From positions 1 to 54,346 of the forward strand of contig CAIVEH010000004.1 in the NCBI GenBank assembly GCA_903904855.1: 54,346 nt of DNA. Direction: 5' to 3'. Position numbers and translations under genes: made by a program. The DNA comes from an uncultured Bacteroidota bacterium (lineage in GTDB: Bacteria > Bacteroidota > Bacteroidia > Chitinophagales > Chitinophagaceae). Below are positions 1-54,346 of the stretch, one piece after another. Each line of letters begins with the position of its first letter. Positions within the stretch are counted from its first letter, which is position 1. The notes beneath the pieces are model-generated. The model was not told the origin of the DNA. It saw only the letters and a program-made list of their open reading frames with translations, and did no database searches.

Positions 1-59
1 AGTAATGAGTAAAATGAGAAAAAATTTGCAATAAAAAAATTAAGTCGCTGAAATTCAAT

Positions 60-239
60 ATGTTGCGCAAAATAAATCTGCAAAAAGACGCAATTTTCGA
101 TGAAAAGACGCAATTTTTTGAACGAAACACGCAACAAACACGCAATTTTTTTGACGAAAACACGCAACTTTTTGACGAAAACACGCAATTTTTGATGGAA
201 CAAAAAAATTTCTTTTTCATCCCCAACTTTTCAACTTAA
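60..239. repeat. Degenerate 21-bp tandem repeat (minisatellite)
   Basis: At least five units based on ACGCAATTTTTTGACGAAAAC begin near 88, 108, 140, 162 and 183, with a shortened unit near 129. The period is about 20-22 bases, so a plus-strand frame running from ATG 60 to TAA 237 stays open for 59 codons and shows a repeating D-E-N-T-Q-x-F heptad. I do not call that frame a gene: it is short and AT-rich and has no recognisable family. Bases 240-342 hold nothing I recognise. Confidence 0.6.
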
Positions 240-342
240 TCCATACGAACGCCATTAAAGAATGCTCTGAATTCCAGTTCATGAGATGTGGCACTATTAC
301 AGAGCAAGTGGCAAAGATGGCTGGTTTAACAGTAATGAGTAT

Positions 343-1389
343 TTAATCGGGCTTTGCAAAAGCCGGATCGGTTATAAATGTGGAGTCGGTAAGCGTTTTG
401 AGGAATGCGATCAGCTGATTTTTTTGGGTAGTTGATAAGTGCAGTCCGTTGGCTTTGTAGGGCAAGGCCATAATAGGGTCGAGGTTGTTTACTTTATGCA
501 TACCGTGGTCGTAAAAGTCAATAACCTGTTCCAGTGTAGTGAAGCGGCCATCGTGCATATAATAGTTGCGCATAGCTACATTCCTCAGATTCGGTGTGCG
601 GAATTTGCCAAGGTCATTAGGGTTTCCGGTTACATTATAATACCCCTTATCAGCATCGTTGGCATATAGGCTGTCGAGGCCGGTATTGTGCATCATATTG
701 TCGGTCATGACAGGGTTGGTGTGGCAATGAAAACAGTCGCCGGTTTCGGTAAAGAATATCTGGTAGCCCATGTATTCATCGCCGGTAAGCGTAGTCTGCC
801 CCCGAAAATACATATCGTATTTGCTTCCTTTTGTTATTACTGAACGCAGATATTGGGCCAGTGAGTATGCTATCAGTTTGTGGGTAATGGTATCGGTCCG
901 GTAATATTTTTTAAAGAGGGGTTTGTATTTGGCGCTGGCATTCATTTTAGCAAGATCGGTGGCGAAAAATTCGCTGACCTCAAAGAGCATAACTTCCTCC
1001 AGTGTGCCGGTCTTAGATCCATCCCACATAAAATTAGTGTACCAGGCCAGGTTTTCGTGCGGTAGCACCGGCATTACATTTTTATAAAGGGTGCGGGATG
1101 TAAATCCATTAGCCTGAATATGGCAGCCGGCACAGGCACGGCCGTCGTTTGAAAGCAGGGTGTCGTAATAAAGCATTCGGCCCAGCTGTATCAGTTCCTT
1201 AAAGGGCAAATTGTCGGCTGGCAAAGTGGGTAAGGGAAAATGAGGGGGATATATAAGCGTATCGGGTGTTAAAGTATAAAGGGTGTCTGTGGGGGGCACA
1301 GGATTGTTACTGGTCTTTTTTTTGCAGTTCTGGAAGGTGGCGGAAAGTGTGAGGGTTACTGCTATTATTACAAAGTATTTCGACTTCAT
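343..1389 (-). CDS. Di-haem cytochrome c peroxidase / MauG-family lipoprotein
   Basis: This 348-aa protein has two CxxCH haem c sites, CAGCH at about residues 86-90 and CFHCH at about 219-223, the spacing of the bacterial CcpA/MauG family. The family reduces peroxide or oxidises tryptophan or tyrosine residues on a partner protein in the periplasm. The N-terminus is a hydrophobic signal ending near N-C-K-K-K, so a lipid-anchored periplasmic form is likely. The conserved GKFRTPNLRN and MHDGRF segments of the C-terminal haem domain are present. It lies 28 bases downstream of, and on the same strand as, an MbnP-like gene, matching the MbnP/MbnH pairing. That makes a post-translational modification role plausible, but peroxide scavenging cannot be excluded from sequence. 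Confidence 0.88.
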   Translation of the reverse strand: MKSKYFVIIAVTLTLSATFQNCKKKTSNNPVPPTDTLYTLTPDTLIYPPHFPLPTLPADNLPFKELIQLGRMLYYDTLLSNDGRACAGCHIQANGFTSRTLYKNVMPVLPHENLAWYTNFMWDGSKTGTLEEVMLFEVSEFFATDLAKMNASAKYKPLFKKYYRTDTITHKLIAYSLAQYLRSVITKGSKYDMYFRGQTTLTGDEYMGYQIFFTETGDCFHCHTNPVMTDNMMHNTGLDSLYANDADKGYYNVTGNPNDLGKFRTPNLRNVAMRNYYMHDGRFTTLEQVIDFYDHGMHKVNNLDPIMALPYKANGLHLSTTQKNQLIAFLKTLTDSTFITDPAFAKPD

Positions 1390-1417
1390 TGTTTTCCTGT
1401 TTTAGTGTGTTCTTAAA

Positions 1418-2149
1418 TTAATTGGCAGTAAAAACATCGGCGCCATTTGTTGCTAGTTTTTGCATCAGAGTCGGGTACCCCATACTGAATATCCCGTCGG
1501 TATCGAAATCATAGGTTGCAGGATGCGTGAACCATTCATTGATATTCATAGAAATGTTGAGGCTGGCATCGCCCGTTGGCAGAATAGGAATACTGCATGG
1601 GATACCTGCATTTACCTGGTAGCCATTCTGTCCCAGGTGCATGGCATACCCTGCATGGGCGCCGCTGGTTTTATAATGCCCTTCGAGTTTGAAGAAGTGG
1701 TAACCACCACCCATAACATCTGGCCAGGCCATATTCAGATTGTCTAGTGTCTGGGGTAAACCATAGGAGTTGTTATGTGCAGAATCAAGTCCGATCAAAA
1801 AAGCTATGGAGTCATAAATACCAGTTTGTAAACCTGCTGGAGGGGTTATGCTGAATGTTAAGTTGGTGTCGGCATTTATCAAAACGACAGCATCTATGGA
1901 AGAACAGAGAATTCCTTTTTTGTAAATACGGAAATTACTCAGGTAGTATTCCAGTTTTTCAACACTATAAATATTGCCGGCAGCATTGGTATAGATGGCA
2001 GAGTCGAACAAAAGTTGTGCGCCGTCAACCTTGTGTTGAATTGAAATTAATATTTTGCCGTGATTGATTGAATTTCCGGAATTTTTCCTGCAACTGATCT
2101 GCAAAAGGCATACGACAAGGGACAGAACAAGGAGTAAATTTTTCATCAA
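1418..2149 (-). CDS. MbnP-like lipoprotein
   Basis: This 243-aa protein begins with a lipoprotein signal whose lipobox is LQISC, followed by a polar linker. The segment I-x-H-x-V-D-G-x-x-L near residue 35 and the later E-K-L-E-Y-Y-L-S-N-F stretch are characteristic of the MbnP family, small periplasmic copper-associated proteins. The region around H-F-F-K-L-E-G-H-Y, with several histidines, fits metal binding. In characterised methanobactin operons an MbnH di-haem enzyme converts a tryptophan of MbnP to kynurenine; here the di-haem gene follows directly at 343-1389. No methanobactin precursor or TonB-dependent receptor is visible nearby, so a wider copper role is inference. Initiation may be at the first or second of two adjacent ATG codons. 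Confidence 0.78.
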   Translation of the reverse strand: MMKNLLLVLSLVVCLLQISCRKNSGNSINHGKILISIQHKVDGAQLLFDSAIYTNAAGNIYSVEKLEYYLSNFRIYKKGILCSSIDAVVLINADTNLTFSITPPAGLQTGIYDSIAFLIGLDSAHNNSYGLPQTLDNLNMAWPDVMGGGYHFFKLEGHYKTSGAHAGYAMHLGQNGYQVNAGIPCSIPILPTGDASLNISMNINEWFTHPATYDFDTDGIFSMGYPTLMQKLATNGADVFTAN

Positions 2150-2375
2150 TGATATTTTTGTGAAGTTAAATTGTTTTATGTATTTCCCGACTGATGTTGG
2201 TCAATGGGCGGAATAAGTGGGTATATATAACTGTATCCGGCATCGGGCCAACACAAAATATTGCAGAAAATTTGCGAAATAGAAACTCCGGGACAATAAC
2301 ATAGGCACCTGCACCAATTCCCGAAATATTTGATTAAATTCGTATCGAATTGAACATTTAATCAACATCACTAAG

Positions 2376-2750
2376 CTGATCAAGAAGATTTTTATTGTTG
2401 ATGACGATCAATTAAGCGCCACATTGCTGAAGGATCAGCTTACCCGTACATTCCCGCATGATGTGCATATTTTCAACAACGGAGTAGATTGCCTCAAACA
2501 CCTTGCCGAACAACCTGATATAGTGATTCTGGATTACAATCTTAATTCAGAATTCAAGGATGCAGCCAATGGCCTGAAGATACTGGAGTTGATTAAGAAA
2601 CTGGATTTCGGTATACGGGTAATCATGCTCTCGGGTCAGGATGATTATGGTACAGCCCTGTTAAGTATAACCAAGGGTGCAGAAGAATATGTACTGAAAA
2701 GCCAGGATGCATTTGAAGAGATAGAAATACTCTGTAACCAGGGTAAATAA
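2376..2750 (+). CDS. Stand-alone CheY-like response regulator, non-ATG start
   Basis: A single receiver domain of about 124 aa. From CTG 2376 it reads L/M-I-K-K-I-F-I-V-D-D-D, the standard receiver opening with the acidic pocket. The phospho-acceptor aspartate is in V-I-L-D-Y-N-L, the conserved Ser/Thr in M-L-S-G-Q-D-D, and the lysine in E-E-Y-V-L-K-S. There is no output domain. The first ATG/GTG/TTG-type start in frame is TTG 2424, which would remove the acidic pocket, and the frame is closed by TGA at 2331. CTG 2376 is my choice because it gives the normal family N-terminus; ATT 2349 and ATC 2361 are alternatives. No histidine kinase is adjacent, so the partner is unknown. Confidence 0.75.
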   Translation: MIKKIFIVDDDQLSATLLKDQLTRTFPHDVHIFNNGVDCLKHLAEQPDIVILDYNLNSEFKDAANGLKILELIKKLDFGIRVIMLSGQDDYGTALLSITKGAEEYVLKSQDAFEEIEILCNQGK

Positions 2751-2754
2751 AAAA

Positions 2755-2774
2755 CCCTGCAATTTCGTGCAGGG
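2755..2774. terminator. Bidirectional hairpin between response regulator and lipoprotein
   Basis: CCCTGCA (2755-2761) and TGCAGGG (2768-2774) form a 7-bp stem with a 6-base loop. An A-run precedes it on the plus strand, giving a T-tract for the minus-strand gene. It sits between two convergent genes. Confidence 0.7.
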
Positions 2775-2800
2775 CTTAATGAATATTATAAGGTATTGAA

Positions 2801-3409
2801 TTAGTTGATTTTCCTTCCGGCTACTACTTTAGCTTTATCATCTACTTTATAAGTCTGGTTTTTACGAACCACGATCTTGGCTTCAGCAGCGCTGCTACAG
2901 CTACCGCACTGAACCTGGTAAGTGCTGCCATCATACATAACATCTACCATACCCTGATGCCAGTTTGTGCCAACGAGTATGAAATTGTTGTTGCCATATA
3001 GCGCGCCGAATTCAAGTGTTTTGCCAGCAACATCAAAGCTGAGCTTGAGGTTGTCGCCGTATACTTTTTCGCAAACACCCGGAGTAAAGGCAGGGATTAC
3101 CAGCTCCTTAACTTCCTGATCGTTGTTGAACAGAATGATACCACCCTTAACAGTTCCTTTTTCATTGCTCTGCAGGCGCCTTAATACCAGCTTCTGATCA
3201 ACATAGAACTGGATCTTGGTGATATCTATATTATCATGCTCCAGACGCTCCTTCAGCAATTTGGAGAAAGTGAGATAAGTAGTATCTTTTTTATGCTCAT
3301 CAGGCTTGGTAGCAAATGCATGATGGTGGCAACCTGTATTGACAAACAGGCAAAGTACCAGACTCATCGAAGACATCAGAACAAGTATTGTTTTTTTCAT
3401 AAACGGCAT
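2801..3409 (-). CDS. Hypothetical lipoprotein
   Basis: This 202-aa protein has a lysine-led hydrophobic signal and a cysteine at V-N-T-G-C-H-H-H, so it is probably lipidated and sits in the envelope. I do not recognise the family. The mature part is mostly predicted beta-strand (for example L-K-L-S-F-D-V-A-G-K-T-L-E-F and T-Y-Q-V-Q-C), with a further lone cysteine and a C-G-S-C motif near residue 170 that could form a disulfide. M4 (MKKTI) is an equally good start. It converges on the response regulator gene with a shared terminator, and nothing in the context suggests a function. Confidence 0.7.
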   Translation of the reverse strand: MPFMKKTILVLMSSMSLVLCLFVNTGCHHHAFATKPDEHKKDTTYLTFSKLLKERLEHDNIDITKIQFYVDQKLVLRRLQSNEKGTVKGGIILFNNDQEVKELVIPAFTPGVCEKVYGDNLKLSFDVAGKTLEFGALYGNNNFILVGTNWHQGMVDVMYDGSTYQVQCGSCSSAAEAKIVVRKNQTYKVDDKAKVVAGRKIN

Positions 3410-3937
3410 TTTAATGTTTGTTTTAAAATTACTATCCTAATTGTATGCTTTATTCAATTTAAATACAGATTCCGGTCAAAAATAATACCGGCAAGCCGTA
3501 ATTACAATCTGTTTGCAGCGAACAAAAAGACAATTTTGAACGCAAGATAAATCTTTAAGTTTAAAAACAAAGGGTTTGGTTTATATTTTAGCCTCATTTC
3601 TCTTATTTAATTATTCTGAGCCAGAATCAAAAAACTCGGGAAGCAGGTAATGATATTACTATTATTAAGGCAGTAAAGAGGTATTCCCGTTGCTACCAAT
3701 ATATAATAGGGAGCACAAGATAATAACAAACAGCATAAAAACAAAGGTTTTTAGCAGAGGCAATAAAAAATCGGGTTAAATAATTATGTACACGGAGTAT
3801 GATGATTGAACGAGCCTCATTATTAGACTGAAACAACTATTTTTTCTTTGAAATTTGCATTTTCCAGAAAATTATCCCTATCATTGTATGGTTTTTCTGT
3901 TAGAACCTCAAATATCGTAAAATAAATTGCCTTTTTT
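3410..3937. other. AT-rich intergenic region
   Basis: These 528 bases separate divergent genes, the lipoprotein at 3409 and the T9SS protein at 3938, and must hold both promoters. I found no convincing TTTG / TAnnTTTG pair, RNA gene or longer repeat. Confidence 0.5.
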
Positions 3938-5239
3938 ATGAAAAGAAAGATGCTACTCTTAGTACTTGCATTACCAGTTATTTGTTGCCAGAACGTTGTT
4001 GCCCAGACAGGCTCCAGGCTTACAGGGATGACGCACCTGGTTAATACCGGCTCTTCCTTTACACCAGTGGATTCAACTGATTACGTGTATTCTAGTAACA
4101 GGGGTGGTGATCTGAAACATACTAAGAAGTATGATAATTCAACAGTTTGGAATTACCTGGGAGATACTGCGTATAGTAATTCAAATATGTATCTGCAGAC
4201 TTTTGATGCAAATAATAACCTGTTGTCGAGCACCAGTGAATTTTGGAGCGGTACTGCATGGACACTTTTGACCAAAAATCTGTACTACTATAACACAGCC
4301 GGTTATGACAGCCTGATGATTATGCAATCGTGGGGTGGCAGTTCTTGGATGCCGGTTTCTCAGGAAGTATATTCTTACTTAGGTGGAAAATTAGTTGCTG
4401 ATCAGCATCAGGACTGGAACGGTCTTACACTAAGTTTTACAGCAACCAGCCAGAAAAATTATTATTATGATCCGGTTTCAGGGAATAAAATCAATGAAAC
4501 TGATCTGGATTTAACTTCTGGTCCGCTTAATACTGCACAGATAACTTATACTTATTCTGGTACCAATCAGATGCTTACTACTACCAACAGCACATGGAGT
4601 GGTTCGGCCTGGATGCCTAATACAATGACTACAAATACCTATGACACTGCAGGAAATCTGACCAATGTACTTGCTCAGAATTACGATGCAACCACTACTA
4701 CATGGGTAAATACTACATTAAATAATTACAGCGGATTTATTGGTTCTACACATAATCCTGGTATGGATACTTATCAGACATGGGATACTGCAGGTGGCGG
4801 TACATGGAACAATGTAAGGCAATATTCTTATGGTTATAACTCTTATAACCAGATGACTTCATCGTTGGGTGTATCATGGAATATTATCGGTGTTTTTGAA
4901 GCAGCGCTTAACGATCCTTTAATCAATTATTACTATGAGACTTATAGCACAGGAAGCCATGTAGCTACCAATAATGTAACTGCAGAAGTGAACAGTGCAG
5001 CAGTTTATCCGGTTCCTGCAGGCAATATGCTGCATGTAAACCTTAACTGGAGCGAGGCTCAGACAGCTACAATTGCCATTTATGATATGACCGGAAAGGT
5101 TATTAACCAATGGCAGTCTGATTATGGCACTCAGTATTTCAGCGCTATATCTGTAAACAACCTGGCAACTGGCACGTATTTTGTAAAAATCAACGGGGTT
5201 AACAGCCAGATTGTAAAACAATTTGTAGTTGCTCATTAA
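3938..5239 (+). CDS. Secreted T9SS type A cargo protein with W-rich repeats
   Basis: This 433-aa protein opens with a Sec signal peptide (positively charged N-terminus, then L-L-L-V-L-A-L-P, cleavage near V-V-A-Q-T). The body contains irregular repeats built around S-x-W-S-G-S-A-W-M-P or similar, T-x-N-x-Y and Y-D-x-x-G-N-L segments. These resemble the RHS/YD-like strand repeats common in Bacteroidota surface proteins. The last 80 residues are a type A sorting domain: V-Y-P-V-P-A-G-N opening, I-Y-D-M-T-G-K-V in the middle, then L-A-T-G-T-Y-F-V-K-I. The protein should therefore cross the outer membrane through T9SS and be released or anchored after cleavage. No enzymatic motif was seen. A strong terminator follows. 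Confidence 0.82.
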   Translation: MKRKMLLLVLALPVICCQNVVAQTGSRLTGMTHLVNTGSSFTPVDSTDYVYSSNRGGDLKHTKKYDNSTVWNYLGDTAYSNSNMYLQTFDANNNLLSSTSEFWSGTAWTLLTKNLYYYNTAGYDSLMIMQSWGGSSWMPVSQEVYSYLGGKLVADQHQDWNGLTLSFTATSQKNYYYDPVSGNKINETDLDLTSGPLNTAQITYTYSGTNQMLTTTNSTWSGSAWMPNTMTTNTYDTAGNLTNVLAQNYDATTTTWVNTTLNNYSGFIGSTHNPGMDTYQTWDTAGGGTWNNVRQYSYGYNSYNQMTSSLGVSWNIIGVFEAALNDPLINYYYETYSTGSHVATNNVTAEVNSAAVYPVPAGNMLHVNLNWSEAQTATIAIYDMTGKVINQWQSDYGTQYFSAISVNNLATGTYFVKINGVNSQIVKQFVVAH

Positions 5240-5266
5240 TCTCTGATCTTTAAATAACTTTAAAAG

Positions 5267-5290
5267 AGCGTCCTTTTGGACGCTTTTTTT
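5267..5290 (+). terminator. Rho-independent terminator
   Basis: AGCGTCC (5267-5273), a TTTT loop and GGACGCT (5278-5284) are followed by an uninterrupted T-run. It lies 27 bases after the stop of the upstream T9SS gene. Confidence 0.9.
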
Positions 5291-5302
5291 ATTTATTGTG
5301 AG

Positions 5303-5329
5303 TAGAGACGTTGCAATGCAACGTCTCTA
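5303..5329. repeat. REP-like perfect palindrome
   Basis: TAGAGACGTTGCA (5303-5315) and TGCAACGTCTCTA (5317-5329) are perfect 13-base inverted arms around one base. The sequence resembles short palindromes I recall as dispersed in Bacteroidota and cyanobacterial intergenic DNA. It follows a complete terminator, so terminator function is not needed to explain it. Confidence 0.7.
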
Positions 5330-5361
5330 TTGAAAGATATAAAGGTGTGGGACACTTTTAA

Positions 5362-5369
5362 TATCTTTG
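5362..5369 (+). promoter_or_regulatory. Candidate -7 element for murI (TATCTTTG)
   Basis: TATCTTTG matches the Bacteroidota -7 consensus TAnnTTTG exactly and ends five bases before the murI ATG. Transcription would start at or next to the start codon. I could not find a -33 TTTG at the usual distance, so confidence is limited. Confidence 0.4.
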
Positions 5370-5373
5370 AGGA

Positions 5374-6201
5374 ATGGCAAACAGTGCTCCTATAGGTATA
5401 TTTGATTCAGGATATGGCGGACTGACTGTATTCCGGTCTATCGCTGATCTGTTGCCTCAATATGATTATATATACCTGGGAGATAATGCCCGTGCGCCTT
5501 ATGGTAACAGGTCGTTTGATACTGTTCATCAGTATACACTGGAATGCGTGAAATGGTTTTTCGGGCAAGGGTGCCCACTGGTGATACTTGCCTGTAATAC
5601 AGCCTCAGCCAAGGCCCTACGCACCATTCAGCAGCGCGACCTGCAGGGCCTGGGGGCAGATAAGCGGGTTTTGGGAGTGATACGACCTACCGCTGAGGTT
5701 ATTGGCAATTATACCAAAACAAAATCGGTAGGGGTACTGGGTACAAAAGGCACCATCAGTTCCGGTTCGTATGAAATTGAAATTCATCATTTTTTTCCGG
5801 AAATAAAGGTGCATCAGATGGCCTGCCCAATGTGGGTGCCACTGATAGAAAACGGGGAATATAACAGGCCGGGGGCCGACTATTTTGTGGTTAAATACCT
5901 GGATCAGCTGATTTCATCAGCTCCGGATATAGATACGATTCTGCTTGCTTGTACTCACTATCCGTTACTCATTAATAAGATTAAAAAATTCCTGCCTGAA
6001 AATATCAAGGTCGTTTCACAAGGGCCGATAGTGGCCGATAGCCTTTCCGATTACCTGCTTCGGCATCCGGAAATGGAGCAAAGGCTCTCGAAGAGTGGTG
6101 CCAAACGTTTTTTTACTACCGATGATACAGCTGATTTTGATATGCATGGAGGAGCATTCTGGGGGGAACGTGTTAAGTCTGAAGTAGTTAATTTAGGCTG
6201 A
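5374..6201 (+). CDS. murI: Glutamate racemase
   Basis: This 275-aa enzyme interconverts L- and D-glutamate for peptidoglycan synthesis in the cytoplasm. The family signatures are all present: I-F-D-S-G-Y-G-G near residue 8 with the conserved aspartate, catalytic cysteine about 74 in L-A-C-N-T-A-S, and the second catalytic cysteine about 193 in L-A-C-T-H-Y-P-L-L. The length is normal for the family, and the ATG at 5374 gives the expected N-terminus. It stands as a single gene between two T9SS cargo genes, with its own candidate promoter immediately upstream. Confidence 0.97.
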   Translation: MANSAPIGIFDSGYGGLTVFRSIADLLPQYDYIYLGDNARAPYGNRSFDTVHQYTLECVKWFFGQGCPLVILACNTASAKALRTIQQRDLQGLGADKRVLGVIRPTAEVIGNYTKTKSVGVLGTKGTISSGSYEIEIHHFFPEIKVHQMACPMWVPLIENGEYNRPGADYFVVKYLDQLISSAPDIDTILLACTHYPLLINKIKKFLPENIKVVSQGPIVADSLSDYLLRHPEMEQRLSKSGAKRFFTTDDTADFDMHGGAFWGERVKSEVVNLG

Positions 6202-6297
6202 GATTTGTTTTGGCGTTTGAAACCGTCAAATAATTTCTATTAGCTTGGATAATAGTCTATTCTTTTATATTTTTAGGGTTCGGTTTAAATTGATATT

Positions 6298-9200
6298 ATG
6301 AAAATAAAACATTTACTAATTTGTTTTGCATTTCTTGGGCTTGGATCATCAGGACATTTGAATGCTCAGGTAAAAATAATTGAAACTATAGCCGGTACAG
6401 GAACTGCAAGCTTAACCGGAGATGGAGGAGCTGCAGCAACAGCAACAATGAGCGCCAATTATCTGATGGCAATGGATGCTGCAGGCAATTTATATTTTGC
6501 TGATAATGGCAATGCCCGTGTCCGCAAAATTGCTGCTGGTACAGGTATTATTACAACGGTTGTGGGGGGTGGCGCCACATTAGGAGATGGAGGCCCTGCT
6601 ACTTCGGCTCAATTAGGTGCAGCAGGCGGCCCCAATCCGGGCGTGGTGGGCGTGGCAATAGATCCTGCTGCTACTATTCTGTATGTTGCCGATGGAACCA
6701 ATAACCGCATACGGGCAGTAAGTATGGCTACAGGTATTATTACTACTATTTGTGGCAATGGAACTGCAGGTTTTACCGGCGATGGTACACCAGCATCCGG
6801 AGCACAGGTCAGCGGGCCGCGTGGAATTGCGGTTGATGGCTCATTTAATGTTTACTTCTCCGATGCCGGTAATCAGAGAATAAGAATGATTTCTTCAGGT
6901 ACAGGAAATATTACAACAATAGCAGGAAACGGTACCGCAGGATATCTAGCTGACGGAGTTGTTGCTACCACAACGAGAATAAATAATGTAAGGGGATTGA
7001 CAGTTGATGGTTCTGGTAATGTATATATAGCAGACCAGACAAATAACCGGATAAGAATGATAGCTGCCGGCACAGATATTATTACTACCGTGGCTGGAAA
7101 CGGCACAGGAGGCTATGTAGGTGATGGGGTTGCTGCAACTACCACAAGAATTAACCTTCCCACGGATGTGAAATTTGATGCAGCAGGCAATATGTATATT
7201 GCTGATGTAAGTAATAACCGGATCAGGATGGTAAATACTTCGGGCATAATATCTACAATTGCAGGTGGCGGTACGGCTGGTTATGCCGGTGATGGTTCTG
7301 CCGCAACAGCTGCTGCGGTAAGGCTAAATGCACCTGTAGCAGTTGCTGTTGAGCCATCAGGACAGTATTTTTATATCGGAGACAGAACCAATAACAGGAT
7401 ACGCCAGGTAAGGCCCAATAGTACCCCATATTTCACTGGTGGTTCCACACAAACGCTGACAGTGTGCCAAAACTCGATAGGAGACAGCATCAATTCACTT
7501 ATGGTTGCGTATGACTCAGACAAGTTTCAGACACTTACGTGGAGTGTAAGCAATGCACCACTACATGGAACACTTGGAAGCGCGGCAACAGCAGCAACGA
7601 CTAGTGGCGCTGTTACACCTGTTGGGTTATATTATTCACCAACAACAGGATACAGTGGTGCTGACCAGTTTATTATGCAGGTAACAGATGGGTTTAATAC
7701 TTCCTTCGATACCATTAATGTTACAGTTAATCCATTCCCGTCTGTTGCTGCTATCACAGGGCCTGGCAGCGTTTGTATTACTACAACTATAACTCTTGCC
7801 GATGCTACACCAGGTGGTACATGGAGTGCTACAAATGGCAATGCAAGTGTTGCAGGAGGAACTGTTACCGGAGTAACTGCCGGTATAGATACCATTAATT
7901 ATGCTGTTACCAATACATGTGGTACAACTACTGTAACCGTCGCAGTAACTATAGTTTCAACGCCAAGCCCAATAACCGGGACATTCAATGTATGTGTTGG
8001 ACAGACAACTTTGCTGGGGGATGCCACGACAGGAGGTACCTGGACAAGCTCTGCTCCCGGCACTGGTTCAATAAATTCTAGTTCAGGTCTGGTTACAGGA
8101 GTAGGGCCAGGTAATACAACAATTACCTATTCGCTTGGCGGATCATGTTTTATTACACAGAATGTAACGGTTAATGCCAATCCTGCAGCTATTACGCCTC
8201 CTGGTGCTGTAACTGTATGCGTTGGCGCTACTACCTCGCTGGGAGATGTAACCGCAGGTGGTACCTGGAGCAGTGCTACTCCCGGAATTGCTACTGTGGG
8301 TACATCCGGAGTTGTAACAGGTATTTCACCAGGGGCAGTTAATATTTTATATACCTCTGTTGCCGGATGCTCTGTCACAAAATCAGTTACCGTTATGGTA
8401 GCACCAGCAGCTTTATCTCCTGCCAGCGCTGCAGTGTGCGTTGGCAATAATGTTACTTTTACTGAGAGCGTCGGTGGAGGAGTGTGGAGTAGTGTGGCTC
8501 CTGGAACAGCAAGTATTGCAGCAGGAGTAGTAACAGGCGTAGCGGCCGGCACAACTTCCATATCTTATACTTTAGGAACATGTGCTGTGGGTGCTTCGGT
8601 AACGGTTAACGGATCGCCAGCTGCAATTACTCCACCGGGAGCAGTGAGTATGTGCGTAGGCGCTACGGCTTCGCTGGGTGATGTTACACCGGGTGGTACA
8701 TGGAGTAGTGCCGCTGTAGGTATTGCCACTGTAGGTACCTCAGGTACAGTAACAGGTGTTGCTGCCGGAACAGTTAATATTTCTTATACCAATGTATCAG
8801 GATGTGCAGCTGTGAAATCGGTTACAGTTCTGGTCACCCCTGCTGCATTATCACCAACAAGCGCTACTGTTTGTACTGGGAATACCGTTGCATTTACAGA
8901 GTCAGTAGGTGGTGGCGTATGGAGTAGCACCAATGGTGCCGTTGCAAGTGTTTCGGCTGGATTGGTAACAGGACTTACAGTTGGGAATACCAATATTTCT
9001 TATACAATTGGGACATGTGCCGTTGGTGCACCTGTTACAGTCAACTTATCGCCAAATGCGGGGGTTATTACAGGTCCCGCAACACTCTGTACCGGTTCTC
9101 CTGTAACCTATACTGATGCATCCCCAGGAGGTGTATGGAGCAGCAGTAATCCGTCGGTAGCTACGGTAGGAACTTCTGGTACAGTTACCGGGCTTACAGT

Positions 9201-12072
9201 TGGATCGTTTACATTATCCTATGCAGTTTCCAATACATGCGGAACTGCAACTGCAACCAAAATAATTTCAGTAGGACTTGCACCAAGTCCAGGCACAATT
9301 ATAGGCGCTTCAACAGTATGCGCCGGAACCTATACCATATTGGTAGATACAACAGCAGGAGGTACATGGAGCGCATCAAATGGCAATGCTACTATTACCA
9401 GCACAGGGTTATTGACAGGGATAATACCCGGTATTGATACTATTAAATATTCGGTTACAAATGCCTGCGGCACTGTGTCAGCCTCTGATGTTGTAACTAT
9501 CGGACCATTGCTCAGCGCAGGTACCATTTCTGGTCCTTCATTTGTCTGCGTTGGTTCATCCATTACCCTGACTGATGCAACCGGGTTTGGCATATGGAGC
9601 GCCAGCAACTCATCAGCTACTTTAGCTGGCGGTATTGTAACTGGAGTTATCGCAGGTGTGGATACAATAAATTATACGATATCCGCCAGTTGCGGATCGG
9701 CTATAGCCACGCAGGTGGTAACGGTAGTACCCATACCTGATGCGGGTACTATAGTAGGCCCTGTGATTATGTGTGCAGGCTTTATAACTACTTATACCGA
9801 TGCAGCGCCAGGTGGCGTATGGGGAATCACCAATACCAGCGCCACAATTTCTGGTGGCGGTATTGTTACTGCCGTTTCTCCGGGAACAGATACTATAACT
9901 TATACAGTTAGTAATTCCTGCGGTACGGCAATTGCTTCATCAGCAATCTCAATAGGCCCTGCTATTACAGCAGGCACCATTTCGGGACCTGGTGCAGTAT
10001 GCGTAGGTTCGGCTATAGCACTTACTGATCCGGCGGCGGGTGGTGTATGGAGTGTGAGCAATTCCAATGCAACCATTATTGCAGGCATTGTAACCGGCGT
10101 ATCGGCAGGCATAGATACCGTTTATTATACCGTAACAGGTAGTTGCGGCACAGTAATGGCTTCGGCATCTATAGTGATTAATCCGTTGCCATCAGCTGGC
10201 ACTATTACCGGGCCAGCTACATTGTGTATTGGCACACCTGCCACTTATACCGATGCCACACCAGGCGGTACATGGTTTGTAAGCAACAGCCATGCAGGCA
10301 TAACCGCAGGCGGTCTGGCAACACCTTTATCAATTGGTACCGATACCATTTATTATTCTGTTTCGAATAGTTGTGGCACAGCTACAGCTATGGATGTTGT
10401 GAGCGTTCTTGGCGCGCTCTCAGCCGGAACTATAAGCGGACCGGGTGCAGTATGCATGGGCTCATCTGTAACATTGGCAGATGGTACTCCTGGCGGCACA
10501 TGGAGCGCCAGCAATGGCAATGCAACTGTGAGCGGAGGAGTAGTTACAGGTGTAACGGCAGGCACTGATATGATCTCTTATACGGTTTCCGGAAGTTGTG
10601 GTTCAGTATCAGCTACCAAATTAATTTCTATAGATGCAACACCATCAGCAGGCACTATAGCAGGGCCTTCAAATGTCTGTTTGGGGTCACCTGTTACGCT
10701 TACCGATGCAGCAACAGGCGGTGCATGGAGCGCCGCTAACACATCAGCAACAGTAAGTGTGGCAGGGGTGGTAACCGCTATCAGTCCCGGAACTGATACA
10801 ATCAGTTATACAGTTACTAATAGCTGCGGATCTGCAGCTGCAACCCAGGTAATTGCTGTAAGTACTTCATTGCCATCAGCAGGCGCCATCACCGGTCCAT
10901 CAAGTGTTTGTGCAGGATCCACCGTAACACTTGCAGAAGCTGTAACCGGCGGTGTATGGAACAGCACCAACGCTTATGCCACCGTATCCGGAGGCACAGT
11001 AACAGGTGTAACACCCGGTTTGGATACCATAACTTATACCGTAACCAATGCCTGCGGATCGGCCATGGCATCGGCACCGATAACTGTAGGAGCAGCCCTT
11101 GTTACCGGCACCATCAGCGGCCCGGCAGCAGTTTGTATCGGTTCAACTATTACTTTGACAGATGCAGCTCCTGGTGGCACATGGAGTAGCAGCAGTGCCA
11201 ATGCTACTGTTGCAGGTGGCGTGGTTACCGGTGTATCGGCTGGAACAGCAACTATCTCTTATACAGTTAGCGGCAGTTGCGGAACAGCCTCAGCTATATG
11301 GGATATAACAATAAGCGTAGCGCCTGGTGCTGGAACAATAACAGGTCCTACCGGAGTTTGTGCAGGTTCGTCTATAGTACTTACTGATGCAACTACAGGC
11401 GGCGCGTGGAGCGCCTCTAATGCAAGGGCTACAGTATCAGGTGGTGTTGTAACCGGTGTATTGGCTGGATTGGATACTATCAGGTATTCTGTGACCAATG
11501 CATGTGGAAGTGCAGTGGCAAGCTGGCCCATATCAGTGAATGGCATACCCAATGCAGGCAGTGTAAGTGGGGCTACCAGTGTTTGCCCTGGCGCTACAGC
11601 AGCCTTGGTACACAGCGCTTCAGGTGGTACCTGGAGCAGCAGCAACAGTGGCCTGGCCACTGTAAGCAGTGCCGGGGTGGTAACCGGGGTTGCATCAGGT
11701 GCAGTTACTATCAGTTATACCCTGAGCAATAGTTGTGGGCACCACAGCGCTACACATCCGATGACGGTTTTATCGGCAACATCTTGTGGTGGTACAGGTA
11801 CATTGGTAGGCGGTCCTGGCGCAAATACTGAAGATGAATTGAGTGTGGTGCCCAACCCCAACAATGGCGTATTTGTACTGAAACTTACATCTTCAATTGA
11901 GGAGCAGGTACATGTGGTTATTACCAACCTCATTGGCCAGAAGGTGAAAGAATTCAACACAGCAACAAATACGGTAACAGATGTGCAGATGGGCCAGGCA
12001 GCAGGTATATATATGCTCAATGCATCGACCGCCAGCGGAAGCCATGTAACCAAGGTAATTATTAACAGGTAA
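6298..12072 (+). CDS. Giant secreted protein: NHL propeller, 18 Ig-like modules, T9SS tail
   Basis: 1924 aa. A signal peptide (I-C-F-A-F-L-G-L-G, cleavage near L-N-A-Q) is followed by six NHL units at about residues 25-375, each with an I-A-G-x-G-T-A-G-x-x-G-D-G strand and a Y-I-A-D-x-x-N-N-R-I-R strand, the size of one six-bladed propeller. A cadherin/Ig-like domain follows at about 375-480. Then come 18 modules of about 75 residues at about 481-1831. Each has a V-C-x-G-x-x-x-x-L-x-D strand, a G-G-x-W-S-x-x-N core, G-x-V-T-G-V-x-x-G and an S-C-G, so each carries two cysteines likely to form an internal disulfide. The last 80 residues are a type A sorting domain. The array resembles BIG2-type bacterial Ig domains. 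A surface adhesion or matrix role is inference; no catalytic site was seen. Confidence 0.88.
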   Translation: MKIKHLLICFAFLGLGSSGHLNAQVKIIETIAGTGTASLTGDGGAAATATMSANYLMAMDAAGNLYFADNGNARVRKIAAGTGIITTVVGGGATLGDGGPATSAQLGAAGGPNPGVVGVAIDPAATILYVADGTNNRIRAVSMATGIITTICGNGTAGFTGDGTPASGAQVSGPRGIAVDGSFNVYFSDAGNQRIRMISSGTGNITTIAGNGTAGYLADGVVATTTRINNVRGLTVDGSGNVYIADQTNNRIRMIAAGTDIITTVAGNGTGGYVGDGVAATTTRINLPTDVKFDAAGNMYIADVSNNRIRMVNTSGIISTIAGGGTAGYAGDGSAATAAAVRLNAPVAVAVEPSGQYFYIGDRTNNRIRQVRPNSTPYFTGGSTQTLTVCQNSIGDSINSLMVAYDSDKFQTLTWSVSNAPLHGTLGSAATAATTSGAVTPVGLYYSPTTGYSGADQFIMQVTDGFNTSFDTINVTVNPFPSVAAITGPGSVCITTTITLADATPGGTWSATNGNASVAGGTVTGVTAGIDTINYAVTNTCGTTTVTVAVTIVSTPSPITGTFNVCVGQTTLLGDATTGGTWTSSAPGTGSINSSSGLVTGVGPGNTTITYSLGGSCFITQNVTVNANPAAITPPGAVTVCVGATTSLGDVTAGGTWSSATPGIATVGTSGVVTGISPGAVNILYTSVAGCSVTKSVTVMVAPAALSPASAAVCVGNNVTFTESVGGGVWSSVAPGTASIAAGVVTGVAAGTTSISYTLGTCAVGASVTVNGSPAAITPPGAVSMCVGATASLGDVTPGGTWSSAAVGIATVGTSGTVTGVAAGTVNISYTNVSGCAAVKSVTVLVTPAALSPTSATVCTGNTVAFTESVGGGVWSSTNGAVASVSAGLVTGLTVGNTNISYTIGTCAVGAPVTVNLSPNAGVITGPATLCTGSPVTYTDASPGGVWSSSNPSVATVGTSGTVTGLTVGSFTLSYAVSNTCGTATATKIISVGLAPSPGTIIGASTVCAGTYTILVDTTAGGTWSASNGNATITSTGLLTGIIPGIDTIKYSVTNACGTVSASDVVTIGPLLSAGTISGPSFVCVGSSITLTDATGFGIWSASNSSATLAGGIVTGVIAGVDTINYTISASCGSAIATQVVTVVPIPDAGTIVGPVIMCAGFITTYTDAAPGGVWGITNTSATISGGGIVTAVSPGTDTITYTVSNSCGTAIASSAISIGPAITAGTISGPGAVCVGSAIALTDPAAGGVWSVSNSNATIIAGIVTGVSAGIDTVYYTVTGSCGTVMASASIVINPLPSAGTITGPATLCIGTPATYTDATPGGTWFVSNSHAGITAGGLATPLSIGTDTIYYSVSNSCGTATAMDVVSVLGALSAGTISGPGAVCMGSSVTLADGTPGGTWSASNGNATVSGGVVTGVTAGTDMISYTVSGSCGSVSATKLISIDATPSAGTIAGPSNVCLGSPVTLTDAATGGAWSAANTSATVSVAGVVTAISPGTDTISYTVTNSCGSAAATQVIAVSTSLPSAGAITGPSSVCAGSTVTLAEAVTGGVWNSTNAYATVSGGTVTGVTPGLDTITYTVTNACGSAMASAPITVGAALVTGTISGPAAVCIGSTITLTDAAPGGTWSSSSANATVAGGVVTGVSAGTATISYTVSGSCGTASAIWDITISVAPGAGTITGPTGVCAGSSIVLTDATTGGAWSASNARATVSGGVVTGVLAGLDTIRYSVTNACGSAVASWPISVNGIPNAGSVSGATSVCPGATAALVHSASGGTWSSSNSGLATVSSAGVVTGVASGAVTISYTLSNSCGHHSATHPMTVLSATSCGGTGTLVGGPGANTEDELSVVPNPNNGVFVLKLTSSIEEQVHVVITNLIGQKVKEFNTATNTVTDVQMGQAAGIYMLNASTASGSHVTKVIINR

Positions 12073-12095
12073 AGAAAAGCAATAGAATCTTACAG

Positions 12096-12122
12096 AAGGG
12101 CTGCCGTTGGCGGCCCTTTTTG
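12096..12122 (+). terminator. Rho-independent terminator
   Basis: AAGGGCTGCC (12096-12105), loop GTT and GGCGGCCCTT (12109-12118) with one G-T pair, followed by Ts. It lies 24 bases after the stop of the 1924-aa gene. Confidence 0.85.
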
Positions 12123-12274
12123 ATAAGGGTTATATCAAGATCAAACGCCAATTCTTCTCTATATAATTTAACCGAAAGTTAGTTTCCATTAAATTTATGA
12201 AATGAATTTGGTCATGTATTAGGAAATCTATTGCTATTTATATACTTTTATCATTACTTTTCAATTTGTTTTTT

Positions 12275-15200
12275 ATGAATAATACCTTTAGGCTTTTCTG
12301 CTGCGTTATTGTTGCGGCATTATTTTCTATCCGCTTATTTGCCGGCCCTGATGTAACTAATACACCACAACAAAAAGCGCCGCTCTCTTTTATTGAGAAC
12401 AAGGGACAGGTAAGAGACCAGTACCGCAATGCACGGCAGGATATCCAGTTTCAGTTGAAAGCCGCAGGGGGGTTAAGTATTTTTATTGGTGATGGTGCTA
12501 TACATTACCAGTTCAGCAAGGCTGATAAAAAAATCAAAAAACCATCTAAAGAGGATATGATGAAACTTGGCTTTGTGCCGGAGCAGACCACCTTTACTAT
12601 GGACCGTTTGGATGTGGAACTGGTAGGAGCCAATAAAAATGCCCAGGTAATTACGGAACAGAAGCAGGATTATTATGAAAATTATTTTACAGACTGGAGT
12701 GGTGAAAAAGGCACCACCGTATCAGCTTACAACAAAATAACCTACAAAAACATTTACCCGAATATAGACTGGGTGATTTATACAAAAAACGGCCAACTGG
12801 AGCATGAATTTGTGGTGCACCAGGGAGGAAAAGTGAGTGATATACAATTGAAATACGGAGGCGCAAAAGACCTGAAAATAAATGCCAATGGTAGCCTGAC
12901 AGCAGGTACACCACAGGGAACAATTACTGAGAAAGCTCCGGATACTTATCAGAAGGACGGGAAAAAAGTGACTAGCGCGTTTAAACTGAATGGTAATGTT
13001 TTGGGATATTATACCGGAGATTATTCAGGAGAATTAGTTATTGATCCGACATTGTCATGGGGTACTTATTTTGGTGGTAGTCAGGATGAAACAGGTGCAG
13101 GTACAGCAGCGGATGGTTCTGGAAATGCCTATGTTACAGGAAGTACTACAAGTACTTCCGGAATTGCGACCTCCGGAGCTTTTCAGACAACTTACGGAGG
13201 TAGTGTTGATGATGCTTATTTAGCCAAATTCAATAGCTCTGGAGTTATTCAATGGGCTACTTATTATGGTGGCAATCAGGATGATGAAGCTTTTGGTGTT
13301 GCAACCGATCCTTCAGGTAATGTATATATGACAGGTTTTACAGGCAGTTCAACCGGCATAGCTACATCCGGATCTTATCAGAGCAGTTGGACTGCAGGTT
13401 CAGATGCATTTCTTGTAAAATTCAATAGTGCAGGAGCAAGGCAATGGGGAACCTATTATGGAGGCGGCTTTACAGATTATGCGTGGGGAGTTGGTACAGA
13501 TAATTCCGGAAATGTATTCATAGTAGGTGAAACGAACAGCTTATCAGGCATTGCATCTCCGGGAAGTTACCAGACACTGTTAAACACCATGGGCAGTGGC
13601 AGTGGCAGCGATGGATTCCTGGTGAAGTTTAACAGTGCAGGAGTTCGGCAATGGGCCACTTATTTCGGTGGGTTCTCTGATGATTTTGCGAATGGTGTAG
13701 CAGCAGATGGCTCAGGGAATGTATATATAGCCGGTAATACATCAAGCAATTCGGGTGTAGCCTCTTCCGGAGCATATCAAACCACTGAAGGTAGTACGAA
13801 TGATGCATTTTTAGCCAAATTTAACAGTGGCGGCACAATACAATGGAGTACATATTACGGTGGTCCGGCTGATGATTTCGGAACCGCCGTAACCGCGGAT
13901 GCGTCAGGCAATGTATATCTTTGTGGCACCACGAAAAGTCCCTCAGCAATTGCAAGCCCGGGAGCCTATCAGACATTATTTTCAGGAGGGCAGGAAGCGT
14001 ATCTTGCCAAATTCAACACTTCTGGTTCGCGATTATGGGCAACCTATTATGGTGGTGGCTCTGAGTCGGGCGCGGGTGTATTAACTGATGCGGGAAAAAA
14101 TGTTTTTATTTGTGGCGCAACTAGTTCTGGTTCAGGAGTAGCTACCTCAGGCGCCTATCAATTGACGTTTGGTGGAGTCCAGGATGCTTATCTTTCTGAA
14201 TTTGACAGTACGGGAGCAATAAAATATGCTACTTATTATGGTGGCCCTGGTAGTGATGTAGGTAGTTCTATAGCAACTGATGGATCAGGAAATTTTTTTA
14301 TATCAGGTAAAACAACAAGTACTGCCGGCATAGCAACTTCTGGTGCATACCAGACTACTTATGCGGGTGCAGGGTCACTTTCAGAGGGTGATGCTTTTTT
14401 GGTGAAATTCAGCTTCACATGTACATATCCTTTTGTTGCCCCGGTAACCGGTCCCACAACCGTTTGCCCCAGCAATACAATTACTCTGGCAGATGCCACA
14501 TCAGGTGGAACTTGGAGCAGCAGCAACAATTCTATTGCAACTGTAGGCACTTCGGGCGTGGTAACTGGTGTTGCTGCCGGTAATGTAATAATATCCTATT
14601 CAGTAAGTAATAGTTGTGGTACAACAAATTCATTGGCTTTGATTACCGTAGGAAGTGAAATCATCACTACCATTGCCGGAAACGGCACAGCAGGCTATAC
14701 AGGCAACGGAGGCCCTGCAACTGGCGCTGAAATTAATTTGCCTGCTGGTGTCACACAGGACGGCTCAGGGAATACTTATATTGCAGACTGGAACAATAAT
14801 GTAATACGCAAAATAAACACAGCGGGTATTATAACAACATTTGCCGGCACAGGGGCAACGGGATATACCGGTGATGGCGGACCAGCAACTTCTGCTACTT
14901 TCCACAACCCGGTAGCCCTTATTTTCAATTCTGCGGGGGAGCTGATCATAGCTGATTATAACAATAATGTTGTAAGAAAGATTAGTACATCAGGAATCAT
15001 AACTACTATAGCAGGAAATGGTATTGGCGGATTTTCCTCAGATGGAATACCTGCCACAAGTTCTGAGTTGCATTCGCCGGAAGGCCTTGCACTCGATGCT
15101 GCCGGAAATTTATATATAGCAGATGGCAATAACTCCCGTGTCAGGCAAGTAGATGTGTCTGGTATAATACATACTTATGCAGGAACAGGCGGATATACAT

Positions 15201-18200
15201 TCGGTGGCGATGGTGGGCCTGCGACAGCTGCACAAATGATGAATCCGTTTGGATTGTACATGGACCAGTCGGGAAATTTATATATTTGTGATCAGCTCAG
15301 CAACCGCATACGTGTAGTCAATTCGTCCGGAGTAATTAGCACAGTTGCGGGAAGCGGCGCATTCGGAGGCGGCACAGGTACCTACAGTGGTGATGGTGCC
15401 GCCGCCACTGCTGCGACTATGAATGATCCGACAGGAGTATACTGCGACCAGGCGGGTAATATCTATATTGCCGACCGGGGAAACAGCCGCGTTCGTTTTG
15501 TCAACAAATCAACAGGACTGATTTCAACCATTGCCGGAACCGGAACTGCAGGCTTCAGCGGTGATGGCGGATCTGCTACTGCTGCGAAGTTAAACGCAGA
15601 TGCCTTTATATATCTTGACGCTAATGCAAATATTTACATTTCAGATTACAACAATAACCGCATCCGTAAAATTGCGCCTGTAGGCACATCTATACAGGCT
15701 TCATCTGCAACCATTTGCCAGGGAGTTCCCGTTTTATTTACCGACTCAACCTCGGGTGGTACCTGGACCAGCAGTAACCCTGCAGTGGCATATGTAGGTA
15801 CGGCAATAGGAGAGGTTACAGGTATTTCAGCAGGAACTGCAACTATTAGTTATGCCGTAAACTTCAGTTGCGGACTTACTTACGTGCTGCAGCCTGTAAC
15901 GGTTAACTCATTCAGCGCCGGAACTTTGTCTGGGCCATCGATTGTATGTCCGGGTAATACAATTACGCTTACGGATGCAACCGGAGGTGGCACCTGGAGC
16001 AGCAGTAATCCGGCTGCAGCTACTGTAAGTGGTGGAGTAGTAACTGGTGTAGCTGCTGGAAATACAACAATATCTTACACAATTACCAATGGTTGTGGCA
16101 CCCTTGCTGCCCGTCAGCAGGTAATTGTTGGTGTTCCTCAGATTTCCACATTTGCTGGTACAGGAACCGCAGGTTCAACCGGCGATGGCGGTCAGGCAAC
16201 AGCTGCTACATTTAATGCAACACACAGTATTTGGTCCGATGCATCGGGTAATACTTATATTGCTGATGTCAACAATCATAAGATCAGGATAGTTAATCCT
16301 GCAGGAATCGTTTCAACCTTTGCCGGAACAGGTGTTGCGGGATCAAGTGGAGATGGATTCCCGGCCACAAATGCTACCATACAAAGTATATTCAGTATTG
16401 TAACTGACGCTACCGGAAATTTGTATTTTGCTGATAATGTCAGTAACCGTGTCAGGATGATCAATACCTCCGGAATAATCAGTACAATTGCAGGCACAGG
16501 TACAGCAGGTTCCCTGGGAGATGGCGGGCCTGCAACCGCAGCTCAGTTAAGTGGCCCGGGAGGTTTGAGTTTTGATCAGGTAGGTAATTTATTTATCGGG
16601 GACGGGAATAATAATAAAGTACGAAAAATCAGCCCTTCAGGAATTATTACTACTTATGCCGGGACGGGTGTTTTAGGGTCATCCGGAGATGGCTCACTTG
16701 CAATATTGGCCACATTATCTCATCCGAACTATTTACATTGTGATGGATCAGGGAACTTGTATGTAGCAGATAATGGAAATAGCAAGATACGCAAAATTGA
16801 TGCATTTGGTGTGATAACCACAGTTGCTGGTACGGGCACTTCAGGTGCTCTGGGCGATGGTGGTCCCGCTACAGCCGCACAGCTTTCCTTCCCGGGTGGT
16901 GTAGCATTGGATGGAGCAGGTAATATTTATATTGCCGGAGATGGTAATCAGAAAATCAGAATAGTGTATGCATCCTCAGGAATTATTAATACTTATGCCG
17001 GAACAGGAACTGCTGGTTATTCAGGCGATGGCGGAGCACCGGCAACTGCCAAATTGAATACTCCTGTTGATGTGTATTTCGATAATAACGGTAATCTTTT
17101 TATTGCAGATAACGCTAATAATGCTATCCGCAAAATAGCACCGGTAAATGCATCAGTTACCGCTTTGGCCGGACCTAATACGGTTTGCCAGGGATCAACC
17201 ATTACACTCACCGACATTACATCGGGTGGCACATGGAGCAGCAGTGCACCTGCAATAGCCACTGTGGGAACATCTGGTATCGTTACCGGGGTTACTGCCG
17301 GAGTAGCTAACATTTCTTATTCAGTTGTTTTCAGCTGTGGAACAATATCCGTTTCTCAGTCTGTAACAGTTAATGCGCTTCCTGCCGTACCTGGGCCAAT
17401 CACTGGCCCAACAAATGTCTGTGCAGGTGCATCCGTTACGCTCAATGATGCTACAGCCGGCGGTAACTGGACAAGCACCATACCAGTTGTAGCAACAATA
17501 GGCTCCACCTCAGGCAGTTTAACCGGGCTTACCGCAGGAGTTACAGTGGTTAGCTATACTATTTCTACAAGCTGCGGTTCCAATTCAGTATTCCGCAATG
17601 ATACTGTATTCAGTGCGCCAGGAGCTATTACAGGCGTTTTAGCCGCCTGTGTGGGACTGACTTCTCCTCTTGGCAATTCAGTTGCCGGTGGCACCTGGAC
17701 CAGCAGTAACCCTGCTGTAGCATCTGTTGGTTCATCATCAGGTATTGTTACAGGAGTAACTCCGGGTACTGTTACCATTACATACAATACAGGTGGCGCA
17801 TGTAGCTCAACCGCATCTTTTACAGTAAATGCAAATCCGGCTGCAATTACACCGCCCGGAGCAGTAACTATGTGTGTGGGTGCAACTGCCTCACTCGGCG
17901 ATGTTACCGCTGGTGGCACGTGGAGCAGCGCAGTACCTGCTACTGCTACAGTAGGAACTTCTGGTATCGTGACCGGTGTTGCCGCTGGTACAGTGAATAT
18001 TTTATACACTACAGCAGCAGGTTGCAGTGCTACAAAATCAGTTACTGTGCTGCCTACACCAACAGCTCTGGCACCAACCAGCGCTACCGTGTGCACAGGT
18101 AATACAGTAGCATTTACAGAAACTATAGGTGGTGGCATATGGAGCAGCACAAATGGTGCTGTAGCAAGTGTTTCAGCCGGACTTGTTACAGGGTTGACTG

Positions 18201-21200
18201 CCGGTACAGTAAATATCTCCTATACTATTGGCACTTGTGCCGTTGGCGCACCAGTTACTGTTAATCTTTCTCCGGCTGCCGGTGTTATCACCGGCCCGGC
18301 TATTTTATGTACAGGTACACCTGTAACTTATACCGATGCCTCTCCGGGAGGTGTATGGAGCAGCAGTAATCCTGCCATAGCCACAGTAAGTGTTACCGGC
18401 CTGGTAACCGGTATTACACCGGGAGTATTTACCTTGTCGTATGCGGTTACCAATACCTGCGGAACAGCAACTGCCACCAAAGTCATCACGGTAAGTCCAT
18501 CACCAGGTGCCGGTACAATTATAGGTACTACCCTGGTTTGTGCCGGAGCATTTACCACCCTGGTCGATACAACATCTGGAGGCACATGGAGTGCAAGCAA
18601 TACCAATGCCACAATTTCCGGTACAGGGATTCTTGTTGGTGTGATACCCGGAATTGATACCATTTCTTACACCGTAGCAAATACATGCGGTTCAGCTTCG
18701 ACAACTAAAATTGTAACCATAGGGTTAACGCTTACAGCTGGTTCAATATCTGGTCCATCAGTTGTTTGTGCGGGATCTTCAATTGCCCTCTCAGAGACTA
18801 TAACAGGTGGAACCTGGAGCAGTAGTAATTCTTCAGCTACAGTTTCAGTTGCCGGATTACTAACTGGAGTAACCGGAGGTACGGATACTATCAATTATAC
18901 AGTTACTTCGGGTTGTGGTTCGGTTGTTGCAACCCATGTAGTTACTGTCAATCCAATACCTGTTTCTGGCAGCATTACCGGGCCAACCCTGCTTTGTGCA
19001 GGCAATTCAGCCACTTATACCGATCCTGCGTCAGGTGGCGTATGGAGTGTTACCAATGCCAATGCAACTATTTCAGGAGTGGGGCTGCTTAATGCCATTT
19101 CCGCCGGAAATGATACAGTACAGTACACTGTCAGCAACTCATGTGGCACTTCGGTTGCCACAGCTTATGTAACAATAGGCCCGGCAATATCGGCGGGCAG
19201 TATTTCAGGCCCAGCCAGTGTTTGTGTTGGGTTCACAATAACTTTGACTGATGCATCACCGGGAGGCGTATGGAGCAGCAGTAACACTACAGCTGATGTA
19301 TTGGGTGGTATGGTAACAGGACTCATTCCCGGTATCGATACTATATCTTATACAGTTACCAGTACCTGCGGTTCGGTGAGTACATCGGCTGTAGTAACAG
19401 TTAATCCATCAACCATTGCATCACCAATAACCGGACCTTCAGGTCTGTGTATGGGAACCACTGCAACCTATACCGATGCTACTATAGGTGGTACATGGAG
19501 CCTAACTAATGGTAATGCCATAGTAACCGGTGGAGGACTGGTTACACCAGTGTCCATTGGCGCTGATACTTTGAAGTATACAGTTACAGGCACTTGTGGC
19601 ACATCTGTTGCCAGCCAGGTTATCAATATTTCTTTAATGCCGGTTGCCGGAACAATCAGTGGCACATCTAATATCTGTGTCGGTTCAACATCTACACTGA
19701 CTGATGCTATTCCGGGAGGTACCTGGAGCGCCAGCAACGGAAACGCAACTATAAGCAGCGGGGTTGTAACTGCTGTATCACCCGGTCTGGATACCATATC
19801 GTATACTGTTACCAGCAGTTGCGGATCAGCTGTAGCTACCTATGTAATTGATATCAATACTACACCTTCTCCGGGTGTCATTACCGGGCCAACATCGGTA
19901 TGTATCGGTACATTGATCACATTGGCCGATACTGCAATTGGTGGCGCATGGAGCGCCTCTAACCCCGATGCAACCATTTCGCTTTCAGGAGTGGTAACAA
20001 GTATTGCTCCCGGTACTGATACAATCAGCTATACCGTAACCAACGCCTGCGGATCGTTTGGTACATCGCATATTATAACAATAAGCACCACTGCAACAGC
20101 GGGTTCGATAACCGGACCTTCAATTGTTTGTGCAGGCGCTTCCATAACCCTTACTGATGCAGTATCTGGTGGTATATGGGCATCCAGCAATGGCAATGCA
20201 ACAGTATCAACCGGTGGTGTGGTAACAGGAGTAACACCCGGCGCTGATACTATTACCTATGTGGTAACCAATGCCTGCGGATCGGCTACAGCTAGTTATG
20301 CAATTACCGTGGGTGCAGCACTGACAGCCGGTACAATATCAGGCTCATCGGCAGTTTGTGTGGGTTCAACAATAACTTTAACTGATCCTGCAACTGGTGG
20401 TATATGGAGCAGCAGTAGTACCAATGCTACTGTTTCCGGTGGTATTGTAACTGGTGTTGCAGCTGGCACAGCTACTATTTCTTATACTGTTACAGGTAGT
20501 TGCGGAACAATTACTGCAACCCATGCGCTTACAATAAATGTTGCTCCTGCTGCAGGAACAATATCCGGCCCAACCGGCGTTTGTGCAGGTGCAGTGATTA
20601 CACTTAGCGATGCTGCAACAGGAGGTGTCTGGAGTGCATCCAATTCCAGGGCTACTGTATCGGGTGGAACTGTTACCGGCGTGATAGCGGGGCTTGATAC
20701 CATAAGGTACTCTGTATCCAATGGTTGCGGCACTGCTATAGCTTCATGGCCAATTTCAGTTAACTCTGCCCCTTCAGCAGGTACTATAGGCGGGGCTGCC
20801 AGCGTTTGCCCGGCGGCATCTGTAACTCTTACACATACTGCGACCGGAGGTACATGGAGCAGCAGCAATACGGGTATTGCAACTGTGTCGGGTGCCGGTA
20901 CCGTTACAGGCGTAGCTTCCGGTGCGGTTACTATCAGCTATACACTTACCAACAGTTGTGGTAGTGGTCGTGCTACTCATGCTATGACGGTATTATCGCC
21001 TGCATCGTGCACTGGCTTGGTGGTAAGTGGTCCGGGATCAGGCCAGGGTGAAGAACTGGTAGTTGCACCCAACCCTAATAAAGGCATATTCACTATGAAT
21101 CTTGATTCTGATCTGAATGAAGAAGTTCAGGTAACCATCACCAATGTGATAGGCCAGAAAGTGAAAGAATTTACTACAACCACCAATAAGGTTACCGATA

Positions 21201-21286
21201 TACAGATGGGCGAGGCAGCTGGCATTTACCTGCTCAATGCCACTACATCCACTGGCATCCATGTAGCTAAGGTGATTATTAACTGA
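12275..21286 (+). CDS. Giant secreted protein: DUF7948, SBBP and two NHL propellers, 20 Ig-like modules, T9SS tail
   Basis: 3003 aa from ATG 12275; a TTG nine bases earlier is less likely because the lysine-poor M-N-N-T signal peptide begins at the ATG. Order: a DUF7948-like head (about 34-254, starting P-L-S-F-I-E-N-K-G-Q-V); seven SBBP units (about 262-716, each beginning W-x-T-Y-x-G-G); Ig module 1; six NHL units (about 794-1136); Ig modules 2-3; six more NHL units (about 1287-1626); Ig modules 4-20 (about 1627-2912); and a type A sorting domain. Blade numbers suggest one seven-bladed and two six-bladed propellers strung along an Ig stalk. The distal Ig array runs parallel to that of the 1924-aa neighbour. 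Function is unknown; secretion through T9SS to the cell surface is strongly implied. Confidence 0.88.
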   Translation: MNNTFRLFCCVIVAALFSIRLFAGPDVTNTPQQKAPLSFIENKGQVRDQYRNARQDIQFQLKAAGGLSIFIGDGAIHYQFSKADKKIKKPSKEDMMKLGFVPEQTTFTMDRLDVELVGANKNAQVITEQKQDYYENYFTDWSGEKGTTVSAYNKITYKNIYPNIDWVIYTKNGQLEHEFVVHQGGKVSDIQLKYGGAKDLKINANGSLTAGTPQGTITEKAPDTYQKDGKKVTSAFKLNGNVLGYYTGDYSGELVIDPTLSWGTYFGGSQDETGAGTAADGSGNAYVTGSTTSTSGIATSGAFQTTYGGSVDDAYLAKFNSSGVIQWATYYGGNQDDEAFGVATDPSGNVYMTGFTGSSTGIATSGSYQSSWTAGSDAFLVKFNSAGARQWGTYYGGGFTDYAWGVGTDNSGNVFIVGETNSLSGIASPGSYQTLLNTMGSGSGSDGFLVKFNSAGVRQWATYFGGFSDDFANGVAADGSGNVYIAGNTSSNSGVASSGAYQTTEGSTNDAFLAKFNSGGTIQWSTYYGGPADDFGTAVTADASGNVYLCGTTKSPSAIASPGAYQTLFSGGQEAYLAKFNTSGSRLWATYYGGGSESGAGVLTDAGKNVFICGATSSGSGVATSGAYQLTFGGVQDAYLSEFDSTGAIKYATYYGGPGSDVGSSIATDGSGNFFISGKTTSTAGIATSGAYQTTYAGAGSLSEGDAFLVKFSFTCTYPFVAPVTGPTTVCPSNTITLADATSGGTWSSSNNSIATVGTSGVVTGVAAGNVIISYSVSNSCGTTNSLALITVGSEIITTIAGNGTAGYTGNGGPATGAEINLPAGVTQDGSGNTYIADWNNNVIRKINTAGIITTFAGTGATGYTGDGGPATSATFHNPVALIFNSAGELIIADYNNNVVRKISTSGIITTIAGNGIGGFSSDGIPATSSELHSPEGLALDAAGNLYIADGNNSRVRQVDVSGIIHTYAGTGGYTFGGDGGPATAAQMMNPFGLYMDQSGNLYICDQLSNRIRVVNSSGVISTVAGSGAFGGGTGTYSGDGAAATAATMNDPTGVYCDQAGNIYIADRGNSRVRFVNKSTGLISTIAGTGTAGFSGDGGSATAAKLNADAFIYLDANANIYISDYNNNRIRKIAPVGTSIQASSATICQGVPVLFTDSTSGGTWTSSNPAVAYVGTAIGEVTGISAGTATISYAVNFSCGLTYVLQPVTVNSFSAGTLSGPSIVCPGNTITLTDATGGGTWSSSNPAAATVSGGVVTGVAAGNTTISYTITNGCGTLAARQQVIVGVPQISTFAGTGTAGSTGDGGQATAATFNATHSIWSDASGNTYIADVNNHKIRIVNPAGIVSTFAGTGVAGSSGDGFPATNATIQSIFSIVTDATGNLYFADNVSNRVRMINTSGIISTIAGTGTAGSLGDGGPATAAQLSGPGGLSFDQVGNLFIGDGNNNKVRKISPSGIITTYAGTGVLGSSGDGSLAILATLSHPNYLHCDGSGNLYVADNGNSKIRKIDAFGVITTVAGTGTSGALGDGGPATAAQLSFPGGVALDGAGNIYIAGDGNQKIRIVYASSGIINTYAGTGTAGYSGDGGAPATAKLNTPVDVYFDNNGNLFIADNANNAIRKIAPVNASVTALAGPNTVCQGSTITLTDITSGGTWSSSAPAIATVGTSGIVTGVTAGVANISYSVVFSCGTISVSQSVTVNALPAVPGPITGPTNVCAGASVTLNDATAGGNWTSTIPVVATIGSTSGSLTGLTAGVTVVSYTISTSCGSNSVFRNDTVFSAPGAITGVLAACVGLTSPLGNSVAGGTWTSSNPAVASVGSSSGIVTGVTPGTVTITYNTGGACSSTASFTVNANPAAITPPGAVTMCVGATASLGDVTAGGTWSSAVPATATVGTSGIVTGVAAGTVNILYTTAAGCSATKSVTVLPTPTALAPTSATVCTGNTVAFTETIGGGIWSSTNGAVASVSAGLVTGLTAGTVNISYTIGTCAVGAPVTVNLSPAAGVITGPAILCTGTPVTYTDASPGGVWSSSNPAIATVSVTGLVTGITPGVFTLSYAVTNTCGTATATKVITVSPSPGAGTIIGTTLVCAGAFTTLVDTTSGGTWSASNTNATISGTGILVGVIPGIDTISYTVANTCGSASTTKIVTIGLTLTAGSISGPSVVCAGSSIALSETITGGTWSSSNSSATVSVAGLLTGVTGGTDTINYTVTSGCGSVVATHVVTVNPIPVSGSITGPTLLCAGNSATYTDPASGGVWSVTNANATISGVGLLNAISAGNDTVQYTVSNSCGTSVATAYVTIGPAISAGSISGPASVCVGFTITLTDASPGGVWSSSNTTADVLGGMVTGLIPGIDTISYTVTSTCGSVSTSAVVTVNPSTIASPITGPSGLCMGTTATYTDATIGGTWSLTNGNAIVTGGGLVTPVSIGADTLKYTVTGTCGTSVASQVINISLMPVAGTISGTSNICVGSTSTLTDAIPGGTWSASNGNATISSGVVTAVSPGLDTISYTVTSSCGSAVATYVIDINTTPSPGVITGPTSVCIGTLITLADTAIGGAWSASNPDATISLSGVVTSIAPGTDTISYTVTNACGSFGTSHIITISTTATAGSITGPSIVCAGASITLTDAVSGGIWASSNGNATVSTGGVVTGVTPGADTITYVVTNACGSATASYAITVGAALTAGTISGSSAVCVGSTITLTDPATGGIWSSSSTNATVSGGIVTGVAAGTATISYTVTGSCGTITATHALTINVAPAAGTISGPTGVCAGAVITLSDAATGGVWSASNSRATVSGGTVTGVIAGLDTIRYSVSNGCGTAIASWPISVNSAPSAGTIGGAASVCPAASVTLTHTATGGTWSSSNTGIATVSGAGTVTGVASGAVTISYTLTNSCGSGRATHAMTVLSPASCTGLVVSGPGSGQGEELVVAPNPNKGIFTMNLDSDLNEEVQVTITNVIGQKVKEFTTTTNKVTDIQMGEAAGIYLLNATTSTGIHVAKVIIN

Positions 21287-21309
21287 TAAGACAATCAATG
21301 AACTGAAGG

Positions 21310-21334
21310 GGCTGCTCAATAGAGTAGCCTTTTT
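21310..21334 (+). terminator. Rho-independent terminator
   Basis: GGCTGCTC (21310-21317), loop AATA and GAGTAGCC (21322-21329) with one G-T pair, then TTTTT. It sits directly after the 3003-aa gene. Confidence 0.8.
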
Positions 21335-21366
21335 GGTTTATGACAGTATAACTGCTTTATGCTGAA

Positions 21367-21422
21367 TTTGGTTAATTGTATTCATTTGCATAAATTTATA
21401 CTACAAACTAAAACCCACTTTT
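21367..21422 (+). promoter_or_regulatory. Conserved upstream region, copy 1
   Basis: From TTTG 21367 to the ATG is 56 bases. Over this stretch the sequence closely matches the region upstream of the 25137 gene: TATTCATTTGCATAA, then TTTATA.TAC, AAAACCC and TTTT before the ATG, all at the same distances. Promoter and leader are the likely content, but I cannot assign the -7 element with certainty. Confidence 0.55.
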
Positions 21423-24400
21423 ATGAAATTTACCCACAAACAGCTTTTGCTTGTTCTGTTAGCAGCAATTTATTCCACTAATTTATTGGCCGATCCTGTT
21501 ATTCCCGTTTCAGGACAAAAGCCAGCCCCACTTTGCTTCATTGAAAATAAAGGACAGGTAACAGATCAGGATCGTAAGCAAAGGTCCGATATTCAGTTCA
21601 GTATTAAAGCTGCTCCCGGCCTGGCAATATTTATTGGCAATGGCGCAATACATTACCAGTTCAGCAAAGCAGAGACATCTCCCCAGCCCTTCCCGATGAA
21701 AAATCGGGATAGACTTCCAAAGGAGATGGGGCCGCTACCTGAGAATCAGGTGCCTGAAGCAACAATTTTTATAATGGACCGTATGGATGTAGAGCTAATA
21801 GGCGCAAACAAAAATGCACAGGTTATCACTGAACAAAAGCAGGATTATTACGAAAATTATTTTACCGACCGAACCGGTGATAAAAGTGCTACTGCATTTG
21901 CATTCAGCAGAATTACCTATAAAAACATTTACCCGAATATAGACTGGGTACTCTACACCACAAACGGGCAGCTGGAGCATGAATTTGTGATACGCCAGGG
22001 AGGAAAAGTGAGCGATATAAAATTGAAATACGGAGGAGCAACTGAATTGAAATTAAATGAGGATGGCAGCTTTACTGCTAAAACTCCTCAGGGAGTGATT
22101 AAAGAACATGCGCCAGATGCTTACCAGAACGATGGTAAAAAAGTGAGCAGTGGTTTTGTTTTGAATAATAATGTGCTTAGCTATTCAATGGGTGGTTTTA
22201 ATGGCGATCTTATAATAGACCCTACACTTGTCTGGGCTACTTATTATGGTGGCAGTAACCAGCAGTATGGAAACAGCGTAGCAACAGATGTATCAGGTAA
22301 TGTATACCTGGCTGGATATACTGGCAGTTTAGCGGGTATAGCTACAACCGGGGCATATCAAATTGTTTTTGGAGGCCATTATGATGCTTTTCTGGCTAAA
22401 TTCAGTAGTTCAGGGGCAATTCAATGGGCAACTTATTATGGTGGAAGTGGTAATGATATAGCACAGGCAGTAGCAACAAATATTTCCGGAGATATTTATT
22501 TGTGTGGATTAACCTCCAGCTCGTCAGGTATTGCCACTTCAGGAGTTTATCAACCAGGTTATGGCGGAAGTCAAGATGCATTTCTGGTTAAATTTAGTAA
22601 TTCTGGAGCGATTCAATGGGGTACTTATTTCGGAGGATATGAGACTGACGGGGCTTACAGAGTCAGTGCAGATTCATATGGAAATGTATTTATTGCAGGT
22701 GCCACACTAAGCCCTACTTCTATTGCTACTGCTGGCGCCTTTCAGACTACTATAGGAGGGATGGATGATGCCTTTGTTGCGAAATTCAGTAGTTCGGGCT
22801 CAATGCTATGGGCCACTTATTATGGTGGAAGCGTGGATGATTATGGTATCAGTTTAGCTGTTGACGGTATTGGTAATGTTTTTCTTTGTGGTGGTACAAA
22901 TAGTTCCTCAGGCATTGCTACACCTGGCTCCTATCAGAGTATATTTGGTGGTAGTGACGATGGTTTTATGGTGAAATTCAATGGCTCAGGAACCCGTGAG
23001 TGGGCTACCTATTTTGGTGGAAGCGGTGGTGCTCATGTAACTGCTATAGCTACTGATAACTCAGGGAATGTTTTTTTGACCGGAGAAACTGGAAGTACTT
23101 CTGCAATAGCTACTCCTGGCGCTTACCAGGCCACTTTCGGAGGCGGAACGTGGGATGCCTATCTCGCAAAATTCAACAATTCCGGGGTTATTCAGTGGGC
23201 TACTTATTATGGTGGCAGTGGTCTTGATATAGCCTATAATCTGGCAACTGATAGTGCTGGAAATCCTTTTATTTCCGGGATGACAACAAGTTCATCAGCC
23301 ATAGCAACTGTTGGGGCTTACCAAACGGTTATTAGTGGTGGCGAGGATGCTTTTTTAGCTAAATTTAATACGTCAGGTGCAATTATTTGGGCTTCCTATT
23401 ATGGAGGTAATATGTCAACTGAAGGCTTAGGAATAGCGGCAGGTACATCAGGTATAGTCTACTTGTGCGGTTCGACCAACAGCACTTCTTCTATAGCTAC
23501 ACCTGGGTCTTACCAATCCACTTTTTCTGGTGATTCAGGTGATGCTTATTTAGCAAAATTCAATTTTAATTGTGTTGCTCCTCCATCTGTTTTACCCATA
23601 TCTGGCCCATCATCAGTTTGTGTTTCTGATTCAATTTCATTAATTGATGCTACACCCGGCGGGATATGGAGTTGCAGCAATACTCATGCGAGTGTTTCAG
23701 GTGGTACAGTTTCAGGAATATCAGCCGGAATTGATACTATTTCATACATTATTACAAATAGTTGCGGCACCAATGTCACAATAAAAATAGTAACAATAAA
23801 TACAGTGCCTTCAGTAGGAACAATTACCGGCGTAGGAATAGTGTGCCCTGGCGATTCAATAATATGTACTGATGCTACTCCTGGAGGTGTTTGGAGTGCA
23901 GGCAATACACATGCTACGGTTACTGGTGGAATCATTACAGGAGTAACAGCAGGAATTGACACCATTTTTTATACTGTCACAAATATCTGTGGATCAAATT
24001 CAGCCTCAAAGATAATTACAGTAAATCCAATGCCATCGGCTGGTGTTATTATGGGGTCAACCACAGTATGTCTGGGAGACTTCATTTTATTGACAGATGC
24101 TTCCCCAGGTGGTATATGGAGCAGCAGTAATCCTGCAATTGCCACAATATCTGGTGGCTTGGCTATAGGAGTTTCTTTAGGTACAGATACAATATCCTAT
24201 ACAGTTACAAACAGTTGTGGTACTGCATCAGCCCATAAAGCTATTACTGTAATTACAACACCTTATGCAGGTACAATAGTTGGTTCAGGAACAATATGCC
24301 CCGGCGATTCAATTACTTTAACAGATACAGTTTCAGGAGGCATATGGTCCAGCAGCAATGTATATGCTACAGTTACAGGCGGTGTTACTATTGGCGTTTC

Positions 24401-24995
24401 ATCTGGCATAGATACAATTTATTATACAGTTACCAATGCCTGTGGCAGCGGCTCAGCTTTTGGTACTGTAACTATAAACTCATTACCATCAGCAGGCGCC
24501 ATCAGCGGGCCCGAAACTATTTGTCCGGGGGATTCAGTATTATTTACCGATGATACATCGGGCGGTATCTGGAGCAGCAGTGCGCCATCTGTTGCTTTAG
24601 CAGGTAGCGGCACTGGAATAATAATTGGTATCACCACCGGTACAGTAATTATCAGTTATACAGTTACCAATTCCTGTGGCAGCACAGTAGTTACATTTCC
24701 AATAGCTGTTGATAGTTCATCATGCAATACAAAAGTTAAGGGAATCAGGGAAAATGATTTTAGACTATTTATTTCCCCCAACCCCAACTCCGGCGCATTC
24801 ACCATGAACCTTATCTCCTCACTCGATGAATCAGTTCACATAACCATCACCAATGTAATAGGCCAGAAAATAAAAGAATTTACCACAACTACAAATAAGG
24901 TTACCGATATACAGATGGGCGAGGCAGCTGGCATTTACCTGCTCAATGCCACAACATCCACTGGCAGCCATGTGGCTAAGATGGTGATTAATTAA
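21423..24995 (+). CDS. Secreted DUF7948 / SBBP propeller / five Ig-like modules / T9SS protein
   Basis: 1190 aa. A signal peptide (L-L-L-V-L-L-A-A-I-Y, cleavage near L-L-A-D) is followed by a DUF7948-like head (about 35-266, P-L-C-F-I-E-N-K-G-Q-V). Seven SBBP units follow at about 268-716, each opening W-x-T-Y-Y-G-G-S and carrying a G-N-V-Y-L-x-G strand, which fits one seven-bladed propeller. Then come five two-cysteine Ig-like modules (about 723-1099) and a type A sorting domain. It is a short version of the 3003-aa neighbour without NHL propellers. The head contains a proline- and arginine-rich linker at about 85-105 encoded by a nested palindrome (21676-21728), absent from both paralogues. 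The tail DNA contains 59 bases identical to the 3003-aa gene. Confidence 0.88.
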   Translation: MKFTHKQLLLVLLAAIYSTNLLADPVIPVSGQKPAPLCFIENKGQVTDQDRKQRSDIQFSIKAAPGLAIFIGNGAIHYQFSKAETSPQPFPMKNRDRLPKEMGPLPENQVPEATIFIMDRMDVELIGANKNAQVITEQKQDYYENYFTDRTGDKSATAFAFSRITYKNIYPNIDWVLYTTNGQLEHEFVIRQGGKVSDIKLKYGGATELKLNEDGSFTAKTPQGVIKEHAPDAYQNDGKKVSSGFVLNNNVLSYSMGGFNGDLIIDPTLVWATYYGGSNQQYGNSVATDVSGNVYLAGYTGSLAGIATTGAYQIVFGGHYDAFLAKFSSSGAIQWATYYGGSGNDIAQAVATNISGDIYLCGLTSSSSGIATSGVYQPGYGGSQDAFLVKFSNSGAIQWGTYFGGYETDGAYRVSADSYGNVFIAGATLSPTSIATAGAFQTTIGGMDDAFVAKFSSSGSMLWATYYGGSVDDYGISLAVDGIGNVFLCGGTNSSSGIATPGSYQSIFGGSDDGFMVKFNGSGTREWATYFGGSGGAHVTAIATDNSGNVFLTGETGSTSAIATPGAYQATFGGGTWDAYLAKFNNSGVIQWATYYGGSGLDIAYNLATDSAGNPFISGMTTSSSAIATVGAYQTVISGGEDAFLAKFNTSGAIIWASYYGGNMSTEGLGIAAGTSGIVYLCGSTNSTSSIATPGSYQSTFSGDSGDAYLAKFNFNCVAPPSVLPISGPSSVCVSDSISLIDATPGGIWSCSNTHASVSGGTVSGISAGIDTISYIITNSCGTNVTIKIVTINTVPSVGTITGVGIVCPGDSIICTDATPGGVWSAGNTHATVTGGIITGVTAGIDTIFYTVTNICGSNSASKIITVNPMPSAGVIMGSTTVCLGDFILLTDASPGGIWSSSNPAIATISGGLAIGVSLGTDTISYTVTNSCGTASAHKAITVITTPYAGTIVGSGTICPGDSITLTDTVSGGIWSSSNVYATVTGGVTIGVSSGIDTIYYTVTNACGSGSAFGTVTINSLPSAGAISGPETICPGDSVLFTDDTSGGIWSSSAPSVALAGSGTGIIIGITTGTVIISYTVTNSCGSTVVTFPIAVDSSSCNTKVKGIRENDFRLFISPNPNSGAFTMNLISSLDESVHITITNVIGQKIKEFTTTTNKVTDIQMGEAAGIYLLNATTSTGSHVAKMVIN
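21676..21728. repeat. Nested palindromic element inside a reading frame
   Basis: Outer arms CATCTCC (21676-21682) and GGAGATG (21722-21728) enclose inner arms TCCCGAT (21691-21697) and ATCGGGA (21703-21709). It encodes a linker unlike that of the two paralogous proteins at the same position, so it may be an in-frame insertion of a small dispersed palindrome. Confidence 0.5.
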
Positions 24996-25016
24996 TAGTT
25001 ATTGAATAGTATTTAT

Positions 25017-25046
25017 AGAGGGGCTGCAATAATATGCGGCCCCTCT
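25017..25046 (+). terminator. Hairpin terminator
   Basis: AGAGGGGCTGC (25017-25027) pairs with GCGGCCCCTCT (25036-25046), with one G-T pair and an 8-base loop. A weak T-rich tail follows. It lies 22 bases after the stop of the 1190-aa gene. Confidence 0.75.
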
Positions 25047-25080
25047 GCGTTTTCTGGCATGGTTATTGCAGCATTGTGTA

Positions 25081-25136
25081 TTTGGATAAGTATATTCATT
25101 TGCATAACTTTATATTACTTGTAAAAACCCGTTTTT
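25081..25136 (+). promoter_or_regulatory. Conserved upstream region, copy 2
   Basis: This is the counterpart of 21367-21422, with TTTG again exactly 56 bases before the ATG, and TATTCATTTGCATAA and AAAACCC blocks conserved. The shared leader suggests that the two paralogues are expressed together. Confidence 0.55.
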
Positions 25137-28100
25137 ATGAAGAATACCCTTAAAAAATTCTTACTGGTCATTTTATCTGCTTTTTATTATGGTCAGTTAA
25201 GTGCTGATCCTATTACGCCTATTCTGGCTCAAAAAACAGCCCCGCTCTCGTTTATCGAAAACAAAGGACAGGTTACCGACCAGGACAGAAAGGCCCGGCC
25301 CGACATTCAATATGCCATCAAAGCCGCTCCCGGACTCGCTATTTTTATTGGTAACGGTTCAATCCATTATCAGTTCAGCAAGAATAATATTCCTGCCGGC
25401 GGCAATCAGGAACCTCAAAATCCCGGTTTTAAACTCCCTGACTCCAAGCCATCATCTTTTACTATGGACCGCATGGATGTGGAGCTGGTTGGCGCCAATA
25501 AAAATGCAAAAGTTATTGCCGAGGGAAAACTGGATTATTCTGAAAGCTATTTTACCGGCCAGACCGGCCCGGCAGACAAAAAGGTATCGGCTTACAGCAG
25601 GATAACCTATAAAGATATTTACCCCAATATTGACTGGGTGCTGTATATCAGCAATGGCGTACTGGAACATGAATTTGTTGTAAGGCAGGGTGGTAAAGTA
25701 AGCGATATAAAACTGAAATATGGCGGTGCCAACGATCTTAAAATAAATGAAGATGGCAGCATTACCACCACAACCCCGCAGGGAACTATTACAGAAAAGA
25801 CGCCAAGTACTTACCAAAAGGACGGCAAAAAGGTAAGTAGTAGTTATATTCTGAAAGGAAATGTACTCAGTTATGAAACCGGAATGTATACTGGCGACCT
25901 GGTAATTGACCCAACCCTTACCTGGGCTACCTATTATGGTGGCAGCAATACAGACCAGGGAAACAGTGTGGCTACCGATGCCTCAGCCAATGTATACATT
26001 GCAGGAAATACCAGCAGCGCAACTACCATTGCAACCAGTGGCGCCTACCATGTTGTGCTTAGTGGCACTACCGATGCTTTTGTGGCAAAACTGAATAGTT
26101 ATGGTGTTATGCAGTGGTCTACCTATTATGGCGGCAGTGCAGTAGATGAGGCATTCGGAGTTGCTGCCGATGCTGCAGGCAATCTGTATCTCACCGGTTA
26201 TACCGGCAGCACAACCGGTATAGCAACACCCGGCGCTTATCAGGTTGTTTATGGTGGCGGTACCTACGATGTTTTTCTGGCAAAATTCAGCAGCACAGGC
26301 GCTCTTATATGGTCCACTTATTATGGCGGATCTGGCAGGGATATTGCTTCTGGTATAGCTGCCGATGCTGCGGGTAATGTTTATATTACCGGTACCACAG
26401 CCAGTACCTCCGGCATAGCTACCCCCGGCGCTCACCAGACCGTTTGGGGAGGTGGATCGGTGGGTGATGCATTTCTGGCTAAATTCAGCAGCACAGGTGC
26501 TATTCAGTGGGCCACCTATTTCGGGGGTATCAATAACGACAACGGAATGGGCCTGGCTACAGATGCCTTCGGGTCTGTATTTTTTTCAGGCATTACCTAT
26601 AGCCCTTCGGGTATAGCCTCTTTAACTGCATTCCAACCTGCGATTGGTGGGGTTGATGATGCATTTCTGGCAAAATTTAATGGCGCTGGCGTGCTTTTAT
26701 GGTCAACCTATTTTGGCGGCAGCGGAAATGATGATGGTTATGCTGTGGCAACCGACCCTTCAGGCAGGGTATACATGACCGGCTGGACGAACAGCACTAC
26801 AGCAATAGCTACTGCAGGTGCCTATCAAACCACCCTGGGCGGCGGCACCTCGGATGCTTTCCTGGCCAAATTCGATAGTTCCGGCTACGTCATCTGGGCA
26901 ACCTATTTCGGTGGCACCTCGCCCGATTACGGCTACAGCCTGACCACTATTGGCGCCAACAATGTATTTATGACCGGCAGAACTTCGAGCCTTGCATCAG
27001 TTGCTACTTCTGGCGCTATTCAGCCTGCATTGGGTGGCGGCGATGATGCTTACTTAGCGCAATTTGATAATACAGGAAGCCTTACATGGGCAAGCTACTA
27101 TGGTGGCACCGGAACTGAATATGGAACCGGCATAGCCAGCGATGATTCCGGGAATGTCTATATATCCGGCTATACCAGCAGCACAGCAGGTATTAGTGCT
27201 TATGGAGCTTACCAGGGGATATTTGGCGGTGGTACCTACGATGCTTTCCTTACTAAGTATAATTTTTTCTGTGTCATCCTTCCGGTCGTTCCGCCTATCG
27301 TGGGCTCCCCCATAGTTTGCCCCGGCGAAACCTTAATGGTAGGCGATGCAAACCCCGGTGGCACCTGGACGTGCAGTACACCTCATGCCGCGGTAACCGG
27401 ATGGGTAATAACAGGTGTGTCTCCTGGTTTGGATACTGTCTATTATACGGTAACCAACACTTGTGGCGCAACAACGGTTTCTATGCCAATAACCGTTAAC
27501 CCCCTGCCTTATGCAGGAACTATAACCGGAATTGATTCAGTATGTACAGGAAGCTCCATAATATTATCCGATATTACTCCGGGTGGTATTTGGGGTAGTA
27601 TTAATCCGCATGCCACAGTATCGGGTGGTATCACAACAGGTGTATCATCCGGCAGCGATACCATTACCTACTCTGTTACCAATAGCTGTGGCACTGCTGT
27701 TGCAACAATGCCCATTACAGTTAATACCACGCCGCTTGTAAGTATTATTTTCGGAGGAAATGTTACACTTTGCCCCGGAACTTCAAGAACTTTATCAGAT
27801 CCTACCCCGGGTGGTGTTTGGAGTGTCGGCAATCCAGATGTTACAATATCTGGTTCCACCATCACAGGAGTTATTACGGGAACTGATACTGTATTTTACA
27901 CGGTTACCAATAGCTGCGGACCAGCATCGGTATATACAACTGTAACAGTAGTACCAACACCGGTAATAGGTGCCATTACTGGCCCATCTGTTGTTTGTCC
28001 TGGCGATACGATTACACTTGCAGATACTACCACAGGAGGGTATTGGAGTACTAGTTCTCTGTTCACTAACGTATTCTCGTATACAGCAGGTAAAGTAGTT

Positions 28101-28715
28101 GGAGTTTCTGCCGGAGTTTCTGTAATTACTTATAATGTTTATACCACTATCTGCGGCTCCGTTTCTGTATATAAAACAATTACTGTTCCGGGAATACCGG
28201 TTGTAGCACCTGTCACAGGCAGGGATTCTATTTGCCTCGGCGATTCTGTTATTTTGCTCGATGATACTTTGGGTGGTAAATGGACCAGCAGCGCCAGCGC
28301 CATTGTCCGGGCCGACAGCATTACCGGTAAAATAAAAGGTATTGCTACCGGAACTGCAACAATAACGTATACAGTTACCAATATTTGCGGAGTTTCCGCC
28401 AGCGTAACCTATACAGTGAATGTGCTCGCACACAGTTATTGTCATACGCTTGTGCCGGGCATTGCACCTGTATCTGATGAAGCGCTTTCAGTTGCTCCTA
28501 ACCCTAATAACGGATCCTTTACAATAAACCTTACTTCCACAGTCAATGAAGAAGTGATGGTAACTATCACCAATTTGCTGGGCCAGAAAGTCAAAGAGTT
28601 TACCACAACAACCAATAAGGTTACCGACATACAGCTGGGCGAAGCAACAGGTATCTATCTGCTCAATGCAACTACTGCAAATGGCAGGCATGTAGCTAAG
28701 GTGATTGTCAATTGA
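25137..28715 (+). CDS. Secreted DUF7948 / SBBP propeller / five Ig-like modules / T9SS protein
   Basis: 1192 aa and the same architecture as the gene immediately upstream. It has a lysine-rich signal peptide, a DUF7948-like head (about 35-261), seven SBBP units (about 262-711), five Ig-like modules with paired cysteines (about 718-1098) and a type A sorting domain whose core is I-T-N-L-L-G-Q-K-V-K-E-F. The fourth Ig module lacks the usual N-S-C-G and has T-I-C-G. The coding DNA is more GC-rich in third positions than its neighbour, so the duplication is not very recent although the protein layout is conserved. It ends 42 bases from a convergent gene without an obvious strong terminator. Function is unknown. 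Confidence 0.88.
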   Translation: MKNTLKKFLLVILSAFYYGQLSADPITPILAQKTAPLSFIENKGQVTDQDRKARPDIQYAIKAAPGLAIFIGNGSIHYQFSKNNIPAGGNQEPQNPGFKLPDSKPSSFTMDRMDVELVGANKNAKVIAEGKLDYSESYFTGQTGPADKKVSAYSRITYKDIYPNIDWVLYISNGVLEHEFVVRQGGKVSDIKLKYGGANDLKINEDGSITTTTPQGTITEKTPSTYQKDGKKVSSSYILKGNVLSYETGMYTGDLVIDPTLTWATYYGGSNTDQGNSVATDASANVYIAGNTSSATTIATSGAYHVVLSGTTDAFVAKLNSYGVMQWSTYYGGSAVDEAFGVAADAAGNLYLTGYTGSTTGIATPGAYQVVYGGGTYDVFLAKFSSTGALIWSTYYGGSGRDIASGIAADAAGNVYITGTTASTSGIATPGAHQTVWGGGSVGDAFLAKFSSTGAIQWATYFGGINNDNGMGLATDAFGSVFFSGITYSPSGIASLTAFQPAIGGVDDAFLAKFNGAGVLLWSTYFGGSGNDDGYAVATDPSGRVYMTGWTNSTTAIATAGAYQTTLGGGTSDAFLAKFDSSGYVIWATYFGGTSPDYGYSLTTIGANNVFMTGRTSSLASVATSGAIQPALGGGDDAYLAQFDNTGSLTWASYYGGTGTEYGTGIASDDSGNVYISGYTSSTAGISAYGAYQGIFGGGTYDAFLTKYNFFCVILPVVPPIVGSPIVCPGETLMVGDANPGGTWTCSTPHAAVTGWVITGVSPGLDTVYYTVTNTCGATTVSMPITVNPLPYAGTITGIDSVCTGSSIILSDITPGGIWGSINPHATVSGGITTGVSSGSDTITYSVTNSCGTAVATMPITVNTTPLVSIIFGGNVTLCPGTSRTLSDPTPGGVWSVGNPDVTISGSTITGVITGTDTVFYTVTNSCGPASVYTTVTVVPTPVIGAITGPSVVCPGDTITLADTTTGGYWSTSSLFTNVFSYTAGKVVGVSAGVSVITYNVYTTICGSVSVYKTITVPGIPVVAPVTGRDSICLGDSVILLDDTLGGKWTSSASAIVRADSITGKIKGIATGTATITYTVTNICGVSASVTYTVNVLAHSYCHTLVPGIAPVSDEALSVAPNPNNGSFTINLTSTVNEEVMVTITNLLGQKVKEFTTTTNKVTDIQLGEATGIYLLNATTANGRHVAKVIVN

Positions 28716-28757
28716 TCAGTCAGGAAGGAGAAAAGTAACTGATAAATTTACTGATTT

Positions 28758-29174
28758 CTATCTCTTCATCCGTTGTCTCAAAAAATGTATACCAAGGTGC
28801 AGCAATAATACTATGCCCCATACTACCATAAGTGCCAGCACCATGTGCTCCAGTTCATCCCGTAAAGGTTCATAGTCTTCTGTCCAGGCGCCCTTGGCAG
28901 CAAAACCAACAAGGATAACATAAGTAGTAAAGTGGTAACTGAAGCCGGATAAATTGTTGCTTTTGTCTTTGCGGCCTAAGAAAATTACGCTCATTATTAT
29001 CAATGCCAGGTAGGCGGAGAGCAGCCAGCCAGACTGTCTTGTGGTACCATCAAAGTAGTGTGTGTTTACAAAAATGAAAACCAGTGTAAGCGCCACAACT
29101 GTCATTGCATAGACTAGAAGATAGCGGTTGAAAAAGCTCATGGATTGAGGATTTGTAGACTGATTACTCTTCAT
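28758..29174 (-). CDS. Unknown four-helix membrane protein
   Basis: This 138-aa protein has four clear hydrophobic stretches (beginning Y-L-L-V-Y-A-M-T-V-V, G-W-L-L-S-A-Y-L-A-L, T-T-Y-V-I-L-V-G-F and M-V-L-A-L-M-V-V-W) and a basic C-terminus, so it is an inner-membrane protein. I do not recognise the family. M12 is an alternative start. Its first codons overlap the end of the preceding gene by 11 bases. It is therefore the last gene of a tightly packed minus-strand operon with three exported proteins of unknown function. Confidence 0.72.
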   Translation of the reverse strand: MKSNQSTNPQSMSFFNRYLLVYAMTVVALTLVFIFVNTHYFDGTTRQSGWLLSAYLALIIMSVIFLGRKDKSNNLSGFSYHFTTYVILVGFAAKGAWTEDYEPLRDELEHMVLALMVVWGIVLLLHLGIHFLRQRMKR

Positions 29175-29904
29175 TCCTTAGGTATTTTGAATAGTCTTCT
29201 TCAAGGCCGGGTTTTATCAATATAAACTGGTTGCTATTTTGTTGTCTGCCATTAATATCATACCCGTACATCGTACAGAAACAACAAAGGGATGAATCCC
29301 GTGGAATATAGAGCCTGGCAGTAATGTGGTTGATGCGGAACGTGTCATTGTTCTTCAATACTATTTGGTAGTCGAGGTTGCAGGGGAGGGCGGCATAATC
29401 GAGGGATATTTCATGAAATATATATTCATATGGCTGAAGATTATTGGCATGAAGTTTCAGGGTTTTAACCTGGTGGCTGGAAACATTGCTTTTGGTGTAA
29501 CCCACAAGCAGCAATGTATCCAGTTCCGCTTTTTTATAACCATAGGTAATAATCTTGTTCAAAGCATAAACATCAGAATCCGGGCAACCTTTTGTATGTG
29601 CCCATCTGTCTTCATCATTAAAGTTAATGTCTTCGAAACAGCATCCATATTTTGTTTTGTTCAGCAGCTTTCCCGAATCATCAATTAGGAACTTGCCACA
29701 AATTACAGGGCTCATTATTGCTTTCGGTTGAAATATTATGTATGTGCCAGGATCGGTGGGCGTATCTTTAAAATCCATCCACCGGGAATGTTCCTGACCC
29801 CAGAACATCTTGCTGTAAAGTGAGACATTATAAGTCTTCTGGGCAAATGCTGAGCTGATGCCAATGGTGAAAGCAAGCGTGTATAAAAGGTGTTTAAGGA
29901 GCAT
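29164..29904 (-). CDS. Unknown exported protein
   Basis: This 246-aa protein has a signal peptide (L-L-Y-T-L-A-F-T-I-G-I-S-S-A-F-A-Q). The mature part shows alternating beta-type segments, a C-C-F-E motif near residue 87 and a C-C-F-C cluster near residue 209, hinting at disulfides or metal binding. I do not recognise the family. It starts five bases after the stop of the upstream gene and overlaps the downstream membrane-protein gene, so it is the third member of a four-gene operon. Confidence 0.72.
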   Translation of the reverse strand: MLLKHLLYTLAFTIGISSAFAQKTYNVSLYSKMFWGQEHSRWMDFKDTPTDPGTYIIFQPKAIMSPVICGKFLIDDSGKLLNKTKYGCCFEDINFNDEDRWAHTKGCPDSDVYALNKIITYGYKKAELDTLLLVGYTKSNVSSHQVKTLKLHANNLQPYEYIFHEISLDYAALPCNLDYQIVLKNNDTFRINHITARLYIPRDSSLCCFCTMYGYDINGRQQNSNQFILIKPGLEEDYSKYLRNEE

Positions 29905-29909
29905 AGGCC

Positions 29910-30374
29910 CTAAGCTTTTAATAAATACCCGAAAACTGTTTTAGTAATAGTAGCATCATATTTATTGACCCTTACTATGGGGTTACCTATTTTCTCCTGC
30001 TCGTCAAAATACAGTTCATCCACTGGAATGTGTACATCATCATAATTTGGCATCCCCGTTATCCTTATACGTATGTTTTCGCCAACTTTGAGTGTATCCC
30101 GAAAGCATCCTATTATTACCCTAAGGGTGTCCTTCTTCGTTTTTATAATTGCTACCGCTGCAACATATTCTATACCGCACCTTCCTTGCTCCTCTGTAAA
30201 TTCAATTATCTGGCCTGATACCCGACCTCTGCGGGCAATTATTTTCCAACCGCAGGAATAAGAATTTGCTATGATATGGTTGCAATTTTCTGGAAAACTG
30301 ATGTAAGTAGTTCTCTGTCCCAAGAGGAAACTGTTGTGGAAAAGCACCATTAAAATCAGAATTGCAGCTTTCAT
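29910..30374 (-). CDS. Unknown exported protein, paralogue of the next upstream gene
   Basis: About 154 aa from ATG 30374; a GTG nine bases upstream is possible. A signal peptide (A-A-I-L-I-L-M-V-L-F) precedes a mature region with C-G-W-K-I-I-A, G-R-V-S-G-x-I-I-x-F, G-R-C-G-I-E-Y-V-A-A-V-A-I-I-K and a C-terminal N-K-Y-D-A-T-I-T-K-T-V-F-G. The same motifs in the same order occur in the 30388-30846 protein, so the two are tandem duplicates. The family is unknown to me. Conserved cysteines suggest a disulfide-stabilised envelope protein. Confidence 0.72.
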   Translation of the reverse strand: MKAAILILMVLFHNSFLLGQRTTYISFPENCNHIIANSYSCGWKIIARRGRVSGQIIEFTEEQGRCGIEYVAAVAIIKTKKDTLRVIIGCFRDTLKVGENIRIRITGMPNYDDVHIPVDELYFDEQEKIGNPIVRVNKYDATITKTVFGYLLKA

Positions 30375-30387
30375 AGCTTCCACTAAT

Positions 30388-30846
30388 TTAAAGTATTCTC
30401 CCGAACACTGTTTTTAATACCGTTTTATCATATTGGTTCAGTCGGTAGACTACTTTTTCTCCACGTGCTGGCTGCTTACCCCATGGCCAGCTTGTAGGTA
30501 TTTCCATGCTCATATTTACGGGCTTGATAATCTTTATTTTTACAATATCGCCTGAATCCTTTTTGAAACTAAAGCAAGGCAGGATAACCCTGATTATATC
30601 CTGTTCCTTGTCTCTTTTGATCATTGCTACTGCACCTACATATTCAACGCCACACCTTCCAGGTTCCGGGCCAAACCAGATAACTGTACCTGATGTGCGG
30701 CCGCTATCTGCAATTATGTTCCAATGGCATGCATTTACAGGGTCAATACAATGGCAATTCCACTTAATGCGGCTGTGCCTTATTTTCAGACTGATGCAGC
30801 CTGAGAATAAGGCAGTAACTATTATTGTTACAGCCAGGATTTTCAT
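30388..30846 (-). CDS. Unknown lipoprotein, first gene of a four-gene operon
   Basis: This 152-aa protein has a lipoprotein signal with lipobox L-F-S-G-C near residue 17. The mature part carries C-H-W-N-I-I-A, G-R-T-S-G-T-V-I-W-F, G-R-C-G-V-E-Y-V-G-A-V-A-M-I-K and N-Q-Y-D-K-T-V-L-K-T-V-F-G. These are shared with its downstream paralogue at roughly 35-40 percent identity by eye. Unlike the paralogue it is probably lipid-anchored. It leads the operon 30846 to 28758, with gaps of 13 and 5 bases and then an 11-base overlap. No function can be assigned. Confidence 0.72.
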   Translation of the reverse strand: MKILAVTIIVTALFSGCISLKIRHSRIKWNCHCIDPVNACHWNIIADSGRTSGTVIWFGPEPGRCGVEYVGAVAMIKRDKEQDIIRVILPCFSFKKDSGDIVKIKIIKPVNMSMEIPTSWPWGKQPARGEKVVYRLNQYDKTVLKTVFGRIL

Positions 30847-30990
30847 ACAAGAAATGCCATTTTAATTCGGGTCATTTTATTTATTCAATAAACCCCAAAA
30901 ACATCCTGAAATTACATCCAAATACTGAAAATAAAGTATTAATGCGTGCCAAGGCAATGTATGTGGGCTATTGTATAAATAGGAGGTTCC

Positions 30991-31557
30991 CTAAAACCGG
31001 TAACCAACCCCAGCCATAGCAGATAAACTGCGGAACTTAATGCTGTAATTATTGCCCTGGGCCTCACCTTTTGAGGTAGCAGCATTGTAATCCACCTCCT
31101 GTTTATACACAAAGTTTTTGTTTAGGTTATACTCAACGCCAATATGCGCTCCATAAGAAAATGCGGAGTTGAGTCTTAAAGTACGATAAGGTGAGTAATC
31201 TGCACCAGGAAAATATCCGGTGCGGGTAAAAAATGCTATTGGCTGATAAAAAGCTTTATTATAGGAGCATAATTTACCGGTGGTAACACCAAAGTACAGG
31301 TACTTCAGGTGCACATCACCTGTTATACCCAGTGTATTGGTATTGAATTTCCAGAGATTCAGGTCGTGATACAGGCCAACAGAAAAATGATTTGTGATAT
31401 GGTAGTTGGCGGCAAAGTGATTGGCGAATCCGGCAGGCGTTTCTACGTGCCAGGCAGCCAGCATACTTGAGCTGTAACCTCCCATTTCAGTAATATCAAA
31501 TTTCTGCCCTGAACACAGGATCGGGAACAACAGGATAATAAAAAGTGATTTTTTCAT
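30991..31557 (-). CDS. Putative outer-membrane beta-barrel protein
   Basis: About 188 aa from the ATG at 31557, which opens a normal signal peptide (M-K-K-S-L-F-I-I-L-L-F-P-I-L-C-S-G-Q). A longer frame from 31587 would place ten polar residues before the signal. The mature part alternates aromatic and polar residues (F-S-V-G-L-Y-H-D-L-N-L-W, Y-L-Y-F-G-V-T-T-G, A-G-V-G-Y-R-F at the end). The terminal phenylalanine after an aromatic strand is typical of BAM-assembled barrels. Size suggests about eight strands. It lies 144 bases upstream of the unknown four-gene operon on the same strand and may or may not belong to it. Confidence 0.68.
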   Translation of the reverse strand: MKKSLFIILLFPILCSGQKFDITEMGGYSSSMLAAWHVETPAGFANHFAANYHITNHFSVGLYHDLNLWKFNTNTLGITGDVHLKYLYFGVTTGKLCSYNKAFYQPIAFFTRTGYFPGADYSPYRTLRLNSAFSYGAHIGVEYNLNKNFVYKQEVDYNAATSKGEAQGNNYSIKFRSLSAMAGVGYRF

Positions 31558-31841
31558 ATGGTTATTTGAATTATAAAGATAGTACATCTGTTTGAATATA
31601 AAAACGTTGACCTACATAATTTATTCTTCTTTTCTGATATTTAGGGTAATTATTCACCCTATACTGGCTTATCGCTGTTTGTCATTTTCCGGGATGTGCT
31701 TAATTGGTGTATAAGCCGTTAAAACATCTATCGGATAAATTTGTTAATATTGCCGTTTCAATTTTTTCATCCAGGAACGTTGATTATATTAGATGGTGAT
31801 AGTTATTTAGTCATCGTTCCATACAAATACAGCAATACCAG

Positions 31842-32714
31842 GTGGCATATCCTCAAGGGCATTTAATAGCAGTAGGTGGGGCGGAAGATAAAGGAACAGA
31901 TCTTGAAAAAGGAATCCTTCAGCGGAACAGGCTCAACTTCATGGAGCTGGGCATCCTCAAAAATATCGTGAGTCTGATAGATGGTCCTGAGCCGCATGTG
32001 GAGGTTGTTACTACTGCATCATCCATACCTGATGAAGTCGCCCAGAATTACATTGATGCATTTCATAAACTGGGTTGCAACAATATTGGCCATCTGCGCA
32101 TACGCAACCGCGAAGATGCCGGTAAGCCTGAATTTCTGGAGCGCCTGAAGGCTTGCAACTGTGTTATGATTTCTGGAGGCAATCAGCTGCGGCTTACATC
32201 CATTTTCGGCGGCACAGAATTTCTGGATGTGCTGAAGAACAGGTTCAAACATGAGAACTTTGTAGTGGCAGGTACCAGTGCAGGCGCTATGGCTATGAGC
32301 CAGACCATGATTTATGAAGGTAATGCCAGCCTTGCACATCTGAAGGGCGAAGTTAAGATAACAACAGGCCTTGGTCTGCTCAGGTATGCAATCATTGATA
32401 CCCATTTCGATAAGCGGGGTCGGTTCAACAGGCTGGCCCAGGCTGTAGCTCAGCAACCTGGCGCTATAGGTGTTGGCTTGGGTGAGGATACAGGCATAAT
32501 AGTTTCGAAGGGGATTATTCTGGAAGCCATAGGCTCAGGCAGTGTGGTAATTATTGACGGTAAAAACATTGAGTACAACAATATAGCAGATATCGAATTC
32601 GGCAAGCCCATTTCAGTTGAGAATATCATTGTTCATATCATGTCAAAAGGCGACCAGTACAATATGGAAACACGTAAGTTTCAGGGGGCTGAGATCGTAA
32701 TTCCGGAGGAGTAA
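31842..32714 (+). CDS. cphB: Cyanophycinase
   Basis: This 290-aa serine peptidase of family S51 hydrolyses cyanophycin (multi-L-arginyl-poly-L-aspartate) to beta-Asp-Arg dipeptides. The catalytic serine is about residue 136 in A-G-T-S-A-G-A-M, and the family landmarks I-A-V-G-G-A-E-D-K, I-S-G-G-N-Q and I-D-T-H-F-D-K-R-G-R are all present. The start is GTG 31842, which gives the usual short N-terminus; no upstream ATG is in frame. There is no signal peptide, so it acts in the cytoplasm. Cyanophycin synthetase and isoaspartyl dipeptidase, often its neighbours, are not in this window. Here it stands alone, convergent with msrB. The symbol is by family; the substrate is inferred. Confidence 0.9.
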   Translation: MAYPQGHLIAVGGAEDKGTDLEKGILQRNRLNFMELGILKNIVSLIDGPEPHVEVVTTASSIPDEVAQNYIDAFHKLGCNNIGHLRIRNREDAGKPEFLERLKACNCVMISGGNQLRLTSIFGGTEFLDVLKNRFKHENFVVAGTSAGAMAMSQTMIYEGNASLAHLKGEVKITTGLGLLRYAIIDTHFDKRGRFNRLAQAVAQQPGAIGVGLGEDTGIIVSKGIILEAIGSGSVVIIDGKNIEYNNIADIEFGKPISVENIIVHIMSKGDQYNMETRKFQGAEIVIPEE

Positions 32715-32736
32715 GTTCCCTGTTTATATATGATAT

Positions 32737-32777
32737 ACATAGTTGTGCCATACTTTCAAAGTGTGGCACAACTATGT
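32737..32777. terminator. Bidirectional terminator between cyanophycinase and msrB
   Basis: Arms of 17 bases (32737-32753 and 32761-32777) pair fully apart from one G-T or A-C position, around a 7-base loop. The hairpin lies 22 bases after the cyanophycinase stop and 8 bases from the msrB stop. Confidence 0.85.
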
Positions 32778-32785
32778 TAAACTGA

Positions 32786-33307
32786 TTATTTCTTATCCGG
32801 TTCAAAGTCCAATACTGCCGAATTCATGCAAAACCGCTGGTGGGTTGGGGGAGGGCCATCATCGAATATATGGCCGAGATGAGAATCGCACCGGCCGCAC
32901 AGTACCTCAGTACGCCTCATACCATGTGTATTATCACTTTCATACCTTACACTTGATGGCGAAACTGCTTCAAAAAAGCTGGGCCAGCCACAGCTACTGG
33001 CAAATTTGGCATCAGAGCGGAACAGATGGTTACCGCATACAGCACAATAATATTCGCCCTTGCTATCTGTTTTCCAGTACTTGCCACTGAAGGCATATTC
33101 GGTACCTTTATCGCGGGCTATGTTATACACTTCCTTTGGAAGTACTTTTTCCCATTGGGCATCACTTACCTTTAGATGCATAGTGTCGGTGCGGGAATAG
33201 TATGGATTGTTTTTGTGATCAGACATGGTATTATTGTTTTGTGCATTGCTGCATTGCGAGAACAGAAAGGCGCAGCAAATGGCTGCAATGGTTTTGATTT
33301 GATGCAT
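32786..33307 (-). CDS. msrB: Exported peptide-methionine (R)-S-oxide reductase
   Basis: This 173-aa enzyme repairs methionine-R-sulfoxide in proteins. Zinc-binding pairs are C-A-V-C (about 88-91) and C-G-R-C (about 137-140); the catalytic cysteine is about 160 in R-F-C-M-N-S. The G-W-P-S-F and H-L-G-H-I-F-D-D-G signatures are intact. The N-terminal 23 residues form a signal sequence with a cysteine at F-S-Q-C, so the enzyme is exported and perhaps lipid-anchored, repairing envelope proteins. It is a single gene, convergent with cyanophycinase, and no msrA is adjacent. Confidence 0.95.
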   Translation of the reverse strand: MHQIKTIAAICCAFLFSQCSNAQNNNTMSDHKNNPYYSRTDTMHLKVSDAQWEKVLPKEVYNIARDKGTEYAFSGKYWKTDSKGEYYCAVCGNHLFRSDAKFASSCGWPSFFEAVSPSSVRYESDNTHGMRRTEVLCGRCDSHLGHIFDDGPPPTHQRFCMNSAVLDFEPDKK

Positions 33308-33699
33308 GGTTTTGAATATTGAAAGTTACTTATTCTAAACGAATTTTTGGCAGTTATGGATATTGGTAAGCAGGTATTTAGTAGTTTGTTAACTATAATT
33401 TCTCATGTATGAGCTTTATTTCCATGAAAGGGGCTGGAGATTAAACCGCTATAAACACCTTAGCTTATTTATAAATTGATTTCATTTACGACTTCTGGTT
33501 GCTTATACTAAAATATGATTTTTTTCAATTATTAGCAATTCCATTATGATTAGTTTCTGTTGATCGCAACTGTAATAGAATATTGTATGTCAATTAAATT
33601 CCCAATAACAAATAACAGTCAAATGATATGTCATAGAGGGTTTATTGTTTTATTGCATGTCGAATTATTTTACGAAAATACTGTAACAAGAAATTATTT
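33308..33699. other. AT-rich intergenic region
   Basis: Between the divergent msrB and the first Omp28-like gene. Apart from the promoter annotated at its right end I see no gene, RNA or repeat here. Confidence 0.5.
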
Positions 33700-33731
33700 T
33701 TTGCAGCTAACATTAATTATTACTAATTTCG
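33700..33731 (+). promoter_or_regulatory. Bacteroidota-type promoter of the first Omp28-like gene
   Basis: TTTG (33700-33703) and TAATTTCG (33724-33731) are separated by 20 bases, the expected -33 / -7 arrangement with one mismatch to TAnnTTTG. The ATG follows 51 bases later. The same TAATTTCG precedes the paralogous gene. Confidence 0.6.
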
Positions 33732-33782
33732 TCAGGCAAAAATTTAATTTTTACTTAAATAATTAAACTAAAAACAACTGAA

Positions 33783-35705
33783 ATGAGAAAATTTTTACTT
33801 ACAGTAGCAACATTTGCTGTTTGTGGCTTTACTGCACAGGCACAGCATATGACATTGCACGAAGAGTTTACTGGCGAAAACTGCGGTCCGTGCGCTGGTA
33901 CCAATCCTACATTCTGGGCATTGTGCGATCTGGCTGCCAACGCTTCAAAGCTGATTCACATTTCTTACATGGTGCCAATACCTTCTGCTGGCTGGTACTG
34001 CAACCGCACAACAGCAATTTATACGGCTCGTGATGCTTACTATTCCGTTCCATTTGCACCATATGGTCGTTATGACGGACATGTGCCAGATGCTACTATG
34101 AGCAGCCCCGGTCATCCAGGTTATTTTTTGCAGGCTGATATTGATTCTGAATCAGCTGTTGCAACTCCTTTTACCATAACAGTTAGTAATGCCTGGAATG
34201 CTAATGATGACTCAATTGTTACAACTGTAACAGTGCATTGTACATCAGCATGGACAGGCACTACGCCATATCTCAGGCTTGCACTTACGCATACCGATGA
34301 TTTCACCACTTCTCCCGGCAGCAATGGTGAAACTCATTTCGAAAACGTGGTACAGGCTATGTATCCTGACCCAACCGGAACAACAGTACCTGCTACATGG
34401 GCTGCTGGTGATACCCACGTTTATACAGTTACCGGCGCAGTGCCTTCCTGGTTAGACAAGAGCGGTGGTGCTTCAATGGTTGCATGGTTGCAGGATGATG
34501 GTACAAAAAGGATCTGGCAGGCTGCGCAGGCTACTCCATTACCTCCGGTAACAAATGATGGTGCAATAACAGGTGTTACCGGACCTGGTAGCCTTACTTG
34601 TGTGGCTAACGGTCCATATACTCTTTCCCATAGCGTAACTATCAAGAATACCGGATCAGCTACACTTACATCAGCTACAATCTATTACAGTATTGATGGT
34701 GGTGCTTTCCTTTCTTCAGCATGGACTGGTAGCCTTGCAACTGGTGCTACTGCTACATATACTATGCCTACTGCTTCTATTACTGTATCAGGCGCTTTAT
34801 ACCACACAGTATTTGACTCACTTGGTAAGCCTAACGGAGTTACTGATAAGAACCTGATTAATAATACTGGCGGTCAGGATGTATTCCTTGAAAGCAATAA
34901 TGCTTTAGCGCTGCCTTATACTACCAGCTTTGAAACAGTTGATCTTGGTAAATTTGACATGATGGATGTTGACAATAACGGCGAAACATGGGGTATATAC
35001 AATAACGGTACCGGTGCAGCTCTGGGTCATACCGGCGCAAATGCAGCTTTGTTCGACTGTTATGGTTATGCAGCTGGTGAAACAGATGTTATGACCCTGC
35101 CTAAAGTAGCTTCAGGTGTACCCGGTACTTTATCTTTCTATACAGCACATTGCCCGTATTCAGCTACAGCTGAAAACGATATGCTGGAAGTAGTTTATTC
35201 AACCGATTGTGGCAGCACATGGACCTCTATCTGGTCTAAATCTGGTACTGCTCTTGCTAATTTACCTCTTAGTACAGCAAACTTTGTACCTACTTCTTCT
35301 CAGTATGTAGCACAGTCAACTACTATCAGTGCTATACCTGCAGGAGCTATTATCGGCTTCCGTGGTACTAGTGCTTATGGTAATAATATCTGGGTTGATG
35401 ATATCAATATTAAATCTACTGTGGGTGTTAATCAGGTTAATACTTCAGCTCCTGAAATGAGCATCTATCCTAACCCGGCAAACGAAGCTGCTACTCTTTC
35501 TCTGAATCTGTTTGAATCATCTGATGTTCAGATCCAGGTTGTTGACGGATTGGGCCGCATAGTTTCTCAGGTTGCTAATGAGAAAATGGATGCTGGTATG
35601 CACCAGATATCTGTTAATACTTCTGCTATGGCAGCTGGTGTTTATAATGTAATTATGCATACAGACAATGGTACAAACAATGTTCGCCTGACTGTAATTA
35701 AATAA
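33783..35705 (+). CDS. Omp28-like thioredoxin-fold T9SS protein, copy 1
   Basis: 640 aa. A signal peptide (cleavage near T-A-Q-A-Q) is followed by E-E-F-T-G-E-N-C-G-P-C, a thioredoxin-type CxxC placed as in the Omp28-related family of Bacteroidota outer-membrane proteins. After this domain (about 22-250) comes a CARDB-like Ig region with S-I-D-G-G and S-L-A-T-G-A-T-A. Next is a lectin-like, choice-of-anchor J type domain opening P-Y-T-T-S-F-E and containing D-C-G-S-T-W-T. The C-terminus is a type A sorting domain (I-Y-P-N-P-A-N-E to V-R-L-T-V-I-K). The protein should be exported by T9SS. A redox or disulfide role is possible from CGPC but unproven. The next gene is a full-length paralogue. 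Confidence 0.85.
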   Translation: MRKFLLTVATFAVCGFTAQAQHMTLHEEFTGENCGPCAGTNPTFWALCDLAANASKLIHISYMVPIPSAGWYCNRTTAIYTARDAYYSVPFAPYGRYDGHVPDATMSSPGHPGYFLQADIDSESAVATPFTITVSNAWNANDDSIVTTVTVHCTSAWTGTTPYLRLALTHTDDFTTSPGSNGETHFENVVQAMYPDPTGTTVPATWAAGDTHVYTVTGAVPSWLDKSGGASMVAWLQDDGTKRIWQAAQATPLPPVTNDGAITGVTGPGSLTCVANGPYTLSHSVTIKNTGSATLTSATIYYSIDGGAFLSSAWTGSLATGATATYTMPTASITVSGALYHTVFDSLGKPNGVTDKNLINNTGGQDVFLESNNALALPYTTSFETVDLGKFDMMDVDNNGETWGIYNNGTGAALGHTGANAALFDCYGYAAGETDVMTLPKVASGVPGTLSFYTAHCPYSATAENDMLEVVYSTDCGSTWTSIWSKSGTALANLPLSTANFVPTSSQYVAQSTTISAIPAGAIIGFRGTSAYGNNIWVDDINIKSTVGVNQVNTSAPEMSIYPNPANEAATLSLNLFESSDVQIQVVDGLGRIVSQVANEKMDAGMHQISVNTSAMAAGVYNVIMHTDNGTNNVRLTVIK

Positions 35706-35732
35706 TTTCAAAGAATACTTGTATTTTAGAAG

Positions 35733-35762
35733 GCGGGGTTTCATGCGAAACCCCGCTTTTTT
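35733..35762 (+). terminator. Rho-independent terminator
   Basis: GCGGGGTTTC (35733-35742), loop ATGC and GAAACCCCGC (35747-35756) are followed by six Ts. It lies 27 bases after the stop of the first Omp28-like gene, so the two copies are transcribed separately. Confidence 0.93.
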
Positions 35763-35810
35763 ATGCTCCAGCATTTGTCTATTAAAAAAAAATAGAGAAA
35801 ATATATGCCA

Positions 35811-35844
35811 TTTGTATTTTGAATAGTATTTTTCCGTAATTTCG
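35811..35844 (+). promoter_or_regulatory. Promoter of the second Omp28-like gene
   Basis: TAATTTCG (35837-35844) is identical to the -7 element of copy 1, with TTTG at 35811-35814, 22 bases upstream. The ATG follows 49 bases after the -7 element. Confidence 0.5.
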
Positions 35845-35893
35845 TTGACCTGAAAAAATCTTAACAATTATATTAAAAACGAAAAAAGAAACA

Positions 35894-37822
35894 ATGAAAA
35901 AACTTTTACTTGCCATAATAGCTATTGGTGCTATTTCAGTGTCAGCGATATCACAGACTCGTATGACGTTGCACGAAGAATTTACCGGCGAAAATTGTGG
36001 GCCATGCGCATCAACAAATCCGACATTCTGGGCTTTATGTGATGGTACTACTAATCCATCAAAACTCATTCATATTTCTTACATGGTGCCAATTCCTTCT
36101 GCTGGTTGGTATTGCAACCGCACCACAGCAATTTACACTGCAAGGGATGCATACTATACTGTTCCGTTTGCACCTTATGGCCGTTATGACGGGCATGTGC
36201 CAGATGCAACAATGAGCAGCCCCGGACACCCCGGCTATTTTTTACAGGCTGATATCGACTCAGAAGCTGCTGTACCATCACCTTTTAATATGACTGTAAC
36301 CAATACCTGGTCTACAAATTTCGATTCAGTAAAAACAACCATAACTGTTACTTGTGTTACTGCATTCACAGGCACATTGCAGTTGCGTACTGCTTTGATA
36401 CAAACCAATGATTTTACATCATCTCCAGGTAGCAATGGTGAAACCCATTTCGAAAATGTGGTACAAGCTATGTATCCGGATGCAAATGGAACTGCAATGG
36501 CAGGAACCTGGACTGTGGGTATGACTCAGACTTATAATCTGGTCGGTGCAGTGCCAAGCTGGGTGGATAAGACTATCTCGCCTTATATGGTGGCCTGGAT
36601 ACAGAATGATGCAGATAAAAGGATTGCACAGGCTGCAAAAGCATCTGCATTGCCAAGTATTTCAGTAGATGCTGCATCTACTGCAACTACCGGCCCTACT
36701 GGATTAGTTTGTGCAACAGGCACTTACAATCTGGTTCATTCAATGACACTAAAAAACCCGGGTTTGAATGTTCTAACTTCAGCTAAAGTATATTATCAGG
36801 TAGATGGTGGTGCCTATGCAATGTATTCATGGACTGGTAGCCTAGCTTCCGGCGCTACTGCATCAGTGACTTTGCCAACTGTTCCTGTAACAATTACCGC
36901 TTCAGGATACCATACTATCATTGATTCAGTGGGTTTACCTAACGGTAGTACCGATATCAATCTGGCTAATAATGTTACATCAACTTACTTTTTTGTTGAA
37001 AACACTACTGGTAGAGCTTTACCTTTTTCTACCAGTTTTGAAGCCACTGATACTGCTTATTATTCCTCAAACAGCAATAATGACGGCTATACGTGGAAAA
37101 ACTGGTACAATACAACAACTCCTTTAGGGCATTCAGGTACTCATGCAATGGGTGCTGAACTGGGATTTTTCCCGGCAGCAAACACAAACAATGTTTTTGC
37201 TTTACCTGAATTGGTTATTTCAAACCCGGCTAAAACAAAGATGACTTTCTGGGAAGCCTATTCAATGATCAATACCTCCAGCTCAGACGCTTTAGATGTT
37301 GTTTATTCAACCAATTGCGGCTCTACATGGACTTCTATCTGGAATATGTCTGGCAGTGCAATGTCTACTTTGCCTACAAATTCAACTACTCTTCAGGTGC
37401 CAAGTTCAGCATCAAATTATGCTTTACGCACTGTAAGTTTGAGTAGTGTACCAAGCGGAACAGTTATGATTGGTTTCAAATATACTCATGGCGGTGGAAA
37501 TTCAATGTGGTTAGATGACGTTAATTTCATCAACACTACGGAGGTAAATGTTACTGCTGCTGCTAGCGAAGACATTCGTATCTTCCCTAATCCTTCAAAA
37601 GATGAAGCTACTCTTTCATTTAATCTGACAAATAATTCTGATGTTCATATACAGATTGTTGATGGATTAGGTCGCATTGTAGCTTTAGTGGCAAATGAAA
37701 AAATGGATGCTGGAGCACATAATTTTTCTATCAACACTACTGCACTTGCAAGCGGAGTTTATAATGTAGTTATACATACAGAAAGCGGAAACAATATGGA
37801 GCGCCTTACTGTAATCAAGTAA
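35894..37822 (+). CDS. Omp28-like thioredoxin-fold T9SS protein, copy 2
   Basis: This 642-aa protein is collinear with the preceding gene: signal peptide, E-E-F-T-G-E-N-C-G-P-C thioredoxin-like CxxC, CARDB-like region, choice-of-anchor-type domain with N-C-G-S-T-W-T, and a type A sorting domain ending E-R-L-T-V-I-K. The first 120 residues are almost identical to copy 1, including a long block after S-K-L-I-H-I-S-Y-M. The lectin-like domain has diverged more. Purifying selection on the thioredoxin-like head is therefore likely, with freer change in the probable binding domain. It has its own promoter and terminator. Confidence 0.85.
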   Translation: MKKLLLAIIAIGAISVSAISQTRMTLHEEFTGENCGPCASTNPTFWALCDGTTNPSKLIHISYMVPIPSAGWYCNRTTAIYTARDAYYTVPFAPYGRYDGHVPDATMSSPGHPGYFLQADIDSEAAVPSPFNMTVTNTWSTNFDSVKTTITVTCVTAFTGTLQLRTALIQTNDFTSSPGSNGETHFENVVQAMYPDANGTAMAGTWTVGMTQTYNLVGAVPSWVDKTISPYMVAWIQNDADKRIAQAAKASALPSISVDAASTATTGPTGLVCATGTYNLVHSMTLKNPGLNVLTSAKVYYQVDGGAYAMYSWTGSLASGATASVTLPTVPVTITASGYHTIIDSVGLPNGSTDINLANNVTSTYFFVENTTGRALPFSTSFEATDTAYYSSNSNNDGYTWKNWYNTTTPLGHSGTHAMGAELGFFPAANTNNVFALPELVISNPAKTKMTFWEAYSMINTSSSDALDVVYSTNCGSTWTSIWNMSGSAMSTLPTNSTTLQVPSSASNYALRTVSLSSVPSGTVMIGFKYTHGGGNSMWLDDVNFINTTEVNVTAAASEDIRIFPNPSKDEATLSFNLTNNSDVHIQIVDGLGRIVALVANEKMDAGAHNFSINTTALASGVYNVVIHTESGNNMERLTVIK

Positions 37823-37844
37823 TCTATATTATCTTATTTTTTTA

Positions 37845-37873
37845 AATGCTCCCCATCCGGGGAGCATTTTTTT
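37845..37873 (+). terminator. Rho-independent terminator
   Basis: AATGCTCCCC (37845-37854), loop ATCC and GGGGAGCATT (37859-37868), followed by a T-run. Confidence 0.93.
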
Positions 37874-37966
37874 AATATTTTTTTAGCAAAAATGAAGCGG
37901 CTATTTATATTATTTATTTGGCGGGCAATGAAATAATCATTAAATTGCAGAGTCAAATGAAATACT

Positions 37967-38707
37967 ATGAGGAAGATATATCTACTATTATCCGGCATTT
38001 TTCTATTTATAAGCGCCTATAACGTTACTGCACAAACATTTAATTTCCAGAATGATACAGTTATTCTGACTTATACAGGTACAGGATTACAAAATCTTCC
38101 GGACTTAATAAATAATCCTTCAACTATAGTTACAGATAGTGTTACTATTAACTGGAAAGTAATTGCTACAGATTTTCCAACAGACTGGCAGGGTGCAACT
38201 GGTATCTGCGATAACAAACTCTGTTATAATTTCCCAGGTTTATGGCCTACATCTTTAAGGACTTCGTATCCATATCCTAATGGCTTAGGCGATTTTCACC
38301 TGCAGACAGCACTGACTACTACCACTCCGGCTTTTGATGCTGCAAATGGTTGCCATTATGTTACGGTTAGGGCCTATGATCATAACGTGCCTGCCGACTC
38401 TGCAACTATGACCTTTATAGTACGCAAAGGTTGTGCTACAACAGGCATCGTTAATCCAAAGCCTTCTGAGGAGATTGTTCTCTATCCTAATCCGGCATAT
38501 AGTGAAGTAAATGTAGTCTATGATGAAGCAAGCGATATTAAAAACATTGCCGTGTATAACATTATCGGAAAAGTGATGACTGTTTACAAAGTGAACGGTA
38601 ACAGCGCTAACCTCAACATTGAAAGCATTCCATCAGGTATCTATTTTGTAAGGCTCTACAACAGCACAGGTAGTGTAGTGGTTACAAGGAAATTTACCAA
38701 GCAATAA
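37967..38707 (+). CDS. Small secreted T9SS type A protein
   Basis: 246 aa. A signal peptide (L-L-L-S-G-I-F-L-F-I-S-A, cleavage near V-T-A-Q) leads into a single domain of about 150 residues with cysteines in I-C-D-N-K-L-C and N-G-C-H. This resembles the single beta-sandwich domain often seen in short T9SS cargo, with N-W-K-V-I-A-T-D-F-P near residue 65. A type A sorting domain follows (L-Y-P-N-P-A-Y-S to V-T-R-K-F). No enzymatic motif was seen. It is monocistronic, with terminators on both sides. Confidence 0.8.
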   Translation: MRKIYLLLSGIFLFISAYNVTAQTFNFQNDTVILTYTGTGLQNLPDLINNPSTIVTDSVTINWKVIATDFPTDWQGATGICDNKLCYNFPGLWPTSLRTSYPYPNGLGDFHLQTALTTTTPAFDAANGCHYVTVRAYDHNVPADSATMTFIVRKGCATTGIVNPKPSEEIVLYPNPAYSEVNVVYDEASDIKNIAVYNIIGKVMTVYKVNGNSANLNIESIPSGIYFVRLYNSTGSVVVTRKFTKQ

Positions 38708-38750
38708 TATTCCTGTAACCAATTGAAATAGGTTACTGAATAGATATACA

Positions 38751-38784
38751 ATAAATAAGGCTGCTCTTGGGTAGCCTTATTTAT
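38751..38784 (+). terminator. Hairpin terminator
   Basis: ATAAATAAGGCT (38751-38762) pairs perfectly with AGCCTTATTTAT (38773-38784) across a 10-base loop. It lies after the 246-aa gene. Confidence 0.8.
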
Positions 38785-38936
38785 TAATGCTATTACCTCT
38801 ACTGCCGGTAAAGTTAAATAAGTTCTTAAGGTTTATCGGGTTTGCAAATAGGTGGTTGTATGCTACTGGTATCAGTATCAATATTGTAAGCTCAATGCAG
38901 TTATTACAATGGGGATCGTAGATAATTTCGCAGTAA

Positions 38937-38983
38937 ACTTAGAACAACAAACCCTGCCATCAGCAGGGTTTGTTGTTCTAAGT
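38937..38983. terminator. 21-bp perfect hairpin downstream of gcvP
   Basis: Arms 38937-38957 and 38963-38983 are perfect complements around CATCA. The hairpin lies 46 bases beyond the gcvP stop on the minus strand and probably ends that transcript, but no T-tract follows on either strand. The rest of 38785-39029 shows nothing else. Confidence 0.6.
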
Positions 38984-39029
38984 CATTTGCAAATTTGCTC
39001 ATTAACAGATTGACGAATTGTCAAATTCT

Positions 39030-41921
39030 TCAAGCTTCTGCATAGCTTTCAGTAGGCTCGCAGGTACAAACCAGGTTGCGGTCGCCATAGGTGTTGTTTA
39101 CACGCGCTACGCTAGGCCAGAACTTGTTATTTCTTACATAGTGCAGCGGGAAGGCAGCCTGCTGACGTGTGTACTTATGGTTCCACTCGTCGGCAGTAAT
39201 TACGTGCTGTGTATGGGGTGCGTTCTTCAGCGCATTATCCACCTTATCAGCATGGCCTTCTTCTATGGCCCTTATCTCTTCACGGATACTGAGGAGTGCA
39301 TCACAGAAACGGTCCAGTTCGGCCTTGTCTTCACTTTCAGTAGGCTCAATCATAATGGTACCTGCTACAGGGAAGCTCATTGTTGGCGCATGGAAGCCAT
39401 AATCTATTAAGCGCTTGGCCACATCTTCGGCTTCAATCTCAGCACTCTTTTTGAATGGCCTGAGGTCTACAATAAACTCATGTGCACAGGTGCCACCGGG
39501 GCCCATGTACAGGATCTCAAAATCTTTCTCCAGGCGGGCACGCATATAGTTGGCATTAAGTATAGCATATTCTGTAGCCATACGCACACCTTTAGAGCCC
39601 AGCATCCGGATGTAACCATAAGAGATGAGCAAAATGCTGGCACTGCCGAAAGGAGCCGCACAAACCGCATGGCGGGCATCGGATGTTGATATCACATCAG
39701 AAGGCGAGAGCGATACATGGCCTGGCAGGAATGGTTCCAGGTGTTTCTTCACACATATAGGGCCCATACCGGGGCCGCCACCGCCGTGAGGTATGGCAAA
39801 GGTCTTATGCAGGTTCAGGTGGCATACATCGGCGCCTATAAGGCCGGGAGCAGTAAGGCCCACCTGTGCGTTCATATTAGCGCCATCCATGTAAACCTGG
39901 CCGCCATTGCTATGTACTATCTCTGTAATTTCTTTTATTGCCTCTTCAAATATACCATATGTGCTCGGGTAAGTGATCATTATCCCTGCAAGGTTGGCAG
40001 CATACTGTTCTGCTTTAGTTTTCAGGTCGGCAACATCTACATAGCCATTCTCCAACGCTTTAACCACTACTACTTTATAACCTGCCATAACAGCACTTGC
40101 AGGGTTGGTGCCATGAGCCGATATTGGTATCAGTATCACATCTCTGTGCCCGTCGTTGCGGCTCTCGTGGTAGCCACGGATAGCCAGAAGTCCGGCATAC
40201 TCGCCCTGTGCGCCACTGTTTGGCTGCAGGCTGCATGCATCGAATGCTGTTATTTCGCAAAGGTATTCGCTTAATTCTTTGGCAATCTGTGCATAACCGT
40301 CCCATTGGCCGGCAGGTGCAAATGGATGCATCTTGCCCCAGTGTGGCCAGCTCACAGGTATCATTTCGCTTGCTGCGTTCAGCTTCATGGTGCAACTACC
40401 CAGCGATATCATACTCTGGTTGAGGCTCAGGTCTTTGTTTTCCAGCATCTTAAGGTAGCGCATCATCTGCGTTTCGCTGTGGTGCTTGTTGAAAACCTGG
40501 TGAGTAAGAAACGGACTGGTGCGGGTAAGTGATTCAGGAATATGAGTCAGCGCAGTAGCCTCATCAATATTGAAAGAAGAAGGTTCATCAACATTGGTGA
40601 AGACACTTATAATATCCAGTACATCTCTTGAGGTAGTTGTTTCATCGAGCGAGATGCTGATTTTATTATCAGCATGATAGAAGAAATTGATTCCTTTTCC
40701 CTCAGCAACCAAACGGATTGCTGCTTTATCATTAGTAATTATAGTAATGGTATCGAAATGGGCTTTATTCAGTATCACCTGTCCGGCATCTTCAAGAGCA
40801 TTGCCCAGTGCCTGTGTAAGCGCTGCAACACGACGGGCAATATTTTTCAGTCCAACAGGTCCATGATAGATGGCATACATTGCAGCCATATTGGCCAGCA
40901 GCGCCTGTGCGGTACAGATATTTGAAGTAGCCTTTTCCCTTTTAATGTGCTGCTCGCGGGTGCCCAGCGCCATACGCAATGCCCTGTTGTTCTGGGCATC
41001 AATGCTCACACCAATGATACGGCCTGGAATAGCCCTTTTAAATTCGTCTTTAGTAGCAAAGAATGCCGCGTGTGGCCCGCCAAAGCCCATTGGCACACCA
41101 AAGCGCTGTGTACAGCCTATGGCAGCATCTGCGCCCAGCTCGCCAGGAGGTGTAAGCAGTGTAAGAGCCAGCAGGTCGGTAGCCATTACCACATAGCCAC
41201 CAGCTTCGTGCATAGTTGCTATAAAGCCACGGTAATCTTCCACACTTCCCCTGCAGTCTGGATATTGCACCAGGCCGCCGAAAAAGGTAATATCAATATC
41301 TGCCACCCTGAAGTCGCCGAATACTACTTCTATACCCAGTGGTTTAGCCCTGGTAAGTACCACATCCTTGGTTTGGGCAAACACATCATGGTCTACAAAA
41401 AACTTAGGGCGTTCAGGTTTTTTCGCATCCTTGTTGCAGGTATGAAAAAACATGTTCATAGCCTCAGCCGCTGCAGTAGCTTCATCCAGCAATGATGCAT
41501 TGGTAATCGGCATATCTGTAAGGTCGGCTACCATGGTCTGATAGTTAAGCAGACTCTCCAGACGGCCCTGGCTTATTTCGGCCTGGTAGGGTGTGTACTG
41601 GGTATACCATCCCGGGTTTTCAAATACGTTGCGCAATATTACGCTTGGCGTATGGGTATCGTAATACCCCTGGCCGATATAGTTTTTATTGAGTTTGTTC
41701 TTAAGGCTTACCTCTTTCAGTTCGGCCAGGTAGGCAGCCTCACTTTCCGCTTTTGGGATGTGCAGCTTATGGTCCATACGTATGCTGTCGGGCACCGTGC
41801 GGCCTATCAGTTCATCCATGTCTGCAACACCTATAGTGTCCAGCATTACCCTGGTATCATGTTCATTTGGCCCTATATGGCGGCCAATGAACTCCTCATT
41901 CTGAATGGAAAATAAATTCAT
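39030..41921 (-). CDS. gcvP: Glycine dehydrogenase (decarboxylating), P-protein
   Basis: 963 aa, the long single-chain form of the glycine cleavage P-protein. It decarboxylates glycine with pyridoxal phosphate and passes the aminomethyl group to the lipoyl H-protein. The PLP lysine is about residue 706 in N-L-H-K-T-F, followed by the glycine-rich [11 protein letters not shown]. The N-terminal half carries F-I-G-R-H-I-G-P and [10 protein letters not shown] as expected. Length is normal. The genes for the T- and H-proteins are not adjacent, which is usual in this phylum. A TACCTTTG element lies 55 bases upstream of the ATG. Confidence 0.98.
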
Positions 41922-41975
41922 AATACAGTCGGAAGTGTTTAGTATTTAGCAGAAAAATAAAGGTAAAATGAGGCG

Positions 41976-41983
41976 CAAAGGTA
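41976..41983 (-). promoter_or_regulatory. Candidate -7 element for gcvP (TACCTTTG)
   Basis: Read on the minus strand this is TACCTTTG, an exact TAnnTTTG match, placing the transcript start about 50 bases before the gcvP ATG. No clear -33 TTTG is seen. Confidence 0.45.
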
Positions 41984-42307
41984 ATTGAAATATGGGATTT
42001 ATTTGATGATAGCGGTCATAAAGTGATATTGCACTACCAGCTGGTTAAAAATGTGCAATATTAAGTCTCACGCAAAAGAGGCGCAAAGCCGCAATTATAA
42101 TAGTTGATAATTAGTATATTGTAAAAATTAAGCCCGCAAAACCATCAATAAGTACAATGCACAATTAAATGAATCTTAAAGTATAGATTGCCCGGGAATC
42201 TGTTCCAATTGTTTTTCTGCAATTCGGCTGATAACCAGTTGATACATATCAATCAGTTACACCTTTATCCTGTAACCTTTTTTTTGCTTCATCCCAGTCG
42301 CTCTACT

Positions 42308-42368
42308 ATTATCAGAAGTGTTATTATGAAAATATAAATTTCTATTTACACCCTATTTGCACCCTACT
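42308..42368. repeat. 61-bp direct repeat, copy 1
   Basis: It matches 42517-42577 with four visible substitutions. The core is CAGAAGTGTTATTATGA, with TTTCTATTTACACCCTATTT near the end. Confidence 0.8.
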
Positions 42369-42457
42369 TTTGTCTGAACCAGAATTTATAGAATTAATGA
42401 ATTTTCAGAATTTCATGGTGACCTCGTGTCCTCAAAAAATAATTTACTAAACCGATA

Positions 42458-42488
42458 CACCCTATTTTATAAAATTATTGATAGGGTG
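42458..42488. repeat. Inverted CACCCTAT pair
   Basis: CACCCTAT (42458-42465) and ATAGGGTG (42481-42488) can form an 8-bp stem with a 15-base AT-only-rich loop. The same ACACCCTATTT word occurs in both copies of the flanking direct repeat. Confidence 0.5.
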
Positions 42489-42516
42489 AAATTGTTTCCT
42501 GAAACTTCCTTAACCC

Positions 42517-42577
42517 ATTACCAGAAGTGTTATTATGAGAATGTAAATTTCTATTTACACCCTATTTGCACCATACT
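42517..42577. repeat. 61-bp direct repeat, copy 2
   Basis: The second copy of 42308-42368, 209 bases downstream and in the same orientation. Confidence 0.8.
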
Positions 42578-42730
42578 GCATCTACTGATTCCTTGGGAAC
42601 CGGGGTATATTATGAATTTAATTAAATGAGTGGCTAAATATTTCTGAACAAATTTCACCGAATTTTTTTTCTCAAGTTTTAGTGTTAGTTTGTTATTGAA
42701 ATTCAATCAGTTATCAGAAAAAAGCAGCGC

Positions 42731-42763
42731 AAAACTGAACAAAAACTGAACAAAAACTGTACA
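42731..42763. repeat. 11-bp tandem repeat, three units
   Basis: AAAACTGAACA, AAAACTGAACA and AAAACTGTACA lie end to end. Confidence 0.75.
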
Positions 42764-42991
42764 TTGCCAACTTAAGCATTTAATATTTATGGCATAATAT
42801 CTAATTTAATTGGATTTAATGATCTTTTATGGCACAAATGTATTGCATATAATTGACAATTCCAAATTAATGTGTATCTTATTTTGGATTTTAACGAATG
42901 TTTAAACCGTAATTTCTATTGAGCTGAAGCGAAAGCTATGGCAGATTAGGGAAACGAATTGCTTATACCTGTGGGGTTCTTTCCGGTTTGG

Positions 42992-43267
42992 TCAAAACAG
43001 GTCAGCGTGTGTGCCGGTACTTATCAAAATTAAAATGTTGCCGGCTTCATCAACCCGCCATATCAACAGCCAATCAGGTTGAATTTGGCATTCCCGGTAA
43101 TCAATAAAGTTACCGCTAAGTTTATGAGCTTTGTGTTTTGCAGGCAAAGAGTTCTGATTAACAATTGTTGCAATCACATTTTGTATCAATGACTTTTTAT
43201 AACCCCTCTTCAATGCCGGTTTATACTCTCTTTTGAATTTAGTAGTATATTCTAGCTGATAAATTAT
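42992..43267 (-). pseudogene. YafQ-family toxin with lost start codon
   Basis: A 91-codon frame from ATA 43267 reads I-I-Y-Q-L-E-Y-T-T-K-F-K-R-E-Y at the start and ends H-K-L-S-G-N-F-x-D-Y-R-E-C-Q-I-Q-P-D-W-L-L-I-W and T-G-T-H-A-D-L-F. This is the full length and layout of the RelE-superfamily ribosome-dependent mRNA endonuclease YafQ (about 92 aa). The only ATG/GTG/TTG-type start is TTG 43213, which would drop the first 18 residues. The first codon ATA overlaps the antitoxin stop TAA, exactly where an ATGA overlap would be expected. The active-site histidine of the A/C-H-x-x-P-D-W motif is glutamine here, while the aspartate and the C-terminal His and Phe are kept. Probably inactive. Confidence 0.72.
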
Positions 43268-43453
43268 TTTTCCAGATCGGCAAATAATTGATTCAAAGTT
43301 GCTGCTTTAATAGTCTTACCCTTGTGCATCAGTAATTGACTACTTTGTTGCCTTATTGGTATCCTTGATAATTCTTGCAAATGGCATAGTTTCCACCAGC
43401 TCCACAAACTTTTTAGCCTGTTTTGTTTAAATATCTATAGTTATGCAGGTCAT
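43264..43453 (-). pseudogene. Decayed antitoxin upstream of the YafQ-like gene
   Basis: From ATG 43453 the minus strand reads M-T-C-I-T-I-D-I, then TAA (43427-43429), then an open T-K-Q-A-K-K-F-V-E-L-V-E-T-M-P-F-A-R-I-I-K to a TAG at 43340. A second frame then gives Q-L-L-M-H-K-G-K-T-I-K-A-A-T-L-N-Q-L-F-A-D-L-E-K and a stop that overlaps the toxin frame. This looks like one antitoxin gene broken by a nonsense change and a frameshift. The short M-T-x-I-T-I-D start is typical of small Bacteroidota antitoxins. If the 21-codon piece from ATG 43327 is translated it could only be a C-terminal toxin-binding tail. Confidence 0.55.
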
Positions 43454-43752
43454 AGCTGTATCTGTTACTTATCAAAGATTAAAAAGAAACAAACGTAAAA
43501 CAAATTCAGTTTAAGTTATCGGTTTAGGTTGGTTGTTGTGATTTACTTAAAACGCATTATTCAGATAAAGGACAATCTACGGGTGTAGCAGGATTGTTAG
43601 CAATAGCTACAATCCCCCAAATAAACCTTGGTATCATAATTTATAGTTATCAGCCCATGCTGCTGGTATCTTTCTTAGGTAAACTCAAAAAACTATTCTT
43701 TGCACTACTGGTAGTATTTACCATTGATTAGTGCAGGTAAGGATTTAATTTC
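43454..43752. other. Intergenic region upstream of the SDR gene
   Basis: No gene recognised. A short imperfect hairpin (GGATTGTTAGC ... GCTACAATCC, about 43591-43615) is the only structure seen. Confidence 0.4.
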
Positions 43753-43760
43753 TACTTTTG
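43753..43760 (+). promoter_or_regulatory. Candidate -7 element for the SDR gene (TACTTTTG)
   Basis: An exact TAnnTTTG match ending eight bases before the ATG, which would give a transcript with almost no leader. No -33 element was seen at the usual spacing. Confidence 0.4.
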
Positions 43761-43767
43761 ACCCATC

Positions 43768-44556
43768 ATGTTATCTCTCAATCTTACCGGAAAAACCGCC
43801 CTTATCGGGGGCAGTACACAGGGCATTGGCCTGGCATCAGCGCAGGCGCTGGCATCTATGGGGGCTCGTTGCGTGCTTGTTTCAAGAAATGAAGAAAAAC
43901 TCAGGGCCGCAATATCGGGCCTCGATACCTCTAAGGGCCAGTTGCATTACTACCTCGTGGCCGATTATTCAAAACCAGAACAGGTTAGTGATGTTATTGC
44001 CGCATTTTTAAAAGATAATGTTGTGCATATACTCGTGAACAACAGCGGCGGCCCGGCTGGCGGCCCAATAATGAATGCCAAACCGGAAGAATTTATCAGC
44101 GCCTTCAATCAGCATCTTATCTGCAACCATATCATCACCCGGCTGGTGGCTGAAGGCATGAAGAAGGAAGGATATGGGCGCATAATCAATATCATCTCCA
44201 CATCTGTAAAAATTCCTCTGAAAGACCTTGGTGTCTCGAATACTATCCGCGGCGCAGTAGCCTCCTGGGCAAAAACAATGGCCAATGAACTGGGCCAGTT
44301 TGGCATCACTGTGAATAATGTGCTACCTGGAGCCACCTCTACCGAAAGGCTGGCGACCATTATACATAACAAAGCAGCTAAAACCGGAAAAAGCAAGGAG
44401 GATGTAGAACACGAAATGATGGAGGAAGTACCCGCCCGTCGGTTTGGGAAGCCAGAGGAAATTGCAGCCATGGTGGCCTTCCTGGCAAGCCCTGCAGCGG
44501 CCTATGTAAACGGCACATCTATACCTGTTGATGGAGGAAGGACGGGTAGTATATGA
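43768..44556 (+). CDS. SDR-family oxidoreductase lacking the YxxxK motif
   Basis: 262 aa. The Rossmann nucleotide motif G-G-S-T-Q-G-I-G is at about residues 14-21, N-N-S-G-G-P at about 90-95, and P-V-D-G-G-R-T at the C-terminus as in FabG-like enzymes. The catalytic serine is in I-I-N-I-I-S. The usual Y-x-x-x-K is absent: the aligned segment reads S-N-T-I-R, so tyrosine is replaced by serine and lysine by arginine. I recall a FabG-like subgroup with L-S-N-x-x-R here. The substrate is unknown and ordinary dehydrogenase chemistry is doubtful. It is monocistronic, just upstream of the act operon but with a 289-base gap. Confidence 0.85.
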   Translation: MLSLNLTGKTALIGGSTQGIGLASAQALASMGARCVLVSRNEEKLRAAISGLDTSKGQLHYYLVADYSKPEQVSDVIAAFLKDNVVHILVNNSGGPAGGPIMNAKPEEFISAFNQHLICNHIITRLVAEGMKKEGYGRIINIISTSVKIPLKDLGVSNTIRGAVASWAKTMANELGQFGITVNNVLPGATSTERLATIIHNKAAKTGKSKEDVEHEMMEEVPARRFGKPEEIAAMVAFLASPAAAYVNGTSIPVDGGRTGSI

Positions 44557-44793
44557 CCGCAGGGTATTTAATAAAACAATAATCGTACTGCTTTCATTTT
44601 GCCGCGCTCTATTAATAAAAAATAGAAAAATGAGTACATTTCCAAATGAGACCCGAAACTCCGGTATAAACCATGAGAATTCTATGACAAAAAAGAAATT
44701 AGAATTTTTTTTATAACAAAAAATCGGCTGAAACCCGCGCCAATGCTGAAAAACATTTTTTACTAAATATGTACAACTTTTGATGATAGTTTG
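44557..44793. other. Intergenic region upstream of the act operon
   Basis: AT-rich, with no gene recognised. It ends in the candidate act promoter. Confidence 0.4.
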
Positions 44794-44801
44794 TAGTTTT
44801 G
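44794..44801 (+). promoter_or_regulatory. actA: Candidate act operon -7 element (TAGTTTTG)
   Basis: An exact TAnnTTTG match. If used, the transcript starts near 44807, downstream of ATG 44780 and 40 bases before GTG 44846. This supports the GTG as the actA start. Confidence 0.5.
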
Positions 44802-44845
44802 CCACCGCTTTTAACAAAGGAAAGTTAATTTTCAATTTTATTCCT

Positions 44846-46129
44846 GTGCCAGAATCATTAAAGCCATTGTTCAGAACCGGCTCCCGCAGCTTGTTCTCGT
44901 TTTTTATCGTTTTGCTATTATGCAATGTTCCCGCTACTGCAGCACCCGATGGGAAGGCGCTTTTCATGTCTAACTGTGCTGCGTGCCATAATCCGCTGAA
45001 GGATGCGACAGGGCCTGCATTGCAGAATATCGACAAGACCTTTCCGGACAAGGAATGGGGCTATAAGTGGGTGCATAACTCATCTACACTTGTAGCAGCC
45101 GGTGACCCGACTGCTGTAGCCATTTTCAATAAGTTCAATAAAACCCCGATGACTGCTTTCCCGCAGTTATCCAACGAGGATATTGATGCTATTCTGAAGT
45201 ATGTTGATGAATTTAAAGCTCCTGTTGCTGCGGCTGCACCTGCAGCTGGCGCTGAAGCAACAGAATCAAATGGCTGGATTTATTCAGTAATCACACTTGC
45301 GCTTTTATTGCTGGTAATTATTCTGTGGCGCTCAAATCAGGGACTGAAGCGTATAGCCAACGAAAAAGAAGGAATTCCTAACGAAAGGGAAATGCCAATT
45401 TACCGCAGCAAACTGGTAATAGCTATTACTGCTATCCTGTTGTTCATATTGGCAGGTTACTGGCTCGTAAACGGCGCCATCAATGAAGGCCGCCAGCAGA
45501 ACTACCAGCCATTGCAACCGATCTATTATTCGCACAAAGTACATGCCGGTATCAACCAGATCAATTGTCTTTATTGCCATGCCGGCGCTGAGAAGAGCCG
45601 CCAGGCTATGATTCCTTCATCCAATGTGTGTATGAACTGCCACAAACAGATCAATTCTTACTCGGGTGGTGAAGGCGCCGATGCTCATATCCTTAAGACT
45701 GCTGAAGGCAGAACCATCAATGGTACCGAGCAGATTCAGATGCTGTATAAATATGCAGGATGGGATCCGGCCAAGAAAGATTACATCCGCGATGCCAAGG
45801 GTAACATTATGGCTACTCCTATACAGTGGGTAAAAATTCATAACCTTCCTGATCACGTTTACTTCAATCACTCACAGCACGTAAAAGTTGGCCAGATCCA
45901 GTGTCAGCGTTGCCATGGTGCCATTCAGGAAATGGACGAGGTTTACCAGTTCGCTCCTTTATCAATGGGCTGGTGTATTAACTGTCATCGCCAGACAGAA
46001 GTGAAATTTACTGAGAACAATTACTACAGCGTTTTTGAAAAATATCATGATGAGCTGAAATCCGGTAAACGTGATAAAGTAACTGAAGCTGATATGGGTG
46101 GTTTGGAGTGCCAGAAATGCCATTATTAA
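44846..46129 (+). CDS. actA: Alternative complex III subunit A, multihaem cytochrome c
   Basis: About 427 aa from GTG 44846; ATG 44780 would add 22 residues that do not fit a signal peptide and lies upstream of the likely promoter. A signal sequence is followed by a mono-haem domain with C-A-A-C-H, two membrane helices (about 145-161 and 190-208) and a pentahaem domain with C-L-Y-C-H, C-M-N-C-H, C-Q-R-C-H, C-I-N-C-H and C-Q-K-C-H, six haem sites in all. The mono-haem and pentahaem parts are fused, as in other Bacteroidota. It accepts electrons within the quinol:cytochrome c oxidoreductase complex. It is the first gene of the operon. Confidence 0.93.
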   Translation: MPESLKPLFRTGSRSLFSFFIVLLLCNVPATAAPDGKALFMSNCAACHNPLKDATGPALQNIDKTFPDKEWGYKWVHNSSTLVAAGDPTAVAIFNKFNKTPMTAFPQLSNEDIDAILKYVDEFKAPVAAAAPAAGAEATESNGWIYSVITLALLLLVIILWRSNQGLKRIANEKEGIPNEREMPIYRSKLVIAITAILLFILAGYWLVNGAINEGRQQNYQPLQPIYYSHKVHAGINQINCLYCHAGAEKSRQAMIPSSNVCMNCHKQINSYSGGEGADAHILKTAEGRTINGTEQIQMLYKYAGWDPAKKDYIRDAKGNIMATPIQWVKIHNLPDHVYFNHSQHVKVGQIQCQRCHGAIQEMDEVYQFAPLSMGWCINCHRQTEVKFTENNYYSVFEKYHDELKSGKRDKVTEADMGGLECQKCHY

Positions 46130-46138
46130 TCCCCGAAA

Positions 46139-46158
46139 CCCCCTGCCTCTAAAGGGGG
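46139..46158 (+). other. Intra-operon hairpin between actA and actB
   Basis: CCCCCT (46139-46144) can pair with AGGGGG (46153-46158). It resembles a GC-rich intergenic palindrome I recall from Bacteroidota and could mark transcript processing or partial attenuation. Confidence 0.4.
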
Positions 46159-46351
46159 GGTACTTAGGAATTAATATTTGGGCTTAGGAAGATTGATTGA
46201 GCTTTTTGGAAAGTATTAAATAAATTTTGTGATCCAGAAATTTCATCTTGGTTACAGAGCAACAAAATAACAGTAGGGTAAAAGGCAGATAAAAAGCTGA
46301 TTACCTCTTATAAAAGACTTAGACTTTTTTAAAGAATTTTGAATTTGCAAT

Positions 46352-49300
46352 ATGAGTCAAAAACAGTATTGGTCGGGCCTGGAAGATCTTAATAAAATCA
46401 ATAACCCCACAGAAGTGGCGGGTGATGAGTTTAAAGAAGAGTTACCATTCGATTTAAGCAACAGCTTATTTGGCGCCACTACACCACGCCGCGATTTTTT
46501 GAAATTCATGGGTTTCAGCACTTTGGCGGCAACCCTGGTTGCAAGTTGCGAAATGCCGGTACGTAAGGCTATCCCTTATGCTATCAAGCCCGAAGATATT
46601 ACTCCGGGTGTACCTAACTATTATGCTTCTACTTTTGTTGATGGTGGTGATTATTGTGCTGTAGTGGTAAAAACACGCGATGGCCGCCCTATTAAAATTG
46701 AGGGTAACGAATTGTCGTCGGTTACAAGGGGTGGTACAAGTGCAAGGGTTCAGGCTTCCGTATTGAATTTGTATGATAAGGCTCGTATTCGTCATCCTTA
46801 TACTGATGGCACTGAAGCAACGTTTGATTCAATTGACCGGGCAATAAAAGAAGGTATCGGAATGAAACCCGGTTACCTGGTTACATCTTCATTACTCAGT
46901 CCTACAGTAAAAGAAATCATTGCTCAGTTTCTTGCCAAATACACTACCGTAAAGCATATCGTTTATGATGCGGTATCTTATTCCGGTATGCTGCAGGCCA
47001 ATGAGGCTTGTTATGGTAAAAAGACTTTGCCTACGTATCATTTCGATAAGGCAAAAACAATAGTAAGCCTGGATGCAGATTTTCTGGGTACCTGGTTATC
47101 TCCAATCGAATTTGCCAAGGGATATGCCAAGGGCCGCAAAATCAGCGCCAAAGAACTGAAATTATCCAAACATTACCAGGTTGAAGCAACGCACACTATT
47201 TCCGGTGGCGCTGCCGATTTCCGCGCTACATGCAGGCCTTCTGAAACAGGAAAGGTAGCAGTAGCATTATATAATGCTGTTGCAAATGGTACTCAGCCTT
47301 CATTTGCCAGCAAACATCTGAACGAATTAATTACCAATGCAGCCACCGATCTTAAAGCCGGAAACGGTATGGTAGTTTGTGGCAGCAATGATGTGAATAC
47401 TCAGATAGTGGTTAATGCCATTAATGATAAAATCGGCGCCAATGGCGTTACTGTAAACTGGGCTACAACCAGCAATTACAAACAGGGTATTGATAAAGAT
47501 TTTACAGCACTGGTAGCAGCAATGGAAGCCGGAGAAGTAGGTTCTCTGTTCCTCCATGGTGTTAACCCGGTTTACGATTATTACGACAATAAGAAATTTA
47601 CTGCGGCCCTTTCCAAAGTTCCGCTGACAGTATCATTCGCCGACAGGATGGATGAAACTGCACAGAAATGCAAGCACATTGTGCCTGACCATAATTACCT
47701 GGAAAGCTGGGGTGATGCAGAGCCAAAGGCTAACTACTTCAGCCTGATGCAGCCTGGTATTGCTCCGTTATTCAAGACAAGGTCACTGGCCGATTCTTTG
47801 CTGACATGGGCAGGCGGAACTCAAACTTATACCGACTTCTGGAAAGAGTACTGGATGAAAAAAACCGGTAGCCAGGAAGCATTTGATAAGGCGTTGCAGG
47901 ATGGTGTTATTGAGCCCGCTGGAGAAATGCCAAATGGCGGCGCTGCTTTTGCAGGCAATGTAGCAGATGCTGCAGGCAAGATACAGGCAGAACCAGAAGT
48001 AAAAGGCTTTGAACTGGTTGTATACCAGAAGATAGGTATTGGGCATGGCGGTGCATGGAGCAACAACCCATGGCTGCTGGAAATGCCTGATCCGATAACA
48101 AAGGCCACCTGGGACAACTACGTATGTATGTCGCCAATGCGTGCAAAGAGCAAGGAATTTGATGCAGAATTGAATGGTTTCTCTGAGGTTGAGGCGAAAA
48201 AAAGAGTAGTATCGGTTAAGACCGCCAACGGAACTGAAGTAAAACTGCCGATAATTGTTGTGCCAGGTATGCATAATGATGTAGTGGCAATTGCTACAGG
48301 TTATGGCCGCGACAAAAAGGTAGGTCTTGCAGCTGCAAGCGATGATACCAAGGGTGGTAAAAATGCTTATCCTTTCCGCGCATTCAACGGGGTAAATATC
48401 CTCAGCCATAATGCGGTTACTGTTACCAAAACAGATTTAACATATGAAGTAGCGGTTACGCAGACTCATAACAGTTATGAAGCGCGCCCGGTAATTCACG
48501 AATATACACTGGCTGAATTTTCCAAAGATTCAAAGGTATTACTGAAAGAGCGCGGTGAGGAAATTGCTGAGTTCTCGGTTGAGCCCTGGATTGAAGAAGG
48601 AAAAGAAAGCAAAGAAAAAATAGTTGATACAGCAACAGAAGAAGGTTTCCGTGCCAACGGTACATTGTATCCAAACTATCCTTACGAAGGGGTAAAATGG
48701 GGTATGTCAATCGACCTCAACAGTTGTACTGGTTGTGGTGCGTGTGTTATTGGTTGTATGGCCGAAAATAACGTATCTGTTGTAGGTAAGGATCATGTAT
48801 TGAAAAATCATGAAATGCACTGGATCCGTATCGACAGGTATTTCAGCGGTATGGTTGATAATCCGGATTCCATCCAGACTATCTTCCAGCCTATGCTTTG
48901 CCAGCATTGCGATAATGCTCCTTGTGAAAACGTTTGCCCGGTTTCTGCAACCAACCATAGCTCTGAAGGATTGAACCAGATGGCTTATAACCGTTGTATC
49001 GGTACGAAATATTGTGCCAACAACTGTCCGTATAAAGTACGTCACTTCAACTGGATGGACTGGAACGGTGCTGATTGTATTGATGACAATAATTACGAAG
49101 ACGGACGCAGGGATGATATTAACGACGAGCTGACCCGAATGGTTCTGAACCCTGATGTTACTGTTCGTAGCCGAGGTGTAATGGAAAAATGCAGCTTCTG
49201 CGTTCAGCGTCTGCAGGAATCCAAGCTGGCAGCTAAAAAAGAAGGTCATCCGCTGAAAGATGGCGCTGTAAAGACGGCTTGTCAGCAGGCTTGCCCATCA

Positions 49301-49504
49301 GATGCGATCATGTTTGGTAATGTAAAAGATAAGAACAGCAATATTTTCAAACTGCGTAAGCAGGATCAGATGGAGCGTACATTCTATGTTCTGGAACATA
49401 TTCATACCCTGCCAAACGTAAATTACCTGGCAAGGATCAGAAATACCAATGAGATTGATGCAAAGGATGAAGCTAAGAATGAATTCCTGAAGTATCATAT
49501 TTAA
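46352..49504 (+). CDS. actB: Alternative complex III subunit B, molybdopterin-like / iron-sulfur protein
   Basis: 1050 aa. A twin-arginine-type motif T-P-R-R-D-F-L-K-F is at about residues 44-52 after an unusually long N-terminal extension. A molybdopterin-oxidoreductase-like domain fills most of the first 750 residues. In characterised complexes it carries no molybdenum cofactor. The C-terminal third has four iron-sulfur clusters: C-T-G-C-G-A-C-V-I-G-C at about 790, C-Q-H-C-D-N-A-P-C, C-I-G-T-K-Y-C-A-N-N-C-P-Y, and C-S-F-C with C-Q-Q-A-C-P. The fusion of both parts is the standard Bacteroidota ActB. The N-terminal section matches the TAT-variant class. It acts on the periplasmic side with ActA and ActE. 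Confidence 0.95.
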   Translation: MSQKQYWSGLEDLNKINNPTEVAGDEFKEELPFDLSNSLFGATTPRRDFLKFMGFSTLAATLVASCEMPVRKAIPYAIKPEDITPGVPNYYASTFVDGGDYCAVVVKTRDGRPIKIEGNELSSVTRGGTSARVQASVLNLYDKARIRHPYTDGTEATFDSIDRAIKEGIGMKPGYLVTSSLLSPTVKEIIAQFLAKYTTVKHIVYDAVSYSGMLQANEACYGKKTLPTYHFDKAKTIVSLDADFLGTWLSPIEFAKGYAKGRKISAKELKLSKHYQVEATHTISGGAADFRATCRPSETGKVAVALYNAVANGTQPSFASKHLNELITNAATDLKAGNGMVVCGSNDVNTQIVVNAINDKIGANGVTVNWATTSNYKQGIDKDFTALVAAMEAGEVGSLFLHGVNPVYDYYDNKKFTAALSKVPLTVSFADRMDETAQKCKHIVPDHNYLESWGDAEPKANYFSLMQPGIAPLFKTRSLADSLLTWAGGTQTYTDFWKEYWMKKTGSQEAFDKALQDGVIEPAGEMPNGGAAFAGNVADAAGKIQAEPEVKGFELVVYQKIGIGHGGAWSNNPWLLEMPDPITKATWDNYVCMSPMRAKSKEFDAELNGFSEVEAKKRVVSVKTANGTEVKLPIIVVPGMHNDVVAIATGYGRDKKVGLAAASDDTKGGKNAYPFRAFNGVNILSHNAVTVTKTDLTYEVAVTQTHNSYEARPVIHEYTLAEFSKDSKVLLKERGEEIAEFSVEPWIEEGKESKEKIVDTATEEGFRANGTLYPNYPYEGVKWGMSIDLNSCTGCGACVIGCMAENNVSVVGKDHVLKNHEMHWIRIDRYFSGMVDNPDSIQTIFQPMLCQHCDNAPCENVCPVSATNHSSEGLNQMAYNRCIGTKYCANNCPYKVRHFNWMDWNGADCIDDNNYEDGRRDDINDELTRMVLNPDVTVRSRGVMEKCSFCVQRLQESKLAAKKEGHPLKDGAVKTACQQACPSDAIMFGNVKDKNSNIFKLRKQDQMERTFYVLEHIHTLPNVNYLARIRNTNEIDAKDEAKNEFLKYHI

Positions 49505-49610
49505 GAGATAGGTTGATAGGTGATAAGTCAGGCAGTAGAGTATAAAATTGATTGTATAATAAGGAAGTCCGCCACGGTGGATTTGGGGTTTAAAATATTA
49601 ATTACGTGCT

Positions 49611-51080
49611 ATGCATATTAAGTACGAATCGTTTGTAAGGGAACCGCTTGTTGATGGTAATAAAACTTATCACCAGGTTTCTGAAGACATTATCAGGCCT
49701 ATTGAGGGCAAGCCAGGCCGGATGTGGTATGTTGGTTTTGTCTTTTCTATAATACTCCTGTGTTTTGGATTATTCTCCGTGGGATGGGCAGTATACTGGG
49801 GACTTGGAACCTGGGGTGTTAACCGTACTGTTGGCTGGGGTTGGGATATTACCAATTTCGTATGGTGGATCGGTATCGGTCACGCCGGAACCCTGATCTC
49901 TGCGATTCTGTTGTTATTCCGCCAGGGATGGCGTACAGGTGTAAACCGTGCTGCTGAAGCGATGACCATATTTGCGGTAATGTGTGCGGGGCAGTTCCCT
50001 ATATGGCACATGGGTCGTGTATGGGATGGTTTCTGGGTATTGCCACTGCCAAACTCACGTGGTCCGTTATGGCCTAACTTCGATTCTCCGCTTCTTTGGG
50101 ACGTATTTGCGATCTCTACTTACTTTACCGTTTCGCTCTTATTCTGGTATTCTGGTCTTCTTCCCGATTTCGCATTGATCCGCGACAGGGCAAAAACCAA
50201 ACTCCGCAAGATGTTATATGGTCTGGCTTCTTTCGGATGGACAGGTACTGCTAAAAGCTGGCAGCGTCATGAGATGCTTGCATTGGTACTCGCAGGTTTG
50301 TCTACTCCGCTTGTACTTTCAGTGCATACCATAGTATCTTTCGACTTCGCAACTTCAGTTATTCCAGGTTGGCATACCACGATCTTCCCTCCATACTTTG
50401 TGGCAGGTGCGGTATTCTCTGGTTTCGCAATGGTGAATACACTTCTTGTATTGACCCGTAAAATTCTTCACCTTGAAGAGTATATTACTATCGGTCACCT
50501 GGAGGCTATGAATAAAATCATTGTACTCACAGGTTCTATAGTAGGTGTAGCTTACCTTACCGAGCTGTTCATTTCGTGGTACTCTCAGTCATGGGGCGAG
50601 ATTGCTGCATTCCAGTGGCGTATTATGGGCCCATACTGGTGGAGCTATTGGGCAATGATGACCTGCAACGTGGTTTCTCCTCAGTTGTTCTGGTTCAAGA
50701 AACTACGCCGTAATGTTCCTTTTACCTTCGTAATGTCGATTGTGGTAAACATTGGTATGTGGTTCGAGCGTTTCGTTATCATAGTTACCTCTACTTACCG
50801 CGACTGGGTACCTGGCAGCTGGGCATACTATAGCCCAACATGGCCTGAGGTAGGTTTTTACCTTGGTACATTCGGATTGTTCTTTACCTGCTACTTCCTC
50901 TTTGCAAAATATTTCCCTGTAATCGCAGTTGCTGAAATCAAGTTTGTACTGAAGACTTCAGGAGATAATTACAAGAGAGGCCATGAGAAGATTGATGCAA
51001 TGACTCCGGAAGAGCTGACACATGCTATACATGCAAGTCATGATCATGAAGATGCACACGATGCGGTGTTGGCCCACTAA
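49611..51080 (+). CDS. actC: Alternative complex III subunit C, NrfD-like quinone site
   Basis: This 489-aa polytopic protein has about ten hydrophobic helices, of the NrfD / PsrC family. The N-terminal V-R-E-P-L-V segment is the usual ActC start, and I-G-I-G-H-A-G-T-L-I-S-A and H-T-I-V-S-F-D-F-A carry the conserved polar and histidine positions. It provides a menaquinol oxidation site in the membrane. It ends in a His-rich cytoplasmic-type tail (H-A-S-H-D-H-E-D-A-H-D). It lies between actB and actD, 106 and 119 bases away. Confidence 0.95.
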   Translation: MHIKYESFVREPLVDGNKTYHQVSEDIIRPIEGKPGRMWYVGFVFSIILLCFGLFSVGWAVYWGLGTWGVNRTVGWGWDITNFVWWIGIGHAGTLISAILLLFRQGWRTGVNRAAEAMTIFAVMCAGQFPIWHMGRVWDGFWVLPLPNSRGPLWPNFDSPLLWDVFAISTYFTVSLLFWYSGLLPDFALIRDRAKTKLRKMLYGLASFGWTGTAKSWQRHEMLALVLAGLSTPLVLSVHTIVSFDFATSVIPGWHTTIFPPYFVAGAVFSGFAMVNTLLVLTRKILHLEEYITIGHLEAMNKIIVLTGSIVGVAYLTELFISWYSQSWGEIAAFQWRIMGPYWWSYWAMMTCNVVSPQLFWFKKLRRNVPFTFVMSIVVNIGMWFERFVIIVTSTYRDWVPGSWAYYSPTWPEVGFYLGTFGLFFTCYFLFAKYFPVIAVAEIKFVLKTSGDNYKRGHEKIDAMTPEELTHAIHASHDHEDAHDAVLAH

Positions 51081-51087
51081 GGGGTAA

Positions 51088-51185
51088 TTGGAATTTGTGA
51101 TTTGGAATTTGTGATTTGGATTTTAGTTTGAAATAATATATAGTAGGTATCAGGTCTTACGACTTATTACTTACGACTTACGACT
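51088..51185. repeat. Short tandem repeats between actC and actD
   Basis: A 14-bp unit TTGGAATTTGTGAT is repeated 2.6 times (51088-51124), then TTACGACT occurs at 51157, 51171 and 51178. They fill the gap between two operon genes. Confidence 0.7.
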
Positions 51186-51199
51186 AATTTTTTAATAAA

Positions 51200-51778
51200 A
51201 TGGGAATAAAAAAATTTGCAGTAGCGGCTTATGATGATGAGGCAGTATTGTTTCCTGCTGTCAAAAAAGTGCGTCGCAGCGGTTATAAGATTCACGATGT
51301 TTATACTCCGTTTGCAGTGCATGGCCTCGATGAGGCAATGGGGCTGAAGGAGTCTGATCTGCATATTGCCGGTTTTATTTACGGCTTGTGTGGCACATCT
51401 ACTGCTGTTGGCTTCATTTCCTGGATATTCACTTCCGACTGGCCAATCAATTACGGTGGTAAACCACACTTTGCATTACCAGCCTGGATACCAATTACTT
51501 TCGAGCTTACAGTATTGTTTGCTGCAGTAGGTATGACGCTTACTTTCTGCTATCTCAACCAGATAATGCCGGGAGTAAAGAAACATGTGTTTCATCCTCG
51601 TCAGAGCGATGACTTGTTTGTAATGGCGATTGAACTGAATGAACATACACCAGAAGCAGAAGTTACTGCTTTCCTCAAAACCACAGGCGCTGTAGAAGTA
51701 AATGTTCAGGTGGCTGAGTCGGGCTGGTGGTATGGTCGCTGGGATAAGAAAGAACCTTACGAACTGGCCGCAGGATAA
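51200..51778 (+). CDS. actD: Alternative complex III subunit D
   Basis: This 192-aa DUF3341 protein has a soluble N-terminal segment (V-A-A-Y-D-D-E-A-V-L-F-P-A-V-K) and two membrane helices at about 55-77 and 95-120 with the H-F-A-L-P-A-W-I-P-I-T-F-E-L-T-V signature between them, then a soluble C-terminal domain. It is a structural membrane subunit of the complex. Length and motif positions are normal. The position between actC and actE is the standard order. Confidence 0.95.
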   Translation: MGIKKFAVAAYDDEAVLFPAVKKVRRSGYKIHDVYTPFAVHGLDEAMGLKESDLHIAGFIYGLCGTSTAVGFISWIFTSDWPINYGGKPHFALPAWIPITFELTVLFAAVGMTLTFCYLNQIMPGVKKHVFHPRQSDDLFVMAIELNEHTPEAEVTAFLKTTGAVEVNVQVAESGWWYGRWDKKEPYELAAG

Positions 51779-51851
51779 TTGCGGGATTTGAGGCAAGGGA
51801 TTTAAAATTTTTATAGCAGGGTACCAGGAGGAGAAACTTATTACTTTCTGC

Positions 51852-51865
51852 TAAAGACTAAAGAC
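51852..51865. repeat. Short tandem repeat before actE
   Basis: TAAAGAC occurs twice (51852-51858 and 51859-51865), 17 bases before the actE ATG. Confidence 0.4.
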
Positions 51866-51882
51866 TATTTTGAACTTTGAAT

Positions 51883-52539
51883 ATGAACAAGATTAAAAGC
51901 ATACTAGTAGCAAGCCTGGTTTTGACGGTTGGTCTGATGTCGTGCGACTCAGGCGATATCCGCCGCTCACCCGGACACATTTATGCACCTGATATGACCT
52001 ACTCGCGTGCTTATGATGCTTATACATCCAATCCGAACTTTGATGACAGCATGACCAGCCGTCTTCCGGTAACAGGTACTATCGCACGTGGTCATCAGTT
52101 ACCTGATCATCTGAAAGAGGGTGATACAACAGCATATAAATCTTTTTCTACTTCTATGAAATTCAGCGCTGCTGAAATCAAGGAAGGTGGCAGGCTCTTT
52201 AATATCTATTGTGGTATCTGCCATGGTCAGAATCTTGACGGACAAGGGCCATTATTTGCAAGCGGTAAGTTTGCATCAATGCCAGCAAATTTTAAAGATG
52301 CCAAATACATTCACATGCCTGTAGGCCAGATGTATGCTGCAGTGAAATATGGTAAGAATATGATGGGCAGTTATGCCAGCCAGCTCGACGGAAAACAGCG
52401 TTGGATGGTTATTGCCTACATCAAGCAGTTCCAGTCTAAAAATGGTGGCGATGCTTTTGCCTTTGGCGAAGTTGAAGCCCCTGCAAAGACCGATTCTGCT
52501 ACAGCAGCAAAGCCAATGGCGGTGAATGAGCCAAAATAA
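51883..52539 (+). CDS. actE: Alternative complex III subunit E, mono-haem cytochrome c lipoprotein
   Basis: 218 aa from ATG 51883; a TTG six bases upstream is less likely. A lipoprotein signal with G-L-M-S-C-D is followed by an R-R-S-P-G segment and M-x-Y-S-R-A-Y-D, which are common in ActE. There is one haem site, C-G-I-C-H, with a probable methionine ligand near M-G-S-Y-A. It is anchored on the periplasmic face and delivers electrons to the oxidase side. The C-terminal 25 residues are a low-complexity Ala/Lys/Thr tail. Confidence 0.94.
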   Translation: MNKIKSILVASLVLTVGLMSCDSGDIRRSPGHIYAPDMTYSRAYDAYTSNPNFDDSMTSRLPVTGTIARGHQLPDHLKEGDTTAYKSFSTSMKFSAAEIKEGGRLFNIYCGICHGQNLDGQGPLFASGKFASMPANFKDAKYIHMPVGQMYAAVKYGKNMMGSYASQLDGKQRWMVIAYIKQFQSKNGGDAFAFGEVEAPAKTDSATAAKPMAVNEPK

Positions 52540-52591
52540 GGAAATTGATTATTAGAATAATTACAAACGTTATTAATAAAAGTTGCAAACA

Positions 52592-53818
52592 ATGAATGAT
52601 CATTTTGAGATACCCGGACGCTTAAAAAATACCAGTCTCGCATTGATTGCGGTAGGCGTACTGACACTGATAGGGGGTATTGCTACTTTGCTTATGGGCC
52701 ATACCGATGTCGATAAGGCAAGATTCTGGGCCGTATTGTTGCACGACAGTGTGTTTTTTACTTTGATAACTACGGTTAGTATTTTCGTTCAGGCAGCAGT
52801 GTCTCTGGCACAGGGCGCCTGGCTGGTAGCTTACCGCAGGGTTCCTGAAGCTATTGGCGCCAATGTCTGGATATTTGCTATTATTCTTACTGTTGTTTTA
52901 TTTCTAATTGTATTTACTGTAAGGGATGCTCATGGTGTTAACCCTATTTATAAATGGGTTACTGAAGCAGAGCCAGGAAAGGATAAAATTCTGTTTGGTA
53001 AAAAAGTGTTTTTGAATCCGGTTATGTTTGTATGCTTTACTTTGGCTTCACTGGGTTTATGGGCGTTTTTTGGCCGCAAATTCAGATCGCTCTCCCTGGC
53101 TCAGGAAAAAGCACCGGTAAACGACACTAAAATTTACTGGAAGGTATTCAGGTTGTCTGCTGTATTTCTGTTTGTTTATGCACTGTCGCAGATGAGTACT
53201 GCTCCATGGTTGTGGGTTATGAGTATTCAGCCGCACTGGTTTTCTACATTGTTCAGCTGGTATACATTCGCAAGTTCTTTTGTTAGTGGTATGTCGCTGA
53301 TTATGCTGTGGGTTGTTTATCTGAAAAATCAGGGTAATCTGGGTCTGGTAACAAAAGAGCATATGCACGATCTGGGCAAGTTCATGTTCGCATTCAGTAT
53401 CTTCTGGACCTACCTGTGGTTTTCACAGTATATGCTCCAGTGGTACTCCAACCAGCCTGAAGAAACTGTTTACTTCAAGATGCGTCAACAAGGTCCATAC
53501 AGTGTTATCTTCTATGCCAACTTCATTATTAACTTCTGTATGCCAATCATCATACTGATGTCTCGTCCAAGCAAGCGCAATTATTTTACAGTTACGTTCA
53601 TGGCGATGATTATCATTTTCGGTCACTGGCTCGATTTCTTCCAGATGATTATGCCTGGTCCGTTGGGTGAGCATTGGCACATCAACTGGTATGAAATAGG
53701 TATATTTATGGGTTTTGTTGGTATTCTGATATTTGCAGTTTCCCGTACATTGGCGAAATCATCCCTTGTGCCGCACAACAATATCTTATTGAAAGAAACA
53801 ATGTTGCACGTAGCATAA
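52592..53818 (+). CDS. actF: Alternative complex III subunit F, membrane quinol-site subunit
   Basis: About 408 aa from ATG 52592; a TTG nine bases upstream is possible. Around ten hydrophobic helices, with the signatures H-D-S-V-F-F, S-W-Y-T-F-A-S, I-F-W-T-Y-L-W-F-S-Q-Y and G-H-W-L-D-F-F-Q-M. It is a reduced relative of ActC and completes the act gene set. It starts 52 bases after actE and is followed by coxB 82 bases on. Confidence 0.94.
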   Translation: MNDHFEIPGRLKNTSLALIAVGVLTLIGGIATLLMGHTDVDKARFWAVLLHDSVFFTLITTVSIFVQAAVSLAQGAWLVAYRRVPEAIGANVWIFAIILTVVLFLIVFTVRDAHGVNPIYKWVTEAEPGKDKILFGKKVFLNPVMFVCFTLASLGLWAFFGRKFRSLSLAQEKAPVNDTKIYWKVFRLSAVFLFVYALSQMSTAPWLWVMSIQPHWFSTLFSWYTFASSFVSGMSLIMLWVVYLKNQGNLGLVTKEHMHDLGKFMFAFSIFWTYLWFSQYMLQWYSNQPEETVYFKMRQQGPYSVIFYANFIINFCMPIIILMSRPSKRNYFTVTFMAMIIIFGHWLDFFQMIMPGPLGEHWHINWYEIGIFMGFVGILIFAVSRTLAKSSLVPHNNILLKETMLHVA

Positions 53819-53900
53819 TAGCTGAAATAATAAGGTTGAAGCCATTAAACTGGCAGATAAAAAGATTTAAAATTAACTGGTAAACATAAGCAGAGCGACT

Positions 53901-54346
53901 ATGTCGGTATTTATAATAATAGCATTGATAATCCTGGTATTCATCATCATTTACCAGATAGGGAAGGCAAGCGAGTATGCAGTGGTACTGCGTGGCGAAG
54001 AAAAGGTAAAAGCTCAGGCCAATAAGGCTATTGCGCTGTTGCTCCTCATTATGTTTGCCCTGGGTATGTGGGGAATATGGGAGTGTCATGATATGCTCAA
54101 AGATCGCCTTTTGCCTATGGCGGCCTGCAAAACAGGGGAGAACTACGACGCTATGTTCAAGTACACCATTATCGTTACAGGTATTGTGTTTTTTGCTACG
54201 CAGTTCGTTCTTTTCTGGTTTTGTTTCCGTTTCCAGCAGTCTGATAAACGCACTTCATTCTATTTTGCACACAGCAATAAACTGGAAGTTATCTGGACTA
54301 CTATCCCTGCAATTGCAATGGCTATACTAGTGGCTATTGGTTTACG
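53901..54346 (+). CDS. coxB: Cytochrome c oxidase subunit II, truncated by the window end
   Basis: 148 codons are visible from ATG 53901, and the frame runs off the right edge. Three hydrophobic helices (near residues 3-18, 45-62 and 95-112) and the N-K-L-E-V-I-W-T-T-I-P segment before the next helix identify the transmembrane head of subunit II. The copper-A domain lies beyond the window. The extra N-terminal helix is common in Bacteroidota. Position directly after actF indicates co-transcription of ACIII and its terminal oxidase. Confidence 0.9.
   Translation, partial: MSVFIIIALIILVFIIIYQIGKASEYAVVLRGEEKVKAQANKAIALLLLIMFALGMWGIWECHDMLKDRLLPMAACKTGENYDAMFKYTIIVTGIVFFATQFVLFWFCFRFQQSDKRTSFYFAHSNKLEVIWTTIPAIAMAILVAIGL

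What the first reader, a model, noticed from the sequence alone, without database searches (positions are those of the whole stretch)
6298..28715. Four consecutive giant surface-type proteins built from propellers of fixed blade number plus Ig arrays
Counting motif repeats directly, every SBBP block has seven units (three genes) and every NHL block has six (one in the 1924-aa gene, two in the 3003-aa gene). These numbers fit closed seven- and six-bladed propellers. The modules are strung with 18, 20, 5 and 5 Ig-like modules and end in T9SS tails. The 3003-aa protein would be an Ig stalk with three propellers. I know of no described function for this combination.
Basis: partly seen in the sequence, partly recalled or inferred. 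Interest (0 to 1): 0.75.

Follow-up and report, generated by a model that had tools for sequence, protein, structure and literature searches.

The report
Giant stalk proteins with varying propellers
Four neighbouring bacterial genes encode giant proteins built of closed, wheel-shaped "propeller" units on long bead-like stalks, and in several relatives a propeller differs strongly while most of the stalk stays nearly the same, as one might expect of interchangeable binding tips.

Summary
In detail: SBBP blocks of 7, 7, 7 units, NHL blocks of 6, 6, 6, Ig modules 18, 20, 5, 5, a T9SS tail on all four proteins. AlphaFold2 gives 7x4 and 6x4 strands; best structural matches are the seven-bladed CylK propeller and six-bladed NHL propellers. 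Over 240 proteins (these four and 236 relatives) 138 of 145 SBBP and 176 of 202 NHL blocks are multiples of 7 or 6; Ig runs vary from 1 to 62. The architecture recurs, so it is a family. New: propellers and stalks often have different histories. Orthologues P0124 and L009, at least 94% identical in 46 of 60 windows, differ mainly in their NHL blocks (64% and 85%). Three tandem paralogues of one genome have dS about 0.25 in Ig 6-27 but 1.7-2.1 in the propeller. Propellers lie over 15 points below the stalk in 18 of 41 cases, Ig chunks of similar size in 8 of 119. Best reading: surface adhesin or receptor with exchangeable propeller heads. Ligands, location and the mechanism of exchange are not shown.

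The parts
6298..12072 (+). gene 1, 1924 aa: probable signal peptide - NHL x6 - extra domain - Ig x18 - T9SS tail
   Evidence: signal peptide by eye only
6376..7419 (+). NHL block, 6 units (residues 27-374)
   Evidence: TEN_NHL; not folded
7423..7716 (+). additional domain between NHL and Ig (residues 376-473), only a below-cut-off tandem-95 match
7717..11751 (+). 18 Ig-like modules (residues 474-1818)
   Evidence: Big_2
11851..12063 (+). T9SS sorting tail of gene 1
12275..21286 (+). gene 2, 3003 aa: DUF7948 - SBBP x7 - Ig - NHL x6 - Ig x2 - NHL x6 - Ig x17 - T9SS tail
12389..13051 (+). DUF7948 (residues 39-259)
13058..14422 (+). SBBP block, 7 units (262-716); 52-53% identical to the same block in P0124 and L009, whose other modules are 64-91% identical
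14423..14644 (+). Ig module 1 (717-790)
14660..15685 (+). first NHL propeller, 6 units (796-1137); 91% identical in L009, 64% in P0124
15686..16129 (+). Ig modules 2-3
16142..17149 (+). second NHL propeller, 6 units (1290-1625)
17150..20974 (+). 17 Ig modules (1626-2900)
21068..21280 (+). T9SS sorting tail of gene 2
21423..24995 (+). gene 3, 1190 aa: DUF7948 (21537-22226) - SBBP x7 (22233-23564) - Ig x5 (23565-24692) - T9SS tail (24771-24989)
25137..28715 (+). gene 4, 1192 aa: DUF7948 (25251-25916) - SBBP x7 (25923-27266) - Ig x5 (27267-28400) - T9SS tail (28497-28709)
21088..21667 (+). end of gene 2, spacer and start of gene 3; 74% identical over ~595 bp to 24797-25381 (end of gene 3, spacer, start of gene 4): trace of tandem duplication

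Best explanation
The four genes encode outer-surface proteins exported by the type IX secretion system. The C-terminal tail is the export and anchoring signal, the Ig array is a spacer that lifts the N-terminal part off the cell, and one to three closed propellers (seven-bladed SBBP, six-bladed NHL) are binding heads. Lineages keep most of the stalk and the tail but exchange, delete or add propellers, so that one stalk can carry different specificities. SHOWN by computation: architecture, blade numbers, recurrence, and discordant divergence of propellers and stalks in part of the pairs. INFERRED: surface location (from the tail), ligand binding, and that recombination in flanking modules moves the propellers.
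For: Tails in all four proteins. Predicted closed 7- and 6-bladed propellers. Blade counts mostly quantised, Ig runs 1-62. Of 115 proteins with propellers and an Ig run of 3 or more, all propellers lie N-terminal to the longest Ig run in 89, on both sides in 25, C-terminal in 1. L009 orthologue versus P0124, windows of 50 residues: 46 of 60 are 94-100% identical; the seven windows from 801 to 1150 (NHL 1) are 46-78%, the four from 1301 to 1500 76-84%. Window versus L009: dS 0.56 in NHL 1, against 1.68 and 1.85 in the Ig modules on either side and 0.96-2.15 in all other modules. Other pairs: P0208/P0218 NHL 48%, 36 Ig 99%; P0291/P0304 NHL-2 60%, NHL-1 93%, Ig 96%; P0134/P0153 one NHL6 68%, one missing, the four others 99-100% (a two-unit piece at the start aligns at 25%); P0269/P0292 NHL-1 62%, NHL-2 96%; P0064/P0087 SBBP 67%, Ig 99%. 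Control: in the 31 of 47 pairs with Ig reference of 80% or more, 18 of 41 aligned propellers (14 more missing or unaligned) are over 15 points below the stalk, against 8 of 119 Ig chunks; those 8 are the first or, once, the second chunk of the protein. Tandem triplet of G147: SBBP dS 1.70-2.08, Ig 6-27 0.23-0.27, tail 0.16-0.31. Nearest relatives disagree: the SBBP block of gene 2 is closer to P0128 (59%) than to the orthologue P0124 (53%).
Against: No ligand and no localisation data. dN/dS is 0.20-0.26 in SBBP and 0.08 in NHL comparisons, so no averaged positive selection. The unit of change is not always a whole propeller: NHL 2 of L009/P0124 differs mainly in its first part, and between G147 copy 1 and the others Ig 1-5 is nearly as old as the propeller (dS 1.41-1.46). 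Sharp edges at a domain boundary were seen only at the 5' side of copies 1/3 and the 3' side of copies 2/3; copies 2/3 have no sharp 5' edge, and copy 1 changes at about residue 1130, after Ig 5. DUF7948 also has raised dS (0.53-1.57). Nine of the 33 profiled pairs show no marked discordance: P0075/P0077, P0253/P0256, P0280/P0305, P0029/P0039, P0296/P0310, P0063/P0105, P0173/P0225, P0244/P0251, P0004/P0005. One search covered the 324 proteins in hand only; for the discordant NHL versions the best other match was 57-71%, so no donor is known. Control limits: Ig chunks covered under 80% were left out uncounted, chunks are measured against their own median, and pairs share proteins. Relatives are clustered at 90% identity, which favours pairs that differ somewhere.
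Confidence: 0.5

Rival explanations
1. Stalk homogenisation rather than head exchange: gene conversion keeps Ig arrays and tails alike between paralogues, while propellers are spared and simply stay old.
For: In the G147 triplet the stalks show patches of 100% and of about 80% identity, as gene conversion would leave; copies 2 and 3 share Ig 1-5 at dS 0.09 while copy 1 does not. SBBP propellers are few in the window's genome, so a donor pool for them is not evident.
Against: L009 and P0124 come from different assemblies and are nearly identical in DUF7948, SBBP, most Ig modules and tail, yet differ in NHL 1 and part of NHL 2; conversion between paralogues does not readily leave an old propeller between such modules. 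Window and L009 share a younger NHL 1 between older flanks.
Confidence: 0.27
2. Assembly artefact: short-read assemblers joined the wrong repeat copies, creating false head swaps.
For: Many relatives come from metagenomes; NHL repeats are abundant (280 TEN_NHL matches in the window's genome). P0208 and P0218 both report a longest contig of 65,140 bases.
Against: The G147 triplet lies on one 243,987-base contig of a 99%-complete genome in about 40 contigs. Its propellers are 45-69% alike at DNA level in 40-codon windows, too different for confusion inside them, and discordance recurs in several unrelated pairs.
Confidence: 0.12
3. The propellers are enzymes, like CylK or virginiamycin lyase, with varied substrates.
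For: The closest solved SBBP relative is the alkylating enzyme CylK.
Against: Read by eye from the phmmer alignment, CylK Asp440 and Tyr473 (named as functional in PMC8916777) fall on Asn and Asp in gene 4, and the CylK N-terminal domain that supplies Arg105 is outside the match. This speaks against CylK chemistry, not against other catalysis.
Confidence: 0.12
4. Structural surface-layer or matrix proteins in which propellers are lattice contacts, as in archaeal surface proteins with YVTN propellers and PKD domains.
For: Foldseek row 6 for the SBBP model is 1l0q, an archaeal surface-layer protein with YVTN propeller and PKD domains. The window's genome holds at least 150 T9SS tails.
Against: A lattice should constrain the contacts, yet propellers vary between near-identical stalks.
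Confidence: 0.15

Closest known systems
CylK, seven-bladed propeller alkylating enzyme (PDB 7ron, 7roo, 7fh6-8)
   Different: CylK has a Ca2+-binding beta-roll domain in front and is an enzyme (passages); its Asp440 and Tyr473 are not conserved in gene 4; the match covers the propeller only
Bacterial teneurin-like protein (PDB 9ifo, 9pt5) NHL domain
   Different: no YD repeat family found in the four proteins up to E 0.01, and the C-terminus is a T9SS tail
Archaeal surface-layer YVTN propeller plus PKD proteins (PDB 1l0q)
   Same: propeller and Ig-like modules in one surface protein (Foldseek row and title; the rest recalled)
   Different: other propeller and Ig families; T9SS tails and exchange of propellers were not examined there
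GhpA grappling-hook protein of Aureispira (PDB 9flp and others)
   Same: giant protein whose repeats weakly match the Ig part of gene 4 (E 2.7e-4, 8 stretches, best stretch 849-1047); its role in predation and T9SS export are recalled
   Different: similarity seen only in the Ig part; whether GhpA has SBBP or NHL blocks was not tested

Membership tests
SBBP beta-propeller (PF06739) | repeat matches above the Pfam cut-off | tested here: met
   130.1, 96.6 and 133.8 bits against 20.5 in genes 2-4
SBBP beta-propeller (PF06739) | seven blades closed into a ring | tested here: met
   7 units in genes 2-4; for gene 4, 28 predicted strands and CylK superposition; a prediction, not a solved structure; genes 2 and 3 not folded for this block
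NHL / TEN_NHL propeller (PF01436, PF25021) | repeat matches above the Pfam cut-offs, six blades | tested here: met
   TEN_NHL 74.8 and 203.8 bits against 27.1 in genes 1 and 2; 6 units per block; 24 predicted strands for both blocks of gene 2. The block of gene 1 was not folded
Teneurin / TLP | YD-shell together with NHL and FN-plug | tested here: not met
   no RHS/YD repeat family in the Pfam scan up to E 0.01; FN-plug not tested apart
T9SS type A cargo | C-terminal sorting domain above the curated cut-off | tested here: met
   39.5, 33.5, 34.6 and 40.5 bits against 23
T9SS type A cargo | export, tail cleavage and anchoring at the cell surface | not testable with these tools
   needs an experiment
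CylK-type alkylating enzymes | Arg105 (N-terminal domain), Asp440, Tyr473 | tested here: not met
   Asn and Asp at the 440 and 473 positions of the alignment (gene 4, read by eye); CylK N-terminal domain outside the match
DUF7948 (PF25778) | match above the curated cut-off | tested here: met
   182.8, 171.5 and 173.1 bits against 27 in genes 2-4; no PDB sequence relative up to E 10 for gene 4 residues 1-263

The most novel reading that the evidence does not exclude
These bacteria diversify their surface by exchanging propellers as cassettes, guided by homologous flanking modules (DUF7948 and Ig) and, for NHL, fed by a large genomic stock of such propellers, so that tandem copies and sister lineages present different binding heads on the same stalk: a head-swapping diversification system in T9SS surface proteins.
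Probability: 0.3. Interest if true: 0.75.

Novelty: new variant of a known kind. Interest (0 to 1): 0.55.

Why it matters
The family is large: 6042 proteins at E <= 0.001 with gene 4 as query, of 7998 candidates scored. My searches of the held library found no paper naming DUF7948 and one naming 'SBBP repeat'. If heads are exchanged largely as units, the specificity of a bacterial surface protein could be tested one folded domain at a time, and pairs such as L009/P0124 or the G147 triplet are natural experiments. It would also be a case in which a closed ring fold, rarely found with other blade numbers, limits what recombination can leave behind.

Tried and rejected
Rejected: (1) that fixed blade number is the novelty: it is a known property of both propeller types. 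(2) That this four-gene cluster is a conserved unit: in L009 the gene 2 orthologue is followed by genes of 243-463 aa without such modules (its upstream side is cut by the contig end), and eight DUF7948 giants with SBBP7 in same-genus stretches lie mostly beside genes without the modules, though in three of the eight stretches (L061, L062, L064) another Ig or SBBP gene is near. (3) That propellers merely change faster at the protein level: synonymous divergence is raised too. (4) CylK chemistry.

Led nowhere: in the C136-type DUF7948 proteins and more distant genomes my SBBP HMM finds only part of the blades and many stretches were cut, so 43 of 53 SBBP blocks could not be used (the other 10 have 7). 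A search of P0230 in 119 genomes of the order with E <= 1e-200 returned nothing; the genus search with the default threshold found G147. Variable unit columns could not be mapped to a propeller face, as no coordinates were available.

Exceptions to the fixed counts. SBBP, 7 of 145 blocks: P0018 (6) and P0023 (4) are real or assembly collapses; P0021, P0097 and P0115 lie at a protein end; the two blocks of P0192 are one split by a weak blade. NHL, 26 of 202: P0030, P0119, P0134 and one block of P0204 lie at an end; the other 22 are in P0138 (1), P0177 (12), P0193 (4), P0204 (1) and P0237 (4); at a looser threshold part of them become 6, 12 or 18, but 11, 17, 3 and 2 remain. The record P0123, identical to gene 2, was dropped before counting; the four window proteins were kept.
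Full report
WHAT IS THERE. Genes at 6298-12072, 12275-21286, 21423-24995 and 25137-28715 encode proteins of 1924, 3003, 1190 and 1192 residues. Motif counts and HMMs built from the units themselves give NHL6-Ig18; SBBP7-Ig1-NHL6-Ig2-NHL6-Ig17; SBBP7-Ig5; SBBP7-Ig5. Pfam and NCBIfam support the propeller families, add DUF7948 at the N-terminus of genes 2-4, and place a T9SS type A sorting tail at the end of all four; an Ig family passes the Pfam cut-off in genes 1 and 2 only.

COUNTS IN RELATIVES. Three protein searches listed 120 proteins each, the window's own included. Over 240 proteins from the first two (four of the window, 236 relatives; a record identical to gene 2 left out), SBBP blocks are 7 (136) or 14 (2) in 138 of 145; NHL blocks are 6 (156), 12 (18), 18 (1) or 42 (1) in 176 of 202; Ig runs take many values from 1 to 62. 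These relatives were chosen by similarity to queries with 7 and 6, which favours such counts; in stretches chosen only by DUF7948, 9 of 9 NHL blocks have 6, while 10 of 53 SBBP blocks have 7 and 43 were only partly detected and say nothing. Exceptions are listed under Tried and rejected. Fifteen of 240 proteins, gene 2 included, carry SBBP7 and NHL6 together, among them P0124 (75% identity over the whole length) and P0126 (55%); five same-genus genes do so too (G002 twice, G009, G016, G019). So the architecture is a recurrent family. Two of the proteins bear the NCBI name Taibaiella sp. (P0185, P0219) on contigs whose lengths equal those of G002, a genome of the same genus.

PROPELLERS AND STALKS. 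Gene 2 against P0124 and L009: Ig parts 81-89%, second NHL 82% and 78%, DUF7948 70% and 71%, SBBP 53% and 52%; the first NHL is 64% in P0124 but 91% in L009, although P0124 and L009 are 92.7% identical to each other. In windows of 50 residues P0124 and L009 are 94-100% identical in 46 of 60; the rest are the seven windows from 801 to 1150 (46-78%), the four from 1301 to 1500 (76-84%), and the ones starting at 1151, 1551 and 1601 (92, 92 and 84%). Of 224 mismatch columns, 127 lie in NHL 1 and 51 in NHL 2. Between window and L009, dS is 0.56 in NHL 1, 1.68 and 1.85 in the Ig modules on either side, and 0.96-2.15 over all other modules.

All-against-all comparison of 324 proteins found 47 pairs with a segment of at least 250 residues at 70% or more. 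Module profiles were printed for 33 of the 47 and all 47 entered the control. At a median Ig identity of 80% or more (31 of 47 pairs), 18 of 41 aligned propeller blocks lie more than 15 points below the stalk and 14 more are missing or not aligned; of 119 chunks of 4-5 Ig modules, similar in length to a propeller, 8 do, and these are the first or, once, the second chunk of the protein. At 90% or more (15 of 47): 7 of 22 and 5 more missing, against 4 of 57. Limits: Ig chunks covered under 80% were left out without being counted, chunks are compared with their own median, pairs share proteins (so I give no probability), and the database is clustered at 90% identity, which selects for pairs that differ somewhere though not for where. 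Nine of the 33 profiled pairs show no marked discordance (listed in the Against line).

A TANDEM CASE. G147, same genus, 99% complete, has three head-to-tail DUF7948-SBBP7-Ig27 genes on one 243,987-base contig. Ig 6-27 dS is 0.23-0.27 and tails 0.16-0.31 in all three comparisons; SBBP dS is 1.70-2.08 with 47-51% protein identity; Ig 1-5 is either young (0.09, copies 2 and 3) or old (1.41-1.46, copy 1 against the others); DUF7948 is 0.53-1.57. The 5' edge between copies 1 and 3 drops from 100% to 42% DNA identity within 16 codons at the first blade, and the 3' edge between copies 2 and 3 rises from about 50% to over 90% within about 32 codons at the start of Ig 1; copies 2 and 3 have no sharp 5' edge, and copy 1 rejoins the others only at about residue 1130-1140, after Ig 5. 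The window's own genes 2-4 may be an older version: DUF7948 68-69%, SBBP 52-54%, tails 60-70%, with a 595-bp duplicated gene junction.

EXCHANGE OR FAST CHANGE. Synonymous sites are raised together with replacement sites, so relaxed constraint alone does not explain the propellers. Nearest relatives disagree: the SBBP block of gene 2 is closer to P0128 (59%) than to the orthologue, and the P0218 propeller is closest to P0156 (68%) and not to P0208 (48%), whose Ig array it shares at 99%. In tandem copies, gene conversion of the stalk with sparing of the head fits as well; in the orthologue pair exchange fits better. Against whole-propeller exchange as the only mode, NHL 2 of the same pair differs mainly in its first part. 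No donor was found among the 324 proteins in hand. The window's genome has many NHL propellers but SBBP matches mostly in the window's three genes.

FUNCTION. That propellers bind and stalks space is inferred from the known use of such folds, from their position N-terminal to the longest Ig run (89 of 115) and from where the variation falls. CylK residues Asp440 and Tyr473 are not conserved in gene 4 (read by eye). Ig similarity to the Aureispira grappling-hook protein is weak.

LITERATURE. Nine searches: SBBP / beta-propeller / T9SS, ixotrophy, CylK, teneurin, a six-term search on NHL, Ig-like, SBBP and T9SS, 'SBBP repeat' (one paper, listing only), DUF7948 (none), propeller / adhesin / gene conversion, propeller amplification. 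From titles and abstract starts, none described this architecture or exchange of its propellers; the library lacks most subscription journals. Three papers were seen in passages (PMC8916777, PMC13018210, PMC3797127 on blade amplification); no paper was read whole.

Noticed in passing
window genome G000: At least 150 T9SS tails (150 of 306 candidates scored) and 280 TEN_NHL repeat matches; the rows shown lie on 48 contigs by my count, many in frames of 450-650 aa: a large stock of NHL proteins.
   Followed up: partly
L025:1435-16387: Another neighbourhood of propeller genes: two genes with SBBP7, one with stray SBBP units and one of 2722 aa with four NHL6 blocks.
   Followed up: no
44780-53818: Multihaem cytochrome c, molybdopterin/4Fe-4S protein and NrfD in a row, probably an alternative complex III cluster (name recalled).
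   Followed up: no
343-2149: Di-haem MauG-type peroxidase next to an MbnP-family gene on the - strand.
   Followed up: no
G000:C136:11037 and G000:C257:33284: Two further DUF7948 proteins of about 1200 and 1267 aa; frames of similar length with DUF7948 occur in many same-genus genomes.
   Followed up: partly
P0088 and P0155: Relatives listed under eukaryotic sources (Sphagnum jensenii, a EukProt entry): probably bacterial contamination.
   Followed up: no
control genomes: DUF7948 matches above the cut-off in Bacillus subtilis and Methanosarcina acetivorans: the domain is not confined to Bacteroidota.
   Followed up: no
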